This document shows, in pieces, positions 1-64,000 of a DNA stretch of 64,000 bases. The notes beneath the pieces were generated by a model. It searched no databases. It saw only the letters and a program-made list of their open reading frames with translations, and had not been told where the DNA came from. Each line of letters begins with the position of its first letter. Position 1 is the first letter of the stretch. The stretch lies in the NCBI RefSeq assembly GCF_019704555.1, contig NZ_AP024745.1, positions 7,076,501 through 7,140,500 of the forward strand. Direction: 5' to 3'. The stretch is from Actinoplanes sp. L3-i22 (lineage in GTDB: Bacteria; Actinomycetota; Actinomycetes; Mycobacteriales; Micromonosporaceae). The position numbers and the translations under genes are program-made.

Positions 1-21
1 GCGCCGACCTACCCGTTCTGA

Positions 22-624
22 GCCGGACCACGGCGCGCCGCGACATCCGGCCGCGGCGCGCCGCACCTGGAGTTCCGCTCCCGGAACGCCACGTCACGAG
101 GCCGGACCGCATTTCGACAGAGCGCAGCGCGCGACCGGGCAGCGACGCCCGGCCGCGCCGCAGCGCGTGGCCGCGAGGCGACGTGAGACCGCGAGACCGC
201 AGGTGATCGCCGGATAGCGGTCGACCACGAGCGACGGTTGGTGGTGCGGGGATGCGGTGGTGCGGCCATGCGGCGACGGTTGGTGGTGCGGCCATGCGAT
301 GGTGCGGCCATGCGGCGATACGCCGGCGCGGCGACGCGATGCGGTGCCGCGATGCGATGCGGCGACGCATCTCGGCGATCCGGCGGCGCGATCCGGCGGC
401 GCGGCGCGATCCGGCGGCGCGGCGCGATCCGGCGGCGCGGCGCGATCCGGCGGCGCGGCGCGATCCGGCGGCGCGGCGCGATCCGGCGGCGCGGCGCGAT
501 CCGGCGGCGCGGCGCGGTCCGGCGGCGCGGCGCGATCCGGCGGCGCGGCGTTACCACCGACCGCGACGTGGGGCGCTTCCGCGGATGACCTAGTCTCCTC
601 CCGGCGCATCGGGAGGGACGACTT
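22..624. other. Gene-free repeat-rich leader region
   Basis: I see no convincing gene here. The left part is very GC-rich. Bases 230-345 hold degenerate repeats built on GGTGGTGCGG and CCATGCGGCGA. Bases 376-550 are an 18-bp tandem array, listed separately. The long open frames on both strands come from the repeats and encode only monotonous Arg/Pro/Ala strings. The last 25 bp carry the ribosome binding site of the following phosphoesterase gene (GGGAGGG at about 611-617). Confidence 0.7.
376..550. repeat. 18-bp tandem repeat array (about 9 copies)
   Basis: The unit CGATCCGGCGGCGCGGCG is repeated about nine times with almost no divergence; one copy has GGTCC instead of GATCC. The period is a multiple of three, so all six frames stay open and produce false reading frames. 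It ends about 75 bp before the phosphoesterase start codon, so copy number could affect its promoter. Confidence 0.95.
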
Positions 625-2367
625 ATGGCCAACGAGTCCGAGAACGCATCATCCATACCCCCGCACCGGCCCCGGGACATGACGCCGGCGCAGCTGGGCT
701 TCACCCCGGCCAAGCCGGTGGCCTGGCTGTCGCCGGTGCAACTGGCCGGGACCGGGCTGCGCGTGGCGCTCGCCTCGATCCAGGGCAGCTATCTGGACAA
801 GCGCGAACTCCAGGGAGCATTTCCGGACGAGGTGGACCGCGAGGTCGGGCCGGACGGCGACTGCTGGATCGACTTCGTGGCCGACCTCGGCGACGGGTTC
901 GACGCCACCTACTCGGTCGCCTACCTGCTCGCGCAGCCGCAGATCACGGTCGGTGACCACGTGTTGCCGCGGGGACGGGCGCTGGTGCTCGGTGGCGACG
1001 AGGTCTACCCGACGCCGAGCACCGAACGCTACGAGAACCGGCTGATCGGACCGTACCGGGCGGCGCTGCCGTCGGTGCCCGAGGGCGTCGACACCCCGCG
1101 GATGTACGCGCTGCCCGGCAACCACGACTGGTACGACGGGCTCACCGCGTTCCTGCGCCTGTTCACCGGCACCCGCCGTACCGAGATCGGGGGTTGGCAT
1201 CTTCCGCAGAACCGCTCCTACTTCGCGGTGGAACTTCCCGGCGGCTGGTGGCTGCTGGCCGTCGACGACCAGGCGTCGACCTACATCGACGACCCGCAGT
1301 TGGAATATTTCAAACGGGTGGCGACCGGCTTCGGGCCGGACACCAAGGTGATCGTCGCGTCGGCGAGCCCGACCTGGGTGCAGGGCGCCGACCTGCCGGC
1401 GGTCTACGAGTCGTTGGATTATTTCCTTCGGTCGGTCATCGCCCCGACCGGCGCCAAGGTACGGCTGATGCTCTCCGGCGACTGGCACCACTACGCGCGC
1501 TACAGCGGACCGGACCGCGAGTTGATCACATGCGGCGGGGGCGGGGCGTACCTCTACCCCACCCATCAGCTGCCCGAGTCGATCGAGGTCCCGCCCGCGC
1601 CGCTGCAGACCACGTCGCCCCGGGAGACCTACACCCTCGAGTCGCGTTTTCCGAGCAAAAGACTTTCCCAGGCGTACGCCGCAAGCATTTTTGCTCGTCT
1701 CCCCAAACACAATCCGAGCTTCATCGGCATGCTGGGCGCCGTGCACACCGCCATTCTGCTGGCCGTCGGTGGAGTCATCAGCAGCGGATTCGGCAGTCCG
1801 TTGCAGAAGTTCGCGCTGGTGCCGCTCTTCATTCTGATCGCGACGGTAATGGCGGGGACCTATGCGTTCGCGCACCTGAGCGACTCGGAACTGGGCCGGA
1901 CCCGGCGGCAGGTGCTCGGTGTGCTGCACGGCGTCGCGCAATTGGGGCTCGCCGCGCTGCTCAGCTGGGCCTGGTGGGAATTGCCGCTGCACGACTGGCG
2001 ATGGCCCTGGTCGCTGCTCGCGACGCTGGTCGTCTACGGGGTGGTGTCCGGGCTCGCGGGCACCGAACTGGTGGCGGTCTATCTGCTGTTCGGCGCGCGA
2101 TTCGGCGTCAATCTGAACGAGCTGTTCTCCGCGCAGGGAATCGTCGACTCGAAGTCGTTCCTGCGGATGCACATCGCCGCGGACGGCACGCTGACCATCT
2201 ATCCGCTCGGGGTGCGGCGGACGGTCCGGAAATGGCGGACGGCGCCGGACGGTGGCCCGCATTCGTCGTGGATCGTGCCGGCGGATCGCCTGCACGCGCA
2301 CCTGATCAGCGAGCCGATCGTCCTGGCGCCGACCCCGGCGCAACCCGCCGCCGAGCCGATCCGCTGA
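625..2367 (+). CDS. Membrane-anchored calcineurin-like metallophosphoesterase
   Basis: The 580-residue protein has an N-terminal calcineurin-type phosphoesterase domain. Metal-binding blocks are visible in order: DLGDGFD, GGDEVYP, the GNHDWYDG signature and SGDWHHYAR. Such domains hydrolyse phosphomonoesters or diesters at a two-metal centre. The C-terminal third (from about residue 370) has four or five hydrophobic segments, then a cytoplasmic-looking tail, so the catalytic domain is probably held at the membrane. GGGAGGG about 8 bp upstream supports ATG 625. The gene stands alone and converges with the lipoprotein gene. The substrate cannot be told from sequence. Confidence 0.88.
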   Translation: MANESENASSIPPHRPRDMTPAQLGFTPAKPVAWLSPVQLAGTGLRVALASIQGSYLDKRELQGAFPDEVDREVGPDGDCWIDFVADLGDGFDATYSVAYLLAQPQITVGDHVLPRGRALVLGGDEVYPTPSTERYENRLIGPYRAALPSVPEGVDTPRMYALPGNHDWYDGLTAFLRLFTGTRRTEIGGWHLPQNRSYFAVELPGGWWLLAVDDQASTYIDDPQLEYFKRVATGFGPDTKVIVASASPTWVQGADLPAVYESLDYFLRSVIAPTGAKVRLMLSGDWHHYARYSGPDRELITCGGGGAYLYPTHQLPESIEVPPAPLQTTSPRETYTLESRFPSKRLSQAYAASIFARLPKHNPSFIGMLGAVHTAILLAVGGVISSGFGSPLQKFALVPLFILIATVMAGTYAFAHLSDSELGRTRRQVLGVLHGVAQLGLAALLSWAWWELPLHDWRWPWSLLATLVVYGVVSGLAGTELVAVYLLFGARFGVNLNELFSAQGIVDSKSFLRMHIAADGTLTIYPLGVRRTVRKWRTAPDGGPHSSWIVPADRLHAHLISEPIVLAPTPAQPAAEPIR

Positions 2368-2465
2368 TCGGCGACGCCTGATCTCCGAGGCAGAAAAACC
2401 CACAGATCAAAACACGATTTCGGCGTACGGACGGAGCCCCGTCCCGATCGAGCGAACGGGTTCGG

Positions 2466-3638
2466 TCACGACGGATAGCCGGGACGGGGCGGTCCCTGAC
2501 GAGGCGGGTTGTAGGGATCGTCCGGGTCGTCGTCGATCGGCTCGCCGTATTCCGTGGTGCGCGGCGGCTGCTGGGCCGGTCCCGGCGTGGCGGGATAACC
2601 GGTGTCCGGGGTGGTGCCATGGGCGGGGCCCGAGGCGGACGACGGCGGGGCTCCGTAACCAGTGGTGGGCGGCGGCGTGGTTCCGTAACCAGTGGCGGAT
2701 GGCGGCCTGGTTCCGTAACCGGTAGCGGACGGCGGCGGGGTTCCGTAACCGGTGGCGGTGTCAGTGCCGGTGGCGGACGACGGCGTGGTGGCGTAGACGG
2801 TGTCCGGGGTGGGTGCCGGTTCCAGGGCCGCGCTCAGGGCCGCGATGATCGCGTCCAGGCGGGGGCGCAGGAGCTGCCAGTTCCGGCCGGCGGCCATCGC
2901 CTCGTTCTCCGCGTCGACGGCGTTGACCAGGTCGCGCAGCATGCCGGCGACCTGGCTCGCGTAGGCATGCCGTTCGCCGTCCGGAGTGGTCTCCAACAGG
3001 GCCGCCCAGCGGGCCTCCAGAGCGGTGAGGTCGTCGCGGACCGGCGGCCAGGCCAGCCCTCGTTCGCCGGCATCCGTCATGGTCAGCAGCGGCGGAAGGC
3101 GGACACCGAGCACGGTCCGGGTCTCCCCCGCCAGGCCGCGCGCCGTGCCGTCCCACGTGGTGACCTTGCGGTTGCGGTTCAGCATCAGCAACGCGACCAG
3201 GCCGGTGAACAGCCCGATCAGCAGCAACCAGCCCCACGCGCCGCCGCTGTCCTCCTCGGCCACCGGCACCACCGCCACGGCGGAGGTGGACGTCGCGGTG
3301 GCGACAGGTTCCTGCGGCTGCGCCGGCTTGGTAGTGGTTTCTTTCGTCGGCTCGGTGGTGGTTTCCTTCGTCGGCTCGGTGGTGGTTTCTTTTGTCGGCT
3401 CGGTGGTCGGCTTGTTGGTGGTTTCCTTCGTCGTCTCCCGGGTGCGGGTAGGCTCGGGCCTCTCGGTCTTGGTGGTCTCGTCGTCGGTGGGCGTCGGCTG
3501 GGTGGTCCGGTCCGTGGTCCTTTCCACGGACGGCCGGTTCGACGGCAGACCTTCCGGAGTTCCTTCCCCGCTGCAGGCCGCGACTCCGCCGAGCAGCAGC
3601 AGCGCCGCGGCCGAGAGCCGGATTCGCACAGACACCAT
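2466..3638 (-). CDS. Lipoprotein with Thr/Pro-rich linker, one TM segment and repeat tail
   Basis: I do not recognise a named family. Residues 1-22 form a lipoprotein signal peptide ending in the lipobox VAAC. A Thr/Pro/Glu-rich linker follows, with three or four copies of an 8-residue TTEPTKET-like repeat. A transmembrane helix (GWLLLIGLFTGLVALLML) and a helical soluble domain of about 110 residues come next. The tail has four 10-residue GYGTxPPSAT repeats and ends in acidic and proline-rich sequence. ATG 3638 is chosen because AAGGAG lies 8 bp upstream and the signal peptide starts there; the longer upstream open frame is repeat DNA. It is probably an envelope protein. Confidence 0.75.
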   Translation of the reverse strand: MVSVRIRLSAAALLLLGGVAACSGEGTPEGLPSNRPSVERTTDRTTQPTPTDDETTKTERPEPTRTRETTKETTNKPTTEPTKETTTEPTKETTTEPTKETTTKPAQPQEPVATATSTSAVAVVPVAEEDSGGAWGWLLLIGLFTGLVALLMLNRNRKVTTWDGTARGLAGETRTVLGVRLPPLLTMTDAGERGLAWPPVRDDLTALEARWAALLETTPDGERHAYASQVAGMLRDLVNAVDAENEAMAAGRNWQLLRPRLDAIIAALSAALEPAPTPDTVYATTPSSATGTDTATGYGTPPPSATGYGTRPPSATGYGTTPPPTTGYGAPPSSASGPAHGTTPDTGYPATPGPAQQPPRTTEYGEPIDDDPDDPYNPPRQGPPRPGYPS

Positions 3639-3710
3639 CGGTTGCTCACTCCTTGCGAGAACACTCGAGAAGCACTGAGAACTGTTGAAAAAAGTCTTCG
3701 TCGTGGGTAG

Positions 3711-3750
3711 GGCACCGGCCGGTACTGGTGGCGACAGTCCGGCCGGTGCC
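3711..3750 (-). terminator. Hairpin, probable terminator of the M24 peptidase transcript
   Basis: GGCACCGGCCGG (3711-3722) pairs perfectly with CCGGCCGGTGCC (3739-3750), and ACTG/CAGT extend the stem after a one-base bulge. On the minus strand a run of six T follows about 20 nt later. It sits between the end of the M24 peptidase gene and the promoter area of the lipoprotein gene. Confidence 0.6.
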
Positions 3751-4014
3751 CCGCACGCCGCGGGCGACCCCCATCGGCCGCGGCGTTCCACTGCGGTGGA
3801 AAGTTTCATGCGGCGCCGGCGAAGGGCGGCGCCAACGAGGGGCGGCACAGGCAAAGGGCGATGTAGGTATGGATGACGGGGACGACGAACGGTGCGCATG
3901 GCGGGTGGGCCGTGGGCGGCGGGTGCCGCGCGTGACCAGCGCACCGCGGGACCGGTGCCGCGCGTGGCCCGCGTCGCACGTGGCCGGTGGACGCGTGGCG
4001 GCTGGCCGGCGGCC

Positions 4015-4350
4015 GGTGGATGCGCGAGTGGTGGACGCGCGAGTGGTGGACGCGCGAGTGGACACGAAACCGGTGAGCGCGCGGGCGAACCCGAAGCCGG
4101 TGGGCGCGCGAGTGCCAGGCGCGCGACCGGTAGACGCGCGGGTGGTGGACACGTGGGTGGTGGACACGTGGGTGGTGGACACGTGGGCAGTGGACACGTG
4201 GGTGGTGGACACGTGGGTGGTGGACACGTGGGTGGTGGACACGTGGGCAGTGGACGCGCGAGTGACAGGCGCGCGGCCGGTGGACACGTGGGTGGTGAGC
4301 GCGCGACCGGTGGGCGCTTGGGAGGTGGGCGCTTGGCGGGTGGGGGTGGT
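4015..4350. repeat. 15-bp minisatellite built on GTGGACACGTGGGTG
   Basis: About twenty degenerate copies of a 15-bp unit run through this interval. The best block (about 4140-4255) repeats GTGGTGGACACGTGG seven or eight times, with GCAGTGG variants. Outer copies carry GCGCGA in place of CACGTG. Every good copy contains the palindrome CACGTG or GCGCGC. The array lies just downstream of the M24 peptidase stop codon. Confidence 0.9.
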
Positions 4351-4369
4351 GGGGGGCATTGGCTTGGGT

Positions 4370-5470
4370 TCAGGTGACGATTTGCAGGGCGTGGCTGGTG
4401 TTGTTCAGGCGGCGGCCGCCGGTTTCGGTCACCGTGACGATGTCCTCGATTCGGACGCCGAAGCGGCCCGGTAGGTAGATTCCCGGTTCGATGGAGAAGC
4501 ACATTCCGGGGACCAGGACCTGTGACTCGCCCTCCACCAGGTACGGCGGCTCGTGGGTGGTCAGGCCGATCCCGTGGCCGGTCCGGTGGATGAAGTACTC
4601 GCCGTAGCCGGCCTCCTCGATCACCCGCCGGGCCGCCCGGTCGATCTCCTGGCAGGGCACGCCGGGGCGGACCGCCGCGAACGCGGTTTCCTGGGCGCGG
4701 CGCACCACGTCGAAGATTTCCTGCTCGGCGGTGGTCGGCGGGCCGACGTGGACGGTCCGGGTGGTGTCCGAGCCGTAGCCGTCCTTGAGGCCGCCGAAGT
4801 CGAGGACCACCATGTCGCCGCGCTCGATGACCCGGTCGCCCATCTCGTGGTGCGGGTTCGCGCCGTTCGGGCCGGACCCGACCACGGTGAAGTCGACCTG
4901 TGAGTGACCGTGCCCGGTCAGCAGACCGGCGAGGTCGGTGCCGACCTGGTGTTCGGTGCGGCCTTCGAACCGTACCGAAATGATCTCTTGATAGGTCGCG
5001 TCAGCGGCCGCGCCGGCGGCCGCGAGCCGGTCCACCTCCTCGGCGCCCTTGATCGCCCGCAGCATCGGCAGGGCGCTCGACATCGCCAGGAACGACGCGC
5101 CGGGCAGCGCCTGCTGGAGCCCGAGCAGGTGCATCGCCCAGGCCGAGTCGGAGATCGCGTAACGCCCGGCCGGGTCCAGCAGGCGCGCCGCGGCCGGGTA
5201 GGGGTCGCTGCCGTCGGCCCAGTCGGTGATCGCCACCGGCACGCCGGCCGCGTCGCCGCGCTCGAGGACCGGGAGGATCAGGTGCGGGTCGTGGTCGGCG
5301 TCGAGGACCAGCATGGTGATCCGCTCGGTGATCGCGGTCGGCCGGTAGCCGGTGAAGTAGGTCAGGTCGGGTCCGGGCGTGACCAGCAGCCCGGTCAGTC
5401 CGGCGCCGGCGGCCTGGGCGACCGCGCGCTCCATCCGCTGAAGGTGTTCCTTGCTGCTGAACGGGATCAC
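4370..5470 (-). CDS. M24 family Xaa-Pro aminopeptidase/dipeptidase
   Basis: This 366-residue metallopeptidase has the creatinase-like N-terminal domain and the pita-bread catalytic domain. All five metal ligands are present: D224 (VLDFGG), D235 (GSDTTRT), H299 (RTGHGIG), E328 (SIEPG) and E342 (RIEDI). Members cleave Xaa-Pro bonds in dipeptides or at peptide N termini, normally in the cytosol. GTG 5470 is preferred over the longer upstream frame because GGAGG lies 7 bp upstream and the homologous sequence begins there. It follows the MFS gene on the same strand after 70 bp and may share its transcript. Confidence 0.9.
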   Translation of the reverse strand: MIPFSSKEHLQRMERAVAQAAGAGLTGLLVTPGPDLTYFTGYRPTAITERITMLVLDADHDPHLILPVLERGDAAGVPVAITDWADGSDPYPAAARLLDPAGRYAISDSAWAMHLLGLQQALPGASFLAMSSALPMLRAIKGAEEVDRLAAAGAAADATYQEIISVRFEGRTEHQVGTDLAGLLTGHGHSQVDFTVVGSGPNGANPHHEMGDRVIERGDMVVLDFGGLKDGYGSDTTRTVHVGPPTTAEQEIFDVVRRAQETAFAAVRPGVPCQEIDRAARRVIEEAGYGEYFIHRTGHGIGLTTHEPPYLVEGESQVLVPGMCFSIEPGIYLPGRFGVRIEDIVTVTETGGRRLNNTSHALQIVT

Positions 5471-5540
5471 CGCGTACCTCCGAAGCCGGCGAAAGAAACC
5501 AACACGCGCCTCCCGCGGAGACACGCACTCCCGGGAGAGA

Positions 5541-7073
5541 TCAACGGGCACCTCCGGAGGGCGGGACGGACCCGGCGACGGGCGGGGTGGCCCGGGTGGG
5601 GATGGTGTGGCTGGTGGCCGCCGCGGCCGCCGCCAGGTGCACGGCGGTGACCGGCTCGGACCGCTGCCGCCGCAGCAGCAGCACCAGGGCGACCCCGCCG
5701 GCCGACATCACCGCCAGCAGCACCGCGCCCCCGGCCAGCCCGGCGGTCAGCGCCTCGGCGGCGCCCGCCCCGGACGTGGTCCGCCCGTCGGTGACCGCGG
5801 TCGAGACGGTCGCCGCCGCGGCGACCGCGAGTGATCCCCCGACGTACCGCGCCATGTTGGAGATCCCGGAGGCCTGACCCACCTGGTCCTGGTCGACCGC
5901 GCTGGTCGACGCCGCCGACGCGGGGCCGTTGGCCAGCCCCAGCCCGATCGACAGCACGATCAGCGGGAGCACGAAGGCGCCGTACTCCCAGGACGGTGAG
6001 ACGAACGCCAGGGCCACGAAGCCGGCCGTGGCGAGTCCGAATCCGATCGCCACGGCGTACCGCGGCCCGATCTTCACCGCGAGCGGCGTGATCAGCGGGG
6101 TGATCGCGATCATCGCGGCCGCCGCCGGGAGGGTGGCCAGGCCGGCCTGCAGGGCCGTCATGCCGAACCCGTCGGGGTCCTGGAAGTAGAGGCTGAGCAG
6201 GTACATCAGCGCGTTGATCACGCCGGCGACGAGCAGGATCGCGGTGGCCGAGCCGACCAGCACCCGGTTGCGCAGCAGGGTCAGGTCGACCAGCGGCGCG
6301 GTGGCGTGCCGTTCGGCCTGGACGAAGCCGATCCCGCCGAGCACCGACAGGACCAGGCAGGCGATCGTCGGGAAGGACAGCCAGCCCCAGCCGCCGCCCT
6401 CGCTGAGCGCCAGCACCAGCGGGACCAGTGCGACCGCGACCAGCACCGTGCCGAGCAGGTCGATCTCGCGGGGCCGGTCCGGGTCGCGGGACTCCTTGAC
6501 CGTGAAGTAGGTGAGCGGCACGCAGAGCGCGGCGATGGCCGCGTCGATCCAGAACAGGCCCTGCCAGCCGGTGGAGCCGACCAGGACGCCGCCGATCAGT
6601 GGCCCGGCCGCCCCGCCGATCGCCGACGCCGCGCCCCACCGGGTGATCGCCTTCAGCTGTCCGGTGCCGGCGGAGCCGACCGAGAGCAGGCTCATCCCGC
6701 AGGCCAGGATGGTGGAGCCGGCCGCGCCCTGGATCATCCGCCCGGCGATCACCCCGGCGGCGGACGTGCTGAGCGCGATCAGGCCGCAGGAGAGCACGAA
6801 CAGGACCAGGCCGGCCAGGAAGATCCGGCGGCGGCCGAAGACGTCGCCGAGCGCGCCGGAGGTGACGATCACCGCGGCGCCGACCAGCATGTACCCGGTC
6901 ACCGCCCACTGCAGGGTGGCCACCGGGGCGCCGACGTCCTGGCTGATCGCCGGGAGCAGGATCGTCACCGCGGACGTGTTGGCGTTCACCACCAGCGCGG
7001 ACACGCATGCCGCGAGCAGGACGCCGAGTCCCGCCGCGCGGTCGGCCTGGATCGGTGAGCCGGTCGCCGCCAT
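5541..7073 (-). CDS. MFS drug-efflux type transporter (DHA2-like, 14 TM)
   Basis: The 510-residue hydrophobic protein has about 14 predicted membrane segments. The MFS loop signature GALGDVFGRRRIF lies near residue 75, and there is a motif-C-like stretch in TM5 (GGAAGPLIGGVLVG), both typical of the DHA2 proton-drug antiporters. The C terminus is Ala/Pro-rich. ATG 7073 is preceded by AAGGAGGG. Its promoter arm is the minus side of the palindrome at 7128-7146, with CAGGCT at 7100-7105. It is divergent from the ThrE pair and upstream of the M24 peptidase. The substrate is unknown. Confidence 0.9.
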   Translation of the reverse strand: MAATGSPIQADRAAGLGVLLAACVSALVVNANTSAVTILLPAISQDVGAPVATLQWAVTGYMLVGAAVIVTSGALGDVFGRRRIFLAGLVLFVLSCGLIALSTSAAGVIAGRMIQGAAGSTILACGMSLLSVGSAGTGQLKAITRWGAASAIGGAAGPLIGGVLVGSTGWQGLFWIDAAIAALCVPLTYFTVKESRDPDRPREIDLLGTVLVAVALVPLVLALSEGGGWGWLSFPTIACLVLSVLGGIGFVQAERHATAPLVDLTLLRNRVLVGSATAILLVAGVINALMYLLSLYFQDPDGFGMTALQAGLATLPAAAAMIAITPLITPLAVKIGPRYAVAIGFGLATAGFVALAFVSPSWEYGAFVLPLIVLSIGLGLANGPASAASTSAVDQDQVGQASGISNMARYVGGSLAVAAAATVSTAVTDGRTTSGAGAAEALTAGLAGGAVLLAVMSAGGVALVLLLRRQRSEPVTAVHLAAAAAATSHTIPTRATPPVAGSVPPSGGAR

Positions 7074-7127
7074 CTGCCCTCCTTCGTGAAGATGCCGTCA
7101 GCCTGTCGGGCGGCGGGGTGATCGAGC

Positions 7128-7146
7128 ATCGCTCGCGCCGGATGAA
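7128..7146. promoter_or_regulatory. Shared palindrome, bidirectional (MFS / ThrE)
   Basis: ATCGCTC-GCGCC-GGATGAA is a copy of YTCAYCC-N5-GGRTGAN with a weak left half. Rightward, TACGGT (7169-7174) follows after 22 bp and the ThrE ATG 7 bp later, giving a leaderless start. Leftward, CAGGCT (7100-7105) follows after 22 bp and leads to the MFS gene. Confidence 0.65.
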
Positions 7147-7181
7147 TCGCCGGGCCGCCCGCTCCGCCTACGGTCCTCGCC

Positions 7182-8414
7182 ATGGACGAGCAAGAGCTGC
7201 AGCAGTTCCTGCTCTATCTGGGCAGCGCGCTCACCGCGGCCGGGGAGGCCGTCAATCAGATCGAGGAACACCTGGTGAAGGTGGCGGCGGCCTACGGCGC
7301 GCCGCACGCCCGGGTCAGTGTCCTGCCGACGTACGTCGTGGTCTCGCTGGAGCCCGGGCGGCCGGCGACGCTGGAGCCGACCCGCCAGCTGCGCGGCGGG
7401 TTGCGGTTGGATCAGACCGCCGCGGTGTACGACGTCCTGCGCGTCGCCGAGCGCGGCGAGGTCACCCCGCGGGACGGCAGCGAGCAGGTGCTGGCGGCGG
7501 TGAACATGCCACCCCGGTTCAGCGCCGTGGTCCGGACCGCCGGGCACGCGGTGCTGATCGGCGGGATCTGCCTGATCCTCGCTCCGACCTGGGGGGACGT
7601 CCTGCTGGCCGTGCTGTTCGGGGTGGTGGTGGGGTTGATGCGGCTGTTCGGCGGGCGCTGGGCCAGCGCCCAGATGATCATGCCGGTGATCGCCGCGTTC
7701 ACCGTCTCCGCGGCGACGTTCGTGCTGGCCGGCACCGGCTGGGCGGACGCCGACCTGCGGGCCATGGTCGCGCCGCTGGTGACGTTCCTGCCGGGGGCGA
7801 TGCTGACGATGGGCGTCGTCGAGCTGTCCGCGTACGAGATGGTCACCGGCTCCAGTCGTCTGGTCGCCGGCGCCCTGCAGCTGCTGCTGCTGGCGTTCGG
7901 GATCATCGGTGCCGCCCACGTGGTCGGCGTGCCGACGCCGGCCGCCGCGGACCACGTCCCGAACACGATCGGCTGGTGGGCGCCCTGGCTGGGCCCGCTG
8001 GTCGTCGGGGTCGGCAACTACCTGCTGCTGGCCGGCCCACCGCGCTCACTGGGCTGGCTGCTGCTGGTGCTCTACGCCGGATGGATCAGCCAGTACCTGG
8101 GCAATCTGGTGCTCGGCGGCTATCTGAGCGGGTTCGTCGGCGCGCTGGTGCTGACGATCGTCGCGTACGAGGTGGAGCGGGTGCCCGGCGGGCCACCGGC
8201 GCTGGTCTCGTTCCTGCCCGGGTTCTGGCTGCTGGTGCCGGGCGCGCTGACGCTGATCGGGATGACCGAGTACCTCGGCCAGGACACCGTCCGCGGCGCC
8301 GAGGACCTGATCGGCGCGACCGCGTCGATGGTGTCGGTCGCGCTCGGCGTGCTGTGCGGGCATCCCCTGTTCCGGGCGGTGTCCCGGGTCGGCGAGAAGG
8401 CGGTGTCCCGGTGA
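7182..8414 (+). CDS. ThrE-family threonine/serine exporter-like protein (copy 1)
   Basis: The 410-residue protein has the N-terminal ThrE domain (DUF1212) with a soluble part to about residue 120, then about ten membrane segments including the C-terminal DUF3815-like half. The block FLPGAMLTMGVVELSAYEMV is characteristic. The family exports threonine and serine in Corynebacterium; substrate here is inferred. The start is leaderless: TACGGT lies 7 bp before ATG, with the shared palindrome 22 bp further up. The stop overlaps the first copy of a 26-bp repeat that separates this gene from its paralogue. Confidence 0.85.
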   Translation: MDEQELQQFLLYLGSALTAAGEAVNQIEEHLVKVAAAYGAPHARVSVLPTYVVVSLEPGRPATLEPTRQLRGGLRLDQTAAVYDVLRVAERGEVTPRDGSEQVLAAVNMPPRFSAVVRTAGHAVLIGGICLILAPTWGDVLLAVLFGVVVGLMRLFGGRWASAQMIMPVIAAFTVSAATFVLAGTGWADADLRAMVAPLVTFLPGAMLTMGVVELSAYEMVTGSSRLVAGALQLLLLAFGIIGAAHVVGVPTPAAADHVPNTIGWWAPWLGPLVVGVGNYLLLAGPPRSLGWLLLVLYAGWISQYLGNLVLGGYLSGFVGALVLTIVAYEVERVPGGPPALVSFLPGFWLLVPGALTLIGMTEYLGQDTVRGAEDLIGATASMVSVALGVLCGHPLFRAVSRVGEKAVSR

Positions 8415-8475
8415 CCGGCGAGCGGGCGGTGTCCCGGTGACCGGCGAGCGGGCGGTGTCCCGGTGACCGGCGAGA
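8401..8475 (+). repeat. 26-bp triplication of the ThrE1/ThrE2 stop-start junction
   Basis: The unit CGGTGTCCCGGTGACCGGCGAGCGGG starts at 8401, 8427 and 8453. Each copy holds a GTGA stop/start overlap. The first two GTG starts (8411 and 8437) open nine-codon frames (VTGERAVSR) that end in the next copy. Only the third GTG (8463) reads into the second ThrE gene. Because 26 is not a multiple of three, each added copy ends the frame opened in the previous one. Confidence 0.95.
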
Positions 8476-9671
8476 AGGAGTTGCTGGGGCTGCTCGGGCC
8501 GCTGACCGAGTGGCTGCTCGGCTCCAGCTTCGAGGGGACCGTGCGGTGCGAGGCGATCGTCGAGGACCTCGGCCGGCACTACGGCCACCACGTGGAGGCG
8601 ACGTTCCTGGCCGACGCGGCGCTGCTGACCGTGGGCGAGCGGACCCTGTCGTTCTCCCGGGCGCCCGGCGTGCCCCCGCTGCACCAGGTCACCCAGGTGA
8701 AGCAGCTCCTGCACCGGATCCATCGCGGCCTGCCGGCGGCGGCCGCCGCCGAGCGGCTGGCCGCGATCCGGGCGCTGCCGCCGCGCTGGTCGCGGCCGTG
8801 GCAGGTGCTCGGGCTGGTCGCGTTCACCGTCGGCTTCGGGATCTCGGTGCAGGCCACCTGGCAGCAGGTCGGGGTCTCCGCGCTGACCGGGCTGCTGATC
8901 GGGTTGCTGGTGGTGGCCGGCGGCGGGCACCGGCGACTGCTGCTGATCGAGCCGTTCGTGGCGTCCCTGCTGGTCTCGGTGGTGGTGCTGACGCTCGACC
9001 GGCACGGGGTGATCGCCGGCGGCCCGATCCAGCTGATCCTGCCGGCGCTGTTCTACTTCATCCCGGGTGACGCGATCAGCGCGGCCGCCCTGGAGCTGGC
9101 CGCGAACCGGATGACCGCGGGCGCCGCCCGGCTGGTCTACAGCACGGTGGTGCTGCTCGTGCTGGCGTTCGGCGCGCTGATGGCGACGGTGGTGCTGGGC
9201 GTGCCGCGCAGCGCGCTGTTCGACGTGAGCGTGCCCGGCAACCTGGGGCCGGTCGGCGTGTGGGGCGGCTGGGTGCTGTTCGCGCTCGGGGTGATGCTGA
9301 CGTTCTCGATGGCGTTGCGGGACTTCCCGTGGGCGCTCGGGCTGGTGCTGCTGACCGCGGCGGTGACCGAGGTGGGCACCCGGGCGCTGGGTGATCCGGC
9401 CGGGACGTTCCTGGGCGCGGTGGTGATGATGACGGTGGCGCTGTGGCTCGGGCGCCGGCCCGGGTCGCCGCCCGCCTACGTGCTGTACCTGGGCGCGTTC
9501 TACGTGCTGACGCCGGGTTCGCACGGGTTGCGCGGGCTGGAGAGCTGGATCGGCGGGCACCCGATCCAGGGCGTCGGCGGGGTGGCCGACATGGTGTCGC
9601 TCCTGGTCGCGATCGCGGTCGGGATGCTCGTCGGGGCCGCGGCGGCCGCCCGTTTCATCCGTACCGGATGA
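8463..9671 (+). CDS. ThrE-family threonine/serine exporter-like protein (copy 2)
   Basis: The 402-residue paralogue of the preceding gene has the same architecture: about 120 residues of soluble ThrE domain (with FHPGLP-like HRGLPAAAAAERL), then about ten TM helices and the block FYFIPGDAISAAALELAANR. Two adjacent copies may form a heteromer. GTG 8463 has no independent Shine-Dalgarno site, so translation probably depends on ribosomes ending the upstream gene and re-initiating through the repeated GTGA junction. Its last codons overlap the palindrome that serves the next gene. Confidence 0.85.
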   Translation: MTGEKELLGLLGPLTEWLLGSSFEGTVRCEAIVEDLGRHYGHHVEATFLADAALLTVGERTLSFSRAPGVPPLHQVTQVKQLLHRIHRGLPAAAAAERLAAIRALPPRWSRPWQVLGLVAFTVGFGISVQATWQQVGVSALTGLLIGLLVVAGGGHRRLLLIEPFVASLLVSVVVLTLDRHGVIAGGPIQLILPALFYFIPGDAISAAALELAANRMTAGAARLVYSTVVLLVLAFGALMATVVLGVPRSALFDVSVPGNLGPVGVWGGWVLFALGVMLTFSMALRDFPWALGLVLLTAAVTEVGTRALGDPAGTFLGAVVMMTVALWLGRRPGSPPAYVLYLGAFYVLTPGSHGLRGLESWIGGHPIQGVGGVADMVSLLVAIAVGMLVGAAAAARFIRTG

Positions 9672-9672
9672 C
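9654..9672 (+). promoter_or_regulatory. Shared palindrome upstream of the DUF2231 gene
   Basis: TTCATCC-GTACC-GGATGAC is one of the best matches. CACCGT (9694-9699) follows after exactly 21 bp and the ATG at 9708 comes 8 bp later. The site overlaps the last codons of the second ThrE gene, giving the DUF2231 gene its own promoter inside what otherwise looks like an operon. Confidence 0.75.
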
Positions 9673-9707
9673 GCTCTTGATCTTGATCGGAAGCACCGTC
9701 GGAAGGC

Positions 9708-10151
9708 ATGCAGAGCCGCAACCCGGTGCAACCGGTGCTCCTGATGTTTCCGCTCGGGCTGTTCGCGGTGGCGATCATCCTGGACCTGGGCACGTTGCTC
9801 GGGGCGCCCGCGATCATCGGCACCCTGGCCTACTGGAACATCGTCGCCGGGCTGTTCGGCGGGATCTTCGGCGTGGTGGTGGGCCGGCCGCGGGTGGTGA
9901 TCCTGCTGCTGGACATGGGGGTGCTGTTCTACTTCGCGACCCTGGCCCTGGTCCGGGTGCGTTCCGGGGACCGTCTGGCCGACCCCGGGCTGCTGCTGCT
10001 CGAGCTGCTCGGATTCGCCGCGGCGCTGACCGGTTCCTGGTTCGGCGGCCGCCTGGACCCGAACCATTCAGCAGGGATGAGACGCACCGCATCCAGATCA
10101 ACCGATGATTCCGCCGGACTCTCGACTACCCGAAGAAGGGGGGCGGCGTGA
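9708..10151 (+). CDS. DUF2231-like four-TM membrane protein
   Basis: The 147-residue protein has four hydrophobic helices in the first 115 residues, starting MQSRNPVQPVLLMFPLGLF, and a polar Arg/Ser-rich C terminus. The N-terminal block (HP/QPVLLMFPLGLF then YWNIVAGLFGG) resembles DUF2231, a family often found beside redox or stress genes. Function is unknown. The start is probably leaderless, with CACCGT 8 bp upstream. The stop overlaps the GTG of the next permease gene by 4 bp, so the two may be co-transcribed. Confidence 0.7.
   Translation: MQSRNPVQPVLLMFPLGLFAVAIILDLGTLLGAPAIIGTLAYWNIVAGLFGGIFGVVVGRPRVVILLLDMGVLFYFATLALVRVRSGDRLADPGLLLLELLGFAAALTGSWFGGRLDPNHSAGMRRTASRSTDDSAGLSTTRRRGAA
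10063..10081 (+). promoter_or_regulatory. Degenerate copy of the shared palindrome before the permease gene
   Basis: ACCATTC-AGCAG-GGATGAG has a perfect right half and a poor left half. GATGAT (10104-10109) follows after 22 bp. It lies inside the 3' coding part of the DUF2231 gene, 67 bp before the permease start. It is the weakest accepted copy. Confidence 0.35.
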
Positions 10152-11578
10152 GCGCAGAGGCGGAAAACCAGGCGAGCTCGCCACCGAAGACCGCGCAAAC
10201 GATGAAGTACATCTCCTGGGTGGCGCTGGCACTGATGACCACCAGCTCGGTGGCCAGTCTGCGCCCGTCACCGACGATGGCCGTCTACGGGCTGGCCAGC
10301 ATCTTCCTCTACATCGTGCCGGCCCTGGTGTTCCTGCTGCCGACCGCGCTGGTCTCCGCGGAGCTCGCCTCCGGGTGGGACGGCGGCGTCTTCAACTGGG
10401 TCAGCCAGGGCCTGTCGAAACCGATGGGCTTCCTGGCCGTCTGGTGCCAGTTCGCGATGACCATCTTCTACTACCCGAGCCTGCTCGGGTTCGTGGCCAG
10501 CACGCTCGCCTACGTGATCAACCCGGATCTGGCCTCCAGCGGGCTCTGGACGGCCATCGTGATCATGGTCTGCTACTGGGCCGGGGTCTGGGTGTCCTCC
10601 CGCGGCACCAGCGGCGTCGCCGGCCTGGCCAGCGGCGGCCTGATCATCGGCACCCTGATCCCCGGCGCGCTGCTGGTGATCCTGGGCATCGCGTTCCTGG
10701 GCCAGGGCAACGAGTCGGCCGCCCCGATGACCTCCGACCACCTGCTGCCGGCCTGGGCCGGGCTGTCCAGCCTGGTGCTGATCGTCAACAACTTCCTGTC
10801 GTACTCCGGCATGGAGATGAACGCGGTGCACGTCTCCTCGCTGCGCAAGCCGGGCAAGGAGTTCCCGCGGGCGATGTTCCTGGCGATGGGCCTGGTCCTG
10901 CTGATCTTCATCCTGCCGGCGCTGGCGATCAGCTGGATCGTGCCGGCCGAGGAGCTGTCCCTGACCGCGGGCGTGATGCAGGCGTTCGACGCGGTGTTCG
11001 CCGCGTTCGACTCGCAGTGGCTCACCCCGATCCTGGGCATCATGCTGGTCGCCGCGTCGCTGGGCGGCATGCTCACCTGGCTGGCCGGGCCGTCCCGCGG
11101 GCTGCTGCTGATCTCGCGCCGGGAGGGCTACCTGCCGCCGTTCCTGCAGAAGCTCAACAAGCACGGCGTGCAGCAGAACATCCTGGTCACCCAGGGTCTG
11201 GTCACCACGGTGATCGCGCTGGCGTACGCGTTCATCCCGGACGTGTCCAGCGTGTACTGGATCTTCTCGGTGATCACCACGCAGGTCTATCTGATCATGT
11301 ACCTGCTGATGTTCGTGGCCGCCGTACGGCTGCGCCGCAGCCAGCCGGACCACCCGCGCGGCTACCGGGCGCCGATGCTGACCGGGCTGTGCGGCGTCGG
11401 CTTCGCCGCGTCGCTGGCCGCGCTGCTGATCGGCTTCGTCCCGTCGTCCCAGTTCGGCGGCGGCAGCGTGGGCGTCTACCTGGCGATCGTCGCCGGTGGC
11501 GCGCTCGGGCTGGGCCTGCTCGTGCCATGGCTGTTCTACCGATTCCGCAAGCCGTCCTGGAAGGAGGCCGCCGCGTGA
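10148..11578 (+). CDS. APC-superfamily amino acid permease (glutamate/GABA antiporter-like)
   Basis: The 476-residue protein has 12 predicted membrane helices. The N-terminal MTTSSVASLRPSPTMAVYGLAS region and the long loop before TM7 resemble the glutamate:GABA antiporter branch of the APC superfamily. The substrate is inferred only at the level of amino acids. GTG 10148 overlaps the preceding stop (GTGA) and has AAGGGGGG upstream. It is the first of three tightly packed genes (permease, 132-residue protein, M20 peptidase), which suggests import and processing of peptides or amino acids. Confidence 0.85.
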   Translation: MSAEAENQASSPPKTAQTMKYISWVALALMTTSSVASLRPSPTMAVYGLASIFLYIVPALVFLLPTALVSAELASGWDGGVFNWVSQGLSKPMGFLAVWCQFAMTIFYYPSLLGFVASTLAYVINPDLASSGLWTAIVIMVCYWAGVWVSSRGTSGVAGLASGGLIIGTLIPGALLVILGIAFLGQGNESAAPMTSDHLLPAWAGLSSLVLIVNNFLSYSGMEMNAVHVSSLRKPGKEFPRAMFLAMGLVLLIFILPALAISWIVPAEELSLTAGVMQAFDAVFAAFDSQWLTPILGIMLVAASLGGMLTWLAGPSRGLLLISRREGYLPPFLQKLNKHGVQQNILVTQGLVTTVIALAYAFIPDVSSVYWIFSVITTQVYLIMYLLMFVAAVRLRRSQPDHPRGYRAPMLTGLCGVGFAASLAALLIGFVPSSQFGGGSVGVYLAIVAGGALGLGLLVPWLFYRFRKPSWKEAAA

Positions 11579-11973
11579 ACCGCTGGGTGTACCTCACCAT
11601 CGGCATCGTGTTCCTGCTGCTCACCGGGGCTGCCCTGGTCTCGTACCACGGCAAGAAGGAGACCGAGCAGGCGAACGTCAAGGCGGAGCAGCTGCAGACG
11701 GCGCTGGCCACCGCCGGGTTGCGGGTGCCCTACAAGAGCAGCATCGTCCGGGTGCTCGGCGACGACGGCGGCGCGGTCTGCCACGACCCGCGTGACGCGC
11801 TGCGCCGCGGCGTGCTCTACGGGATGATCACGAACGGCGCGGCCGGCCCCGGCCAGCGCCCGGTGCTCATCGACAACAAGCTGCTGCAGGGCCAGGCGCT
11901 GATCATCAAGGTCTACTGCCCGCAGTACGCCGACGCCTTCCAGGACGTCATCGCCGACCTGAAGGACGCCTGA
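11575..11973 (+). CDS. Small single-TM protein of the permease operon
   Basis: I do not recognise a family. The 132-residue product has one N-terminal helix (WVYLTIGIVFLLLTGAALV), a short charged segment and a soluble C-terminal domain with two Cys residues (VCHDP and VYCPQ). GTG 11575 overlaps the permease stop (GTGA) and AAGGAGG lies 7 bp upstream. The stop is one base before the M20 peptidase ATG. The tight packing suggests an accessory subunit of the permease or peptidase. Confidence 0.8.
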   Translation: MNRWVYLTIGIVFLLLTGAALVSYHGKKETEQANVKAEQLQTALATAGLRVPYKSSIVRVLGDDGGAVCHDPRDALRRGVLYGMITNGAAGPGQRPVLIDNKLLQGQALIIKVYCPQYADAFQDVIADLKDA

Positions 11974-11974
11974 C

Positions 11975-13312
11975 ATGGACCTTCGTGAGCAGATCGACGA
12001 ACTGATGCCACGGGCCCGGGCCGACCTGGCCGACCTGGTCGCGATCCGGTCGGTCGCCGACCCGCGGCAGTTCCCGGCCGTCGAGTGCGAGCGCGCGGCG
12101 ACCTGGGTGGTGCGCAACTTCGCCCAGGTCGGCTTCACCGACCTGGGCACGCACCTCACCGCCGACGGGAGCAAGGCGGTCTTCGGCGTACGGCCGGCCG
12201 CCGACCCGGACGCGCCGACGGTCCTGCTGTACGCGCACTACGACGTGCAGCCGCCGCTCGACGAGAAGGCCTGGCGGACCCCGCCGTTCCAGCTCACCCC
12301 GGTCGGCGGGCGCTGGTACGGCCGGGGCGCCGCCGACTGCAAGGGCAACATCGTGATGCATCTGACCGCGCTGCGGGCGTTGGGAGACGACGTACCGGTC
12401 AATCTGAAGTTGATCGTCGAAGGGTCTGAGGAGCAGGGCACGGGCGGCCTCGAGGACTTCGTGACCCGCAACCCCGAGCTGCTGCGCGCCGACGCGATCC
12501 TGGTCTGCGACACCGGGAACGCGGCGGTCGGCGTGCCGGCCACCACGGTCACGCTGCGCGGCCTGGTCAACGTGGTGGTGAGCGTGTCGGCGCTCGGCGG
12601 CGAGCTGCACTCCGGGATGTTCGGCGGGGCGGCGCCGGACGCGCTCGCCGCGCTGATCCAGATCCTGTCGTCGCTGCGGGACCGGGCCGGGAACACCACG
12701 ATCGCCGGGCTCGACAACGAGCAGACCTGGCTGGGCGCGCCGTATCCGCCGTCCCAGTTCCGCGCCGACGCCGGCCTGATCGACGAGGCACGGCTGCTCG
12801 GGGACGGCTCGGTCTCGGACATGATCTGGGCCCGGCCGGCGGTGACCGTGCTCGGCATCGACTGCCCGCCGGTGGTCGGCTCGGCCGCGGCGATCCAGCC
12901 GCGCGCCCGGGCCCGGCTCAACCTGCGGGTGCCGCCGGGGATGGACGCGGTGAAGGCGCAGGACGCGCTGATCGCCCAGCTGCACGCGGTGGCGCCGTGG
13001 GGGGTCCGGGTCGAGGTGACCCCGGAGGCGGTCGGGCAGCCGTTCGCGGCGCGCACCGGCGGGCCCGCCTACCAGGCGCTCGGCTCGGCGATGCGGGAGG
13101 CCTACGGCCGGGAGATGACCGCGCTCGGGCAGGGCGGGTCGATCCCGCTGTGCAACGTCCTCGCGGACACCTACCCGGCCGCGGAGATCATCCTGATGGG
13201 GGTCGAGGAGCCGCTCGCCCTGATCCACGCCCCGAACGAGAGCGTGCACCCCGGGGAGATCGCCCGGCTGGCGTACGCCGAGGCGCTGTTCCTGCAGCGC
13301 TACCGGGGCTGA
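11975..13312 (+). CDS. M20 family metallopeptidase (dipeptidase)
   Basis: The 445-residue enzyme carries the M20 two-zinc centre: H88 and D90 in YAHYDVQPP, bridging D121 in GAADCKGN, the catalytic pair E152/E153 in EGSEEQG, a ligand Asp in VCDTG, and a C-terminal His in HAPNE. The dimerisation domain (about residues 190-310) is intact. Family members hydrolyse dipeptides or related amides. The ATG lies one base after the previous stop. A strong terminator follows at 13326. Confidence 0.92.
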   Translation: MDLREQIDELMPRARADLADLVAIRSVADPRQFPAVECERAATWVVRNFAQVGFTDLGTHLTADGSKAVFGVRPAADPDAPTVLLYAHYDVQPPLDEKAWRTPPFQLTPVGGRWYGRGAADCKGNIVMHLTALRALGDDVPVNLKLIVEGSEEQGTGGLEDFVTRNPELLRADAILVCDTGNAAVGVPATTVTLRGLVNVVVSVSALGGELHSGMFGGAAPDALAALIQILSSLRDRAGNTTIAGLDNEQTWLGAPYPPSQFRADAGLIDEARLLGDGSVSDMIWARPAVTVLGIDCPPVVGSAAAIQPRARARLNLRVPPGMDAVKAQDALIAQLHAVAPWGVRVEVTPEAVGQPFAARTGGPAYQALGSAMREAYGREMTALGQGGSIPLCNVLADTYPAAEIILMGVEEPLALIHAPNESVHPGEIARLAYAEALFLQRYRG

Positions 13313-13325
13313 ACCACCCTTGTGA

Positions 13326-13353
13326 CGGGCCCGGCACCGGTGTGCCGGGCCCG
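13326..13353 (+). terminator. Intrinsic-type terminator after the M20 peptidase
   Basis: CGGGCCCGGCAC and GTGCCGGGCCCG form a perfect 12-bp stem around the loop CGGT, 13 bp after the M20 stop codon. There is no T-run, as is common in high-GC actinobacteria. It ends the permease operon. Confidence 0.85.
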
Positions 13354-13436
13354 CCGCGTGTGCACCGGAAACGGGACGGACAGCGGGGCCGCACCGGGAT
13401 TACGATCTTGCCGCCCGGTTCTCCAGGAGGCTTCGC

Positions 13437-14177
13437 GTGATCCGTCCGACCCCCGTCCTGCTTCTCGCCGTGCTCGCCCTCGGCGCGTGCCGGGCGCCGG
13501 CCCACCCGGTGGCCGCCCGCCCCTCCGCGAGCCTGTCGCCGTCCCCGTCGATCTCGGTGTTGCCGCCGACGACGGCCCCGGTCAAGCCGGTGATCAGCAA
13601 GGCCGGGCTCGCGTACTTCAACACCGTCGCGCTCGGCGTGGCGACCGGCGACAAGTACAGCGTCGTCACGAAGTGGACCCTGCCGGTGGTCACGGTCCGG
13701 GTCCAGGGCGGCGACGCGCGGGCCCGCACGTGCGTGAACACGGTCATCGCCGACTTCAACGCGCTCACCGCGACCAGCGACCTGCGGCTCAGCGCGAACC
13801 CGGCCGACATCGAGGTGCACCTCGCCCCGGTGTCGAAGTTCAAGTCGCTCCTGCCGCAGTACGAGTCCGGCAACGACGGCTGGGTCAACGTCCAGTGGTC
13901 CCGCCTGCACTACATCACCGGGGCGACCGTGCTGGTCCGCTCGACCGGCAACAACGCGACGGACCGGTGCCACCTGCTCCGGGAGCAGCTGACCGAGGGC
14001 ATGGGGCTGCTGGGCGCCACCAAGAAGTACCGGAGCAGCATCTTCTACGGGGAGTACTACCCGACGGTGACGAAGTACTCGGCGATCGACAAGGAGGTCA
14101 TCCGGCTGCTGTACAGCGAGGCGGTGCAGCCGGGCGACGACAAGGCGCGGGTCCGGGCCTCGGTCACCGTCAAATGA
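13437..14177 (+). CDS. DUF2927-like lipoprotein
   Basis: The 246-residue precursor has a lipoprotein signal peptide (VLLLAVLALGAC, Cys near residue 18) and a short Pro/Ser linker. The mature domain matches my recollection of DUF2927: a conserved Cys (CHLLREQLTEGMGLLG), then SIFY, PTVTKYSAIDKEVIRLLYSEAVQPG. The function of this extracellular family is unknown; some relatives look protease-like. GTG 13437 has AGGAGG 7 bp upstream. The gene stands alone and converges with the FliF-like gene. Confidence 0.75.
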   Translation: MIRPTPVLLLAVLALGACRAPAHPVAARPSASLSPSPSISVLPPTTAPVKPVISKAGLAYFNTVALGVATGDKYSVVTKWTLPVVTVRVQGGDARARTCVNTVIADFNALTATSDLRLSANPADIEVHLAPVSKFKSLLPQYESGNDGWVNVQWSRLHYITGATVLVRSTGNNATDRCHLLREQLTEGMGLLGATKKYRSSIFYGEYYPTVTKYSAIDKEVIRLLYSEAVQPGDDKARVRASVTVK

Positions 14178-14266
14178 CGACAATTCACACCCTTGCTTCG
14201 GTACGACCTCAGCCCGCGGCCCCGAAGTCTCCCGGCCAGGCCGCGTCAAGTCGTCTCGGAAGCGCC

Positions 14267-14857
14267 TCAGGTCAGGACCGTGACCGAGTCGCCGCGAGCA
14301 GGGTCGATACCGGCGGCCGTGCTGACCAGTCGCGCCACCTGGGCAGGGTCGACATCGCCGGCGACAGCGATGTTCATCCGAACGACGATGACGAGCCGCT
14401 TGACCACACCAGGCGCGCTGGTGCGGACCTCGTTGGCCTCACTGACCGCGTTGTCGATGGTCTCTCCCCGTCCGGCAGCCGCTGAACCGCTGCCGTCGGG
14501 AACCTGAATGTCGTCCGGGCCGAGCACCCCTGGGTCAACCGGAACGAAGTCGAGCGTGGCGGTCGTGGTGACCACGCTGTTTCCTGGGCCGAGCAGGCTG
14601 TCCAGCATGGTCTGCAGCGACTGGTCGAGCCGAGTTTGGAATGCGAGCGTCCGCGGGTCGGTGACGGTGACCGGCCCCGTGCTCGCTACCGGCTTCGTCG
14701 TCCGCGCCGTGAGGGCAGTCGGTCCAGACGGCCGGGTGGCCAGGAAGACACCCCCGGTGAGCAGGGCAAGGACTGCGACAATGGTGAGGATTTTCCACCT
14801 GAGCCGGCTGCGTGCCTGACCCGTGGGTGACTGAAGATCGCGGGGCGTGTCAGTCAT
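14267..14857 (-). CDS. Orphan FliF C-terminal-domain-like single-pass membrane protein
   Basis: The 196-residue product has a short cytosolic N terminus, one TM helix (about residues 22-40) and a domain like the second half of the flagellar MS-ring protein FliF: LDSLLGPGNSVVTTTATLDF, then VLGPDDIQVPDG, NEVRTSAPGVVKRL and GIDPARGDSVTVLT. FliF itself is over 500 residues with ring-building domains at the N terminus, which are missing. It therefore cannot be a full M-ring subunit. ATG 14857 has GAGGAG just upstream; a GTG at 14938 is an alternative. No other flagellar gene is in the window. Confidence 0.7.
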   Translation of the reverse strand: MTDTPRDLQSPTGQARSRLRWKILTIVAVLALLTGGVFLATRPSGPTALTARTTKPVASTGPVTVTDPRTLAFQTRLDQSLQTMLDSLLGPGNSVVTTTATLDFVPVDPGVLGPDDIQVPDGSGSAAAGRGETIDNAVSEANEVRTSAPGVVKRLVIVVRMNIAVAGDVDPAQVARLVSTAAGIDPARGDSVTVLT

Positions 14858-14944
14858 CCACTCCTCGACCTCCATCGGCGCGTCAGCCAGATGAACTGTT
14901 TTCGCCCGCTCGCCGGGCTCCGGACTTGTCAACGGCACGAGCCC

Positions 14945-15196
14945 TCAGGCTATGACCGCTCGCGACGTTGCCATTGCGTGGTAATTTTCCTCAACCCACT
15001 GTCGCCTGAGCGTCGAGTGCTTCTCCGAGGCTGCCCCTTGTGCTGAACCGCCGATGAGCGGGCCCGGAATGACTGCTGCGGTCTCGATTCCGCGCCGGCA
15101 CCGGTCCTGCCACCACAGGACCGTGTCGATCAGGGCTGACCACCGGCAGGGGCGCCGAGCGGCACGGCGACTGCCCCTGCCCTGGCCGGAGCGCAC
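14945..15196 (-). pseudogene. Possible gene remnant or short hypothetical gene
   Basis: The 83-codon frame has a nonrandom-looking composition in its middle and end (LIDTVLWWQDRCRRGIET and LRRQWVEENYHAMATSRAVIA, with several Trp) and lower third-position GC than its neighbours. It lacks a ribosome binding site and its N terminus is low-complexity. I cannot name a family. It may be the 3' piece of a decayed gene. Confidence 0.25.
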
Positions 15197-15200
15197 GACG

Positions 15201-15231
15201 GCGGGCCGCGTCCGGGGTGGACGCGGCCCGC
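15201..15231 (-). terminator. Strong hairpin terminator after the HdeD-like gene
   Basis: GCGGGCCGCGTCC (15201-15213) and GGACGCGGCCCGC (15219-15231) form a perfect 13-bp stem with loop GGGGT, 18 bp after the HdeD stop codon on the minus strand. It closes the six-gene operon starting at the M48 protease. Confidence 0.85.
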
Positions 15232-15248
15232 TGGGTCGAACGCGGAAC

Positions 15249-15773
15249 TCAGGCCGGGCGGGAGCGCAGCCCGGCGATGCCGATGAGGATGCCGGCGATC
15301 CCGACGAAGCACAGCGTCGTCGCGCCGATCAGCACGAACGTCGCCAGGCCCAGGCCCGGCCACACCAGGATCGCGATCGAGACCAGGACCACGCACAGGC
15401 CCAGCGCGATCCGCCAGCCCGCGCCCGGCTCCCGGTCCCCCACCGAGGTGAAGATCTCGGCCAGGCCGTCCAGCAGCCAGCCCAGCGCCACGATGAGCAG
15501 CAGCAGTTTCAGCGAGCCGGTCACGTTGCGCAGGCAGAGGATGCCGAGCAGCGCGACCAGCACGCCGAAGATCACGCCGAGGATCCGCCCGGTGACCGGG
15601 GCGTCCGGGACGAACAGGAACTGACATGCCCGGACCACGCCGAGCAGGAGCAGGTTCAGCCCGAACAGGAAGCCGACGACCTGCAGTGTCGCGGACGGCC
15701 AGGCGAACGCGACGATCCCCAGGATCAGCGCGAACACCCCGGCGACCAGACTGACCCAACCAGAGCTTCGCAT
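15249..15773 (-). CDS. HdeD-family (DUF308) membrane protein
   Basis: The 174-residue protein has six hydrophobic helices arranged as three tandem DUF308 pairs (VSLVAGVFALILGIVAFAWP, then LVALLGILCL, then VVLVSIAILVWPGLG). HdeD is an acid-stress inner-membrane protein in E. coli; in actinobacteria the family is simply stress-associated. ATG 15773 is preferred to the GTG one codon earlier because AGGGAG lies 8 bp upstream. It is the last gene of the operon that starts at the M48 protease and is followed by a terminator. Confidence 0.85.
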   Translation of the reverse strand: MRSSGWVSLVAGVFALILGIVAFAWPSATLQVVGFLFGLNLLLLGVVRACQFLFVPDAPVTGRILGVIFGVLVALLGILCLRNVTGSLKLLLLIVALGWLLDGLAEIFTSVGDREPGAGWRIALGLCVVLVSIAILVWPGLGLATFVLIGATTLCFVGIAGILIGIAGLRSRPA

Positions 15774-15785
15774 CACGGACGCTCC

Positions 15786-16241
15786 CTAACGCTGACGGAC
15801 CTCACGGCCGTGCACGGCCAGGGCGTAGATGACCAGGACGTCGGTGGCGATCACGATGGTGCACCAGACCGGGTACGCCGGCAGGAACATCATGTTCGCG
15901 AGCGCGCTGAGGGCCGCGGCGATGATGCCGAGGACCCGGGCCCACATCTGCCCGAGGAACACGCCGATGCCGGTCAGCACCAGGAGCAGGCCGAGCACCA
16001 GGTGGGTCCAGCCCCACGTGGTGTAGTCGAAGGTCAGCACCAGCCCGGACCGGGTGGTCACGTAGTAGTCGTCCCGGAGGATCGCGACGAACCCCTCGAT
16101 CGCCTGGAACGCGCCGCCGAGCAGCAGCATCACCCCGGCGAACACGACCATGCCGATCCAGGCGGTGGGCTCCCCCACCCGCCCCGGCGGGACATAGGGC
16201 TGCTCGTCGGTGTACGCCGACCCCTGCTGTGTCTCAGACAT
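15786..16241 (-). CDS. DUF7144 four-TM membrane protein (copy 1)
   Basis: This 151-residue protein belongs to the small actinobacterial DUF7144 family. Four helices are visible, with the conserved blocks GMVVFAGVMLLLGGAFQAIEG, TTWGWTHLVLG, GQMWARVLGI and the C-terminal VIYALAVHGREV. The function is unknown. Three paralogues lie at 20986, 36688 and 46398. In this operon it sits between a DUF2550-like gene and hdeD. AGGGAG-like sequence (GAGGGAGTTCGAC) precedes the ATG. Confidence 0.85.
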   Translation of the reverse strand: MSETQQGSAYTDEQPYVPPGRVGEPTAWIGMVVFAGVMLLLGGAFQAIEGFVAILRDDYYVTTRSGLVLTFDYTTWGWTHLVLGLLLVLTGIGVFLGQMWARVLGIIAAALSALANMMFLPAYPVWCTIVIATDVLVIYALAVHGREVRQR

Positions 16242-16257
16242 GTCGAACTCCCTCGAT

Positions 16258-16674
16258 TCAGTTCTCGTGGCGGCGCCGGACCGGCGCCTGTGGCAGGTCG
16301 ATGCAGGCCGCCGCCAGGTACGGGCCGACCAGCTCGGTCCGGGACGCGGCCTCGGTGGCCATCTCGAGCACCTCGTGGGCGGTCCGGATCCGGACCGCGA
16401 CCAGGAACCGCTTGCGGACCCGCCGGCGCCGTACGCCCTCCGGCAGCACCACGCCCGCCAGTCGCAGCGTCCGGTCGAACACCGGGCCGCGCCGGATCAC
16501 CAGCAGCTCCCCGGACCAGCGCGCCCACATCCAGCGGGACCAGCGCCGCCCGCGGCGCCGGATCCGGCACCGGAACGTGCCGAGGTCCTCGGCGAACCGG
16601 CGGCGGTTCCGCCGTTCCCGGCCGGCCGCGACCAGCACCAGGCCGACCAGGAAGAACAGCACCAGCATGGTCAT
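16258..16674 (-). CDS. DUF2550-like single-TM basic protein
   Basis: The 138-residue product has one N-terminal helix (MLVLFFLVGLVLVAAG) and a strongly basic domain (GTFRCRIRRRGRRWSRWMWARWSGELLVI). This arrangement resembles DUF2550, a family known from the actinobacterial ATP-synthase region; assignment is tentative. The ATG overlaps the stop of the upstream K+ channel gene (4-bp ATGA overlap), so the two are translationally coupled. Confidence 0.65.
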   Translation of the reverse strand: MTMLVLFFLVGLVLVAAGRERRNRRRFAEDLGTFRCRIRRRGRRWSRWMWARWSGELLVIRRGPVFDRTLRLAGVVLPEGVRRRRVRKRFLVAVRIRTAHEVLEMATEAASRTELVGPYLAAACIDLPQAPVRRRHEN

Positions 16675-17345
16675 CGGACCTCCCGTGGACTCGCGTCATC
16701 CCCGGTGGATGAGCCCCGGGTCCAGTTCCGGGGCCGCCAGTTCTCGACCACCTTGGCGACCGCGGTGACCAGGAAGAGCTGGCCGGTGAGCGCCTCGAAG
16801 ACGGCGATCGTCTGGGCCGGGTTGCCGGCCGGGACGAGGTCGCCGTACCCGGTGGTGGTCACCGTGACGAAGCTGAAGAACAACGCCTCGGACAGCGGCG
16901 GGTCACCGCGCTCGCCGAAGAGCGGGCCGGACTGGATCGCCGCCAGGCACTCGTAGGAGAACGCGAACGCCATCCCGATCAGCAGGTACGCGGCCAGCGC
17001 CCCGAGCATCGTCTGCAGGTCGACCCGCTCCCGGCGGCCCAGGTCGCGGACGATCGCGATCGGCGCCAGCAGGTACAGCACCGCGGCCGCGGAGAACGCG
17101 ATCCCGGTCAGCGGGCCGATCCGCAGCGCGCTGGCCAGGCCCGCGGCCAGGGCCAGCACGAACACGACCGCGCCGGCCACCCGGAGCCCGGGCCGGGCCC
17201 GGGCCACCCGCAGCGACTGCCAGACCGTGGCGGTCTGCACGGTGAGCAGGACCGTCACCACCCAGCGCCGCTCGGCGAACAGCGCCAGCACGTAGGTGCT
17301 CACGATCAGGAGCAGGACGACGCCGTACCCGAAGCGGGGTTTCAT
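16671..17345 (-). CDS. Two-TM-pore potassium channel family protein
   Basis: The 224-residue protein has four N-terminal hydrophobic helices, then a classic pore: FVTVTTTGYGDLVP with the K+ selectivity filter TTTGYGD at about residues 163-169, followed by a last TM helix and a short polar tail. It is an ion channel of the Ion_trans_2 type, with no RCK or cyclic-nucleotide domain visible. Its ATG overlaps the stop of the upstream 74-residue protein by 4 bp (ATGA), suggesting stoichiometric or regulatory coupling with that small protein. Confidence 0.9.
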   Translation of the reverse strand: MKPRFGYGVVLLLIVSTYVLALFAERRWVVTVLLTVQTATVWQSLRVARARPGLRVAGAVVFVLALAAGLASALRIGPLTGIAFSAAAVLYLLAPIAIVRDLGRRERVDLQTMLGALAAYLLIGMAFAFSYECLAAIQSGPLFGERGDPPLSEALFFSFVTVTTTGYGDLVPAGNPAQTIAVFEALTGQLFLVTAVAKVVENWRPRNWTRGSSTGDDASPREVR

Positions 17346-17566
17346 CCGGCGGGATCGTCGTCCGCCGGCAGGCGGCGGACCTCGATCAGCCGCAGCCCCA
17401 GCCCGTGGATCCGGGAGATCAGGCCGACCACCGCGGACTGATCCGGGAGACTGCCGTGCAGCACGGTCTCCGGCGGCTCGACGCTGACGGTCAGGTCGCG
17501 CAGCTCGTCGAGCACCTCGTCGGGAATCACCCCGGAGACCCGGACCTGGTAGGTCGCGTCGGACAT
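17342..17566 (-). CDS. Small soluble alpha/beta protein coupled to the K+ channel
   Basis: The 74-residue protein has an alternating pattern (YQVRVSGVIPDEVLDELRDLTVSVEP, then TVLHGSLPDQSAVVGLISRIHGLGLRLIEVRRL) like a compact ferredoxin-like or ACT-like fold. It shares this pattern with the 68-residue product at 46195, so the two are probably paralogues. ATG 17566 is chosen over GTG 17575 because AGGAGG lies 8 bp upstream. It starts 12 bp after the M48 gene and overlaps the channel gene by 4 bp. A ligand-sensing role is a guess. Confidence 0.75.
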   Translation of the reverse strand: MSDATYQVRVSGVIPDEVLDELRDLTVSVEPPETVLHGSLPDQSAVVGLISRIHGLGLRLIEVRRLPADDDPAG

Positions 17567-17578
17567 GGTGGCCACCTC

Positions 17579-18388
17579 CTAGTCAGCGGCGCGGAGCAGA
17601 CCGAGCCGGAACAGCCGCTCGATGCGCCGGACGGTGTACGGGTGCGACTGCGGGAGCTGGGCCAGCTCGACCCAGAACCCGCGCAGCGCCTGGCCCTGCC
17701 GGATCAGCTGGTGCACGTCGGTGGTGTGCTCGGTGTGCCGCCCGGAGGCGAGCAGCACCAGCCCGGTGGCACCGGACGGGCACAGGTGCGCGCCCTGCCG
17801 GTCGCAGGAGTACTCCCGCAGCCGGGACAGGGTCGGCCCGAGCACCGGGATCCGTTCGGAGTAGGCGACCGAGAGCTGGTACCACAGCGAGACGTGGTGC
17901 AGCCGGATGTGCCCGAGCTCGTGGCCGAGGATGAACTTCAGGCCCTCCCGGTTGTTCTGCTGCAGGTTCGCGAACAGCTCGTTGGAGAGCACCACGTAGT
18001 CGTGGCCGGTGGCCTGGGCGGCGAACGCGTTCAGCGTGCCGTTGCCGTTGGCCAGGTAGAGGGTCGGCCGGCGGGGCAGCCCGAGCCGGTGGGCGAAGTC
18101 GTCGGCGGTCTTGTACAGCTCGCCGTACTGATGTGGACTCAACTCGACCGCGGTGCCGCGCACCGAGGCGCGCTGCGTCTCACGGATCACCACCAGGACC
18201 GGAACCAGCAGCAGCAGCCCGATGAAGGCGCTGCGCACGGCGGTCGCCCAGCCGGTGTCCACCAGCCGATCCGGCAGGTAGGGCAGGGTGATCGCGGCCT
18301 GCAGGATCAGCCAGATGATGATCAGGTTGAGCACCACCATGAACACGTAGAACGGCATCTCGGCCGGGTGCCGCAACCGTTGGGACAC
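17579..18388 (-). CDS. M48-family zinc metalloprotease, membrane-bound (HtpX-like)
   Basis: The 269-residue protein has two N-terminal membrane helices and a gluzincin domain with HELGH at residues 156-160 and the third zinc ligand E192 in REYSCDRQGA. This is the HtpX/Ste24 plan of a membrane quality-control protease with a cytosolic active site. It heads a six-gene operon (protease, 74-residue protein, K+ channel, DUF2550, DUF7144, HdeD) ending at a strong terminator. The minus arm of the palindrome at 18463 (-10 GAAAGT) is its likely promoter, and GGAGGACTC lies before the start. Confidence 0.9.
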   Translation of the reverse strand: MSQRLRHPAEMPFYVFMVVLNLIIIWLILQAAITLPYLPDRLVDTGWATAVRSAFIGLLLLVPVLVVIRETQRASVRGTAVELSPHQYGELYKTADDFAHRLGLPRRPTLYLANGNGTLNAFAAQATGHDYVVLSNELFANLQQNNREGLKFILGHELGHIRLHHVSLWYQLSVAYSERIPVLGPTLSRLREYSCDRQGAHLCPSGATGLVLLASGRHTEHTTDVHQLIRQGQALRGFWVELAQLPQSHPYTVRRIERLFRLGLLRAAD

Positions 18389-18462
18389 GGAGTCCTCCTT
18401 CCCCCCGCGGTCCGGGACGCCGCGGCTCGCTGCCGACTTTCCGCGTCGCCGCGCCGCGCCAC

Positions 18463-18481
18463 CTCATCCCGCCGGAGTGAG
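18463..18481. promoter_or_regulatory. Shared palindrome, bidirectional (M48 operon / lipid kinase)
   Basis: CTCATCC-CGCCG-GAGTGAG. Rightward, GAGGCT (18503-18508) follows after exactly 21 bp, leaving an mRNA leader of about 50 nt before the kinase ATG. Leftward, GAAAGT (complement of 18436-18441) follows after 21 bp and leads to the M48 operon. Confidence 0.75.
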
Positions 18482-18563
18482 GCCGGTGGATGGCGCCCCG
18501 GGGAGGCTTTCCAGAACACAAAGACCGGAGACCCTTTTTCGTACGTACGGACGGGAGGCCGCC

Positions 18564-19838
18564 ATGGCCGGCGAGGGACGACCGTGGATGGCCCGTCTGG
18601 CGTTCGTCGCGGCGGCCGCCGCGACGGCGGTGCTCCTGCTGGCCGCCGGGCTGGCCGCCAGCCTCGCGCTGCTGCTCACCGCGGCGCTGGGCAGCGCGGT
18701 CACGCTGACCGGCGCGTGGTGGTTCCTGACCCACCGGGGGCCGGTGCGCTGGGCGGCCGGGGTGGTCGTGGTGCTCGCCCCGGTGGTGGTGGCGGTGCTC
18801 TACGCGCGCGCGAACCTGGTCGGCGAGGTGGTCCTGTTCGGCCTGCTGTGGGCCGGCGCGGTGGCCGCCGGGCGGCGCGCCCTGGCGGTCGCCGCCGAGC
18901 CGGTGGTGCTGCGGACCCCGCCGCCGGCCCGGCCGTTCCTGATCATGAATCCGCGGTCCGGCGGCGGGAAGGTCGCCCGGTTCCGGCTCGACGAGCGGGC
19001 GGCGGCGCTGGGCGCGGAGGTGTTCCTGCTGGACGGGCCGGCGGTCGACGTGGCCGCGGTCGCCCGGCAGGCCGTGCTGGACGGCGCGGACCTGCTCGGC
19101 GTGGCCGGCGGCGACGGGACCCAGGCGCTGGTCGCCGGGATCGCCGCGGAGCACGACGTCCCGTTCCTGGTGCTGGCGGCCGGCACCCGCAACCACTTCG
19201 CGCTGGATCTCGGGCTGGACCGGGACGACCCGGCGGCCGGGCTGGACGCGCTCACCGACGGCGAGGAGGTCCGGATCGACCTGGGGCTGATCGGCGACCG
19301 GACGTTCGTGAACAACGCGTCGTTCGGCGCGTACGCGGCGGTGGTGGGCAGCGCGGACTACCGCGACGCCAAGCTGAGCACCGCCCTGGACCTGCTGCCG
19401 GCCGTGCTGAACCGGCCCTCGCCGCTGCGGCTGACCGTCGGCGGCGCCACGCTGAGCGGGCCGCAGGCCGTGCTGATCAGCAACAACGCCTACCGGATGG
19501 ATCTCGGGCGGCGGTCCGGGCTGGACCACGGGGAGCTGGGCGTGCTGGCCGTCGCGGTGCACCGCCGGCGCCCGCTGACCGTCCGGGCCGCCCGCGAGGT
19601 GGTCGTGGACGCGGACGGGCCGACGGTTCCGGTGGGGGTGGACGGCGAGGCACTGGCGCTGGCCACGCCCGTACATCTGCGAATCTGCCCCGGGGCTCTG
19701 CGGGTGCGGCTGCCCCGGCAGCGGCCGGGGGTGCCCGCCGCTCCCCCGCATCTGGACTGGAGACGGTTGCGGCGGCTGGCTTTCGCCGGCCGCCGCGGGA
19801 CTCCGTCGATCAGCGGCGGCGTCCGACCCGCCGGGTGA
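18564..19838 (+). CDS. Diacylglycerol/lipid kinase family protein with N-terminal TM helices
   Basis: The 424-residue protein starts with three hydrophobic helices (residues about 10-105). A DAGK catalytic domain follows: FLIMNPRSGGGKVARF (nucleotide loop), GVAGGDGTQALV (GGDGT at 182-186) and LAAGTRNHFALDLGL. The C-terminal half has the YegS-like beta-sandwich features. It phosphorylates a lipid or long-chain base; substrate unknown. ATG 18564 has GGGAGG 6 bp upstream and is preferred over an upstream in-frame ATG that would fall inside the palindrome. Its 3' end overlaps a minus-strand 27-codon gene. Confidence 0.87.
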   Translation: MAGEGRPWMARLAFVAAAAATAVLLLAAGLAASLALLLTAALGSAVTLTGAWWFLTHRGPVRWAAGVVVVLAPVVVAVLYARANLVGEVVLFGLLWAGAVAAGRRALAVAAEPVVLRTPPPARPFLIMNPRSGGGKVARFRLDERAAALGAEVFLLDGPAVDVAAVARQAVLDGADLLGVAGGDGTQALVAGIAAEHDVPFLVLAAGTRNHFALDLGLDRDDPAAGLDALTDGEEVRIDLGLIGDRTFVNNASFGAYAAVVGSADYRDAKLSTALDLLPAVLNRPSPLRLTVGGATLSGPQAVLISNNAYRMDLGRRSGLDHGELGVLAVAVHRRRPLTVRAAREVVVDADGPTVPVGVDGEALALATPVHLRICPGALRVRLPRQRPGVPAAPPHLDWRRLRRLAFAGRRGTPSISGGVRPAG

Positions 19839-19893
19839 CGCGGCGGGCGGTACGACGGCCGGTACGGCGGGCGACCCTGCGTGATCCGAACAT
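19810..19893 (-). CDS. 27-residue Arg-rich peptide
   Basis: A 27-codon frame runs from ATG 19893 to TGA 19810. The product begins MFGSRRVARRTGRRTARR and ends VTRRVGRRR, with 13 Arg and no acidic residue. It has a good ribosome binding site (GAGGAAGGAG, 6 bp before ATG). It lies 28 bp after the DUF6325-like stop codon on the same strand and overlaps the lipid kinase 3' end antisense by 29 bp. Similar short Arg-rich frames are, to my memory, seen near SHOCT-type genes in actinobacteria. It could bind nucleic acid or membrane. Confidence 0.6.
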   Translation of the reverse strand: MFGSRRVARRTGRRTARRVTRRVGRRR

Positions 19894-19921
19894 GATGAAC
19901 TCCTTCCTCGGCCGGGTCCGA

Positions 19922-20464
19922 CTAGGACCCGGCGTTCTCCAGGTCGTGCAGTTCCTTGGCCTGCTCGGCGCTGATCAGTCCGATCCCGATCAGGTCGAAC
20001 GGGCTGATGAAGCCGTCCCCGATCCGGTATCCGCCGGCCCGGGCGATCGCGTCGCGCAGCGGCACCGCCCAGTGGTGCTCGATCATGATCAGGGCGGCCG
20101 CGCTGTCGTTCGGGATCTCCGCCAGGACGTCCCAGGCCTGCGCGTCGTTGAAGACCTCGACCTTGCCGGCGGCGTCGGCGGCGGCGGCCCCGAGGGCGGC
20201 GCCGGCCTCCATCCCGGTCTCGCCCTCGATGCCCAGGCCGACCAGGGCGCCGATCTTGCTGCCCAGCTCGATCGCCTCCTCCCGGGTGAGGTTGCTCAGG
20301 TGCTCGACCTCCATCGCACCTTCCGGGTCCTTGTAGACGGCGAGCGCGTCGATCACCCGCACGGTGTCGTTCTGCCGCAGGCGTTCCAGCTCGGCGATGA
20401 CCTCGCCGTGGAAGTCCGGATTCCGGAAGCCCAGGACGATCAGCTGAACGGGTCCGATGGCCAT
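19922..20464 (-). CDS. DUF6325/DUF1269-like protein with SHOCT-like tail
   Basis: The 180-residue soluble protein begins MAIGPVQLIVLGFRNPDFHGEVIAEL, the opening of DUF6325-type proteins. A Gly/Ala-rich segment (GALVGLGIEGETGMEAGAALGAA) follows, then ALIMIEHHWAVPLRDAI (family block) and a C-terminal SHOCT-like helix-turn-helix (DLIGIGLISAEQAKELHDL). The function is unknown; relatives cluster with stress genes. ATG 20464 has AAAGGGG upstream. The minus arm of the palindrome at 20517 (-10 CAGGAT) is its promoter. Confidence 0.8.
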   Translation of the reverse strand: MAIGPVQLIVLGFRNPDFHGEVIAELERLRQNDTVRVIDALAVYKDPEGAMEVEHLSNLTREEAIELGSKIGALVGLGIEGETGMEAGAALGAAAADAAGKVEVFNDAQAWDVLAEIPNDSAAALIMIEHHWAVPLRDAIARAGGYRIGDGFISPFDLIGIGLISAEQAKELHDLENAGS

Positions 20465-20516
20465 GTGATGCCCCTTTCGTCGCCCTCGATCCTGGGTCGG
20501 GGCGGCCCGCGACCGC

Positions 20517-20535
20517 CTCATCCGGTGCGGGTGAG
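20517..20535. promoter_or_regulatory. Shared palindrome, bidirectional (DUF6325 / lipoprotein operon)
   Basis: CTCATCC-GGTGC-GGGTGAG is nearly perfect. Rightward, GACGCT (20557-20562) follows after 21 bp and ATG 20569 after 6 bp (leaderless). Leftward, CAGGAT (complement of 20489-20494) follows after 22 bp and leads to the DUF6325-like gene. Confidence 0.85.
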
Positions 20536-20568
20536 GACCGGGCACCGCGGGCGGGCGACGCTGACGCC

Positions 20569-20970
20569 ATGAAGCGTTTCCTGGCCCTGCCCGTCCTGCT
20601 GATCCTGTCCGGCTGCACCACCACCGCCGAGGCCACGATCGCCCCGCCGCCGGTCTGCGAGAGCTGGGACGCCGTGCAGAACACCGTGGACCACATCCGT
20701 GACGTGAACGTGTCGGCGAACGGGCTGTCCGCGCTGGGCCCGTACCTGACCCAGCTGCGCGACGAGCTCAACCAGCTCGCCGCCGACGCGAGGGCGCAGT
20801 TCAGCACCGAGGCCGACGCGCTGCGGGCCGCCACCGACCAGCTCGGCGCCAGCCTGCGGGCCGCCAAGGACAACCCCGACAGGCAACACCTTTCCGCCGT
20901 ACGGGCGTCGGTCGCGGACGTCCGGACCACCGCGAACACCCTGCACAACGTCATGCTGTCGACCTGCTGA
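20569..20970 (+). CDS. Small helical lipoprotein
   Basis: The 133-residue precursor has a lipoprotein signal (LALPVLLILSGC, Cys near residue 16). The mature part is mostly helical with Cys near each end (PPVCESW and the C-terminal LSTC), which may form a disulfide. I do not recognise a family. The ATG is leaderless, with GACGCT 6 bp upstream and the shared palindrome 21 bp before that. It is the first gene of a three-gene operon with DUF7144 and a BrkB-family protein. Confidence 0.8.
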   Translation: MKRFLALPVLLILSGCTTTAEATIAPPPVCESWDAVQNTVDHIRDVNVSANGLSALGPYLTQLRDELNQLAADARAQFSTEADALRAATDQLGASLRAAKDNPDRQHLSAVRASVADVRTTANTLHNVMLSTC

Positions 20971-20985
20971 GAGAGGAACAGGGCC

Positions 20986-21399
20986 ATGGAGGTCGAGGAA
21001 AGCCGGGCCACCGGCTGGGTCGCCTGGGTGCTCTTCGGCGGGATCCTGCTGGTCCTGCTCGGCGCGCTGCACCTGTGCCTGGGCGTGGTCGCGCTGGTCC
21101 GGCCGGAGTTCATCGCCGGCGACCGCGCCGACCAGCTGACCGACCTGTCGCCGGCCGCGATCGGGTGGATCCACGTGGTGCTCGGGGCGCTCGCCCTGAT
21201 CACCGGGCCGGCCCTGATCCGCGGCCTGGACTGGGCGCGCGCGGTGTCGGTCGGGCTCGCGGTGCTGGCCGCGCTGGTGAACTTCGTGTTCCTGGCCGTC
21301 TACCCGGCCTGGTCGGTGATCGGGATCGGGCTGGCCGGGCTGATCGCGTGGGCGGTCGCGGCGCACGGCCGCGAGGTCGCCGACGCGTACGGGTCGTGA
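20986..21399 (+). CDS. DUF7144 four-TM membrane protein (copy 2)
   Basis: The 137-residue protein has the four helices of DUF7144 but is the most divergent of the four copies: the usual YxxWGWTHL is AIGWIHVVLG, and the C terminus ends AVAAHGREVADAYGS. It has GAGAGGAACAGGGCC before ATG and lies 15 bp after the lipoprotein gene. Its TGA overlaps the GTG of the BrkB-like gene (GTGA). Confidence 0.8.
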   Translation: MEVEESRATGWVAWVLFGGILLVLLGALHLCLGVVALVRPEFIAGDRADQLTDLSPAAIGWIHVVLGALALITGPALIRGLDWARAVSVGLAVLAALVNFVFLAVYPAWSVIGIGLAGLIAWAVAAHGREVADAYGS

Positions 21400-22313
21400 T
21401 CCGCGGTCTCGACGAGTGGCAGCGGCGGCACCGGGCGCCCGGCTTCGGCTGGGCCGTCGTCCGTAAGTACCTGGACGACGGCGGGCCCCGGGAGGCCGCG
21501 CTGATCACGTACTACGGGTTCCTCAGCCTCTTCCCCGCGCTGCTGCTCGGCGTGGTGGCGGTGTCCCGCGCCCTGACCACCCGGCCCGAGCTGCGCCAGG
21601 AGGTGGTCACCGCGATCGTGCCGCCGACGCTGCGGGCCGACGTCGACGCCGCGATCGCCGCGCTGCCGACGTCGACCGCGGCCCTGGTGATCGGGCTGGC
21701 CGGGCTCGCGTACACCGCCGCCGGGGTGGTCATGTCGGCCTACGCGACCCTCAACCACCTGGCCGCGGTCCCCCATCGGCGGCGCTCCGGCCTGCTCTCC
21801 TGGGCCCTGCGGGTGCTGGCCGGGCTGGCCGTCCTGCTGGTCGGCGTGGTGACCGCCGCGCTGCTGCCGCCGGTCGGCGCGTTCGGCACCGCGTTCGCCG
21901 TGCTGCTGCTGGTGGCGTGGCTGCTGCTGGACCGGCCGGCGCCGCTGCGGGCGCTCTGGCCGGCCGGGCTGCTCGGCGCCGCGGCGGTGACGCTGCTGCT
22001 CGAGGTGGGCTCCTCGGTGCTGCCCCGGCTGATCCGCCGGGCCGGACCGGTCTACGGCGGGTTCGCCACCGCGGCGGCCATCTTCACGCTGCTCTACCTG
22101 CTCAGCAACGCCCTGGTGCTGGCCGCCGAGGTGGCCGCCGTGCGGTGGGGCCGGCTCTGGCCGCGAGGCCTGGACACCGGCCGGCCGACGGCGGCCGACC
22201 TGCGCGCGTACGAGCTGCTCAGGCGGGAGCAGGAGCGGATCGATCCGGGCCCGCCCCGGCCGGCGCGGGAGCCGGCCGATCCGGCAGGAACCACGCCGCC
22301 ACCAGGCCGATAG
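21396..22313 (+). CDS. YihY/BrkB family membrane protein (copy 1)
   Basis: The 305-residue protein has about six TM helices and the family features: REAALITYYGFLSLFPALLLGVVAVS near the N terminus and GPVYGGFATAAAIFTLLYLLSNALVLAAEVAA near the C terminus. The family (formerly misannotated as RNase BN) has no firm biochemical role. GTG 21396 overlaps the DUF7144 stop. Its last 95 bp overlap the convergent MFS gene, an unusually long overlap. Confidence 0.87.
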   Translation: MIRGLDEWQRRHRAPGFGWAVVRKYLDDGGPREAALITYYGFLSLFPALLLGVVAVSRALTTRPELRQEVVTAIVPPTLRADVDAAIAALPTSTAALVIGLAGLAYTAAGVVMSAYATLNHLAAVPHRRRSGLLSWALRVLAGLAVLLVGVVTAALLPPVGAFGTAFAVLLLVAWLLLDRPAPLRALWPAGLLGAAAVTLLLEVGSSVLPRLIRRAGPVYGGFATAAAIFTLLYLLSNALVLAAEVAAVRWGRLWPRGLDTGRPTAADLRAYELLRREQERIDPGPPRPAREPADPAGTTPPPGR

Positions 22314-23643
22314 CGCCGGTCACCCCGACCGCCAGCATGGCCAGGACGTACGCGGTGCCCGGCTGGGTGCCGAGCCCGGCGACCAGGATCGTCCCGGCGA
22401 CCGCGCCACCGAGCGCCGACCCCAGGTTCGAGACGCTGCGCGACAGCCCGGAGATCTCGCCCTGCAGGTTCTCGCCGAACGCCGACTGCACCACGTTCAC
22501 CGACGGCGTCAGCATCCCGCCCAGACCGAAACCGATCACGAACAGCCCGGGGATGAACGCCCACACCGAGCCGGACGCGAAGACCAGCGTCAGCAGCAGC
22601 ACCACCCCGACCACGGTGATCAGGAAGCCGGCCAGGATCAGCGTGCGCTGCGCCCGGCGCCGGGCGAACCGCTCCGCGGCCAGCGACGAGAGCAGCAGAC
22701 CGGCGGTCGTCGCGGTGAACACCACGCCCGTCTCGATCGCGTTGTAGCCGCGCTCCACCTGCAGATAGGCCGAGACCACGAAGGACGTGCCCATCAGCAT
22801 CAGCCACTGGGCGCACTGGGTGACCATGCCCAGGTTGGACATCCGGTTGCGGAACAGCTCGGTCGAGAGCAGCACCGGTTTCCCCACCCGTTCCTTCGCC
22901 CGGATCATGAAGAACAGCCAGGTCAGCACGGCCGCACCGGCCACCAGCAGGCCGAGCATCAGCCAGCCGTTGTTGTCCGCGGCGAGGATCCCGGAGACGA
23001 CCAGGATCAGCCCGAGCGCGGAGAGCACGGCGCCGACCGGGTCGGTGGGCCGGGTCGGGTCCGGCGGCAGCGGGTCCCGCACCCAGCGGCGGCTGAGCAC
23101 CGCGATCAGCAGCACCACCGCGGCCTGGAACACGAACGCGGCCCGCCAGCTGATCGCCGTGGTGATGAACCCGCCGATCAGCGGGCCGGCCGCCGCGCCG
23201 ATCCCGCCGAGCGCGCTGATCGCCCCGAACGCCTTCGCCCGCGAGGTCACGTCGGTGAACAGCAGCGTGGTCAGGATGTAGACCGGCGGGATCAGCATCG
23301 CCGTGCCGATGCCCTCCAGGATCGAGTTGCCGATGATCAGCACGCCCAGCCCGGGGGCGGCGGCGCTGAGCAGGGCGCCGACCGCGTACACCAGCAGGCC
23401 GACGGTCAGGCAGCGCTTGCGGCCGACCCGGTCGGTCAGCTTCCCGCCCGGGATCATCAGGGCCGCCATCACCAGCAGGAAGATCGTGATGGCCAGCTGC
23501 ACCCCGGCGACCGTGGTGTCCAGGTCCTCGCTGATGTCGTTGATCATCACGTTCATGTTGGAGCCGGCGAAGCTGCAGATGAACTGCGCCAGGGCGAACG
23601 GGATCAGCGCCCGGCGCAAACTCGACGTCTCAGTAGCGTCCAC
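22219..23643 (-). CDS. MFS transporter (DHA2/EmrB-like, 14 TM)
   Basis: The protein of about 474 residues has 14 predicted TM helices, the loop signature GGKLTDRVGRKRCLT and a motif-C-like GGIGAAAGPLIGGFI. It resembles multidrug exporters but the substrate is unknown. The C terminus is Pro/Ala-rich and is encoded in the 95 bp that overlap the convergent BrkB gene. The start overlaps the upstream Rv1733c-like gene; GTG 23643 has GGAG 8 bp upstream, and GTG 23649 is an alternative. Confidence 0.87.
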   Translation of the reverse strand: MDATETSSLRRALIPFALAQFICSFAGSNMNVMINDISEDLDTTVAGVQLAITIFLLVMAALMIPGGKLTDRVGRKRCLTVGLLVYAVGALLSAAAPGLGVLIIGNSILEGIGTAMLIPPVYILTTLLFTDVTSRAKAFGAISALGGIGAAAGPLIGGFITTAISWRAAFVFQAAVVLLIAVLSRRWVRDPLPPDPTRPTDPVGAVLSALGLILVVSGILAADNNGWLMLGLLVAGAAVLTWLFFMIRAKERVGKPVLLSTELFRNRMSNLGMVTQCAQWLMLMGTSFVVSAYLQVERGYNAIETGVVFTATTAGLLLSSLAAERFARRRAQRTLILAGFLITVVGVVLLLTLVFASGSVWAFIPGLFVIGFGLGGMLTPSVNVVQSAFGENLQGEISGLSRSVSNLGSALGGAVAGTILVAGLGTQPGTAYVLAMLAVGVTGAIGLVAAWFLPDRPAPAPAGAGPDRSAPAPA

Positions 23644-24166
23644 TGTCACGACTCCATCTCGGTCCGACCTCGAGCCATTCCCGCGTCCAGGCCCGCTCGC
23701 GCCGCCGGTCCAGCAGCGCCCGGGCGATCCGATGAAGACCGGCGAACGCGGCGGCCACGCACAGGAACACCGCGATCCCGATGGCCACCGCCTGCGCGGC
23801 CGGATCGTGGTGCACCGGCGGCGCCCGCAGCGCTCCCGACCGGTCCACCCAGATCGGGATCCGGGTCCCCGCCCGGTCACTGACCGTCGCCTGCACGATC
23901 CCGTTGCGGGACGAGCCGTCCGGCGCCGTCCAGATCGCCTTCGCGGTCTCCACCGCCGCGTTCTCCACCAGCACCGCGTCGACCGGGAACAGGTTGTCCC
24001 GCTCCCATTGCTGGGCCCGTAGATCGGAGCGGTAGCCGGCCTTCCCGGCCTGCCAGGCCAGCAGCGGCGCCCCGGCCAGAAACGTGAAGACCAGTACGAA
24101 CACCAGCAGGCTCTCGAACCGATCCGAGGTCCGGCGCAGCCGGTTGCGTTCCCGTCGCCTGAACAT
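23630..24166 (-). CDS. Rv1733c-like two-TM membrane protein
   Basis: The 178-residue protein matches the plan of mycobacterial Rv1733c: a basic N terminus (FRRRERNRLRRTSDRFES), one TM helix, an exterior beta-rich domain ending in RIPIWVDRSGAL, a second TM helix and a basic C-terminal tail. Rv1733c is a member of the M. tuberculosis DosR dormancy regulon; its role is unknown. ATG 24166 is fixed by the promoter: palindrome, 21 bp, CACGCT, 7 bp, ATG. An upstream in-frame ATG would lie inside the palindrome. It overlaps the MFS gene start. Confidence 0.85.
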   Translation of the reverse strand: MFRRRERNRLRRTSDRFESLLVFVLVFTFLAGAPLLAWQAGKAGYRSDLRAQQWERDNLFPVDAVLVENAAVETAKAIWTAPDGSSRNGIVQATVSDRAGTRIPIWVDRSGALRAPPVHHDPAAQAVAIGIAVFLCVAAAFAGLHRIARALLDRRRERAWTREWLEVGPRWSRDSGRY

Positions 24167-24200
24167 GCCGTTGAGCGTGTCCGGGCCGGGCGGGCCCCGA

Positions 24201-24219
24201 ATCATCCCGGCAGGGTGAG
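24201..24219. promoter_or_regulatory. Shared palindrome, bidirectional and leaderless both ways
   Basis: ATCATCC-CGGCA-GGGTGAG. Rightward, GACGCT (24241-24246) follows after 21 bp and ATG 24254 after 7 bp. Leftward, CACGCT (complement of 24174-24179) follows after 21 bp and ATG 24166 after 7 bp. It is the cleanest example of the shared architecture. Confidence 0.88.
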
Positions 24220-24253
24220 GGTCCGGGCAGGCGGTTCGGTGACGCTTCACCCC

Positions 24254-24745
24254 ATGGCCGGTACGCGCATTCGTCTCACGCACGAGACCGAGGAGGCCAC
24301 CGCCTCCGGCATCTACGGCATCATCGTGGGCGCGGCGGTGCTGGTCACCGCCCACGCGGTCGCCGCCTGGCGGGAGGTCCTGGCGGTCCTGGTGACCCTG
24401 ATCGTCTACTGGGTGGCCGAGCGCTACGCCCGGATCGTGGCCGAACGCATCCACGAGGGCCACCGCCCGGCCTGGCACGTCGTCCGGGAACAGCTGACCA
24501 GCGGCTGGGAGATCGTCACCGCCTCGGTCCTGCCGCTACTGGTGCTGATCGCGGTCCGGGCGTCCGGCGCCCCGCTGCTGACCGCGGAGATCGTCTCGCT
24601 CTCCGTCAGCACGCTCCTGCTGTGCGTGGCCGGCTGGCGGATCGGCGCCGGCGGCCGCCTGTCCACCGCCGAGCGCATCGTCTCCACCCTGGTCGCCGGC
24701 ACCTTCGGCGTCGCGCTGATCCTGCTCAAGACCCTCCTGCACTGA
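24254..24745 (+). CDS. Four-TM membrane protein of unknown function
   Basis: The 163-residue protein begins with a short polar segment (RIRLTHETEEATASGIYG), then four hydrophobic helices with a conserved-looking central loop (VAERYARIVAERIHEGHRPAWHVVREQL). I cannot name the family. It is leaderless (GACGCT 7 bp before ATG) and is the only gene on this arm of the divergent promoter. Its 3' end overlaps the convergent phosphoesterase gene by 20 bp. Confidence 0.75.
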   Translation: MAGTRIRLTHETEEATASGIYGIIVGAAVLVTAHAVAAWREVLAVLVTLIVYWVAERYARIVAERIHEGHRPAWHVVREQLTSGWEIVTASVLPLLVLIAVRASGAPLLTAEIVSLSVSTLLLCVAGWRIGAGGRLSTAERIVSTLVAGTFGVALILLKTLLH

Positions 24746-25475
24746 CCCGGGGCCGGTACGGGAGGGGGACGGTGATCAGGCGGCCGGTGCGCCAGCCGTC
24801 CGGCAGGAAGTGGCGTTCGGTGACGGTGACCATGCCCTCGGCGACGCTGATCCGGCTCCACGAGCTGGGCGTGCCGCGTGTGCGGCGGCTGGTCGACGTG
24901 CCGGCGACGACGACCACGGTGCCGTGCATCGTCCGTACGTCGGGATGGTGGGTGTGCCCGGCCAGCAGCAGGTCGGCGCCGGTCCGCAGGAGCCCGCGCC
25001 CGTTGATCAGCATCCGCCCGAAGGGCGGGTGGTGCAGCGCGACCAGCCGCAGGTCGCCGGCCGGCGCCGCGGCGAACGTGGTGGTGACCGCGGTCAGCTG
25101 GGCGCGCCGGACCAGGCCGTCCTTCCAGCGCCAGCGCGGCATCGACTGCAGGCCGGCGGCGGTCAGGCCGGGGACCCGGACGACCGGGTCGAGGTCGGCG
25201 GAGATCCAGGTGCGGTAGCGGTCGTAGGGGTGGAACAGCCGCTGGGGGCTGTCCAGCGGCAGGTCGTGGTTGCCGGTGACCACCAGCACCGGGGACGGCA
25301 GCCGGTCGAGGAACGCCCGGGCCAGCTGGAACTCGCCGGCCCGGGCGCGCATCGTGAGATCTCCGGTGACCACGGTCAGGTCGGGCGGCGCCGCGACCAC
25401 ATCGGCCACCAGGGACGCGGCCGCGTCCTCGTCGTGCACCCCGAAGTGCAGGTCCGACAGGTGAGCGATGTTCAC
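24726..25475 (-). CDS. Calcineurin-like metallophosphoesterase (last gene of the arginine operon)
   Basis: The 249-residue enzyme has the full motif set of soluble calcineurin phosphoesterases: HLSDLHFG, VVTGDLT, VVTGNHD, ALHHPPF and LLAGHTHHP. It resembles cAMP phosphodiesterase-type (CpdA/Icc) members, but the substrate is not proven. GTG 25475 overlaps the arcC stop (GTGA), so it is translationally coupled to carbamate kinase. This is an unexpected partner for arginine catabolism. Confidence 0.88.
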   Translation of the reverse strand: MNIAHLSDLHFGVHDEDAAASLVADVVAAPPDLTVVTGDLTMRARAGEFQLARAFLDRLPSPVLVVTGNHDLPLDSPQRLFHPYDRYRTWISADLDPVVRVPGLTAAGLQSMPRWRWKDGLVRRAQLTAVTTTFAAAPAGDLRLVALHHPPFGRMLINGRGLLRTGADLLLAGHTHHPDVRTMHGTVVVVAGTSTSRRTRGTPSSWSRISVAEGMVTVTERHFLPDGWRTGRLITVPLPYRPRVSAGGS

Positions 25476-26401
25476 CTGGCGAGATGGTAGTCCCCGGCCG
25501 GGGTGACGACCGTGCCCGCCTTGCCGGCCAGGATCGCGGCGGCCTCGTCGAGGGCGCCGATCGCGGCCAGGCCGCCGGTCAGCTCGACGAACCGGCAGAC
25601 CGCGTCCACCTTGGGGCCCATCGACCCGGCCGGGAACCGTTCCCGGCGCAGCTCGGCCGGGGTGGCCCGGGTGATCGGCGCCGGGGCCGGGCCGCCGAAG
25701 CCGCGCAGCACCGCCGGCACGTCGGTGAGCAGCAGCAGCGCGTCGGCGTCCAGCGACTCGGCGAGCACCGCGGTGGCCAGGTCCTTGTCGACGACGGCCT
25801 CGACGCCGCGCAGCCGGCCGTCCTCGTCGCGGACCACCGGGATGCCGCCGCCGCCGGCGCACACCACGACGGTCCGCTCGAACAGCAGGGACCGGATGAT
25901 CCGGGTCTCCACGATCCGCTGCGGCCGCGGGGACGGCACGACGCGCCGCCATCGGGTGCCGTCCTGGGCCACCTGCCAGCCGCGTTCCCCGGCGTACTGT
26001 CGCGCGGTCTTCTCGTCGTAGACCGGCCCGACGAACTTGGTGGGTTTGCCGAAGGCCGGGTCGGCGGCCGAGACCAGGGTCTGGTCGAGGATCGCCGCGA
26101 CCTGCCGGCCGGGCAGCGCGTTCTGCAACGCCTGCAGCAGCCAGTAGCCGATCATGCCCTGGGTCTGCGCGCCGAGCACGTCGAACGGGTACGGCATCCG
26201 CAGGCTGGCGTCCGCCGCCGACTGCAGCGCGAGCATCCCGACCTGCGGCCCGTTGCCGTGCGTGATGACCAGCTCGTGCTCGGCGGCGAGCGGCGCGAGC
26301 GCGTCGACGGCCCGGATCGCGTTGGCCCGCTGCACCTCGGCGTCCGGGCGCTGTCCGCGTTCGAGCAGCGCGTTGCCGCCGATCGCGACGACGATCCGCA
26401 T
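25472..26401 (-). CDS. arcC: Carbamate kinase
   Basis: The 309-residue protein carries the amino-acid-kinase fold motifs: MRIVVAIGGNALL at the N terminus, THGNGPQVG, the carbamate-kinase loop ALPGRQVAAILDQTLVSAADPAF, CAGGGGIPVV, VDKDLATAVLA and a C-terminal FPAGSMGPKVDA block. It makes ATP from carbamoyl phosphate in the last step of the arginine deiminase pathway. The ATG lies two bases before the argF stop is complete in the operon order (arcA, argF, arcC), and its stop overlaps the phosphoesterase start. Confidence 0.95.
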   Translation of the reverse strand: MRIVVAIGGNALLERGQRPDAEVQRANAIRAVDALAPLAAEHELVITHGNGPQVGMLALQSAADASLRMPYPFDVLGAQTQGMIGYWLLQALQNALPGRQVAAILDQTLVSAADPAFGKPTKFVGPVYDEKTARQYAGERGWQVAQDGTRWRRVVPSPRPQRIVETRIIRSLLFERTVVVCAGGGGIPVVRDEDGRLRGVEAVVDKDLATAVLAESLDADALLLLTDVPAVLRGFGGPAPAPITRATPAELRRERFPAGSMGPKVDAVCRFVELTGGLAAIGALDEAAAILAGKAGTVVTPAGDYHLAR

Positions 26402-26403
26402 CG

Positions 26404-27405
26404 TCAGACCCCCAGGGTGGCGACCATGATCGCCTTGATCGTGTGCATCCGGTTCTCGGCCTGGTCGAAGACGATCGAGTACGGCGACTCGAAGACGTCG
26501 TCGGTGATCTCCAGGGCGTCGAGTCCGGTGTGCTCGTAGATCTCCTCGCCGACCTTGGTGCGCCGGTCGTGGAAGGCCGGCAGGCAGTGCATCACCTTGA
26601 CCGCCGGGTTGGCCGCGGCGCGGACCACGTCGGCGTTGATCTGGTACGGCTTGAGCAGCCGGATCCGCTCGTCCCAGGCCTCCTTCGGCTCGCCCATCGA
26701 CAGCCACACGTCGGTGTAGAGGAAGTCCGCGCCGCGCACGCCGTCGCCGACGTCCTCGGTGTGGGTGATCCGGGCGCCGGTGGTCTCGGCGATCGCCTTC
26801 GCCGCCTTGATCACCTCGTCCGGGTTCCACCGCGACTCCGGGGCGACCATCCGCACGTCCATGCCCATCATCGCGCCGGCGATCAGCAGCGAGTTGCCCA
26901 TGTTGTTGTGCGCGTCGCCGAGGAACGCGAACGCCACCTCGTTGTCGTGCTTGACCGTGTGCTCGCGCATGGTGAGCAGGTCGCAGAGGGTCTGGGTGGG
27001 GTGCCACTCGTCGGTGAGCCCGTTCCAGACCGGGACGCCGGCGTACCGGGCCAGGGTCTCCACGCCCTCCTGGCCGAAGCCGCGGTACTCCAGCGCGTCG
27101 TAGAAGCGGCCGAGCACCCGCGCGGTGTCCTTGACCGACTCCTTGTGGCCGAGCTGGGTGCTGCCCGGGTCCAGGAACGTGACGTGCGCGCCCTGGTCGT
27201 GGGCGGCCACCTCGAACGCGCAGCGGGTGCGGGTCGAGGTCTTCTCGAAGATCAGCGCGATGTTGCGGCCGGTCAGCCGGGGCACCTCGGTGCCGGTGTA
27301 CTTGGCCGCCTTGAGCTGCGCGGCGAGCCGCAGCAGGAAGCGCCACTCGTCGGGGGTGAAGTCGAGTTCCTTGAGGAAGCTGCGGTTGCGCAGGTTCACT
27401 GACAC
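26404..27405 (-). CDS. argF: Ornithine carbamoyltransferase (catabolic, ADI operon)
   Basis: The 333-residue enzyme has the carbamoyl-phosphate loop STRTRCAFE (residues 57-65), [11 protein letters not shown], and the ornithine/catalytic block HCLPAFHD near the C terminus. Its place between arcA and arcC points to the catabolic direction (citrulline plus phosphate to ornithine plus carbamoyl phosphate), so it would be called arcB by role. GTG 27405 has AAGGAG 8 bp upstream. It follows arcA after 45 bp. Confidence 0.95.
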
Positions 27406-27450
27406 GTCAAAAGCTCCTTATCCGGTACGGGCGTGAAGGGCGCGACGAGC

Positions 27451-28671
27451 TCAGACGGCGTCGCGCTCGATCGGACAGGTCATGCAGCGCGGCCCGCCGC
27501 GGCCCCGGCCCAGTTCGCTGCCCGCGATGGTGATCACCTCGATGCCGTGCCGGCGCAGGTACGTGTTGGTGGTGACGTTGCGCTCGTAGCCGACGATCAC
27601 CCCGGGCTCGACGGCGAGGAAGTTGTTGCCGTCGTCCCACTGCTCGCGCTGGGCCGCCCGTACGTCCTCGTCGGTTTCCAAGATTTGGATCTTGTCGATC
27701 CCCAGGGTCTCGGCGATCGTGGCGAACAGGTCGTCGTTGCGGACCACGTCGAGCCCGTCCTCGTCGTCGCCGGGCCGCACGGTCCACGACCGCAGGGCGT
27801 CGTGCAGGTACGGGTACATCACGAAGGTGTCCCGGTCGATCATGGTCATCACCGTGTCGAGGTGCATCATGGCGTGCGAGTGCGGCAGCTCGATGGCGAT
27901 CACCTTGGTGGCGGCCCCGGCCAGGAACAGGTTGCGGGCCAGGTTCTCCACGCCCATCGGGGTGGACCGCTCGCCCAGCCCGATCATCACCGCGCCGTTG
28001 CCGAGCACGTGGATGTCGCCGCCCTCCAGGGTGGCCGGCTGGTGCGGCTTGTCGTCGGCGCCGTACCACATGTCGAAGTCGGCCATCGTGAACATCGGGT
28101 GGAAGCGGTAGATGGCCGAGCTGTGCACCGACTCGCGGTGCCGGGGCGCCATCGCCATCGGGTTGACGCTGACCCCGCCGTAGATCCAGGCCGAGTTGTC
28201 CCGCTGGAACAGGTGGTTGGGCAGCGGGGTGAGCACGAAGTCGTCGGCGCCCATCAGCTCCCAGCGCAGGCTGTTCACGGTGAAGCCGGCCAGCTCCTGC
28301 TTGAGCACGCCGCCGATCAGGTACTCGGCGAGCTTCCCGCTCTCGGCCTGCTCGGCGAGCCGGCGCAGCGGCCCGGCCAGGGTCGGCCCGACGGTGTCCT
28401 CGGTGATGATCCGGTCCAGGATCCAGGCCCGGGCGTGCGGGATGTCCAGCACGTCGGCCAGCAGCTCGGCGAAGTAGTGCACCTTGATCCCGCGTTCGCG
28501 CAGCACCTCGGCGAACGCGTCGTGCTCCTCGCGGGCCTTGCGCGCCCAGAGGATGTCGTCGAAGAGCAGGTCCCTGACGTTGTCCGGGGTGAGACGGCTG
28601 AGCTCGACACCGGGGCGGTGCAGGATCACCTGGCGCAGCCGGCCGGTCTCGGAGTCGACGTGGAATGGCAT
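27451..28671 (-). CDS. arcA: Arginine deiminase
   Basis: The 406-residue protein is a full-length arginine deiminase. The catalytic Cys396 lies in [13 protein letters not shown]; other family blocks are [37 protein letters not shown] and [18 protein letters not shown]. It converts arginine to citrulline and ammonia, giving ATP through carbamate kinase and raising pH. ATG 28671 has GGGAGAGCAC upstream. It sits between the antiporter gene and argF in one operon. Confidence 0.96.
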
Positions 28672-28684
28672 GTGCTCTCCCGGG

Positions 28685-30049
28685 TCATTCGTGGGCGGGG
28701 ACCGGCGGCGGCGCGGTCATGTGCTTGCGGACGGCGAGATAGACCGGCACGCCGAGCAGGAACGCGGCGCCGGCCATCAGGAACGGGCCCCAGACCACGT
28801 ACCAGTGGTCGTGCCCGGTGTTGCGCGAGTACCAGACGAACAGGATCGAGAAGGCCAGGGCGAGCACGGCGATCACGGCGTCCCGGGTGAGCCGGCCCTT
28901 GACCCGCCACTTGAGCTGGGCGAGCGCGGAGAACGCGTACGGGATGGCGGCGGTGATCCCGGTCATCAGCACCAGCGTGTTGAAGACCGTGGCCCCGCTG
29001 GTGCCCATGTAGCTGACCGTCATGGCCAGGCTGCCGAACACGGTCGACGACAGGATCCCGGCGGTCGGCACCCCGCGCTTCGACAGCTTCCCGAAGAGCG
29101 CCGGGAACACCCCGTCCTTCGCCGCGGCCAGCGGCATCTCGGCGCAGATCATGGTCCAGCCGTTGAGCGCGCCGAGCCCGGAGACGATCACCGCGAGCGC
29201 GGTCAGGTCGCCGGCCCAGGTGCCACCGCCGGCCATGATGTTCGCGGCCGCCGAGTAGGACGCCTTGTCCTCGCCGAGCGTGGTCAGCGGCACGATGCCG
29301 AACACCGCGATCATCGAGAGCAGGTAGACCACGGCGCTGCCGAGCGTGCCGAGCACGGTGGCCCGGGGCACGTTGCGGGCCGGGTCGCGGACCTTGGCGG
29401 CGGCGACCGCGGCGCACTCCACGCCGAGGTAGCTGAACAGGCAGATGGCCATCGCGCTGCCGATCGCCTGCCAGTCGCTCTCGCCGCTGACGTTGGCCGG
29501 GTGGAAGTTGGCCGTGCTGATGAAGAACAGCCCCATCGTGGACATGATCAGCAGCGGGACGAACTTGATCACGGTGGTCCAGAGCTGGACCGCGCCCATG
29601 TTCTTCACGCCGGACAGGTTGATCATCGCCGGGACCCAGAGGCCGACCAGGGCGATCAGGATGGACCAGCCCTTCGCGCCGTCCTTGTTGACGAAGTGCT
29701 CGACGTAGAAGACCCAGCCGGTGACGATCGCGGCGTTGCCGGCCCACGCGGTGATCCAGTACGACCAGGCGTTGACGAAGCCGACCGTGTTGCCGAACGC
29801 CGCGCGGGCGTACGCGTACGGCCCGCCGTCGGCCGGCAGCCGCCGGGACAGCACCGCGAACATCAGCGCCAGGGCCAGCGCGCCGACCGTGGTCAGCGCC
29901 ATCGCGACGATGCTGATCGGGCCGATCCCGGCCAGCGAGTACGGCAGGTTGAAGATCCCGACCCCGATGATCGTGCCGAGGATCAGCGCGGTGGCCTGCG
30001 GCAGGCCGAGGGTCCGGGTCTCGGCGCCCACGGCGCTGTCGGCGCTCAC
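28685..30049 (-). CDS. APC amino acid antiporter, probable arginine/ornithine exchanger
   Basis: The 454-residue protein has 12 TM helices. The first helix block [20 protein letters not shown] matches the GxGIF substrate motif of the AdiC/ArcD-type basic amino acid antiporters. Its place directly upstream of arcA suggests arginine/ornithine exchange, which is inference. GTG 30049 overlaps the stop of the glutamine amidotransferase gene (GTGA). Confidence 0.88.
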
Positions 30050-30882
30050 GGCGCGGCCGGTTCGAAGCGGCCCAGCTCGTCATCGCCCTTCTGGATGATG
30101 CCGTAGGACGACTCCGGGACCGGCTGCCAGGCGCCCTCCAGCTCGCCGAGCGGCTCGGAGACGACCAGCCGGGTCTCCTCGGAGAGCCGCTGGATCTGCT
30201 GGTTCTCCGGGTAGAGCGCGCGCAGCGCCCCGGTCTCGGTGCTGTAGTACAGCGACCGGCTGTGGCCCTCGCTGGAGTAGCGGAAGCACCAGACCCGGTC
30301 GCCGTCGGTGGTGGCCACGGTCATCTGCAGCGGGTCCGGCACCCCGTGGGTGCGGCCGACCGCCTCGACCAGCCCGGCCATCCGCTCGACCGCGGCGACC
30401 GGCCGGTCCCGCAGCCCGAACGTCAGCGCCAGGTGGAACATCACCTCGGAGTCGGTCGACCCCTCGATCGTCGGGAACAGCCGCGGGTCGACGGCGAGCA
30501 GCAGGTCCCGCCGGAGCTTGGCGAACTCGCGGATCGACCCGTTGTGCACCCACAACCAGTTCTGGTGCCGGAACGGGTGACAGTTGGTCTGCTGCACCGC
30601 GGTGCCGGTGCTGGCCCGGATGTGCGCCAGGAACAGCGGCGACGAGGTGGACCGGGCGATCTCCCGCAGGTTGGCGTCGTTCCAGGCCGGGCCGACCCCG
30701 CGGAACAGGGCCGGCTCGCCGGGACCGTCCACCGGGTACCAGCCGACGCCGACGCCGTCACCGTTGGTGGTCTCCACGCCGTACCGGGAGTGCAGGCTCT
30801 GGTCGATCAGCGAGAAACGCGGTCTGTAGAGCAGTTCTTCGAGGCGGATCGGCGTGCCCGAATAAGCCAGCCACCGGCACAT
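30046..30882 (-). CDS. Class II glutamine amidotransferase (EgtC/YafJ-like)
   Basis: The 278-residue protein begins MCRWLAYSG, so Cys2 becomes the N-terminal nucleophile after Met removal. The class II Ntn fold blocks are visible: GDGVGVGWYP, FLAHIRASTGTAVQQTNCHPF and LWVHNGSIREF. These hydrolase-like members remove the amide group of glutamine or related gamma-glutamyl compounds. It is the first gene of the arginine operon: palindrome at 30940, GACGAT -10, then AGAGGGAG before the ATG. Its part in arginine catabolism is not explained by known pathways. Confidence 0.9.
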   Translation of the reverse strand: MCRWLAYSGTPIRLEELLYRPRFSLIDQSLHSRYGVETTNGDGVGVGWYPVDGPGEPALFRGVGPAWNDANLREIARSTSSPLFLAHIRASTGTAVQQTNCHPFRHQNWLWVHNGSIREFAKLRRDLLLAVDPRLFPTIEGSTDSEVMFHLALTFGLRDRPVAAVERMAGLVEAVGRTHGVPDPLQMTVATTDGDRVWCFRYSSEGHSRSLYYSTETGALRALYPENQQIQRLSEETRLVVSEPLGELEGAWQPVPESSYGIIQKGDDELGRFEPAAP

Positions 30883-30939
30883 CGCGGCTCCCTCTCTAGG
30901 TTGATGCCGGTCATCGTCATCGCCGTACCGGCCGGGGGG

Positions 30940-30958
30940 TTCACCCCGGCGGGGTGAG
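30940..30958 (-). promoter_or_regulatory. Shared palindrome driving the arginine deiminase operon
   Basis: On the minus strand GGGTGAA follows CTCACCC with spacer CGCCG. GACGAT (complement of 30913-30918) comes after exactly 21 bp, then a leader of about 25 nt with AGAGGGAG before the amidotransferase ATG. The site overlaps the stop codon of the upstream phosphodiesterase gene. Confidence 0.8.
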
Positions 30959-32788
30959 CTTGCCGAGACAGCCGCGCAGGTACCGGTAGACCTCGTCGGC
31001 GCCGGCCAGCTCGCCCGGCGGCGCCCAGTCCCGCGGGTGGATCAGCACCGGCCGGCTCTGCCCGCCGCCCAGCCCGCCGTGGCAGCCGATCAGCTCCTCG
31101 AACGCCGCGACCTCCTGGGTGACCGGGTCCCAGAGGCTGTTGACGACCAGGTCGCCGGTGTTCGCCAGCCGGTCGTGCCGGCGCAGGTCGCCGGCGGCGT
31201 GCGGCCCGAAGTCGAGCAGCGGGTCGACGCCCTCGACGTGGTCGTCGTCGAGCCAGCGGCGCCCGTCGCGACCGATCACGATCGGTCCCTCCCGCTCGGA
31301 GCGGACCAGCACCCAGCCGATCCCGGGATGCCCGGCCAGCCCCGGAATCAGTTCCGGGAAGGACTCCTCGATCGCCTCCAGCGTCACCCGTCCCTTTCGC
31401 TGCGCGAAATAGATCAGGGCGAGGTTTCCCGAGGCGGCCACGACGATCTCCGCCGGGTCCGCCGTGGCTCGCGGTGGTTCGTTTCCGGTACGGACCAGCC
31501 CCGCGACCAGCTCCTCGAAACCGGTCCCGTAGCGCTGGGCGAACGTCGCGCCCAGGCTCTGCCCGTGGTCGGAGAGCACCACGAACCGGTACGGCCGGGG
31601 CGCCGCCGCGGCCACCTCCTCGAGGATGGCCAGCGCCGCGTCGATGCCCTCCAGCGCGGCCAGCGCCTCCGGCCGGGCCGGCCCGGCGTGGTGCGCGATC
31701 TCGTCGTAGTCGACGAAGTCGCAGTACACCACGGGCGCGCCGCGCATCGTGTGCTCGGCGAGCACGGCCAGGTTGAGGTGGCGCAGCAGCACGTTGGTGG
31801 CGCCCCGCAGCAGCACGTAGGACCAGACGCGGCGCATCCGCGGCCGGACCCGGCGCAGCCGCTGCCGGCGGGCCTGGTGCAGCTCCTTGAGGATCTCGCC
31901 GCAGGTCAGGATCAGCGACCGGGTCAGCCCGAACGGGTCGAGCAGGTAGGTCGACACGTACCGCCGCGGCCCGGACCGGGCCCGGCGCGCGGTGCTCATG
32001 GTGAACAGCGAGGTCGGCGCGTCGCCGGAGAACACGTTGCTGACGCTCACCCCGCCGGCGGCGAGCAGCCCGTGCCCGTCCGAGCAGCGGGTCTCGACCA
32101 GGGCGGCGTCGCGCGGGCGGTTGGTGACGATCATCCGGCCGGTGTCCTTCTCGTACCAGCGGAAGGCCGGCACCTGGTCGCTCGCGCCGTGCAGGATCCC
32201 GGCCTGGCTGGCCGGCGTGGTCGCGGGCAGCCGGGCGTACCACTCGGCCATCGCGTGGCTGCCGTCGGCGAGCCAGCGGCCCAGCGTCGGCAGGTTCCCG
32301 GCCTCGATCGCCCAGCGGGCCAGCGGCGCGGACAGCCCGTCGATCTGGATGATCAGCAGACCGGGCTCGTCGGTGTGCGGCACGCTCGACCGGAAGTGCC
32401 GGTTGACCCGGAGCAGGTGCTGAGTGACCACGCCGTCCTGTCCCGCCGTGACCACCCAGAGCCCCGTGCTCGTCAACCCCGCGCCCAGCCAGGCCGCCCC
32501 GAACGCCGCCGCGAACCCGTCGACGTGCACGCCGGGGGTGAGCAGCAGCACCGCGTAGACCAGCAGCGCCTGGCAGAGCAGCCAGCCGCCGACCACCCCG
32601 ATCCAGCCGACCGCCGAGAGCAGCCGGACCAGGGCCGGGCGCAGCGCGGCGCCGAGCAGCCCGATGGTGACCGCGGCGACGAGCACCGCCCGGCCGTCGT
32701 CCGCGCTGACGCCGGGCAGCAGGGCGATGGTGAGCCCCAGTGCGCCCGCGCCGAGCGCCACCGTGAACACCAGCGCCGTGACCCGCAT
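30941..32788 (-). CDS. Membrane phosphodiesterase/alkaline-phosphatase superfamily protein with holin-like N terminus
   Basis: The 615-residue protein has four N-terminal TM helices resembling the phage-holin IV family (residues 1-130). A large type I phosphodiesterase / nucleotide pyrophosphatase domain follows: IIQIDGLS (metal Asp), ATTPASQAGIL (Thr nucleophile region), DFVDYDEIAHHAG (metal ligands) and VVLSDHGQS (Asp-His). It probably cleaves a phosphodiester at the membrane surface; substrate unknown. It is leaderless: CAGGCT 6 bp before ATG, palindrome 21 bp further upstream. Confidence 0.85.
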   Translation of the reverse strand: MRVTALVFTVALGAGALGLTIALLPGVSADDGRAVLVAAVTIGLLGAALRPALVRLLSAVGWIGVVGGWLLCQALLVYAVLLLTPGVHVDGFAAAFGAAWLGAGLTSTGLWVVTAGQDGVVTQHLLRVNRHFRSSVPHTDEPGLLIIQIDGLSAPLARWAIEAGNLPTLGRWLADGSHAMAEWYARLPATTPASQAGILHGASDQVPAFRWYEKDTGRMIVTNRPRDAALVETRCSDGHGLLAAGGVSVSNVFSGDAPTSLFTMSTARRARSGPRRYVSTYLLDPFGLTRSLILTCGEILKELHQARRQRLRRVRPRMRRVWSYVLLRGATNVLLRHLNLAVLAEHTMRGAPVVYCDFVDYDEIAHHAGPARPEALAALEGIDAALAILEEVAAAAPRPYRFVVLSDHGQSLGATFAQRYGTGFEELVAGLVRTGNEPPRATADPAEIVVAASGNLALIYFAQRKGRVTLEAIEESFPELIPGLAGHPGIGWVLVRSEREGPIVIGRDGRRWLDDDHVEGVDPLLDFGPHAAGDLRRHDRLANTGDLVVNSLWDPVTQEVAAFEELIGCHGGLGGGQSRPVLIHPRDWAPPGELAGADEVYRYLRGCLGKLTPPG

Positions 32789-32821
32789 CGCCCCAGCCTG
32801 GCGGCCGGGCGGCGGACGGGC

Positions 32822-32840
32822 GTCACTCCGGCCGGATGAA
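32822..32840 (-). promoter_or_regulatory. Shared palindrome of the membrane phosphodiesterase gene
   Basis: GTCACTC-CGGCC-GGATGAA. On the minus strand GAGTGAC is followed after 21 bp by CAGGCT (complement of 32795-32800) and after 6 bp by ATG 32788, a leaderless start. Confidence 0.82.
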
Positions 32841-32883
32841 CCGGGGGGCGGGCGCGGGGCTACGGCCGTACCCCCGAATGGGT

Positions 32884-32902
32884 CTCACCCGCCCGGGATG
32901 GG
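32884..32902 (+). promoter_or_regulatory. Shared palindrome of the second BrkB-family gene
   Basis: CTCACCC-GCCCG-GGATGGG. GAGATT (32924-32929) follows after exactly 21 bp. The ATG at 32966 then has a short leader with GGAGG. Together with the site at 32822 it gives each divergent gene its own copy. Confidence 0.65.
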
Positions 32903-32965
32903 GCGGCCCGGCGCCGGATCGCGGAGATTGGCGCGGAAACCACGGCGGAGCTGGAGGTTACCGCG

Positions 32966-33811
32966 ATGCCCGAGCCCGCTGGTCCGCTGGACCGGATTCC
33001 CCTGTGGCTGCGGCCGCGGGCCGCGCTGATCCTCGGCAGCCGCCTCGGCCGGGTGCTGCTGCACGGCGCCGGCGAGCTGGTCCGGGTGCAGATCTTCGAC
33101 CGGTCGATGACCCTCGCCGCGCAGTCGTTCACGTCGATCTTCCCGCTGCTGATCATGCTGGCGGCGCTGCTCGGCCCGGCCTACCGGGAGCGGCTCACCC
33201 GGCTGCTGCAGCTGCCGGACACCAGCGAGCAACTGGTGCAGACGGCGCTGAGCGGCAGTCGCAGCAACGCGTTCGGCGTGGTCGGCTGCCTGATCGTGAT
33301 CCTGTCGGCGACCGGGCTGAGCCGGGCGCTGGTCCGGTCCTACCGGGCGGTGTGGACGGTCGAGCGGGGGCCGGCCGGCGCGGCGGCGACCGGGCGGCAG
33401 ATCGGGACGGTCCTGGCCCTGGTCGGGTTCCTGCTGTTCGCGCGCCTGCTGGGCTGGGTGGCGTCGCTGCTGCCGCTGCCGAACGTGACCGGGGTGGTGG
33501 TGAAGCTGGTCGCGGACGTGGCGCTGGCCGTCCTGCTGCCCTGGCTGCTGCTGGGCGCGGGCGCGCCGCGCGGGCCGCTGCTGGCCGGCGGGGTGGCGTT
33601 CGGGCTGATGATGGTCGCGGTGCGGGCCGGCGGAGCGATCTACCTGCCTCGGGCGCTGCAGTCCAGCACCGACCGGTACGGCACGATCGGGCTCGCCTTC
33701 AGCTACCTCGGCTGGCTCTACGTCCTCTCGTTCTGCCTGCTGCTGTCCGCCGTGATCGGCGGCATGGTGACCGGCGGCCGGTTCACAGATGGCCCAGCTG
33801 ACGGGCGATGA
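32966..33811 (+). CDS. YihY/BrkB family membrane protein (copy 2)
   Basis: The 281-residue protein has six TM helices with family-type blocks (RSMTLAAQSFTSIFPLLIMLAALLG and YGTIGLAFSYLGWLYVLSFCLLLSAVIGGM). It is a distant paralogue of the product at 21396; function unknown. GGAGG lies about 7 bp before ATG. It has its own palindrome copy at 32884. Its 3' end overlaps the convergent LuxR gene by 29 bp. Confidence 0.82.
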   Translation: MPEPAGPLDRIPLWLRPRAALILGSRLGRVLLHGAGELVRVQIFDRSMTLAAQSFTSIFPLLIMLAALLGPAYRERLTRLLQLPDTSEQLVQTALSGSRSNAFGVVGCLIVILSATGLSRALVRSYRAVWTVERGPAGAAATGRQIGTVLALVGFLLFARLLGWVASLLPLPNVTGVVVKLVADVALAVLLPWLLLGAGAPRGPLLAGGVAFGLMMVAVRAGGAIYLPRALQSSTDRYGTIGLAFSYLGWLYVLSFCLLLSAVIGGMVTGGRFTDGPADGR

Positions 33812-36410
33812 CGACGGCCTCGCGACGGCGACCGGCGCCCAGCTTGCGGTAGATCGAGCGCATGTGCGCCTTGACCGTGTTCACCGAGATCCCCAGGTTC
33901 TCGGCGATCTCCCCGGCGGTCAGCACGGTCGGCAGGTACTGCAGGACCTCGATCTCGCGTTCGCTGAGCGGGCCGGCGGTCGGCGGGGTGCCGATCGGGA
34001 TCTCCCCGGTGATCTCGGCGAGGACGCTGTCGCCGGCCGGGCCGCGCGACTCGACCAGCCACTGCTGGCGCTCGGCCAGCGCCATGATCCGGCCGGCGTC
34101 GAAGCGGCGGAACGGCCGGCGGATCCGGTCCGGCTCGGCGGCGGCCAGGGCCCGGCCGAGCGCCTCGCCGGCCCGCGCGCCACGGCCCTGGGTGTCCGCG
34201 GCCAGGGCGGTGAGCAGCCACGCCGACACCGCGGCGATCCGGTCCGGGCCCTCGTGCAGCACCGACAGCACCGCCTCGGCCCGGCCCGGATGCCCGGCCA
34301 TCTGGTACGCCTGGGCCAGCCGCAGCTGCTCGGGCGGGTAGAGGCCGTCCTGGTGGGCGTAGCGGGTGAGCACCGGCCACGGATCGTCCAGGGCCAGCTC
34401 GACGTCGCTCTGCGCCAGGTCGGCGATGCGCCGCAGGATCGGCGCGTCCAGTCGCGCCCCGGCCTCCTCCATCACCTTGCTCAGCACCGCCCGGGCGGTG
34501 TGCGGCTCACCGCGGTCGAGCAGCAGGTTGGCCCGCAGCGTCCCGGTCAGCACGGTCAGCGCGGCCTCCGGGTTGTCGCCGCTGGCGTGCAGGGCGTGCC
34601 GCAACGCCTCCTCGGTGCCGGCCTCGTTGCCCCGCTCCCGCTCGATCACCGCCTGGGCCAGGTACGCCGGGGCGGCCGTCATCCGGTTCTCCGCGTCGAC
34701 CCGGCGGGCCACGCCGAGCGCCGCGGCCGCGTGGTCGCCGGCCTCGCCGAGGGCGCCCTGGACCGCGCCGAGCAGGGCCAGGTGGCCGAGCGCGTTGGCC
34801 TCGATCAGCGGGGTGCCGGCCGCGCGGGCGCCGGTGGCGGCGGCCCAGAGGTAGCGGTCGGCGTGGTCGAGCTGACCCGACCAGAGCAGACTGATGCCCT
34901 TGTTGGCCAGCGCGATCGCCCGGTACTGCGGCATCGCCGGCACCTGGTCCCAGCGCAGCCCGGCCAGCTGGGTGAGCACCCGGGTGGTGTGCTCCAGCAG
35001 CCGGGGCATGTCGCCCTGCCACCGGGCCACCATGGTCGCCTCCAGGATGTCCAGCGCCATCCCGACCGAGCGGCGGCAGGCGTCGTCGCGACCGTTCAGC
35101 AGGCGCCGGACCCGCAGGATCTGCCGCTGCACCCCGGCCACGTCGCCCATCGCGTAGGTGGACAGCGCCGCGCACAGGGCCAGCTCCGCGGTCTCCGGCA
35201 GCCGGTCGAACGGGATGCCGCGGATCAGCTCGGCCAGCTCCGCCCGGTCCGACGACACGAACAGCGGGATCCCGTAGTCGGCCACCAGCCGGCTGACCGC
35301 GGTCCAGTCGCCGGCCGAGGCGGTGTGCACGAGCGCGGTGAGCGGCCGGCCCTCCTTGGCGTGCCAGCCGGCGGCGAGCAGGTGCAGCCGGTTCAGGCCG
35401 TCGGTCTGCTCCTCGCCGAGGCGGCGGCGCAGCGCGGCGCGGAACTGCCGGTGGTAGCGGAACCAGCCGCCGCCGCCGGCCCGGTCGAGGAAGAGGTTGG
35501 CACGCTGCAGCTGATCCAGGACCTGCTGCCCGTCGCGCCGGCCGGTGAGCGCCTCGGCCAGGCTCGCCGAGATCCGGTCCGGCAGGCTGGTGGAGAGCAG
35601 GAACTCCCGGATCTGCGGCGGCTGCGCGGTCAGCACCTCGCGGATCAGGTAGTCGGCGGCCGCCTCGTCCGGGGCCACGCCCGGCGGCGCGTCCAGGGCC
35701 AGCCGCAGCCCGGCGCCCCAGCCCTCGGTGATCCGGACCAGCGCGGCCAGCTCGGCGGCCGGCATCCGGTCGCCGCGCAGTGCGACCAGCTCGGCCGCCT
35801 CCTCGACCCGGAACGCCAGGTCGGCCGCCCGGATCTCGGTGAGCTCGCCGGCCGCCCGCAACCGGTGCAGCGGCAGCTCCGGCTCGGTGCGGCTGATCAG
35901 GACCAGTCGCAGCCGCTCCGGCGGGTTGCGCAGCAGGCCGGCCAGGGCGCTCAGCACCCGCGGCTCGGTGATCTCCTGCAGGTCGTCGAGGACGATCACG
36001 ACCGGGGCGGGCGCGCCGCCCAGACCGGAGCCGAGCCGGCGCAGGAAGGCCGGGCCGTCCACCCCGAGCAGCGGCCCGCGGTCCGGGACGACCTGGCCGG
36101 GACGCACCACGCCGCTGGTACGCAGCGCGCGCATCAGGTCGGACCAGAAGACGTACGGATCGTTGTGCCCCGCGTCCAGCTCGAGCCAGGCGATCGGCCC
36201 GGCGATCGAGCGGGCCCCGGCCCAGGCGGACACGCACGCGGTCTTGCCCCAGCCCGGGCCGGCGCAGACCAGCGTGACCGCGTGCCGGATCCCGGTGTCC
36301 AGCGCCTCGGCGGTCCGGGCCCGCCAGATGACTCCCCGTGGCAGCCGGGGACGGGCCACCCGGGCCGTCGCCATCACCGTCGGCGGGCCGTTGCCCCGGT
36401 GCTCACGCAT
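33783..36410 (-). CDS. MalT-type (LAL) LuxR family transcriptional regulator 1
   Basis: The 875-residue protein has an AAA/STAND ATPase domain with Walker A GPGWGKT at residues 51-57 and VIVLDDLQE as Walker B. A long helical TPR-like region follows, and then a C-terminal LuxR HTH (LSEREIEVLQYLPTVLTAGEIAENLGISVNTVKAHMRSIYRKL). Such LAL regulators are ATP-dependent activators. ATG 36410 has GGGAGGG just upstream. No copy of the shared palindrome precedes it. It is a candidate activator of the regulon because LuxR-type HTH dimers bind short palindromes near -43. Confidence 0.88.
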   Translation of the reverse strand: MREHRGNGPPTVMATARVARPRLPRGVIWRARTAEALDTGIRHAVTLVCAGPGWGKTACVSAWAGARSIAGPIAWLELDAGHNDPYVFWSDLMRALRTSGVVRPGQVVPDRGPLLGVDGPAFLRRLGSGLGGAPAPVVIVLDDLQEITEPRVLSALAGLLRNPPERLRLVLISRTEPELPLHRLRAAGELTEIRAADLAFRVEEAAELVALRGDRMPAAELAALVRITEGWGAGLRLALDAPPGVAPDEAAADYLIREVLTAQPPQIREFLLSTSLPDRISASLAEALTGRRDGQQVLDQLQRANLFLDRAGGGGWFRYHRQFRAALRRRLGEEQTDGLNRLHLLAAGWHAKEGRPLTALVHTASAGDWTAVSRLVADYGIPLFVSSDRAELAELIRGIPFDRLPETAELALCAALSTYAMGDVAGVQRQILRVRRLLNGRDDACRRSVGMALDILEATMVARWQGDMPRLLEHTTRVLTQLAGLRWDQVPAMPQYRAIALANKGISLLWSGQLDHADRYLWAAATGARAAGTPLIEANALGHLALLGAVQGALGEAGDHAAAALGVARRVDAENRMTAAPAYLAQAVIERERGNEAGTEEALRHALHASGDNPEAALTVLTGTLRANLLLDRGEPHTARAVLSKVMEEAGARLDAPILRRIADLAQSDVELALDDPWPVLTRYAHQDGLYPPEQLRLAQAYQMAGHPGRAEAVLSVLHEGPDRIAAVSAWLLTALAADTQGRGARAGEALGRALAAAEPDRIRRPFRRFDAGRIMALAERQQWLVESRGPAGDSVLAEITGEIPIGTPPTAGPLSEREIEVLQYLPTVLTAGEIAENLGISVNTVKAHMRSIYRKLGAGRRREAVVIARQLGHL

Positions 36411-36608
36411 GTACCCTCCCACCCCCGAATGAACAGAAACGGGCGGCATCACCCTCTGTCACTTGAAGCCGCAACTTACTGGTACGGAACACCACCCTCG
36501 TAACGCCACGGTGACGATCAGTGACGGACCGCCTGAACCACCCCGACACGCAATCACAGGGGGTGCACACTCAGCAACCCCCCGTATTCGCACGAGAGGA
36601 GCATTCCG

Positions 36609-36625
36609 TCGTGCAAGTTGCACGA
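36609..36625. promoter_or_regulatory. Perfect 17-bp palindrome, possible operator
   Basis: TCGTGCAAGTTGCACGA is a perfect inverted repeat around a central G. It lies 10 bp left of the regulon-type site at 36635, in the region between LuxR1 and the third DUF7144 gene. No other copy was noticed in the window. Confidence 0.5.
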
Positions 36626-36634
36626 TCAAGCACG

Positions 36635-36653
36635 TTCACCCCTGACGTGTGAG
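36635..36653 (+). promoter_or_regulatory. Shared palindrome (variant) of the third DUF7144 gene
   Basis: TTCACCC-CTGAC-GTGTGAG has one mismatch in the right half. Its centre is 44 bp before ATG 36688, as in the leaderless members, but the hexamer at the usual distance is TCTCCT and fits poorly. Confidence 0.5.
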
Positions 36654-36687
36654 GCGCCGATCCGCGCCACGACGTCTCCTGGAAACC

Positions 36688-37128
36688 ATGTCGAACAGTT
36701 ATGTGAGTGAACGTCCGGCCGGCGCCGACGCCCCGGCCCCGTCCGTCACCGGCTGGTCCGGTGTGGTGATCTTCGCCGGCATCATGATGTTGTGCCTGGG
36801 CGTGTTCCAGGTGACCGAGGGCGGAGTCGCCCTTTACCACGAGGAGTACTACCTGGTCACGTCGAGCGGCTCGCTGCTCCAGATGGACTACGCCGCCTGG
36901 GGCTGGACCCACCTGCTGTTCGGCCTGGTGTCGCTGGCCGCCGGCGCGGGGGTGCTGCTCGGCAAGCTGTGGGCCCGGATCATCGGCGTCCTGATCGCCT
37001 TCCTCGGCGCCCTGCTGCACTTCCTGTTCCTGGCCGCCGCCCCGGTGTGGTGCACGATACTGATCGGCATGGATGTGCTGATCATCACAGCGCTGTGCAC
37101 ACACGGCCGGGACGTCCGCCGCTCCTAG
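36688..37128 (+). CDS. DUF7144 four-TM membrane protein (copy 3)
   Basis: The 146-residue protein has all DUF7144 blocks: GVVIFAGIMMLCLGVFQVTEGGVAL, YAAWGWTHLLFG, GKLWARIIGV and ITALCTHGRDVRRS. It is closest to copies 1 and 4. ATG 36688 follows a regulon-type palindrome at the standard distance; a longer frame from 36649 would start inside that site. It is the only gene between the two large LuxR regulators, which suggests a link with them. Confidence 0.85.
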   Translation: MSNSYVSERPAGADAPAPSVTGWSGVVIFAGIMMLCLGVFQVTEGGVALYHEEYYLVTSSGSLLQMDYAAWGWTHLLFGLVSLAAGAGVLLGKLWARIIGVLIAFLGALLHFLFLAAAPVWCTILIGMDVLIITALCTHGRDVRRS

Positions 37129-37139
37129 ATCAGATTTTC

Positions 37140-39749
37140 CTAGATCAGATTGAGGGCCCGCGCCCGGCGCACCGCCTCGTTGCGCCGGGACGCGGACAGC
37201 TTGCGCAGGATGCTGCGGACGTGCGTCTTGACGGTGTTGACCGAGACGTACATCGAGGCGGCGATCTCCTCGGTGGGCAGCATCTCGGACATCCCGCGCA
37301 GCACGTCCAGCTCGCGCTTGCTGAGCGCCTCGACCACGACCGGGTCGGTGACCGGCTGGTGCTGGCCCCCGCCCAGCGCGGCCAGCTTCTCGTCGTCGCG
37401 CAACACCCGGCGCAGCGCGCCCCACGCCTGGTGCACCGGCCGCCGCAGGTGCTCCGGCCCGGCCACCCGCAGACCCCGGCGCAGCGCCTCCCGCGCGCCG
37501 GCCGCGTCGTCCGAACCGGCCGCCAGCATCGCCAGCAGCAGCCACGCGTCCAGGGCCACCGGCGCCGCCACCCCTGCGGCGTCGGCGACCGTCCGGGCGA
37601 CCTCGTGCGCCCGGTGCGGCTCACCCCGGGCGAAGGCCAGCGCGGCGTCCAGCATGGCCACGTCGGCCGGGTACGGCATCGGCTGATCGGCGAGCACCAC
37701 GGCGGCCTCCTCCGCCCGGCCCGCGCCGATCAGCAGCCGGGCCCGGCCCAGGTCGATCTCCCGGCGCAGCCACGGTGGCGCGTGCGGGATCGGCGCGAGG
37801 GCGTTCAGCGCGCCGCGCAGCTCGCCGCGCACCTGCAGGCGGCGGGAGCGCACGACGGCGTAGGCGGCGACCGCGAGCGGGTCCTCGCTGAGCTGGGCGC
37901 CGCGCAGATGCCGGTCGGCCGTCTCGATGTCGTAGCGCTCCAGGGCCACCCAGGCCAGCACCACCTCGGCCGCCACCGGCCGGTGCGCCCGGTCGAGACC
38001 GCACTGCCCGGCCAGGTCGAGCGCCTGCCGCGCCGCGCTCTCCGCGCGGGTCAGCCGGCCCCGGTACGCCTCCAGCACCGCGATCGTCCGCAGACAGTCC
38101 ATGGTGAGCGTCTCGCACCCGGCCGGGGCCGCCGCCACGGCCCCGGTGAGCGTCTCCACCGCGCCCTCGACGTCGCCGCACGCACTGCGCGCGGCCCCCT
38201 CGGCGGCCAGCAGCAGCGCCCGCAGCTCGGGGTGCCGGGCCAGCTTCCGGCCCGGCGCCACCGCCAGGAACGCGTGCGCCACCGGCGCCAGCTCCTGGGC
38301 CCGCTCCGGCTCGGGGCCGCCGGCCAGCAGCAGCAGTTGCAGCAGGAAACAGGAGAGGGTCAGCCCCTCGCCGCAGTCGCTGCCCTGGATCGCCAGCAGG
38401 TTCCCGGAGAGCGCGAACAGCTCGCGGGCCTCGTCGACGCGGCCGTCGCCGTAGGCCAGCGCGGCCCGGACCATCACCACCTCGGGCAGGTCCAGGTGGT
38501 CCGGCAGCCCACCGAGCAGTCCTCCGAGCCGCCCGGCGCTGCCCTCGACGATCAGTCGCCCGATCGCGAAGTCCTCGACCACCATGGCCGCGGCGGTCGC
38601 CCAGTCCCCGGCGATCACGGCGTGGCCGACCGCGTCGTTGAGCCGGCCGTGCTCCGACAGCCAGCGTGCGGCCCGCTGGTGCAGCATCGCCACGTGCTCC
38701 GGCTCGGCCCAGGCCAGCTGGGCGCGCAGCAGCTCGGCGAACAGGCGGTGGTAACGGAACAGGTCGGCGCCGTCGCCGACCGGCTGGATGAACGCGTTCT
38801 CCCTGGTCAACGCGGCGAGCATGCGGGCCGCGTCGGGCCGGGCGGTGACCGCCGCGGCGAGGTCGGCGGAGAACGTGTCCAGCACGCTGGTCTCCAGCAG
38901 GAACCGCCGGATCGCCGGCGGCTGGGTGCGCAGCACCTCGCCGATGAAGTACTCGGCGATCGTCGACTCGTCACCGGAGATCGTGGTGACCATCCGCGTC
39001 ACGTCCGCGCTGCCCTGCATCGCGCAGGCGCAGAGCCGGATCCCGGCCGCCCAGCCCTCGGTCCGGTCGAGCAGCGCGGCCACCTCCGGCCCGGCCAGCG
39101 GCACGCCGTGCAGCTCCATCAGCCGGGCCGTCTCGTCGGCGGTGAACGCCAGGTCGGCGGTGCGCACCTCACGCAACTGGCCGGCCAGCCGGTAGCGGTA
39201 GAGCGGCAGCGGCGGATCCCAGCGGCCGGTCAGGATCACCCGCAGGCCGTCCGAGTGCGCCAGCAGGAACTCCAGCCCGGCCGCCCACTCCCGGCCGGGC
39301 AGCTGGGCCGCGCCGTCCAGGATCAGGACGACCGGGGTGCGTTGCTGGTCGATGATCGCCGCGAGCCGGGCGAGGACCGCCCGGCTCGCGGCGGCGCCGG
39401 GAACGGCCGGTTCCGGGGCCGGCACGCCGGCGCGGCGCAGGCCCTCCAGAACGTACGACCACAGGGTGGCCGCCGGTTCGTCCCCGTTCTCGCAGGTGAC
39501 CCACGCTATCGGCCAGTCCACCGGCCGAGCGCGCACCCACGAGGCCAGCAGCTGCGTCTTTCCGCTGCCGGCCAGCCCGGTCACCAGGGTGACCGGGCCG
39601 CGGACGCCCTCACTCAGCCGGGTCAGCAGGGCCGGCCGCGCCACCATGAACGGCGGAGCGGCCGGAACCGCGAACTTCGAGGCGAGCAGGGAACCGTCCG
39701 CGTCGCAATCAGATATGCCAGGTGAGTCAGCGATCAGTTCGATGGACAC
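37140..39749 (-). CDS. MalT-type (LAL) LuxR family transcriptional regulator 2
   Basis: The 869-residue protein has the same plan as the first regulator: ATPase domain with Walker A TGLAGSGKT (about residues 57-65), VVLILDGA, a long helical repeat region, and a C-terminal LuxR HTH (LSKRELDVLRGMSEMLPTEEIAASMYVSVNTVKTHVRSILRKL). The two recognition-helix regions (SVNTVKxHxRSIxRKL) are very similar, so they may recognise related DNA. GTG 39749 has GGAGG 9 bp upstream. A 16-codon upstream frame overlaps the start. The gene converges with the third DUF7144 gene. Confidence 0.88.
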   Translation of the reverse strand: MSIELIADSPGISDCDADGSLLASKFAVPAAPPFMVARPALLTRLSEGVRGPVTLVTGLAGSGKTQLLASWVRARPVDWPIAWVTCENGDEPAATLWSYVLEGLRRAGVPAPEPAVPGAAASRAVLARLAAIIDQQRTPVVLILDGAAQLPGREWAAGLEFLLAHSDGLRVILTGRWDPPLPLYRYRLAGQLREVRTADLAFTADETARLMELHGVPLAGPEVAALLDRTEGWAAGIRLCACAMQGSADVTRMVTTISGDESTIAEYFIGEVLRTQPPAIRRFLLETSVLDTFSADLAAAVTARPDAARMLAALTRENAFIQPVGDGADLFRYHRLFAELLRAQLAWAEPEHVAMLHQRAARWLSEHGRLNDAVGHAVIAGDWATAAAMVVEDFAIGRLIVEGSAGRLGGLLGGLPDHLDLPEVVMVRAALAYGDGRVDEARELFALSGNLLAIQGSDCGEGLTLSCFLLQLLLLAGGPEPERAQELAPVAHAFLAVAPGRKLARHPELRALLLAAEGAARSACGDVEGAVETLTGAVAAAPAGCETLTMDCLRTIAVLEAYRGRLTRAESAARQALDLAGQCGLDRAHRPVAAEVVLAWVALERYDIETADRHLRGAQLSEDPLAVAAYAVVRSRRLQVRGELRGALNALAPIPHAPPWLRREIDLGRARLLIGAGRAEEAAVVLADQPMPYPADVAMLDAALAFARGEPHRAHEVARTVADAAGVAAPVALDAWLLLAMLAAGSDDAAGAREALRRGLRVAGPEHLRRPVHQAWGALRRVLRDDEKLAALGGGQHQPVTDPVVVEALSKRELDVLRGMSEMLPTEEIAASMYVSVNTVKTHVRSILRKLSASRRNEAVRRARALNLI

Positions 39750-39777
39750 GTTTATCTACCTCCGAGGCCGACCCCAT
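39727..39777 (-). CDS. 16-residue upstream frame overlapping the LuxR2 start
   Basis: ATG 39777 has GAGGAG 7 bp upstream and opens MGSASEVDKRVHRTDR, ending at TGA 39727. It overlaps the GTG start of LuxR2 in another frame and contains the LuxR2 Shine-Dalgarno sequence. It could act as a leader peptide that sets LuxR2 translation. No attenuator hairpin is evident. Confidence 0.35.
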   Translation of the reverse strand: MGSASEVDKRVHRTDR

Positions 39778-39863
39778 TTCGATCTCCTCGTTCAGACTCC
39801 CGGCACTAGCACCCCCGCGCATCGTCCGGATCGGATAATCCATAACCTTCAGTATCGAGAACG

Positions 39864-41207
39864 TCACCCGATGGAGAGGACATGCGTTCCCCAGGGCGGC
39901 AGGTCGACATACAGCCCCGAATCGGCCAAATCGGCGCCGGATCGCTCGAAGACCCGGCCGTCGAGCCGGTCGGTCAGCCGCCGGTCCCCGTGGCGCGGCC
40001 CGGTCCAGGGCATCTCGACCCGCCCCTGCACCGGGTGGTCCGAGAAATTGATCACCACGACGGCCGAGTCCCAGGCCCAGGCGAGCAGATCCTGATGGGA
40101 CTGGTTGTCCGGCCAGCCCGTGGTGTTCAGCAGCCGCCACGTGCCCTGCCGCACCTGCTCGGCGGCGGCCACCAGCCGGCGGTAGAAGGCACGCAGCTCG
40201 AGATCGGCCGGCTCCTGCGGGAACCGGGCCAGCTGGACCGCCAGCCGGATGTGCCGCCCCTCGAACTGCCCGTCGTGCCACAGCGTCGCGCCGGGCAGCG
40301 TGGCGATCGCCACCGCCGCGGCCCGGGCCCGCCCGGCCGGGAACGTCGCGGCGGCCCGCGGCTCGTCGTGGTTCTCCAGGAAGCGGATCAGCTTGTCCTG
40401 GTACTCCAGCCCGGCGCCGAGGTGCTTGCGGATCGACCCGGCGTCCTCGTGCACCAGCCGGTCGTAGAGCCGTTTGTCGTAGCAGTGGTCGAAGCCCTGG
40501 CTCTGCAGCAGCCACTCGGTCTCCCAGTAGGCCTCGGCGACCAGCACCACGTCCGGGTGCCGCTCGCGCAGCCGCCCGATCACCAGCGGCCAGAACTCCT
40601 CCGCCGGCGGCGGGCCGGCCGAGTCGCCCCAGGTCCGCGCGAAGATCTCGTTGATCATCAGCATTGCCATGTCGCAGCGGATCCCGTCGCACTGCTCGGC
40701 GATCCCGGACAGCGCGGCCACCGTGGCGTCCCGCATCCCCGGCGCGAACGCGTTCAGCTGCAGCACGTCCGGCCACGGCGGGAAGTACGGGTCACGGCCG
40801 TGCGCGATCACCCCGTGCTCGTGGACGAACCACTCCGGATGCTCGGTCACCGCCGGATGGTCCGGGGCCACGTGGTTGGGCACGTAGTCCAGGAACAGCC
40901 GCACGCCCCGGCTGCGCAGCTGCTCGCGGGCCCGGGCCAGGCCCTCCGGCCCGCCGAGCCGCTCGTCGACCCGGTAGCCCCGCACGCAGTAGGGCGAGCC
41001 GGAGATCTCCTCCGGTGGCGTCTCCGGGGACCGGTCGCGGAAGATCGCGGTCCCGGCCGGGCTGCGCTCCCAGACGCCCATCAGCCAGACCGCGTCCACC
41101 CCGGGCGCGGCCACCTCGTCCCAGACCTCGTCGGGCACCTCGCCCAGCGTGACGCCCAGCCCGGCCAGCCAGGGCCAGGCGTTGATCTCGTAGATGACCG
41201 GTCCCAT
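39864..41207 (-). CDS. GH13 alpha-amylase family glycosidase
   Basis: The 447-residue enzyme has the GH13 catalytic set: LFLDYVPNHV, GIRCDMAML with nucleophile Asp179, VLVAEAYW with acid/base Glu225 and FLENHDEPR with His280-Asp281. It is shorter than most secreted amylases and has no signal peptide, so it acts in the cytosol, probably on glycogen-, maltose- or trehalose-type glucosides. The ATG overlaps the stop of the upstream glucosidase (TGATG), and GGGGAGG lies upstream. Confidence 0.9.
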   Translation of the reverse strand: MGPVIYEINAWPWLAGLGVTLGEVPDEVWDEVAAPGVDAVWLMGVWERSPAGTAIFRDRSPETPPEEISGSPYCVRGYRVDERLGGPEGLARAREQLRSRGVRLFLDYVPNHVAPDHPAVTEHPEWFVHEHGVIAHGRDPYFPPWPDVLQLNAFAPGMRDATVAALSGIAEQCDGIRCDMAMLMINEIFARTWGDSAGPPPAEEFWPLVIGRLRERHPDVVLVAEAYWETEWLLQSQGFDHCYDKRLYDRLVHEDAGSIRKHLGAGLEYQDKLIRFLENHDEPRAAATFPAGRARAAAVAIATLPGATLWHDGQFEGRHIRLAVQLARFPQEPADLELRAFYRRLVAAAEQVRQGTWRLLNTTGWPDNQSHQDLLAWAWDSAVVVINFSDHPVQGRVEMPWTGPRHGDRRLTDRLDGRVFERSGADLADSGLYVDLPPWGTHVLSIG

Positions 41208-43801
41208 CACGCCTCCCCGGAGAACTTGTGGAAAACCCCGGCCATCCCCTGGGCCAGCAGGTCCCGGCCGTCCAGGCCGGCGAACAGGTTCGGGAACACC
41301 GCCACGAGGCCGGTCCAGCCGGTCTGGTGCGCGGCGCCGAGACCGGCCCCGTTGTCGCCGTGGAAGTACTCGGCGAACAGGATCATGTCCCGCCAGTGCT
41401 CCCGCGCGAACGTCTCCTGCCCGCCGTAGCAGGGCCGCTGCCCCCGGGCGTCGGGCAGGAAGATCCCGGTGAGCCGGTCGGAGATCTCCCGGGCCACCTC
41501 GAAGAGCGTCATCTGCCGGCCGGAGCCGGTCGGGCACTCCACGGTGAACTCGTCGCCGTAGGCCACGTACAGGTTCAGCAGGGCCCGGATCATCAGCGCG
41601 TTCACCGGGAACCAGACCGGGCCGCGCCAGTTCGAGTTGCCGCCGAACATGCCGCTGTCCGACTCGGCCGGCCGGTACGGCACCTCGTACACCTCGTCGC
41701 CGACCCGGAACTCGAACGGGTGCTCCTGGTGGAACTTCGACAGTGACCGGAGCCCGTACGGGCTGAGGAACTCCTGCTCGTCCAGCATCCGCGCGAGGAT
41801 CCGGCGCAGCCGGTCCGCGTCGAAGAGCGCGAGCAGCCGCCCGTGCCCGTCGCTGACCCGGATCGTCTCGTGCCGGGCCAGGAACGCCCGCCCCTCGGTG
41901 ATCATCTCCGGGTGCAGGGCGACCACCGCGGGGTCGTAGACGGTCGCCGCGGCCAGCGGCAGCAGCCCCACCATGGACCGCACCCGCAGCCGCTGCGACG
42001 ACCCGTCGGGCAGCCGCAGCAGGTCGTAGTAGAAGCCGTCCTCCTCGTCCCACATCGTCGCGCTGCCGGTCGCGATGTACGCGAAGTGCTCGAAGTAGGT
42101 CTGCGCCTCCTCCACGTAGACCGGGTCCTCGACCGCCAGCTCCAGCGCGATCTGCAGCATGTTCTGGCAGTACAGGGCCATCCACGCGGTCCCGTCGGCC
42201 TGGTCCAGGTGGCCGCCGGTGGGCAGCGGCGCGCTGCGGTCGAACACCCCGATGTTGTCCAGGCCGAGGAAGCCGCCCTGGAACACGTTGCGCCCGTCGA
42301 CGTCCTTGCGGTTGACCCACCAGGTGAAGTTCTTGGCCAGCTTGTGGAAGGCGCGCTCCAGCCAGTCGTGGTCACCGCTGCCGGTCCGCGCCTTCTCCAG
42401 CTCGTAGACCAGGTGGGTGGCCCAGGCGTGCACCGGTGGGTTGACGTCGCCGAAGTTCCACTCGTACGCCGGGATCTGCCCGTTCGGGTGCAGGTAGCGG
42501 CGGCTCAGCAGCAGGTCCAGCTGGCTCTTCGCGAACGCCAGGTCGACGACGCTGAGCGCGACCGCCTGGAACGCCAGGTCCCACGCGGCGAACCAGGGGT
42601 ACTCCCAGGTGTCCGGCATCGAGATGATGTCGTGCGCGTCCAGGTGGAACCATTCGCCGTTGCGGATGCCGGGCGCGTGCAGCGGGTCCCGGCCGTGCTC
42701 GGTCAGCCACTGCTCGACGTCGTACCCGAAGTACTGCTTGGACCAGATCATCCCGGCCAGCGCCTGCCGGGCGACCTGGCGTTCCGGCTCGCCGAGCGCG
42801 GGGGCGAACAGGTCGCGGTAGAACTCGTCGGCCTCGGCGCGGCGGGCCTCGACGATCTCGTCGAAGGCGGCGGCATCCCGGTCACTCGCGCCGGGCTGCC
42901 GGTCACCGAGCCTCGTCCGTACGGAATGAGAACCGCCCGCCGGAATGGTCACCGTGACCACCGCGGCGGCCTTGGTCCCGGCGCCGCCGGGGTTGACCGC
43001 CTCCTTGTCCCCCTGGATCAGGTACCGGCCGAACGCGTCCTTGCGCCCGTCGGCGTTGTCGGTGAACAGCACCGTCGCGTCGTCCAGGCAGGTCCACCAC
43101 CGCTCGCCGAGCCGCTCGTGGTTGGCGCGCACGGTGCCGTCCGCGCCGTCGGCGGACAGTCGCGCCTGGGCGCCGGTGTTGCGGAACCAGACCGTCGGCA
43201 GCACGTGCAGCTGGGCGTCCTCGGGCCCCCGGTTGTGCACGGTGACCCGGGTGAGGATCTCCTCCGGGCCGGCCTTGGCGTACTCGACGACCACGTCGAA
43301 GTACCGGTCGTCGGCGAAGATCCCGGTGTCCAGCAGCTCGTACTCGAAGTCGCCGCGGCCCCGCTCCCGGTTCGTGGCGACCAGGTCGTTGTAGGGGAAC
43401 TCGGCATGCGGGTACTTGTAGACCATCCGCAGGTAGGAGTGCGTCGGCGTGGCGTCGACGTAGAAGTAGTACTCCTTCACGTCCTCGCCGTGGTTGCCCT
43501 CGGCGTTGGTCAGGCCGAAGAAACGTTCCTTCAGGATCGGGTCCCGCCCGTTCCACAGCGCGACCGCCAGGCAGAGCTGCTGCCGCTCGTCGCTGAACCC
43601 GGCGATCCCGTCCTCGCCCCACCGGTAGGCCCGCGACCGTGCCTGGTCGTGGGTCAGGTAGTCCCACGCGTCCCCGCCCGGGCTGTAGTCCTCCCGGACC
43701 GTCCCCCACTGCCGCTCGCTCAGATAGGGACCCCAGCGCCGCCAGTGCACGGCGCCGCTGTCGGCGTCCCGAAGGCGCCCCTGCTCGGCATTAGTCGTCA
43801 T
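41207..43801 (-). CDS. MGH1-like/GH63-like glucosidase
   Basis: The 864-residue protein has an (alpha/alpha)6-type catalytic part with WEYPWFAAWDLAFQAVAL, GQIPAYEWNFGDVNPPVHAWA and NSNWRGPVWFPVN, typical of GH63/MGH1 glucosidases that act on mannosylglycerate-type or alpha-glucosides. The N-terminal 300 residues are beta-rich. No signal peptide. It is leaderless: GAGCCT 6 bp before ATG and a degenerate copy of the shared palindrome 21 bp further up, inside the SulP gene end. It is coupled to the GH13 gene. A role in compatible-solute or storage-sugar turnover is likely. Confidence 0.85.
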   Translation of the reverse strand: MTTNAEQGRLRDADSGAVHWRRWGPYLSERQWGTVREDYSPGGDAWDYLTHDQARSRAYRWGEDGIAGFSDERQQLCLAVALWNGRDPILKERFFGLTNAEGNHGEDVKEYYFYVDATPTHSYLRMVYKYPHAEFPYNDLVATNRERGRGDFEYELLDTGIFADDRYFDVVVEYAKAGPEEILTRVTVHNRGPEDAQLHVLPTVWFRNTGAQARLSADGADGTVRANHERLGERWWTCLDDATVLFTDNADGRKDAFGRYLIQGDKEAVNPGGAGTKAAAVVTVTIPAGGSHSVRTRLGDRQPGASDRDAAAFDEIVEARRAEADEFYRDLFAPALGEPERQVARQALAGMIWSKQYFGYDVEQWLTEHGRDPLHAPGIRNGEWFHLDAHDIISMPDTWEYPWFAAWDLAFQAVALSVVDLAFAKSQLDLLLSRRYLHPNGQIPAYEWNFGDVNPPVHAWATHLVYELEKARTGSGDHDWLERAFHKLAKNFTWWVNRKDVDGRNVFQGGFLGLDNIGVFDRSAPLPTGGHLDQADGTAWMALYCQNMLQIALELAVEDPVYVEEAQTYFEHFAYIATGSATMWDEEDGFYYDLLRLPDGSSQRLRVRSMVGLLPLAAATVYDPAVVALHPEMITEGRAFLARHETIRVSDGHGRLLALFDADRLRRILARMLDEQEFLSPYGLRSLSKFHQEHPFEFRVGDEVYEVPYRPAESDSGMFGGNSNWRGPVWFPVNALMIRALLNLYVAYGDEFTVECPTGSGRQMTLFEVAREISDRLTGIFLPDARGQRPCYGGQETFAREHWRDMILFAEYFHGDNGAGLGAAHQTGWTGLVAVFPNLFAGLDGRDLLAQGMAGVFHKFSGEA

Positions 43802-43825
43802 GCCGTCAGGCTCGGCAGCCGGGCG

Positions 43826-45478
43826 TCAGCCGGCATCCTCCCGCAGGGCTGAAACCGCGTCCCCGACCGTCGGGTAGAAGTGCGCCGGATCGATCGTGCC
43901 GGTCAGCTGGTACCGGTCCACCTTGGCCCGCACCGGCGTCTTCATCCCGGCGAAGACCAGCGAGATCCCGGCCGCGTTCAGCTCCTCGTCGAGGTCCTTG
44001 AGCATGTCCGCGGCGGTGGTGTCCACGTCGGTGATCGGCTCGGCGGCGATCACGATGAACCGCGGCGGCGCCGGGGCGTGCGCGAGCACGCGTACCTCGT
44101 CGCGGAACGTCCGGGCGTTCGCGAAGATCAGCGGCGCGTCGAACCGGAACACCACGATGCCCGGCACCTGTTCGGCGTCCGGGAAGACCTGCAGGTCGTG
44201 GTAGCCGTTGACGCCGGCCGGGCGGCCCAGCACGGTCCGGTACGGCCACCAGGTGCGCCGGAACACGTTGAGCACGGACAGGCTGACCGCGACCGCGATG
44301 CCGGCCAGCACGCCGGCCACCGCGACCCCGGCGAAGGCCGCCACCGCCAGGGCGAACTCCATCCGCCGCTGCCGCCACAGCCGCCGCATGCCGGCCACGT
44401 CGGCCAGCGACAGCGACGCGGCGATCACCACCGCGGCCAGGATCGGCTGCGGCAGGTTCCGCAGCAGATCCGGCGCGACGACCAGCAGCAGGGTGATCGC
44501 CGCCGCGCCGACCAGCCCGGTCAGCTGGCTGCGCGCCCCGGCCTGGAACGCGACCGCGGTCCGGGAGCCGCTGGTGCTGACCGGGAAGCCCTGGAAGAGC
44601 CCGGCCGCGAGGTTCGCCGCGCCGATGCCGAGCATCTCCCGGTTGCCGCGCAGCTCCTGCCCGGTCCGGGCGGCGAAGGCGGACGCCGTGGAGATCGTGT
44701 CGGTGACCGACACCAGCGTGATGCCCAGCGCGCCGATCGCGAGCGGCCCCAGCACGTCCCAGCCCACCGCCGGCAGCGTGAACGGCGGAAGACCCGGCGG
44801 CAGGGCGCCGACGACGTGGACGTCCAGATCGAACGCCGGCACCGCGACGGTCGCGCCGACCACGACGAGCAGAATGCCCGGGACCTTCGGGAACCAGTGC
44901 CGCAGCAGCAGGATCACCAGCAGCCCACCGGCGCCGATCGCCAGCGCGGCCGGCACGGTCTCCCCGGCGGCGACCCCGCGGGCGAACCCGGCGGCCTCGG
45001 CGAACAGCCCGTCGCCGTCCACCGAGAACCCGAACAGCTTGGGCAGCTGCCCGACCAGGATGGTCAGCGCCAGCCCGTTGAGGTAGCCCAGCTGGGTGGG
45101 GTGCGACAGCAGGTCGGCGACGAAGCCGAGCTTGGCGACCGCGGCGATGGTCATCATCGCCCCGGTCATCAGGGCCAGCGTCGACGCCAGCGCGACCGGG
45201 TCGTGGCCCCGCGCGACGATCGGCAGGAGCACCGCGGCGATCATCGGGCCGAGCGACGAGTCCGGGCCCAGGACCAGCACCTTCGACGGGCCGATCAGCG
45301 CGTAGGCGACCAGGCAGAGGATCGTGGTGTAGAGCCCGGTGATCGCGGGCAGCCCGGCCAGCTCGGCGTAGGCCATGCCCTGCGGGACCAGCAGCGTGGT
45401 CAGCACCAGCCCGGCGAGCAGATCCCGGCCGGGACGGGTGACGCCGCCCGGCCAGGCCGGGCGGCGTCGACTCGTCAT
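43826..45478 (-). CDS. SulP/SLC26 family anion transporter with STAS domain
   Basis: The 550-residue protein has the SulP transport domain with about 12-14 TM segments (LLVPQGMAYAELAGLPAITGLY is the family signature; GPDSSLGPMIAAV follows) and a C-terminal STAS domain from about residue 430 (GIVVFRFDAPLIFANARTF, DVDTTAADML). It moves sulfate, bicarbonate or another anion. ATG 45478 lies 10 bp after the DUF1269 stop; no clear Shine-Dalgarno site is seen, so the start is less certain. The last codons contain the promoter site of the glucosidase operon. Confidence 0.9.
   Translation of the reverse strand: MTSRRRPAWPGGVTRPGRDLLAGLVLTTLLVPQGMAYAELAGLPAITGLYTTILCLVAYALIGPSKVLVLGPDSSLGPMIAAVLLPIVARGHDPVALASTLALMTGAMMTIAAVAKLGFVADLLSHPTQLGYLNGLALTILVGQLPKLFGFSVDGDGLFAEAAGFARGVAAGETVPAALAIGAGGLLVILLLRHWFPKVPGILLVVVGATVAVPAFDLDVHVVGALPPGLPPFTLPAVGWDVLGPLAIGALGITLVSVTDTISTASAFAARTGQELRGNREMLGIGAANLAAGLFQGFPVSTSGSRTAVAFQAGARSQLTGLVGAAAITLLLVVAPDLLRNLPQPILAAVVIAASLSLADVAGMRRLWRQRRMEFALAVAAFAGVAVAGVLAGIAVAVSLSVLNVFRRTWWPYRTVLGRPAGVNGYHDLQVFPDAEQVPGIVVFRFDAPLIFANARTFRDEVRVLAHAPAPPRFIVIAAEPITDVDTTAADMLKDLDEELNAAGISLVFAGMKTPVRAKVDRYQLTGTIDPAHFYPTVGDAVSALREDAG
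43835..43853 (-). promoter_or_regulatory. Degenerate shared palindrome of the glucosidase-amylase operon
   Basis: On the minus strand TTCAGCC-CTGCG-GGAGGAT. GAGCCT (complement of 43808-43813) follows after exactly 21 bp and ATG 43801 after 6 bp. Two half-site mismatches, but the spacing is identical to the best sites. It lies inside the 3' end of the SulP gene. Confidence 0.6.
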
Positions 45479-45488
45479 GCGGGGAAAC

Positions 45489-45983
45489 TTACTGGACCGG
45501 GGCGCCGTGCAGCGCCTCCTGCAGTTCCTCCTCGGTCTCCTTCGGCAGCGACGACTTGAGCACCGTGCCGCCGAACTTGCTCAACGACTCGACCGCTTTG
45601 TCGGGCGTGACCGATTCGACCACCAGGAACAGCGCCGATGTTCCCGGTTGGAGCTCCTCGCGGATCCGTTCCTGGAACTCCTTGTTGATCGCCCCCTTGG
45701 CGATCTTGCCGGTGAGCGCGCCCAGGCCGGCGCCGACCGCCATGCCCAGGACCGGGATGAAGAACAGCATCCCGAACAGCAGACCCCAGAACATGCCCCA
45801 GGTCGCGCCGCCGCCCACCGCGTGATGGTTGGTCGTCACGTGGAACTTGCCCTCGCGGTCCCGGATGATCACGGCGATCGCGTCCGGTTGGATGATCATG
45901 TCCTTGGCCAGCCGGTTTGCCTCCAGCGACGCTGCTGTCGCCGTGGTCTCGTCGGGATATCCGATGGCGACCAGTGTTGCCAT
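45489..45983 (-). CDS. DUF1269 family protein (copy 1)
   Basis: The 164-residue protein begins [22 protein letters not shown] and has the DUF1269 central glycine-rich hydrophobic hairpin ([36 protein letters not shown]) and the C-terminal block [16 protein letters not shown]. The family is of unknown function, possibly membrane-associated. ATG 45983 has AAGGAG 7 bp upstream. It is transcribed from the palindrome at 46038 and is followed by the SulP gene after 10 bp. Confidence 0.87.
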
Positions 45984-46037
45984 GACGTGCTCCTTCCGAT
46001 TGATGCCGATAGTCAGCCACGTCCCGCCGCCACGATC

Positions 46038-46056
46038 CTCATTCCACGCGGATGAC
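46038..46056 (-). promoter_or_regulatory. Shared palindrome of the DUF1269-SulP operon
   Basis: CTCATTC-CACGC-GGATGAC. On the minus strand GACTAT (complement of 46009-46014) follows after 23 bp, with a short leader to the DUF1269 ATG. Confidence 0.65.
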
Positions 46057-46111
46057 TTCCCCGGCCGGCCGGGCGGGCTTTCCCCCCGGGCCACGACGCC
46101 GCTGCGGGTCG

Positions 46112-46130
46112 TTCATCCCCGGCGGGCGAT
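46112..46130 (+). promoter_or_regulatory. Shared palindrome of the 46-48 kb operon
   Basis: TTCATCC-CCGGC-GGGCGAT. GAAGAT (46152-46157) follows after exactly 21 bp, then a leader of about 30 nt with GGGAG before ATG 46195. Together with 46038 it forms a divergent pair with one site per direction. Confidence 0.65.
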
Positions 46131-46194
46131 GCCCCGGCCGGTCCCGGCCGCGAAGATCGAAAAACCATCTATTTCCGTACGACGGGAGCCGGTC

Positions 46195-46401
46195 ATGTAC
46201 GAGCGCTACGAGATCCGGGTCCGCGGCTTCCTGGGCCCGCTGCTCCGGCGGACGCTCGGCGACCTGCGGATCCGGACCATGCCACGGCAGAGCACGATCC
46301 GCGGCCGGCTCTCCGACGACGACCTGGAACGCCTGCTCACCCGCCTGGACCACTCCGGTGTCCAGGTGGTCTGCCTGACCTCGCTGGGAGAGAGACGATG
46401 A
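46195..46401 (+). CDS. Small soluble alpha/beta protein (paralogue of the 17342 product)
   Basis: The 68-residue protein ([57 protein letters not shown]) follows the same strand-helix pattern and spacing as the 74-residue protein at 17342. It may be an ACT- or ferredoxin-like sensor fold. GGGAG lies 7 bp before ATG. Its stop overlaps the ATG of the next DUF7144 gene (ATGA). At 17342 the paralogue is coupled to a K+ channel instead. Confidence 0.72.
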
Positions 46402-46814
46402 CGTACGCCGAACGAACCCGGAACGTTCCCCCGCCGTCGCCGTGGGTCGGCATGGTGCTGTTCGCCGGGGTGATGCTGCTGATCAACGGCGGGTTCGAGG
46501 TGATGGAGGGGGTCGTCATGCTGGCCCGCGACGACCTCGCCCAGGCCACCGCGGACGCCCTCGCGATCCCGGCCGACTTCACCTTCTGGGGCTGGGCCCA
46601 GCTGATCCTCGGGACGATCACCGTACTGGCCGGCATCGGCGTGCTCTACGGGCAGGCCTGGGCCCGGATCATCGCGATCGTGATCGCCGTGTTCAGCGCG
46701 TTCTCGAACATGATCATGTTGCCGGCCTATCCGTTCTGGTGCTCCATCGTGATCGCCATCGACGTGCTCTGCATCTGGGCGATCGCGGCGCACGGCCGTG
46801 AGATCCGCGCCTGA
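46398..46814 (+). CDS. DUF7144 four-TM membrane protein (copy 4)
   Basis: The 138-residue protein has the family blocks [47 protein letters not shown] and the C-terminal [11 protein letters not shown]. It overlaps the small upstream gene by 4 bp (ATGA), with GGGAGAGAG before the ATG. The AI-2E-type permease gene starts inside its last codons. The repeated pairing of DUF7144 genes with small soluble proteins or channels suggests an accessory membrane role. Confidence 0.85.
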
Positions 46815-47934
46815 GGCACGCCCGGGCAGCCCGCGGCCGAGCGCATTCGCGCCGGCCGCGGTGCTGCCGCGTGGCGTGCTGGTCCTGCTCGGCTGCGCCT
46901 GCCTGGTGATCGTGGTCGCCGGGCTGCGCTGGGTCGCCGACCTGGTCGGCCCGGTCTTCCTGGGCCTGATGCTGGTCGTGACGGTCAGCCCGCTCACCGA
47001 GTGGCTGCGCCGCCGCCGCACGCCCGGCTGGCTCGCCGCCGTGGCGACCGTGCTGGTCATCTACCTGATCCTGGCCGCGCTCGGCGGGGCCCTGGTGGTC
47101 TCGGTGGCCCGGCTGATCGACCTGATGCCGCAGTACCAGGCCCAGTTCGCGAACCTGCGCGAGGACGTGGTCAGCGGTCTCGGCACCCTCGGGATAAGCG
47201 CCGAACAGGTGCGCTCCGCGGTGTCCGGGGTCGACTCCGGCGCGGTCGCGCACGTGCTGGGATCGCTGGCCGGCGGACTGGCCGGGCTGCTGTCCAACAC
47301 CGTGTTCGTGGTGGCCGTGCTGCTGTTCATGTGCCTGGACGCGGTCGGCTTCCCGGCCCGGCTCAACTCGATCGTCGGCGAGCGCCCGCAGGTGGTGGCG
47401 GCGCTCGGGTCGTTCGCCCGGGGCACCCGCCGCTACCTGGTGGTGTGCACGGTGTTCGGGCTGATCGTGGCGACCTTCGACACGCTGCTGCTGTGGGCGC
47501 TCGGCGTACCGCTGCCGTTGCTGTGGGGGTTGCTGTCGTTCATCACCAACTACATCCCGAACATCGGCTTCGTGATCGGGGTGATCCCGCCGGCGCTGCT
47601 CGGGCTGCTGCAGGGCGGGCCGGAGCTGATGCTCACCGTGATCGTGCTGTACTGCCTGGTCAACTTCGTGATCCAGTCGGTGATCCAGCCGAAGGTGGTC
47701 GGCGACGCGGTCGGCCTGTCGGCGACCGTGTCGTTCCTGGCGCTGATCTTCTGGGCCTGGGTGCTGGGCGGCCTCGGGGCGCTGCTGGCGATCCCGCTGA
47801 CCCTGCTCGCCAAGGGGCTGCTGGTCGACATCGACCCGGGCACCCGCTGGATGAACGTGCTGCTGTCGGACTCGCCCGTACCGGATGGGCTGTCGGATTC
47901 GCCCGTACCGGATGAGGCCGTCGAGGCGCAGTAG
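46798..47934 (+). CDS. AI-2E family (PerM/YdiK-type) transporter
   Basis: The 378-residue protein has eight TM helices, the family block FITNYIPNIGFVIGVIPPALLG and the C-terminal WAWVLGGLGALLAIPLTLLAK. The family contains exporters of AI-2-like compounds and Na+/H+ antiporters; substrate unknown. GTG 46798 overlaps the preceding DUF7144 gene. The last residues hold two copies of a nine-residue LSDSPVPDG repeat (27-bp duplication). Confidence 0.88.
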   Translation: MRSAPEARPGSPRPSAFAPAAVLPRGVLVLLGCACLVIVVAGLRWVADLVGPVFLGLMLVVTVSPLTEWLRRRRTPGWLAAVATVLVIYLILAALGGALVVSVARLIDLMPQYQAQFANLREDVVSGLGTLGISAEQVRSAVSGVDSGAVAHVLGSLAGGLAGLLSNTVFVVAVLLFMCLDAVGFPARLNSIVGERPQVVAALGSFARGTRRYLVVCTVFGLIVATFDTLLLWALGVPLPLLWGLLSFITNYIPNIGFVIGVIPPALLGLLQGGPELMLTVIVLYCLVNFVIQSVIQPKVVGDAVGLSATVSFLALIFWAWVLGGLGALLAIPLTLLAKGLLVDIDPGTRWMNVLLSDSPVPDGLSDSPVPDEAVEAQ

Positions 47935-47950
47935 TCGGCACGCTGACGCG

Positions 47951-48445
47951 ATGACGACCTTCACTGTCTGGAAGTACGACGATCCCCAGGGCGCCGAGCA
48001 GGCCTTCGACGCCATCAAGTACGCCGCCGCGGACGATCTCGTGAAGATCGTCGACCATGCGATCGTCAGCTGGCCGGTCGGCGCGTCCAAGCCCGTCTCC
48101 CACCACGCACACGACACGAACTGGCGCGGCACCGGCTGGGGCGCGTTCTGGGGCGTGGTCCTCGGCAGCCTGTTCTTCATCCCGGTGATCGGTGGTGTGG
48201 TCGGCGCCGGGCTGGGCGCGCTCACCAAGGCCACCGAGGGCACCGGGATCACCCGCGAGCAGCTGGAACGGATCCGGACCGGGATCACCGAGGGCACGTC
48301 CGCGCTGTTCCTGGTCACCGACCACGGCAACCTGGACCGGCTCGGCGAGCGCTTCCACGGGCTGGGCAGCCGGCTGATCGAGACCAACCTGACCGAGGCC
48401 GAGCGGGACACCCTGCTCGAGACGTTCGGCGACCACCGCCCGTAG
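47951..48445 (+). CDS. DUF1269 family protein (copy 2)
   Basis: The 164-residue protein begins MTTFTVWKYDDPQGAEQAFDA and has the glycine-rich hydrophobic hairpin [31 protein letters not shown] and the block [16 protein letters not shown]. It is a paralogue of the product at 45489. ATG 47951 lies 16 bp after the permease stop, without an obvious Shine-Dalgarno sequence. It ends two bases before the convergent membrane protein gene. Confidence 0.87.
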   Translation: MTTFTVWKYDDPQGAEQAFDAIKYAAADDLVKIVDHAIVSWPVGASKPVSHHAHDTNWRGTGWGAFWGVVLGSLFFIPVIGGVVGAGLGALTKATEGTGITREQLERIRTGITEGTSALFLVTDHGNLDRLGERFHGLGSRLIETNLTEAERDTLLETFGDHRP

Positions 48446-48447
48446 GT

Positions 48448-49899
48448 TCACCCCGCGACGGCCGGCTCGTGCGGGACGCGGCGGGCGATCAGCGTCACCG
48501 CGGCCTCGTAGGCGGCCAGCAGGATCACGATGACCAGCAACGATGTCCACGACGACAGGATCAGGGCGAGGATCGCGGCGACCACCACCCCGGCGATACG
48601 GACCGGGTCGAGGTGGGCCGCGATCCAGCCGGGCGCGTGCGCACCCACCACGCGGGCGCCGCGCCAGGTCGCCCGGCCGCCCCGGGCCACCTGCCCGCGC
48701 AGCCAGGCCGGGATGCGGCCGGGGCCGACCAGATACGCCGCCAGGGCGAGCAGCGCGCCGATCACGATGATCTGTACTCCGCGCTCGCGCAGCAGGCCGA
48801 AGACACTGGTCATCGCCGCGTCCACCCCGTCCCGGTAGGTACCGCCGGGCACCTGGGCGAGGATCTCCCGCCGGACGGCGCGCAGGATCGCGGTGATCGC
48901 GACCGCCGCCACCACCAGCCACAGACCGAGCTGGACCGTGGTGCGCCGGCGGCCCGGGGACACCAGGTACGCCGCGATCAGCAGCACGATCGTCGCCGCG
49001 ACGAACAGGCCCAGGTCCCGCTTCGCGGTCGCCACCGCCTGCTGCGCGGCCCACAGCTTGCCCGCGTCGTAGACGGTGAACTGGGCGAAGTTCGCCGGCA
49101 GCGTCACCCCGAGCTGCTCCTGGATCCGGTCGCGCAGGTTCGCCGGGATCTCGCCGCTGCTCAGGTCGGGCAGCGTGATCTGCTTGCCGAACATCGTCGG
49201 CAGCTCCGCGCTCAGCTCCCGCAGGGCCTGGTTGATCAGCGGCAACATGTCGATGTCGATGCGGTCGGAGTGGGCCCGGATGACGTCGCTGTTCCCGTTG
49301 ATCACCGCCAGCACCCGTTGATGGACGCGCCGGTTCAGCTCGACCCAGACGGTCTGGAAGCGGTCGCTCTGCAGCACCTCCCCGACGATCTTGCGGACCT
49401 GCTCGCGGATCTGCCCGGTCAGCGGGCCGGCCAGGAACGCCGCCTGTTGCGGCAGGACGGTCCGCAGCCGCTGCTCGACGTCGAGCACCTGCAGCAGCTG
49501 GGTGCTGGTGTACTCGGCGACGGCCGCGGACACCTTCGGGTCCTGCGGCAGCGGGGCCACCGTCGCCACCCAGCGGTCGGTGTTCAGCACGGTTCGTGCC
49601 CCCCACAGCCCGACGACGCTGGTGACCAGCGCGAACGCCGCGATCGCGGCCAGCACGGCGGCGAGCGTGCGCCGGACGGCCCCGCTGCCGGGGCGACGGC
49701 GCGGCGGCCGCTGCCCGAGCTCCGCGCGCAGCGACTGAACCTCGGCGCGCAGCCGAACCAGTTCGTCCGGCTCGGCCGGATGCGTTTCGTCCGGCTCGGC
49801 CGGATGCGTTTCGTCCGGCTCCGCCGGGTTGGTTCCGTCCGGCTGGTAGGGCTCCTGGCCGGGCGGCGCAGCGGGCGACGGCTGTGCGGAACTGGTCAT
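48448..49899 (-). CDS. Integral membrane protein with coiled-coil-like N terminus
   Basis: I do not recognise a named family. The 483-residue protein has a Pro-rich N terminus with three copies of AEPDETHP-type repeats (24-bp units), a short helix (LVRLRAEVQSLRAELGQ), one TM helix (residues about 75-100), a large extracytoplasmic domain of about 200 residues, and four or five C-terminal TM helices. GGGGGAG lies 6 bp before ATG 49899. The palindrome at 49967 is its promoter. It is convergent with the 46-48 kb operon. Confidence 0.8.
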   Translation of the reverse strand: MTSSAQPSPAAPPGQEPYQPDGTNPAEPDETHPAEPDETHPAEPDELVRLRAEVQSLRAELGQRPPRRRPGSGAVRRTLAAVLAAIAAFALVTSVVGLWGARTVLNTDRWVATVAPLPQDPKVSAAVAEYTSTQLLQVLDVEQRLRTVLPQQAAFLAGPLTGQIREQVRKIVGEVLQSDRFQTVWVELNRRVHQRVLAVINGNSDVIRAHSDRIDIDMLPLINQALRELSAELPTMFGKQITLPDLSSGEIPANLRDRIQEQLGVTLPANFAQFTVYDAGKLWAAQQAVATAKRDLGLFVAATIVLLIAAYLVSPGRRRTTVQLGLWLVVAAVAITAILRAVRREILAQVPGGTYRDGVDAAMTSVFGLLRERGVQIIVIGALLALAAYLVGPGRIPAWLRGQVARGGRATWRGARVVGAHAPGWIAAHLDPVRIAGVVVAAILALILSSWTSLLVIVILLAAYEAAVTLIARRVPHEPAVAG

Positions 49900-49966
49900 G
49901 ATGATCTCCCCCTCGGTCCACGGCCGGTGGTCCTGCCGACAGTGACCCGGCCGGGACGACCCGCGC

Positions 49967-49985
49967 GTCACCCGGCGCGGATGAG
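49967..49985 (-). promoter_or_regulatory. Shared palindrome of the 483-residue membrane protein gene
   Basis: GTCACCC-GGCGC-GGATGAG. On the minus strand CACTGT (complement of 49939-49944) follows after 22 bp, with a leader of about 30 nt to the GGGGGAG site and ATG 49899. Confidence 0.7.
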
Positions 49986-50014
49986 CCCCCGGCGGCCCGG
50001 CCGCCGACCGGCCG

Positions 50015-50033
50015 TTCACCCCCGGTGGATGAG
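50015..50033 (+). promoter_or_regulatory. Shared palindrome of the DUF6325-SHOCT operon
   Basis: TTCACCC-CCGGT-GGATGAG is nearly perfect. CAGGCT (50055-50060) follows after exactly 21 bp and ATG 50067 after 6 bp, a leaderless start. Confidence 0.87.
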
Positions 50034-50066
50034 GCTCGCCCGGGCCCGGGCCAGCAGGCTGTGGCC

Positions 50067-50483
50067 ATGGCACTGGGGCCGCTCGAACTCATGATCATGT
50101 CCTTCCCCGCCGACCGGCTCAACGACGGCGTGCTGACCACCCTGGACCGGCTGACCCGGGCCGGGCAGCTGCGCGTCGTCGACGTCCTGGTGATGCGGAC
50201 CGGCCCGGCGGGCGGGGCGTGCACCGTGGAGCTCTGCGACCTGCCGGGGCTGCCGGGCGACCTCGCCTGGGCACGGCTGGCGACCGGGCTGATCACCGAG
50301 ACCGATCTCGACGAGGTTGCCAGGCTCGTCGACCGGGACACCGACGCGCTGGCGGTGCTGCTGGAGCACCGCTGGCTGAACGAACTGGCCGGCCGGGTCG
50401 CGGCGTCCGCGGGGACGATCGTGGCGCTGACCCACATTCCCGGGGCGCCCGGCCACGGACGAGTGCTGACCACGACGAGCTGA
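50067..50483 (+). CDS. DUF6325 family protein (copy A)
   Basis: The 138-residue soluble protein begins MALGPLELMIMSFPADRLNDGVLTTL and contains the family blocks LRVVDVLVMRTGPAG and ALAVLLEHRWLNELA. Function unknown. It lacks the Gly-rich insert of the 19922 protein. It is leaderless (CAGGCT 6 bp before ATG) and is the first of a four-gene operon. Confidence 0.85.
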   Translation: MALGPLELMIMSFPADRLNDGVLTTLDRLTRAGQLRVVDVLVMRTGPAGGACTVELCDLPGLPGDLAWARLATGLITETDLDEVARLVDRDTDALAVLLEHRWLNELAGRVAASAGTIVALTHIPGAPGHGRVLTTTS

Positions 50484-50491
50484 GGGGAATC

Positions 50492-50728
50492 ATGACCAGG
50501 AGACAGATCGCCGAACGGCGGGCCGCCGTCGCCTACGACGTGCTGCGGGGACGTCCGATCCGTCCGGACTACGGGTATCTGCTGGTGCTGCCGCTGCTCG
50601 CGGCGGCCGGTGGCGCGCTGATCGCGTGGGGCATCGAGACCCTCGTGGTCCACCGCGGCGGCCGCGGCCGGCCCGCGCCCGGGCAGGAGCCGGCCGAGGA
50701 CCGCCGGCTCGAGGCGGTGAGCGCCTGA
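50492..50728 (+). CDS. Small single-TM protein
   Basis: The 78-residue product has a basic N terminus (MTRRQIAERRAAVAYDVLRGR), one TM helix (YLLVLPLLAAAGGALIAWGI) and a charged tail. AGGGGA lies just before the ATG. Its stop overlaps the ATG of the second DUF6325 gene (TGATG). No family recognised. Confidence 0.75.
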   Translation: MTRRQIAERRAAVAYDVLRGRPIRPDYGYLLVLPLLAAAGGALIAWGIETLVVHRGGRGRPAPGQEPAEDRRLEAVSA

Positions 50729-51210
50729 TGAGCGACCTCGACGAGATGGGACCGGTCGACTACCTGTGCATCGAGTTCCCGCGCGGCAGTCTCGACGGCA
50801 AATCGCTGCCGCTGCTGCTGGACCTGGTGGACCGGCGGATCATCCGGCTGCTGGACCTGCTGTTCGTCCGCAAGTCACCGGACGGCGCGGTGGTCGCCCT
50901 GGACGGCCGTGAGCTGGACCTGAACGGGCTCGGCGCGTTCCACGGCGCCGCCTCCGGCATGCTCGGCGGCGACGACCTGCGCGAGGCCGGCTCGATCCTG
51001 GAGCCGGGAGCGGCCGCGGTGCTGCTGGTCTACGAGAACCTGTGGGCCGCACCGCTGGCCCGGTCGCTGCGGCACGCCGGCGCGCACCTGGTCGCCGGCG
51101 GCCGGATCCCGATCCAGGAGCTGCTCGCCGCGCTCGACGCGACCGAGCCGGCCGCCGGAACCGGAACCGGACCGGCGGCCACGCCGGCCTCGGTCACCGG
51201 TGGGAGGTGA
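50728..51210 (+). CDS. DUF6325 family protein (copy B)
   Basis: The 160-residue protein is a typical DUF6325 member: MGPVDYLCIEFPRGSLDGK, RLLDLLFVRKSPDGAVVALDGREL and AAAVLLVYENLWAAPLARSLRHAGAHLVAGGRIP. The C terminus is Ala/Thr-rich. Function unknown; the family is common next to SHOCT proteins, as here. Confidence 0.87.
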   Translation: MSDLDEMGPVDYLCIEFPRGSLDGKSLPLLLDLVDRRIIRLLDLLFVRKSPDGAVVALDGRELDLNGLGAFHGAASGMLGGDDLREAGSILEPGAAAVLLVYENLWAAPLARSLRHAGAHLVAGGRIPIQELLAALDATEPAAGTGTGPAATPASVTGGR

Positions 51211-51216
51211 GGGGCG

Positions 51217-51498
51217 ATGCCGGGTCTGCTCAGAGGAATCGCACGCACCGCGGTGATCGCCGGGACGGCGACCGCGGTGTCCAACCGGGTGTCCCGCCGG
51301 CAGGCCGGACGCTGGGCACGACAGGAGGACGAGCAGTACTACGACGAGCAACCGGTGGACGAGCCGGAGCCGGAGCCGGCCGTGGACCCGATGACGGCGA
51401 AGCTGGACCAGGTACGGCAGCTGGGTGAGCTGAAGTCGCAGGGCCTGATCACCGACGCGGAGTTCGAGGTACAGAAGTCGAAAATCTTCAACTCCTGA
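51217..51498 (+). CDS. SHOCT-domain protein
   Basis: The 93-residue protein has an N-terminal hydrophobic segment (GLLRGIARTAVIAGTATAVSN), an acidic Glu/Pro linker and a C-terminal SHOCT domain (MTAKLDQVRQLGELKSQGLITDAEFEVQKSKIF). SHOCT domains mediate oligomerisation. GGGAGGTGAGGGG lies before the ATG. It is the last gene of the operon and is followed by a long inverted repeat and a strong terminator. Confidence 0.9.
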   Translation: MPGLLRGIARTAVIAGTATAVSNRVSRRQAGRWARQEDEQYYDEQPVDEPEPEPAVDPMTAKLDQVRQLGELKSQGLITDAEFEVQKSKIFNS

Positions 51499-51508
51499 TG
51501 ACGCGACA

Positions 51509-51586
51509 TTGACGTGTTGACTTGACATGACGGTCTGAGTCAACGATGACGCTGCGTCGATCCACAACGTCAAGTCAACACGTCAA
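51509..51586. repeat. Perfect 18-bp inverted repeat in the SHOCT 3' region
   Basis: TTGACGTGTTGACTTGAC (51509-51526) is exactly complementary to GTCAAGTCAACACGTCAA (51569-51586), with 42 bp between, which includes the smaller palindrome GACGCTGCGTC. Its base composition is much more AT-rich than the neighbourhood. It could form a cruciform or long RNA hairpin, or be a pair of binding sites with repeated TTGAC. Confidence 0.85.
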
Positions 51587-51596
51587 CATGTCGATG

Positions 51597-51638
51597 CGAC
51601 AGGCGGGGCCGCTCGTACCTGAGCGGCCCCGCCTGTCG
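51597..51638. terminator. Strong bidirectional terminator (18-bp stem)
   Basis: CGACAGGCGGGGCCGCTC (51597-51614) pairs perfectly with GAGCGGCCCCGCCTGTCG (51621-51638) around the loop GTACCT. It lies between the SHOCT gene and the convergent RDD gene, so it may stop transcripts from both sides. Confidence 0.92.
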
Positions 51639-51679
51639 TGTCGTGTACCGGCCGTCGCTGGACGACGCCGGCAGCGTCC

Positions 51680-52114
51680 TCATCCCTCCCGGATGACCGC
51701 TCCCTCCCGGACGACCGCGGTCATGGCGATCTTGTCGGGCAGGCCCTGGTGCCGGCGGTCGACGATCAGCCACAGCGCGCCGACCGGGAAATACGCCAGC
51801 AGCAGCGCCCGCACCAGCGCGGCGAGCCACCGCACCGGCCCGCCGTCGGCGCGGACCACCCGGACGCCGACCACGGCCATCCCCGGCGTCCGCCCGGCCA
51901 GCACCCAGAACAGCGCGCAGTACACCGCGAGCAGCGCGGGCAGCACCACCAGATAGGACGAGAGGATCAGCCGGGCCAGCTCCCGGGCCTCGTGGCCGAC
52001 GACCGAGGCGACCAGCCCGAAGGCGGTCGCCCCGGCCGCGGCGAGCACCGCGACGGTGAGAGTGTCGATCAGGTACGCCAAGGTCCGGCTGACCAGCCCG
52101 GCGTACCCGCTCAT
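51680..52114 (-). CDS. RDD family membrane protein
   Basis: The 144-residue protein has three or four TM helices and the RDD pattern: LVSRTLAYLIDTLTVAVLAA at the N terminus and LAGRTPGMAVVGVRVVRADG in the middle (Arg in place of one canonical Asp). The family is linked to ion or solute transport but not well defined. Its ATG overlaps the stop of the preceding gene (ATGA). It is the last gene of the P-type ATPase operon. Confidence 0.87.
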   Translation of the reverse strand: MSGYAGLVSRTLAYLIDTLTVAVLAAAGATAFGLVASVVGHEARELARLILSSYLVVLPALLAVYCALFWVLAGRTPGMAVVGVRVVRADGGPVRWLAALVRALLLAYFPVGALWLIVDRRHQGLPDKIAMTAVVREGAVIREG

Positions 52115-52560
52115 GGGGCGTCGCCGCGCCTCGACATCTTCAGGGTGAGCCGGTCGACCGCGCTGTCGCCGGCCGCCGCCCCGGACCGGACCCGGCCGAG
52201 GGCCTCGCCGACGATGCTCTCCCGCTGGCCGCGGATCAGCCCGCGGACCCGGTCCGGCTCGTTCTCCAGCAGCGTCAGGACCCGTTCCAGCTGGGCGTCG
52301 ACGAGCCGTTCGACCAGCTCCGAGTGGGCCAGCCGGTCGACCGCCGTGTCGACGGCCCGCCGCGCGCCGCGCTGGCCGCGCTCGCGCTCCGCGGCGCCCC
52401 GCTCGGCGAGCACGGTCCACCGGGCCCAGACCTCCGCCGCCGTACGCAAACTCTCTTGATCCCACCGTGAGCGAAGAGCGGACAGCTTGTCGGCGCTCTT
52501 CTCCCCGGCGCGGAACACGGCGCCGATCGCGACGTCGCCGAGCTGGATCAACGCGATCAT
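52111..52560 (-). CDS. Helical hypothetical protein of the ATPase operon
   Basis: I do not recognise the family. The 149-residue soluble product is helical and charged (VDTAVDRLAHSELVERLVDAQLERVLTLLENEPDRVRGLIRGQRESIV) with a short hydrophobic N terminus. GGGAGG lies 6 bp before ATG 52560. It overlaps both neighbours by 4 bp, so it is translationally coupled to the ATPase and the RDD protein. Confidence 0.8.
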   Translation of the reverse strand: MIALIQLGDVAIGAVFRAGEKSADKLSALRSRWDQESLRTAAEVWARWTVLAERGAAERERGQRGARRAVDTAVDRLAHSELVERLVDAQLERVLTLLENEPDRVRGLIRGQRESIVGEALGRVRSGAAAGDSAVDRLTLKMSRRGDAP

Positions 52561-55214
52561 GATGGCCTCCCGGCCCGGCGCCGCAGCACCGCTTTGCGGA
52601 TCTCGGTGGGCACGATGACGGTGAGCGCGGCGAGCAGGCAGATCCCCCACTGGCCGAGGTCGAGGCTGACCGTGCCGAGCAGTCTCTGGATCAGGCCGAG
52701 CTCGGTGGCCAGCACGATCGCGGCCAGCGACATCCCGCTGGTGATCAGGAACCGCCGGTCGTCGAAGGTGTCCCGGCTGAACACCGATCGGATGTCGCTG
52801 CGCACGGTGACCGAGAAGATCAGGTTCATCAGCGAGAACGCGGTCAGGCCCATGGTCCGGGCGACGTGGATGTCGTGGTCGCGTTCGGCGAACCAGAGCA
52901 CGAGCAGCGTGATCGCGCCCATGAACACGCCCATCAGGCCGAGCCAGCCGAGCACCCGGTTGGTCAGCAGCGGCTCGTCGGAGCGGCGCGGCGGCCGGCG
53001 CATGATGTCCGGCTCGGCGGTGCCGTAGCCGAGGCCGACGGACTGGAAGACCTGCGTGGTGAAGTTCAGCCAGAGCGTCTGCAGCGGCAGGAACGGCACG
53101 CCGCCGGCGATGTTGCCGATGCTCGCCGCGAGGAACGTGACGATCATGGCGGCCAGCACGCCCATCTGGAAGAAGATATATTTCTTCAGGTTGGCGTAGA
53201 GCGCCCGGCCCAGCTCGACGGCCTTGACGATGGTGGCGAAGTCGTCGTCGGTGAGGATCATCGCGGCGGCTTCCTTGCTCACCTCGGTGCCGGTGATCCC
53301 CATCGCGATGCCGATGTCGGCCTTCTTCAGCGCCGGCGCGTCGTTCACCCCGTCGCCGGTCATCGCGACGATGTGGCCCTTGCGCCGGAGCACCTCGACC
53401 AGGCGCACCTTGTGCTCCGGGGTGACCCGGGCGATCACGCCGATGCCGTCGATCTCCCGGTCGGCCTCCTCGTCGCTCATCGCGCCGAACTCGGCGCCGG
53501 TGATCGCGCGGCCGCGGATGCCGAGCTTGCCGGCGATCGCGGCGGCGGTGATCGCGTGGTCCCCGGTGATCATGCGGACCTCGATGCCGGCCGCGTGGGC
53601 CTGCTCGATCGCGTCCTTCGCCTGCGGCCGGGGCGGGTCGACGATGCCGACCAGGGCCAGCGGCTCGAGGTTCTCCAGCATGCCGAGCAGGTCGTCCCCG
53701 ACGGCGTCGGCGGTTCCGCGCGCGGTCGCCATCACCCGCAGGCCCTGCCGGGCCAGCCGCTCGTTCTCGGCCAGGTAGCGCTCGTGCTGTTCGGGAGTCA
53801 CCGAGCAGCGGGCCAGGACCTGGTCCGGAGCCCCCTTGACGAAGAACTGCACCTTGCCCGAGATCTCATGGAAAGAAGCCATCATTTTGTACGCGGCGTC
53901 GAACGGCAACACGGCCACGCGGGGATATTTCTCCCGGGTCGCATCGGCGTCCAGTCCACCCTTCTCGGCGAGCACCACCAGGGCGAGCTCGGTCGGGTCC
54001 CCGATCAGCCGGCCGTCCTGGACCACCGCGTCCGACGCGAGGATCATCGGCAGCAGGTACTCGTCGAGCGGCACGTCCGGCTCGCCCGCGACCCGCTTGA
54101 TCGTGCCCTCGGTGGAGTAACCGCCGCCGGAGATCACGTACCGCCGGCCCGGGATGGCCATCTCGGTCGCGGTCATCTGGTTCAGCGTCAGCGTGCCGGT
54201 CTTGTCCGAGTTGATCGCCGACGTGGAGCCGAGCGTCTCGGTCGAGCGCAGCCGCTTCACGATCGCGTTCGCCTTGGCGAGCAGCTGGGTGCCCATCGAC
54301 AGGATCGTGGTGACCACCGCCGGCAGGCCGGTCGGGATCGCCGAGACGGCGAACGCGACCGCGGCGGTGAAGACCACGGTGAACTCGTTGCCACGGGCCA
54401 GGTTGATCAGCACCGAGGCCAGGAGCGCGAAGCCGGCGACGTACAAAATCTGGTTTGTCAGTTTGGCGAGTTGCCGGGTGAGCGGCGTCGCCGCGTCCTT
54501 GTCGGCCTGCAGCATTCCGGAGATCCGGCCGACCTCGGTCGTCATCCCGGTCGCGGTGACCAGCAACTCCCCGGCGCCGCGGGTGACGTTGGTGTTCATG
54601 TAGGCCATGTCGGACCGGTCGCCCAGGTCGGTGTCCGGCTCGGTCAGCGGGTCGACGTTCTTGGCGACCGGCAGGCTCTCCCCGGTCAGCGCCGACTCGT
54701 CGATCTCCAGGCTGGACGCGCGCAGCAGCCGCCCGTCCGCCGGGATCACGTCGCCGGCCTCGATCTCCACCACGTCGCCGGGGACCAGCTCCTCGGCGGG
54801 CAGCTCGGTGAGCTTGCCGCCGCGGCGCACCCGCGCCTTGACGATCATCATCTTCTGCAGCGCGTCGATCGCGGCGGCGGCCTTGCCCTCCTGGTGCAGG
54901 CCGAGCGCGGCGTTGAGCAGGGTCAGCGCGATCAGCATCACGCCGGTGCCCCACTGCTTCAACGGGTACAGGCTGCCCAGGCCCGCGATCAGCAGCACGA
55001 TCTGCATCGGGTCGGCGTACTGGCGCACGAACGCCCGCCACCACGGCTCGCGTTTGGCCTGGGTGAAGCGGTTCGGGCCGTACTTCTCGCGGCGGGCAGC
55101 GGCTTCCGTGTCGCTCAGACCGTGCTGCTGGTCGACATTTTCGACTTCAAGCGCTTCCGGTACGGAGAGGGTGTGGAAGATCGGGGTCTCCGGCGGCGTG
55201 GTCATGGTCGCCAT
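52557..55214 (-). CDS. P-type cation ATPase with altered ion-site residues (CtpF/SERCA-like family)
   Basis: The 885-residue ATPase has the full type II plan: actuator TGES (177-180), phosphorylation site DKTGT with Asp337, hinge MTGDGVNDAPALKKADIG, and ten TM helices. Two ion-site positions differ from Ca2+ pumps: M4 has PTGLP (294-298) instead of PEGLP, and M6 has LWLNFTTQVFQ where SERCA has an Asp. The transported ion is therefore uncertain. Mycobacterial CtpF, of the same broad family, is in the DosR regulon. The ATG lies 7 bp after the DUF6069 stop. GC content and codon use match neighbours. Confidence 0.92.
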   Translation of the reverse strand: MATMTTPPETPIFHTLSVPEALEVENVDQQHGLSDTEAAARREKYGPNRFTQAKREPWWRAFVRQYADPMQIVLLIAGLGSLYPLKQWGTGVMLIALTLLNAALGLHQEGKAAAAIDALQKMMIVKARVRRGGKLTELPAEELVPGDVVEIEAGDVIPADGRLLRASSLEIDESALTGESLPVAKNVDPLTEPDTDLGDRSDMAYMNTNVTRGAGELLVTATGMTTEVGRISGMLQADKDAATPLTRQLAKLTNQILYVAGFALLASVLINLARGNEFTVVFTAAVAFAVSAIPTGLPAVVTTILSMGTQLLAKANAIVKRLRSTETLGSTSAINSDKTGTLTLNQMTATEMAIPGRRYVISGGGYSTEGTIKRVAGEPDVPLDEYLLPMILASDAVVQDGRLIGDPTELALVVLAEKGGLDADATREKYPRVAVLPFDAAYKMMASFHEISGKVQFFVKGAPDQVLARCSVTPEQHERYLAENERLARQGLRVMATARGTADAVGDDLLGMLENLEPLALVGIVDPPRPQAKDAIEQAHAAGIEVRMITGDHAITAAAIAGKLGIRGRAITGAEFGAMSDEEADREIDGIGVIARVTPEHKVRLVEVLRRKGHIVAMTGDGVNDAPALKKADIGIAMGITGTEVSKEAAAMILTDDDFATIVKAVELGRALYANLKKYIFFQMGVLAAMIVTFLAASIGNIAGGVPFLPLQTLWLNFTTQVFQSVGLGYGTAEPDIMRRPPRRSDEPLLTNRVLGWLGLMGVFMGAITLLVLWFAERDHDIHVARTMGLTAFSLMNLIFSVTVRSDIRSVFSRDTFDDRRFLITSGMSLAAIVLATELGLIQRLLGTVSLDLGQWGICLLAALTVIVPTEIRKAVLRRRAGRPS

Positions 55215-55221
55215 CGGGCGC

Positions 55222-55710
55222 CTACCGGTACTGGGGCGGGTAGGGGCGCGACGACGCCGGCCGGGTGTCGACGCGGACCAGGCGGGTCGCCGACCGGGCC
55301 ACCCCGGCGATCAGCGAGCCGATCGCGATCCCGATGATCATGTTCAGCCCGGACGTGTAGAACTGGGCTGCCCGCTCCGCGTCGGTGACGAACGGCGCGA
55401 GCATCGCCGAGACCGTGGCCAGCCCGATCACCCAGCCGAAGAAGCGCATCGGCCGTGGTGTGGTCAGGATCAGCACGTGCACCAGGCCGGTGGCGAGCAG
55501 GGCGGCGAGGGCGGCGCCGAGCGCGTACCAGCCGGTGCTGGCGTCCCCCCAGGTCCCCTGGCCCTTGGGGGCGAGGACGTCGATGTCGAAGATCCCGCGC
55601 CCGAGCAGGATCCCGGCGACGGCGATCAGCGCGGCGACGGCCGCGGTCGCGCCGCCCCCGGCCCACAGTTTGCCGGCGTTGACGGTGGGTTTCACAGATT
55701 CGGTGGTCAT
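55222..55710 (-). CDS. DUF6069 family four-TM membrane protein
   Basis: The 162-residue protein begins MTTESVKPTVNAGKLWAGG and has four TM helices with the blocks APKGQGTWGDASTGWYALGAALAALLATGLVHVLIL and RPMRFFGWVIGLATVSAMLAPF, as in DUF6069. Function unknown. GAGGAG lies 6 bp before ATG 55710. It is the first gene of the ATPase operon, driven by the palindrome at 55774. Confidence 0.82.
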   Translation of the reverse strand: MTTESVKPTVNAGKLWAGGGATAAVAALIAVAGILLGRGIFDIDVLAPKGQGTWGDASTGWYALGAALAALLATGLVHVLILTTPRPMRFFGWVIGLATVSAMLAPFVTDAERAAQFYTSGLNMIIGIAIGSLIAGVARSATRLVRVDTRPASSRPYPPQYR

Positions 55711-55773
55711 CCGGTTCTCCTCGGTCGCACGGGAGGTGCCGCGCTGAGAATCGCCGGGGGCGGCGGTTGCCGC

Positions 55774-55792
55774 CTCATCCAGCCGGGATGAG
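55774..55792 (-). promoter_or_regulatory. Shared palindrome of the P-type ATPase operon
   Basis: CTCATCC-AGCCG-GGATGAG has both half-sites perfect. On the minus strand GATTCT (complement of 55747-55752) follows after exactly 21 bp, with a leader of about 30 nt containing GAGGAG. Confidence 0.87.
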
Positions 55793-55899
55793 TCTCGGTG
55801 GGGTGGGTGGTCCGGGTCGGGCGTGACCTGCGCGTCTTGCGTTCCGGAGCGGTGTTTCTTTCGTTTCGGGGGCGGCGGGATTCGCGTTCCGTCCGCTTC

Positions 55900-56103
55900 G
55901 CGCCTCGCCGCCGTGCGCGTCCTGGCGGCCTGCGTCCTGCCACCGTGCGCGTGCCGGCGGCCCGCGTCTTGCCCATCGTGCGCGTCCTGGTGGTCTGCGC
56001 CTTGCCACCTTGCGCGTCCTGGGGGCCCGCGTCTTGCCCATCGTGCGCGTCCTGGCGGTCTGCGCCTTGCCACCTTGCGCGTCCTGGGGGCCCGCGTCTT
56101 GCC
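55900..56103. repeat. 65-bp tandem repeats upstream of the SCO7613-like gene
   Basis: The block starting GTCTTGCCCATCGTGCGCG recurs at 55966 and 56031, and its first bases again at 56096, a 65-bp period. The two full copies differ at few positions; a more divergent copy lies before 55966. Inside each unit GTGCGCGTCCTGG-type subrepeats occur. The array ends about 20 bp before the start codon. Confidence 0.85.
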
Positions 56104-56124
56104 GGCATGCGCCAAACTGTCGCC

Positions 56125-59100
56125 GTGAGCAGCGAGTTTGAGAGTTACCCCTGTCCGCATTGTGCGGCGATCGCATCGACGGTCAGCGGGTGCCCTCAGT
56201 GTGGGCGCGGGCCGGACACGGACGCCATCGGGGTGATCCGCCTGAACGCGGAGCTGACCGGGCTCGGTGAACGCCTCCGAGCGGCTCGGGCCGAGGTCAG
56301 CGCCGTGGAGACGGCGATCGGGAACGTGCGGGGCCGTCGGGACGCGCTCGCGTTCCGGGTGCGGTCTGCGGTCGAGGCCGCCCGCGCGGGATCGCCCGTT
56401 CCCGGCCCGATCCCGGCGCCGCCTCACGCCGGGCCGTTCCCCGGGCCGGGGCACTCCGGCCCTCTTCTCGGGCCGGGACATTCCCCGGTCGCTCCGTCCG
56501 CCGAGTCCTGGCCGATTCCCGGCTCGCCTCTCGCCACGCCGGGGCATGTTCCGGCCGCTCCCTTCGCCGGGCGTGGGTCCGGTCCGGCTTCGCCCTTCGG
56601 CGGGCCGACACCGGCGCAGGTTCCGCCCTTCGCCGGGCCGTTCGCCCCGGCCACCGAGCGGCGCCTGACCACGCTGACCGCGCAGAACGTGCTGTTCGCA
56701 CTGGGCGGGTTGCTGCTCGTGGTAGCGGCGGCAGTTTTCACCGCGGTGGCCTGGGCCCAGGTCGGCGTGGTCGGCCGGGCGGCAATTCTCGCCGTGGCGA
56801 CCGCCGCCGTGCTGGCGGTGCCGCCCTTCGCGGTACGACGTCAGCTGACCGGCGCGGCGGAAACTTTCGCCGCGGTGGGCGTGCTGATGATCCTGCTCGA
56901 CGGCTATGCGGCCTGGACCGTCGATCTCCTGGGCGTGACGGATCTGCGGCCGTCGGCCTACGCAGCCGCGGTCGGGACGGCGACCGCGGGAATCGCGTTC
57001 GGTTACGGCCGGCTGGTCGGCCTGCCCGGCCCGAAAATTTCCGCCTTGGTGATCGCGCAGCCGGTGTTCCCGCTGGTGGCCGCGGCCGTCTCGGCCGGCG
57101 CGACCGGCTGGTCCCTCGCCCTGACCGCCGCGACCGTGGTGAACGTCGCCGCGCTGTGGCGGGTCCGCTTCACCGCGACCGCGGTCGGCGTGGTCGCGTA
57201 CCTCTGCGGCAGTGTTTCCGCGTTCGTGGCGGCGATGCTGGCCCTCGCCGGCCTGGGATCCGCCGACACCGCAGGCCGGGCCGCGGCGGCAGGCGGCGCC
57301 TTGATGCTGCTCGCCGCGGTTGCCGCCACCGGCGCGGTACTCGCCCGGCACCCCGTCGCCCAGACCTGGACCACCGCCCTGCTCACCGTGGCAACCGCCG
57401 TCACGGCAGCCGGCTGGCTGCTGCAGCTGGGCGACGGCACCGAACTCCTACGGCTGTCCACCGTCGCCCTGGCCATCGCAGTCGCCACCGCAGCCGCAGC
57501 CGGCCGCTTCCCCAGCCTGGCAAAGCGCGCAGACCCGGCCGCTCCCGTCACGGAGCGCCCAGCCGGTAACCCCGCACAGCCCGCAACCCGCGAACCATCG
57601 GCCGATCCCCTCACCGCCGCCGCAGGCACAGGCCCCATTCACCCCGCAAGACGCGAACCATCGGCCGATCCCCTCACTGCGGCTGCGGAAGCACAGCCCT
57701 CGCCGCCGACAAGACGCGGGCCTTGGGCTCGCGTGCTTGCCGTGGTCGCCGATGGGCGCCTCCCCGAGCCGTTCCGGCGTGGATCGTGGGCCGGAGCGCT
57801 CGCCGTAGCCGGTGTGCCCACACTCGGGCTCGCCTGGAGTGTGCTGATAGCTGCGACGAACAGCATGGCAGCGGCACAACCAGTACTGGGAGCCGCGCTG
57901 ACGGCCACCGTCGCCGGCCCGGGCAATTCCGCCGCCCGAACCGGCACGGGTCCCACGACCTCCTGGGTGGGAACGGGTGCGGATTCCGGAATCCCCTGGG
58001 TAGGAACCGGCCCGGGCTGGGACCTTCTTGTCGCGACGGTTGCCCTGCTCGCCGCATTCGTGATCCTGCTGCCCGCCCGATTCCGCCCGGATCTGTCCCT
58101 GTCCGCCCTCACCGCGGTATGCCTGCTGCTCCCCGCGGCATTCGGCCTCCCGTGGTGGACCGCCGCAGCTCTCGGAATCGCAGTTTCCGCACTCGCACTC
58201 GCCCTGGCAACCCGCACACCGAGCACCCTCCGCCTCACGATCACCGCGCTCGCCGCGACCCACGCCTTGATCACCAGCCTGGGCGACCCGGGCGTAGCCG
58301 CCGCCGTATGCGGCACCATCGCCACACTCGGCATCAGCGCAGCCCTGTTCCTCCAGCGCAACCACCTCACCGCAGCAAGTCTCGCCACCACCGGACCCAC
58401 CACAGCCAGCCTCACCACCACCGGACCCACCACAGCCAGCCTCACCACCACCGAACCCACCACAGCCAGCCTCACCACCACCGAACCCGGCACCACCGGA
58501 CCTGCCGCAGCTGGAGCCGCAACCAGCGCGGCTCCGCTTGCTGAATCCGCGAAGGAACCTTTCGCCGCGAGTCGGGCCCGGCTCCTCGGTGCGTGGGCCA
58601 TGACCGTGGGCCTGCTCGCCATCGTGCCGACCGTCTGGCTCGGACTCCTGGCGGCGGAACTTTCCGTCACCACGCAGGTCCGCGCCTTGTTGGTAGTGAC
58701 CGCGGTGCTGTGCCTGGTCGCTCGCCGGGTCCGCGGCTATGAATTGCAGGCATCCTCGGTCGCACTACTGCTGGCGGCCGCCACTCCCCTGTGGAGCCTG
58801 CCCGGCGACGATCCGGCGCAGCTCTACGTGGGCGCGGCCCTGATCCTGGTCGCCACGCTGAGGTCCGCGCCGGCCACTCCGTTCGCCGCGTCCGCGCTGG
58901 CCGTAGGCCTACTGGCCTGGACCGCCGACGACCTCGCAGCCCTCTTGACGTTCCAGGAACCCGTCACGCCAGCGGTTTCATGGGCGACAGTCGCCGCGAC
59001 ACTGATGGCCGCGGTCGCGACCTGGCTCTTCGCCACCAGGTGGATCGCGGCACCGTTCGTAGCCCTCGCTGTCCCGCTCACTCTGGCCGCCGCCCACGCA

Positions 59101-60750
59101 CCCTGGCCGTCAGTACCCCTGTCCGAAGTCGTAGTCGGCCTCGCCGGCCTGACCACCCTCCTCTTGACCACGCGGCACCCCACCCCAGCGACCGCGTCCC
59201 GCCCTGTCACGCCTATCCCGGCCACACCTCTCTCACCCACGGGCCGCCCCGCGCCTGCGGCCGCGCCCTTCCCTGCCGCGCCCTTCCCTGCCGCGCCCTT
59301 CCCTGCCGCGCCCTTCCCTGCCGCGCCCCTCGATGCCGGACCCCTCACTGCCTCGCCCCTCACTGCCGGACCACTCACTGCCGCGCCCCTCACTGCCGCG
59401 CCCCTCACTGCCGCGCCCCTCACTGCCGCGCCCCTCACTGCCGCGCCCCTCCCCACCACGCCTGTCCCGGCTACACCTCTCTCGACCGCGGGCCGGCCCG
59501 CGCCTACGGCTGCACACACCTTCGACCCGGAACAACTGGCGGCTGCGGCCCTCCGCGCCCCTGACCAATCCGCGCATCCAGCCACACCGGCATCGGCATC
59601 GGCATCCGACCACACCCTGGACCCGGAGCGTCCCTCGGCCGCGGCCGCACCTCGCCCGGCCGTGGGGTCGCCTGTGCCGCCGCCGGTTTTCGCAGCGGCA
59701 GCCGGGCGGCCTGTGTCGGTGGGCCGGCCCGCCCTGGATCGACAGACATCCGGCGCGGGTGTCGTGGTTTCCGGATGGTCGGTGCTCGTGGCCGCGTTCG
59801 GCGGGCTTGCCGCGGCCGGCGTAGCCGGAACCAGTCCGCGAGCCGGGGCGCTGCTGGCGGCGTTTGCCCTGGTAGCCGTGGCCGGCGCGGTGGTCGGTGC
59901 CGCCGGGCTGGACCTGTCCGCCAGGATCGCCGGCTGGGTGGCCGGTTCCGGGGCAGTGGTCGTGGTGGCGTACCTCGGGGCAAGCAACCTCGCCCAACTC
60001 GAACCCGGCGGCGTCGCGCGGACCGTGCTCTGCGCCGCCGGGCTTGCCCAAGCCCTCGAATGGGTCCTGGCCACCCGTCGCCCGCGCGAAGCGCCGGCGG
60101 TGGCCGCGATCGCGCAGTCGGGTGCGCTGATCGCCCTCCTGACCGCCGGATCGCTCCGGCAGGCGGCCCTGATCGCCACACTGTGGGCGGCCGTTGTCGC
60201 GGTGCGCGCGCTGCGGCCGGACGAGACGTTGAAGGTCCGGTTCGGGTACGCGCTCGCCGCCGCCGGCTGTGCACTGCTCGGCTGGTGGTTGTTTCTTTCC
60301 GCCAGGCAGGCCGGCACCGTCGAGCTGTACACGGCGCCCGCCGCCGCGCTCGCCCTGCTGGCCGGTTGGTGGGCGCGCCGGAGCCGTGCTGAGCTGCCGT
60401 CCTGGACCGCCTACGGGCCGGCGTTGGCAGCCGGTTTCCTTCCGACCCTGGCGGTAATTTCCAACAGCAGTGCCGACGAGCCGCAGTACGCGCGGCGGTT
60501 GCTCCTCGGCGTTGCCGGACTGGCGGTGCTGATTTTCGGCGCGCTGGCGCGGCTGCAGGCGCCGGTGGTCTCCGGTGGGATCGTGGTGGTGCTGGTCGCC
60601 CTGTACGAGTTGGCGCAGGTGTGGGACCTGGTGCCGCGATGGGTGCCGCTCGCGGTCGGCGGTCTGCTCCTGGTCGGCATCGCCACCACCTTGGAGCAGC
60701 GGCGGCGCGACCTGCTGAGGCTGCGCGATGCGGTCGGGCGGATGGGCTGA
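56125..60750 (+). CDS. Giant SCO7613-type polytopic membrane protein with zinc-ribbon N terminus
   Basis: The 1541-residue protein starts with a zinc ribbon (YPCPHCAAIASTVSGCPQCG), a helical segment and Pro-rich linkers. Thirty or more hydrophobic helices follow, resembling the SCO7613 family of giant actinobacterial membrane proteins of unknown function. Two low-complexity tracts break it: three TTASLTTTGP-type decapeptides (58382-58495) and 15-bp repeats coding PFPAA and PLTAA (59262-59460). GTG 56125 is chosen as a leaderless start with CAAACT 6 bp upstream; the ATG at 56107 is an alternative. The repeats extend the linkers and make length polymorphism likely. Confidence 0.82.
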   Translation: MSSEFESYPCPHCAAIASTVSGCPQCGRGPDTDAIGVIRLNAELTGLGERLRAARAEVSAVETAIGNVRGRRDALAFRVRSAVEAARAGSPVPGPIPAPPHAGPFPGPGHSGPLLGPGHSPVAPSAESWPIPGSPLATPGHVPAAPFAGRGSGPASPFGGPTPAQVPPFAGPFAPATERRLTTLTAQNVLFALGGLLLVVAAAVFTAVAWAQVGVVGRAAILAVATAAVLAVPPFAVRRQLTGAAETFAAVGVLMILLDGYAAWTVDLLGVTDLRPSAYAAAVGTATAGIAFGYGRLVGLPGPKISALVIAQPVFPLVAAAVSAGATGWSLALTAATVVNVAALWRVRFTATAVGVVAYLCGSVSAFVAAMLALAGLGSADTAGRAAAAGGALMLLAAVAATGAVLARHPVAQTWTTALLTVATAVTAAGWLLQLGDGTELLRLSTVALAIAVATAAAAGRFPSLAKRADPAAPVTERPAGNPAQPATREPSADPLTAAAGTGPIHPARREPSADPLTAAAEAQPSPPTRRGPWARVLAVVADGRLPEPFRRGSWAGALAVAGVPTLGLAWSVLIAATNSMAAAQPVLGAALTATVAGPGNSAARTGTGPTTSWVGTGADSGIPWVGTGPGWDLLVATVALLAAFVILLPARFRPDLSLSALTAVCLLLPAAFGLPWWTAAALGIAVSALALALATRTPSTLRLTITALAATHALITSLGDPGVAAAVCGTIATLGISAALFLQRNHLTAASLATTGPTTASLTTTGPTTASLTTTEPTTASLTTTEPGTTGPAAAGAATSAAPLAESAKEPFAASRARLLGAWAMTVGLLAIVPTVWLGLLAAELSVTTQVRALLVVTAVLCLVARRVRGYELQASSVALLLAAATPLWSLPGDDPAQLYVGAALILVATLRSAPATPFAASALAVGLLAWTADDLAALLTFQEPVTPAVSWATVAATLMAAVATWLFATRWIAAPFVALAVPLTLAAAHAPWPSVPLSEVVVGLAGLTTLLLTTRHPTPATASRPVTPIPATPLSPTGRPAPAAAPFPAAPFPAAPFPAAPFPAAPLDAGPLTASPLTAGPLTAAPLTAAPLTAAPLTAAPLTAAPLPTTPVPATPLSTAGRPAPTAAHTFDPEQLAAAALRAPDQSAHPATPASASASDHTLDPERPSAAAAPRPAVGSPVPPPVFAAAAGRPVSVGRPALDRQTSGAGVVVSGWSVLVAAFGGLAAAGVAGTSPRAGALLAAFALVAVAGAVVGAAGLDLSARIAGWVAGSGAVVVVAYLGASNLAQLEPGGVARTVLCAAGLAQALEWVLATRRPREAPAVAAIAQSGALIALLTAGSLRQAALIATLWAAVVAVRALRPDETLKVRFGYALAAAGCALLGWWLFLSARQAGTVELYTAPAAALALLAGWWARRSRAELPSWTAYGPALAAGFLPTLAVISNSSADEPQYARRLLLGVAGLAVLIFGALARLQAPVVSGGIVVVLVALYELAQVWDLVPRWVPLAVGGLLLVGIATTLEQRRRDLLRLRDAVGRMG
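58382..58495 (+). repeat. 30-bp in-frame tandem repeats (three copies)
   Basis: CCCACCACAGCCAGCCTCAC followed by CACCACCGGA (or GAA in place of GGA) repeats in frame and encodes TTASLTTTGP-type decapeptides in a linker of the giant membrane protein. Confidence 0.9.
59262..59460 (+). repeat. 15-bp in-frame repeats (PFPAA and PLTAA blocks)
   Basis: CCCTTCCCTGCCGCG occurs four times in a row, then CCCCTCACTGCCGCG about nine times with a few variants. Both encode pentapeptides in a Pro/Ala linker of the giant membrane protein. The shared CTGCCGCG core suggests the second block arose from the first. Confidence 0.9.
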
Positions 60751-61176
60751 CCCCGGCATCGCTTGCCGGTACCGGTACGGCACCATCATCGGCACGGGTG
60801 CCGGTATCGGCCCAGCAACACCCATCGGCAGAGACGCCGGATCCGGTGGTCCACCGCCACCGCCATCGGCAACGGTTTGTGGGTGTCGGCCCGGCACCAT
60901 CAATGGCCACGGTCTACCGGCGCCGGTCCAATCGGCACGTCCTTGCCACCGGCCCAGCCACCACCTGCGCTACCCGCGGAGACCGCATGTCGCCGCGGCT
61001 GCGGGAGGCGGCCGGCAGCGAAGGGCGTGCAGTATCTCTCGCCGGTGCTGCCCGGGTGGCCTCGCCAACGACGGCGTGATCTGGTGGGATGGCGCGACGC
61101 GGTGGCCCAAAAAGTTGAACCGCGACAAAAATCGGCCGATTGAACTGCGCGAACCAGAGCGCGTTGGATGGATGGT
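60751..61176. other. 426-bp region with degenerate GGCACCGG/CATCGGC repeats
   Basis: No gene is supported. The first 200 bp are rich in variants of CATCGGCAC and CCGGTAC(C)GG, including the palindrome CCGGTACCGG near 60765. The last 100 bp (GTTGAACCGCGACAAAAATCGGCC) are less GC-rich and probably hold the aminotransferase promoter. Confidence 0.55.
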
Positions 61177-62841
61177 ATGAGCGACACGGGTAATGGCATG
61201 CTGGCGCGGATCCGGGACGGTCTGGTCGGGGCGGGACAGGTCCTCGACGGGCCGTTCGGTCAGCGGCGGATCACCTACGCCGACTACACGGCCTCCGGGC
61301 AGGCGCTCGACTTCGTCGAAGATTTCCTTCGTGAGCAGGTGCTCACCCGGTACGCCAATACGCACACCGAGGCGTCCGCGACCGGCGCGCAGACCGGTGC
61401 GCTGCGCGAGGAGGCCCGGGAGATCATCCACCGCAGCGTGGGGGCCGGGCCGGAGCACGTGGTGATCTTCTGTGGCTCCGGCGCCACTGCCGCGGTGGCC
61501 AAGCTCGCCGGAATCCTCGGCCTCCGCGTTCCGGAGAACCTTGACGACCGGTACGGCTTGAGCGCGCGGATCCCCCGCGACGAGCGACCGGTGGTCTTCG
61601 TCGGGCCGTACGAGCACCACTCCAACGAACTGCCGTGGCGCGAGTCGGTCGCGGACGTCGTGGAGATCGAGTCCGACCACACCGGGCACGTGGACCTCGG
61701 CGCGCTGCGGGCGGCGCTGATCGCGTACGCCGACCGCCCGGTCCGGATCGGCAGTTTCTCCGCCGCCTCGAACGTCACCGGCATCCTCACCGACACCGCC
61801 GCGGTCTCGCAGGTGCTGCGCGAGCACGGCGCGCTGTCGGTCTGGGACTACGCGGCCGCCGGGCCGTACGTGCCGATCTCGATGGCCGACAAGGACGCCG
61901 TCTTCCTGTCGCCGCACAAGTTCGCCGGTGGGCCGCAGACCCCGGGCGTCCTCGTCCTCGACCGGCGGCTGATGACCAACCGGGTGCCGGTCACCCCGGG
62001 CGGTGGGACGGTCGCGTACGTCGATCCGACCGGTCACCGCTACCTCGAGGACCCGGTCATCCGGGAGGAGGGCGGCACCCCGGCGATCGTCGAGTCGATC
62101 CGGGCCGGGCTGGTCTTCGCGGTGAAGGAGTCCGTCGGTACCGACCTGATCGGCGCCCGGGAGCACGTGCTGTGGCAGCGCGCCAAGGAGCGCTGGACCG
62201 CCGAGCCGAGCATCGAGATCCTCGGTGACGTCGAAGCCGACCGCCTGTCGATTGTTTCCTTCCAGGTCCGGGCCGGCGAAAAGTACCTTCACCACAACTT
62301 TGTGGCGGCGCTGCTCAACGACCTGTTCGGGATCCAGGCGCGCAGCGGGTGCTCGTGTGCCGGGCCGTACGGGCACCGGCTGCTCGGCATCGACGAGGCC
62401 CACTCGCGGGAGTTCCGGGACGAGATCCTGGACGGCTGGGAGGGGATCAAGCCGGGCTGGTCGCGGCTCAACTTCAACTACTTCATCTCGGACACGGTCG
62501 CGGACTATCTGGTCGAGGCGGTGCTGCTGGTCGCCCGCTACGGCGCACGGATGCTGCCGGACTACCGGTTCGATCCGCGGACCGGGCGGTGGACGCACGT
62601 GCGACACGCTCCCCCGCTGGTGCGGCTCGCCGACCTGCGGCTGGGGGCCGATGGCACGGTGACGTCACCGCCCGCGCCGACGGTCACCGTCGGTGAGGAC
62701 GTGCTGGCCGGCTACCTCGACTCGGCGCGCGCGGAGCTGACCGCCCGGGTGGACCCGGCTGACGGCGAACGCCTGAGTCTGCCCCTGGGTTTCGAGAAGC
62801 TCCGCTGGTTCCTGCTACCGGACGCCTGCCTACCGACCTGA
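61177..62841 (+). CDS. Class V aminotransferase (cysteine desulfurase-like PLP enzyme)
   Basis: The 554-residue protein has the fold-type I PLP core: FCGSGATAAVAKLAGIL (phosphate/ring contact), SFSAASNVTGI, SVWDYAAAGPY and the Lys in LSPHKFAGGPQTPGVLV. A Cys-rich GCSCAGPYGH lies near residue 392. It is longer than usual cysteine desulfurases, with an extra C-terminal domain of about 110 residues. The reaction (desulfuration or transamination) is not proven. ATG 61177 is chosen; ATG 61168 is also possible, and neither has a clear Shine-Dalgarno site. Confidence 0.85.
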   Translation: MSDTGNGMLARIRDGLVGAGQVLDGPFGQRRITYADYTASGQALDFVEDFLREQVLTRYANTHTEASATGAQTGALREEAREIIHRSVGAGPEHVVIFCGSGATAAVAKLAGILGLRVPENLDDRYGLSARIPRDERPVVFVGPYEHHSNELPWRESVADVVEIESDHTGHVDLGALRAALIAYADRPVRIGSFSAASNVTGILTDTAAVSQVLREHGALSVWDYAAAGPYVPISMADKDAVFLSPHKFAGGPQTPGVLVLDRRLMTNRVPVTPGGGTVAYVDPTGHRYLEDPVIREEGGTPAIVESIRAGLVFAVKESVGTDLIGAREHVLWQRAKERWTAEPSIEILGDVEADRLSIVSFQVRAGEKYLHHNFVAALLNDLFGIQARSGCSCAGPYGHRLLGIDEAHSREFRDEILDGWEGIKPGWSRLNFNYFISDTVADYLVEAVLLVARYGARMLPDYRFDPRTGRWTHVRHAPPLVRLADLRLGADGTVTSPPAPTVTVGEDVLAGYLDSARAELTARVDPADGERLSLPLGFEKLRWFLLPDACLPT

Positions 62842-62927
62842 CCGCCGCACGGCCGGGCGTTGCCACGGAGGCGAGGCGGCAGGCCTGGAGCCCGAGGCAG
62901 AAGTCCGACCGGACCGCCACCGCCGTC

Positions 62928-63060
62928 GGTGGTTACTTTCCGACGGTGAGCGAAGGCCGGTCCAGGCCGCCGCTGCCGCCGGTGGTTAGTTTCCGGCGGC
63001 GAGCGGTAGGTGGATCCGGAACGCCGCGGCGACTGGTGGGTTAGTTCCCGGCGGTGAGCG
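62928..63060. repeat. Three ~53-bp repeats copying the 3' end of the next gene
   Basis: GGTGGTTAxTTTCCGxCGGxGAGCG recurs at 62928, 62981 and, as GGTGGGTTAG..., at 63035. Read on the minus strand, each copy repeats the last codons and TAA stop (LTAGN-stop) of the secreted protein gene at 63041. Two copies are therefore relic downstream duplicates. Confidence 0.8.
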
Positions 63061-63598
63061 GGAGAAGGAAGGCGTCGCCGGATTCCCAGGCGCAGCTGCC
63101 GGTGGGGGCACCGTCGGGCTGGTAGTACACGCGGATGTGGTAGCCGCCGTCCTTCGCCTCGTTCAGGACGAACCACCACGGGCAGTCGCCGGTCGGTTTG
63201 GTGGCCGAGAACAGGCCGGTCGGGCGCTGGTCGGCCTGCCAGCCCGAGCGGCGGGCCAGGTCGGTGTAGAAGGTGCGGACGTTGATGCCCGGCGGGCTGG
63301 AGAGCCGGGTGCCGACCACGCCGGCGGCAATTGCCTCGATGCCGGAGCTACCGGGCGAGGACGTGTCGCCGCAGCTCAGAGACTCCTCGGCGGCCTTGTC
63401 CAGGTCCGTCGAGGCCGGGTGCTGGGTGAGCATCGGGTCGGCGGTGATCGCCCGGATGGTGTCCGGCTTGGCGGTGCATCCGCCGATGCTGGCCGGGCCC
63501 GGCTTCGCGGCGAGCAGCGGGTAGATCACGGCTGCCAGCAGAAGTCCGGCCACCAGGGCCGGCCCGCCCCACCGCGCGATTCGGGATGGCGTGCTCAT
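63041..63598 (-). CDS. Secreted or membrane-anchored protein of unknown function
   Basis: The 185-residue protein has an N-terminal helix (WGGPALVAGLLLAAVIYPLLA) as signal anchor, then a soluble domain with four Cys (GGCTAK, LSCGD, GDCPWWF, GSCAWE) likely to form disulfides outside the cell. I do not recognise a family. The start is near-leaderless (TATGAT 8 bp before ATG 63598). Its 3' end lies in the 53-bp repeat array. Confidence 0.72.
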   Translation of the reverse strand: MSTPSRIARWGGPALVAGLLLAAVIYPLLAAKPGPASIGGCTAKPDTIRAITADPMLTQHPASTDLDKAAEESLSCGDTSSPGSSGIEAIAAGVVGTRLSSPPGINVRTFYTDLARRSGWQADQRPTGLFSATKPTGDCPWWFVLNEAKDGGYHIRVYYQPDGAPTGSCAWESGDAFLLPLTAGN

Positions 63599-63800
63599 TG
63601 ACGGCGATCATAAGGCTCCGCTGCTTTTCGGGGTATCCCCGCGCACCGCCGGAAGCGGTCGTCGAAGGCCCGGACGGCGCCGCACCGACGACCACGACCG
63701 ACCCGCGGGTCCGTGCAATCAGGAACGATTGACGACGCCGTCCCCGCACACCGTCAGAGACGGCTGACCGGGTCACGAAGAAAAATGTTTTCGCGCGCGG
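63599..63800. other. Short intergenic region
   Basis: It carries the promoter of the secreted protein (TATGAT near 63610, minus strand). The right half (GAAGAAAAATGTTTTCGCGCGCG) is AT-richer, just after the stop of the partial gene. No terminator hairpin is obvious. Confidence 0.5.
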
Positions 63801-64000
63801 TCACGGGCGGTTCTGGTGGACGAAGTCTCGGCCTCGGGTGAACGTCTCGACCGGGTCTCCGCAGTAGAGCCACGGCCACTCGGTGACCTGCTCGCCGAGC
63901 AGGTCGTGCGCCCGGCCGGCGATCTCGAACGCCTCGGTGAACTCGCAGGTCAGCGCGAACGTGGCGATCCGTGGCGCCCAACCAACCGCCCTGCGGTAGG
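63801..64000 (-). CDS. Partial CDS at the window edge (C terminus only)
   Basis: An open frame without a start enters from the right edge and ends at TGA 63801. The 65 visible residues include ATFALTCEFTEAFEIAGRA and GEQVTEWPWLYCGDPVETF, have normal codon use and look like the C terminus of a real protein. I cannot name the family. The frame used here differs from the longer-looking overlapping frame in the same region, which is Arg-rich and unlikely. Confidence 0.6.
   Translation of the reverse strand, partial: YRRAVGWAPRIATFALTCEFTEAFEIAGRAHDLLGEQVTEWPWLYCGDPVETFTRGRDFVHQNRP

What the first reader, a model, noticed from the sequence alone, without database searches (positions are those of the whole stretch)
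7100..55792. A single 19-bp palindrome with fixed promoter spacing controls most of a 49-kb region
YTCAYCC-N5-GGRTGAN occurs at 16 accepted positions (7128, 9654, 10063, 18463, 20517, 24201, 30940, 32822, 32884, 36635, 43835, 46038, 46112, 49967, 50015, 55774). In 18 promoter arms checked by hand, a hexamer with A at position 2 and T at position 6 follows after 21-23 bp; most follow after exactly 21. Typical hexamers are CAGGCT, GACGCT, CACGCT, GACGAT. In the leaderless members the start codon comes 6-8 bp later, so the palindrome centre lies near -43, as for a class II activator. The genes look like a dormancy/stress regulon, but the site does not resemble the mycobacterial DosR box (TTSGGGACTWWAGTCCCSAA).
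Basis: partly seen in the sequence, partly recalled or inferred. Interest (0 to 1): 0.96.

Follow-up and report, generated by a model that had tools for sequence, protein, structure and literature searches.

The report
Known MalT-type regulon in Actinoplanes
A short DNA palindrome repeated across this Actinoplanes region matches, in sequence, promoter position and neighbouring genes, a gene switch already published for a related strain, where a MalT-like protein turns the genes on; here it likely works the same way, and the same layout also appears in other actinobacterial families.

Summary
TCAYCC-N5-GGRTGA occurs 16 times (at most 1 mismatch) in the window and 0 times in 400 kb of flanks and controls; a NANNNT hexamer follows after 22-23 bp in 16 of 32 arms. 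It is not new. Droste et al. 2020 (PMC7567727) describe the same motif at the same promoter position in Actinoplanes sp. SE50/110, in a region activated by MalT (ACSP50_3915). The window is that region's counterpart, and its 37140-39647 gene stands at MalT's place. The class II activator idea is supported by their mapped starts; the dormancy idea is not. Added here: among 67 Actinoplanes genomes, sites go with MalT-type genes and persist in six genomes without a counterpart of the second regulator. The same 6-5-6 operator with the same -10 spacing also occurs in five other actinobacterial families, in part beside MalT-type genes and upstream of recurring small-protein families (DUF7144, DUF6325, PLDc_N-SHOCT). 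Against that wider reading, some genomes have a MalT-type gene but no site. No binding assay was found in the papers seen.

The parts
37140..39647 (-). LAL2: MalT-like LuxR-family activator (835 aa, NTPase plus GerE HTH), counterpart of ACSP50_3915 (MalT)
   Evidence: Pfam GerE/AAA; residues 2-349 match the solved E. coli MalT 8bob, E 2.8e-31; 82.7% identical to its counterpart in G022, whose gene order fits Table 1 of PMC7567727
33783..36410 (-). LAL1: second MalT-like LuxR-family regulator (875 aa), counterpart of ACSP50_3917
   Evidence: Pfam GerE, TPR_MalT below cut-off; 69% identical in G022; no counterpart in 6 genomes that keep sites
7129..7145 (.). weak operator (2 mismatches), divergent: hexamers both ways; start codon of the 7182 gene at centre +45
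9655..9671 (.). operator, exact; -10 hexamer CACCGT 9694-9699 (+)
10064..10080 (.). weak operator (2 mismatches), hexamer GATGAT (+) before the amino acid permease 10202
18464..18480 (.). operator (1 mismatch), divergent; hexamers 18503-18508 (+) and 18436-18441 (-)
20518..20534 (.). operator, exact, divergent; hexamers 20557-20562 (+) and 20489-20494 (-)
24202..24218 (.). operator, exact, divergent; hexamers 24241-24246 (+) and 24174-24179 (-)
30941..30957 (.). operator, exact; hexamer GACGAT 30913-30918 (-), before the GATase-APC-ADI-OTC-CK-PDE genes
32823..32839 (.). operator (1 mismatch); hexamer CAGGCT 32795-32800 (-)
32885..32901 (.). operator (1 mismatch); hexamer GAGATT 32924-32929 (+)
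36636..36652 (.). operator (1 mismatch) between LAL1 and the DUF7144 gene 36688; start codon at centre +44, no NANNNT at 22-23
39822..39838 (.). weak operator (2 mismatches) 175 bp before LAL2, hexamer GAGTCT (-): possible autoregulation
39864..39880 (.). weak operator (2 mismatches) before LAL2, hexamer GATTAT (-)
43836..43852 (.). weak operator (2 mismatches), hexamer GAGCCT (-), before the glycoside hydrolase gene 41207-43750
   Evidence: G022 has a 1-mismatch site before its counterpart
46039..46055 (.). operator (1 mismatch); hexamer only at 24 bp (-)
46113..46129 (.). operator (1 mismatch); hexamer GAAGAT 46152-46157 (+)
49968..49984 (.). operator, exact; hexamer CACTGT 49939-49944 (-)
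50016..50032 (.). operator, exact; hexamer CAGGCT 50055-50060 (+) before DUF6325
51680..51696 (.). exact palindrome without a hexamer at 22-23 bp; role unclear
55775..55791 (.). operator, exact; hexamer GATTCT 55747-55752 (-) before the DUF6069 to cation-ATPase genes
25472..30882 (-). target genes: GATase, amino acid permease, arginine deiminase, ornithine carbamoyltransferase, carbamate kinase (counterparts of ACSP50_3919-3923)
   Evidence: PMC7567727 Table 1
36688..37128 (+). DUF7144 protein; others at 15786-16241(-), 20986-21399(+), 46398-46814(+)

Best explanation
This region is the counterpart of the published MalT-activated region (MRLGR) of Actinoplanes sp. SE50/110, and its palindromes are likely the binding sites of the MalT-like LuxR-family protein encoded at 37140-39647, which would switch on the promoters beside them. 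Shown here: the sites, their fixed distance to a -10-like hexamer, their concentration in the window, the match to the published gene order, and the joint occurrence of sites and MalT-type genes across the genus. Published for SE50/110: start sites 34.4 +/- 1.0 nt from the motif end, loss of expression on malT deletion, gain on overexpression. Inferred: that 37140-39647 is the binder in this species, that a dimer sits on the palindrome and touches RNA polymerase from about -42 (class II), that divergent sites serve both genes, and that several transcripts are leaderless. The trigger (maltose in SE50/110) is untested here and the purpose of the gene set is unknown.
For: PMC7567727: same motif in 17 sequences out of 23 genes with a mapped start, same promoter position, malT deletion lowers 42 of 51 genes (32 by microarray, the rest by RT-qPCR) and overexpression raises 39. 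G022, an unnamed single-contig genome of 9,240,166 bp, is largely colinear with the window and carries the Table 1 genes in the published order, with LAL2 at the place of 3915 and LAL1 at that of 3917. Window enrichment. Spacing: 12 and 4 of 32 window arms; 57 and 33 of 165 arms in 32 other Actinoplanes stretches, mean 2.83 and largest 8 at other offsets. Only spacer 5 is enriched: 9 in the window and 83 in the 32 stretches, 0 at spacer 4 (the stretches were chosen around sites or LAL genes). Genus: of 67 genomes, 47 with a strong LAL2-type hit have 4-26 exact sites (median 12), 3 with a weak hit 0-3, 17 with none 0-4 (median 1); strong against the other 20, p 7e-11. Six genomes without a LAL1 counterpart keep 4-12 sites. 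The recognition-helix stretch is unchanged or nearly so in the 8 LAL2-type proteins compared.
Against: No binding assay: none of six assay words occurs in the main text of PMC7567727. Both regulators fall below NCBIfam's MalT equivalog cut-off (226 and 236 against 537 bits), LAL1 slightly above LAL2, whereas the paper found 3915 closer to E. coli MalT. Joint occurrence over the genus partly reflects presence or absence of the whole region. In three of the six LAL1-less genomes the LAL2-type protein is only 38-40% identical to LAL2, and in the other three a further distant LAL is present. 3 of 16 window sites lack the hexamer; 14 of 51 outside sites have one. Gene starts come from a home-made caller. 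Maltose dependence was not testable.
Confidence: 0.9

Rival explanations
1. LAL1 (33783-36410, counterpart of ACSP50_3917), alone or as a mixed dimer with LAL2, reads the palindromes.
For: It is a LAL of the same kind, lies next to site 36636, shares much of the recognition helix and scores slightly higher on the MalT model.
Against: Six genomes without a LAL1 counterpart (best LAL1 hit at most 37% identical) keep the sites; in SE50/110 deletion of 3917 is reported, as unpublished data, to have only slight effects.
Confidence: 0.07
2. A DosR/OsdR-like hypoxia or dormancy response regulator controls the region.
For: An Rv1733c-family protein, a P-type cation ATPase and the arginine deiminase genes.
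Against: Different consensus, no universal stress proteins or receiver-domain regulator among the scanned window proteins, published maltose and malT dependence in SE50/110.
Confidence: 0.02
3. A BldM-type orphan response regulator binds the sites; its Group I site has the same TCACCC half.
For: BldM Group I consensus TCACcCgnncGgGTGA (PMC4125116).
Against: That site has a 4-base spacer; spacer 4 occurs 0 times and spacer 5 occurs 9 times in the window. The same 0 against 83 in genus stretches and 0 against 31 in other genera is weaker evidence, because those stretches were chosen with spacer-5 sites in view.
Confidence: 0.02

Closest known systems
[quoted passage not shown] SE50/110 (PMC7567727)
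   Same: Same palindrome, same distance to the promoter, two MalT-like regulators with one gene between them, the Table 1 genes in the same order.
   Different: Another genome (12.0 Mb). The SulP transporter (43826-45406), the phosphodiesterase/holin-domain gene (30941-32788), the DUF2927 gene (13437-14177) and a second ThrE copy have no counterpart in the G022 stretch compared. Expression and maltose dependence not tested.
E. coli MalT and its box GGGGA(T/G)GAGG
   Same: Half-site GGATGA and position overlapping -35 (as quoted in PMC7567727); the NTPase part aligns to MalT 8bob.
   Different: Inverted pair with a 5-base spacer; no classical mal operon recognised among the scanned window proteins (two glycosidase-like genes at 39864-43750); below the MalT equivalog cut-off.
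BldM Group I sites of Streptomyces (PMC4125116)
   Same: TCACCC/GGGTGA half-sites.
   Different: Spacer 4 instead of 5; response regulator instead of LAL.
OsdR/DevR (DosR) dormancy regulon (PMC5069765)
   Same: A regulon gathered around its regulator; Rv1733c-family and P-type ATPase genes (that these belong to the mycobacterial regulon, and that OsdR/DevR share the GerE HTH class, is recalled).
   Different: Operator, regulator type and gene content.

Membership tests
MalT regulon (MRLGR) of Actinoplanes | Palindrome TCATCC-N5-GGATGA upstream of many genes of the region | tested here: met
   16 sites with at most 1 mismatch, 9 exact (with Y/R at the variable base)
MalT regulon (MRLGR) of Actinoplanes | Fixed position overlapping -35 | tested here: met
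   -10-like hexamer 22-23 bp after the site in 16 of 32 arms; published starts at 34.4 nt
MalT regulon (MRLGR) of Actinoplanes | malT and a second LAL gene inside the region, same gene order | tested here: met
   largely colinear with G022 and in the order of Table 1 of PMC7567727
MalT regulon (MRLGR) of Actinoplanes | Expression depends on MalT and on maltose | not testable with these tools
   needs mutants and RNA data in this species
E. coli-type MalT (equivalog) | NCBIfam NF003420 score at or above 537 bits | tested here: not met
   226 and 236 bits
E. coli-type MalT (equivalog) | Activates mal genes | not tested
   not so in SE50/110
DosR/OsdR dormancy regulon | DevR/OsdR-type palindrome | tested here: not met
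   consensus AGGGCCGATCGGCCCT differs from the sites found; the window was not scanned for that consensus
DosR/OsdR dormancy regulon | Universal stress proteins and a two-component regulator nearby | tested here: not met
   none among 53 of 57 called proteins in the window; flanks not scanned
BldM Group I site | TCACCC and GGGTGA separated by 4 bases | tested here: not met
   0 spacer-4 sites in the window

The most novel reading that the evidence does not exclude
The Actinoplanes region is one clustered case of a phylum-wide kind of regulon: MalT-type LAL activators that read a 6-5-6 palindrome set exactly 22-23 bp before the -10 and switch on a recurring set of small proteins (DUF7144, DUF6325, PLDc_N-SHOCT, DUF308) and alkyl sulfatases in at least six actinobacterial families, scattered over the genome in some and gathered in one island in Actinoplanes.
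Probability: 0.55. Interest if true: 0.6.

Novelty: already known. Interest (0 to 1): 0.4.

Why it matters
The regulon and its switch are published, so the finding as given is not a discovery. What would matter is the wider pattern: the same operator, spacing and regulator class with overlapping targets in other actinobacterial families would turn an oddity of an acarbose producer into a general regulon that can be tested in laboratory streptomycetes, and would give a functional handle on DUF7144, DUF6325 and the PLDc_N-SHOCT proteins.

Tried and rejected
Rejected: a dormancy (DosR/OsdR) box; BldM, because of the 4-base spacer; LAL1 as the main reader, because six genomes lack a counterpart. 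Weak or led nowhere: sites outside the window, some with good geometry but most without; G351 (same order), four exact palindromes with no hexamer at 21-24 bp and no LAL2 hit at E 1e-30 (a weaker LAL1-like match lies 4 kb from one of them), is probably another regulator; papers PMC11205660 and PMC11767292 have 'malt' only in maltose and the like in the passages shown. Some matches in the phylum scan look like coding sequence. Left unexplained: exact palindrome 51680 without a promoter hexamer.

Literature searches behind the statement that the wider pattern was not found in print: (open-licence PubMed Central only), seen as capped listings with the first lines of abstracts; one search returned none. 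Six papers were opened. PMC7567727: abstract, sections 13 and 15, part 1 of 2 of section 14, and passages; PMC4125116: abstract and passages; PMC5069765, PMC11205506, PMC11205660, PMC11767292: passages.

Full report
What was checked. The window is G000:C1:7076501-7140500 of a single 12,014,766-base contig. The core TCAYCC-N5-GGRTGA occurs 16 times with at most one mismatch in the window and not once in 200 kb of flanks or 200 kb of control stretches. On the whole genome 11 exact cores exist, 9 of them in the window's 0.53% of the sequence.

Promoter geometry. Counting from the last A of the site, a NANNNT hexamer begins after 22 bases in 12 and after 23 in 4 of 32 window arms, mean 0.48 at other offsets. 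In 32 other Actinoplanes stretches it is 57 and 33 of 165 arms, mean 2.83 and largest 8 elsewhere. The palindrome with a 22-base gap and hexamer is found exactly 7 times in the genome, all in the window; the reversed control gave 0. The 51 outside sites come from 48 stretches cut around the places listed; that call listed most but not all of its 103 strand hits and used an 18-mer, so the outside set is incomplete. Genes were called with a simple codon model, so 'inside' is approximate.

What it is. Droste et al. 2020 (PMC7567727; [quoted passage not shown] SE50/110, ACSP50_3900-3950, with the palindrome TCATCC-5nt-GGATGA in 17 sequences out of 23 genes with mapped starts, 34.4 +/- 1.0 nt from the start and overlapping -35. 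Deleting malT (ACSP50_3915) lowered 42 of 51 genes (40 in the abstract), overexpression raised 39, deletion of the second LAL gene 3917 had slight effects (stated as unpublished), and no gene of maltose metabolism responds. They note the region, in part, and the motif in four other Micromonosporaceae. None of six binding-assay words occurs in the text.

The window is that region. Whether G022 is SE50/110 itself is not shown by a call. LAL2 (37140-39647) is thus the counterpart of 3915 and LAL1 (33783-36410) that of 3917. Relative to the G022 stretch the window has, among others, a SulP transporter, a phosphodiesterase/holin-domain gene with an operator before it (32823), a DUF2927 gene and a second ThrE copy; G022 also has genes that the window lacks.

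Which regulator. Among 67 genus genomes, 47 with a strong LAL2-type hit have 4-26 sites, 3 with weak hits 0-3 and 17 without a hit 0-4. Six genomes (G072, G074, G079, G041, G002, G077) have a LAL2-type protein but no LAL1 counterpart, judged by identity from the tables (best LAL1 hit at most 37%), and keep 4-12 sites; in G041, G002 and G077 the LAL2-type protein is itself only 38-40% identical to LAL2, and G072, G074 and G079 have a further distant LAL. The recognition-helix stretch is unchanged or nearly so in the 8 LAL2-type proteins compared. Two weak operators with hexamers precede LAL2 itself, so autoregulation is possible. Neither protein passes NCBIfam's MalT equivalog threshold: 'MalT' is a likeness of NTPase and box, not proven orthology to the E. 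coli sensor.

Beyond the published family. In 396 genomes of the phylum, 145 have an exact 18-mer and 75 the core with the hexamer at 22-23 bases (204 matches by my addition of the table, reversed control 17). The spacing was therefore tested on fetched stretches: 43 exact sites from G024 of family f2 (8 stretches) and from 8 genomes in 20 stretches (f1 genus g18, f8, f18, f20, f23), picked by their sites, give 15 and 20 of 86 arms at 22 and 23 bases, mean 1.72 and largest 5 elsewhere. In G024, two of 12 sites lie about 0.6 kb upstream of two of its three LAL matches. LAL homologues lie in 6 of the 20 other stretches and in 0 of 20 flank or control stretches of the window's genome, a loose control because the genomes differ. 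By whole genome, 15 of 18 site-rich against 3 of 15 site-free genomes (33 that I chose from the table; other site-rich ones were left out) have a LAL2 hit at E 1e-30 or better (p 0.0004). In 7 of those 15 a listed site lies within about 5 kb of the LAL match (G130, G163, G234, G295, G408, G447, G475; read off).

Results against the wider reading. Among nine same-order genomes, G039, of the same family as G024, has a LAL match (E 2e-78) and no site; G035 and G038 likewise (E about 1e-46). Three site-rich genomes (G175, G243, G351) have no LAL2 hit at E 1e-30. Half-sites differ: TCATCC leads in the Actinoplanes stretches (99 of 166) and in G024 (15 of 24), TCACCC in the other genera (49 of 62), so more than one LAL or another GerE-type regulator may be involved.

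Targets outside the genus. Of 20 proteins after such promoters in eight genomes and 5 in G024: DUF7144 (G130, G295), DUF6325 (G163), PLDc_N, mostly with SHOCT (G024, G130, G295, G392, G234), alkyl sulfatases (G024 twice, G295), DUF308 (G234), DUF2267 (G408, G273), and singly BON, SCP2, LapA, DUF389, DUF1254/1214, SpoIIAA-like, PNPOx, Abhydrolase_9 and DUF2252; two of the 20 matched no family. Not every downstream gene was scanned (two of 24 arms had no called gene). DUF7144, DUF6325 and DUF308 also occur in the window, and DUF308 after a site in another Actinoplanes. This is the part I did not find in print.

Limits. No expression, binding or start-site data were available for this species. 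The out-of-family set was picked by its sites, so counts of sites there are not unbiased; the hexamer offset and the neighbouring genes do not depend on that choice.

Noticed in passing
window 23630-24205 (-): Rv1733c-family protein directly behind a divergent operator (24202), a link to a mycobacterial dormancy antigen (that Rv1733c is a DosR antigen is recalled).
   Followed up: partly
G000:C1:4227800 and 4229686 (L102): Two one-mismatch sites 1.9 kb apart, each with a hexamer at 22 bp and a start codon 43 or 35 bp downstream, before an alpha/beta hydrolase and a trehalase-like GH15 protein: possible regulon members outside the island.
   Followed up: partly
G000:C1:4834060 (L105) and 4566922 (L104): One-mismatch sites with hexamers before a phosphoketolase and a sodium/proton exchanger.
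   Followed up: partly
window 55798-59780: A 4-kb stretch with mostly poor coding scores inside a 1650-aa open frame without Pfam match; its end (59782-60750) carries the SCO7613 C-terminal domain.
   Followed up: no
window 17342-17566 (-), 46195-46401 (+); L155:4617-4862, L142:12291-12506: Four proteins of 68-81 aa near these operators in several genera with no Pfam match; the first three share a Y-x-(V/I)-R-V-x-G start, the fourth only loosely. Possibly one unnamed family.
   Followed up: no
L145-L147 (G351): Four exact palindromes without promoter hexamer and no LAL2 hit at E 1e-30: probably a different regulator.
   Followed up: partly
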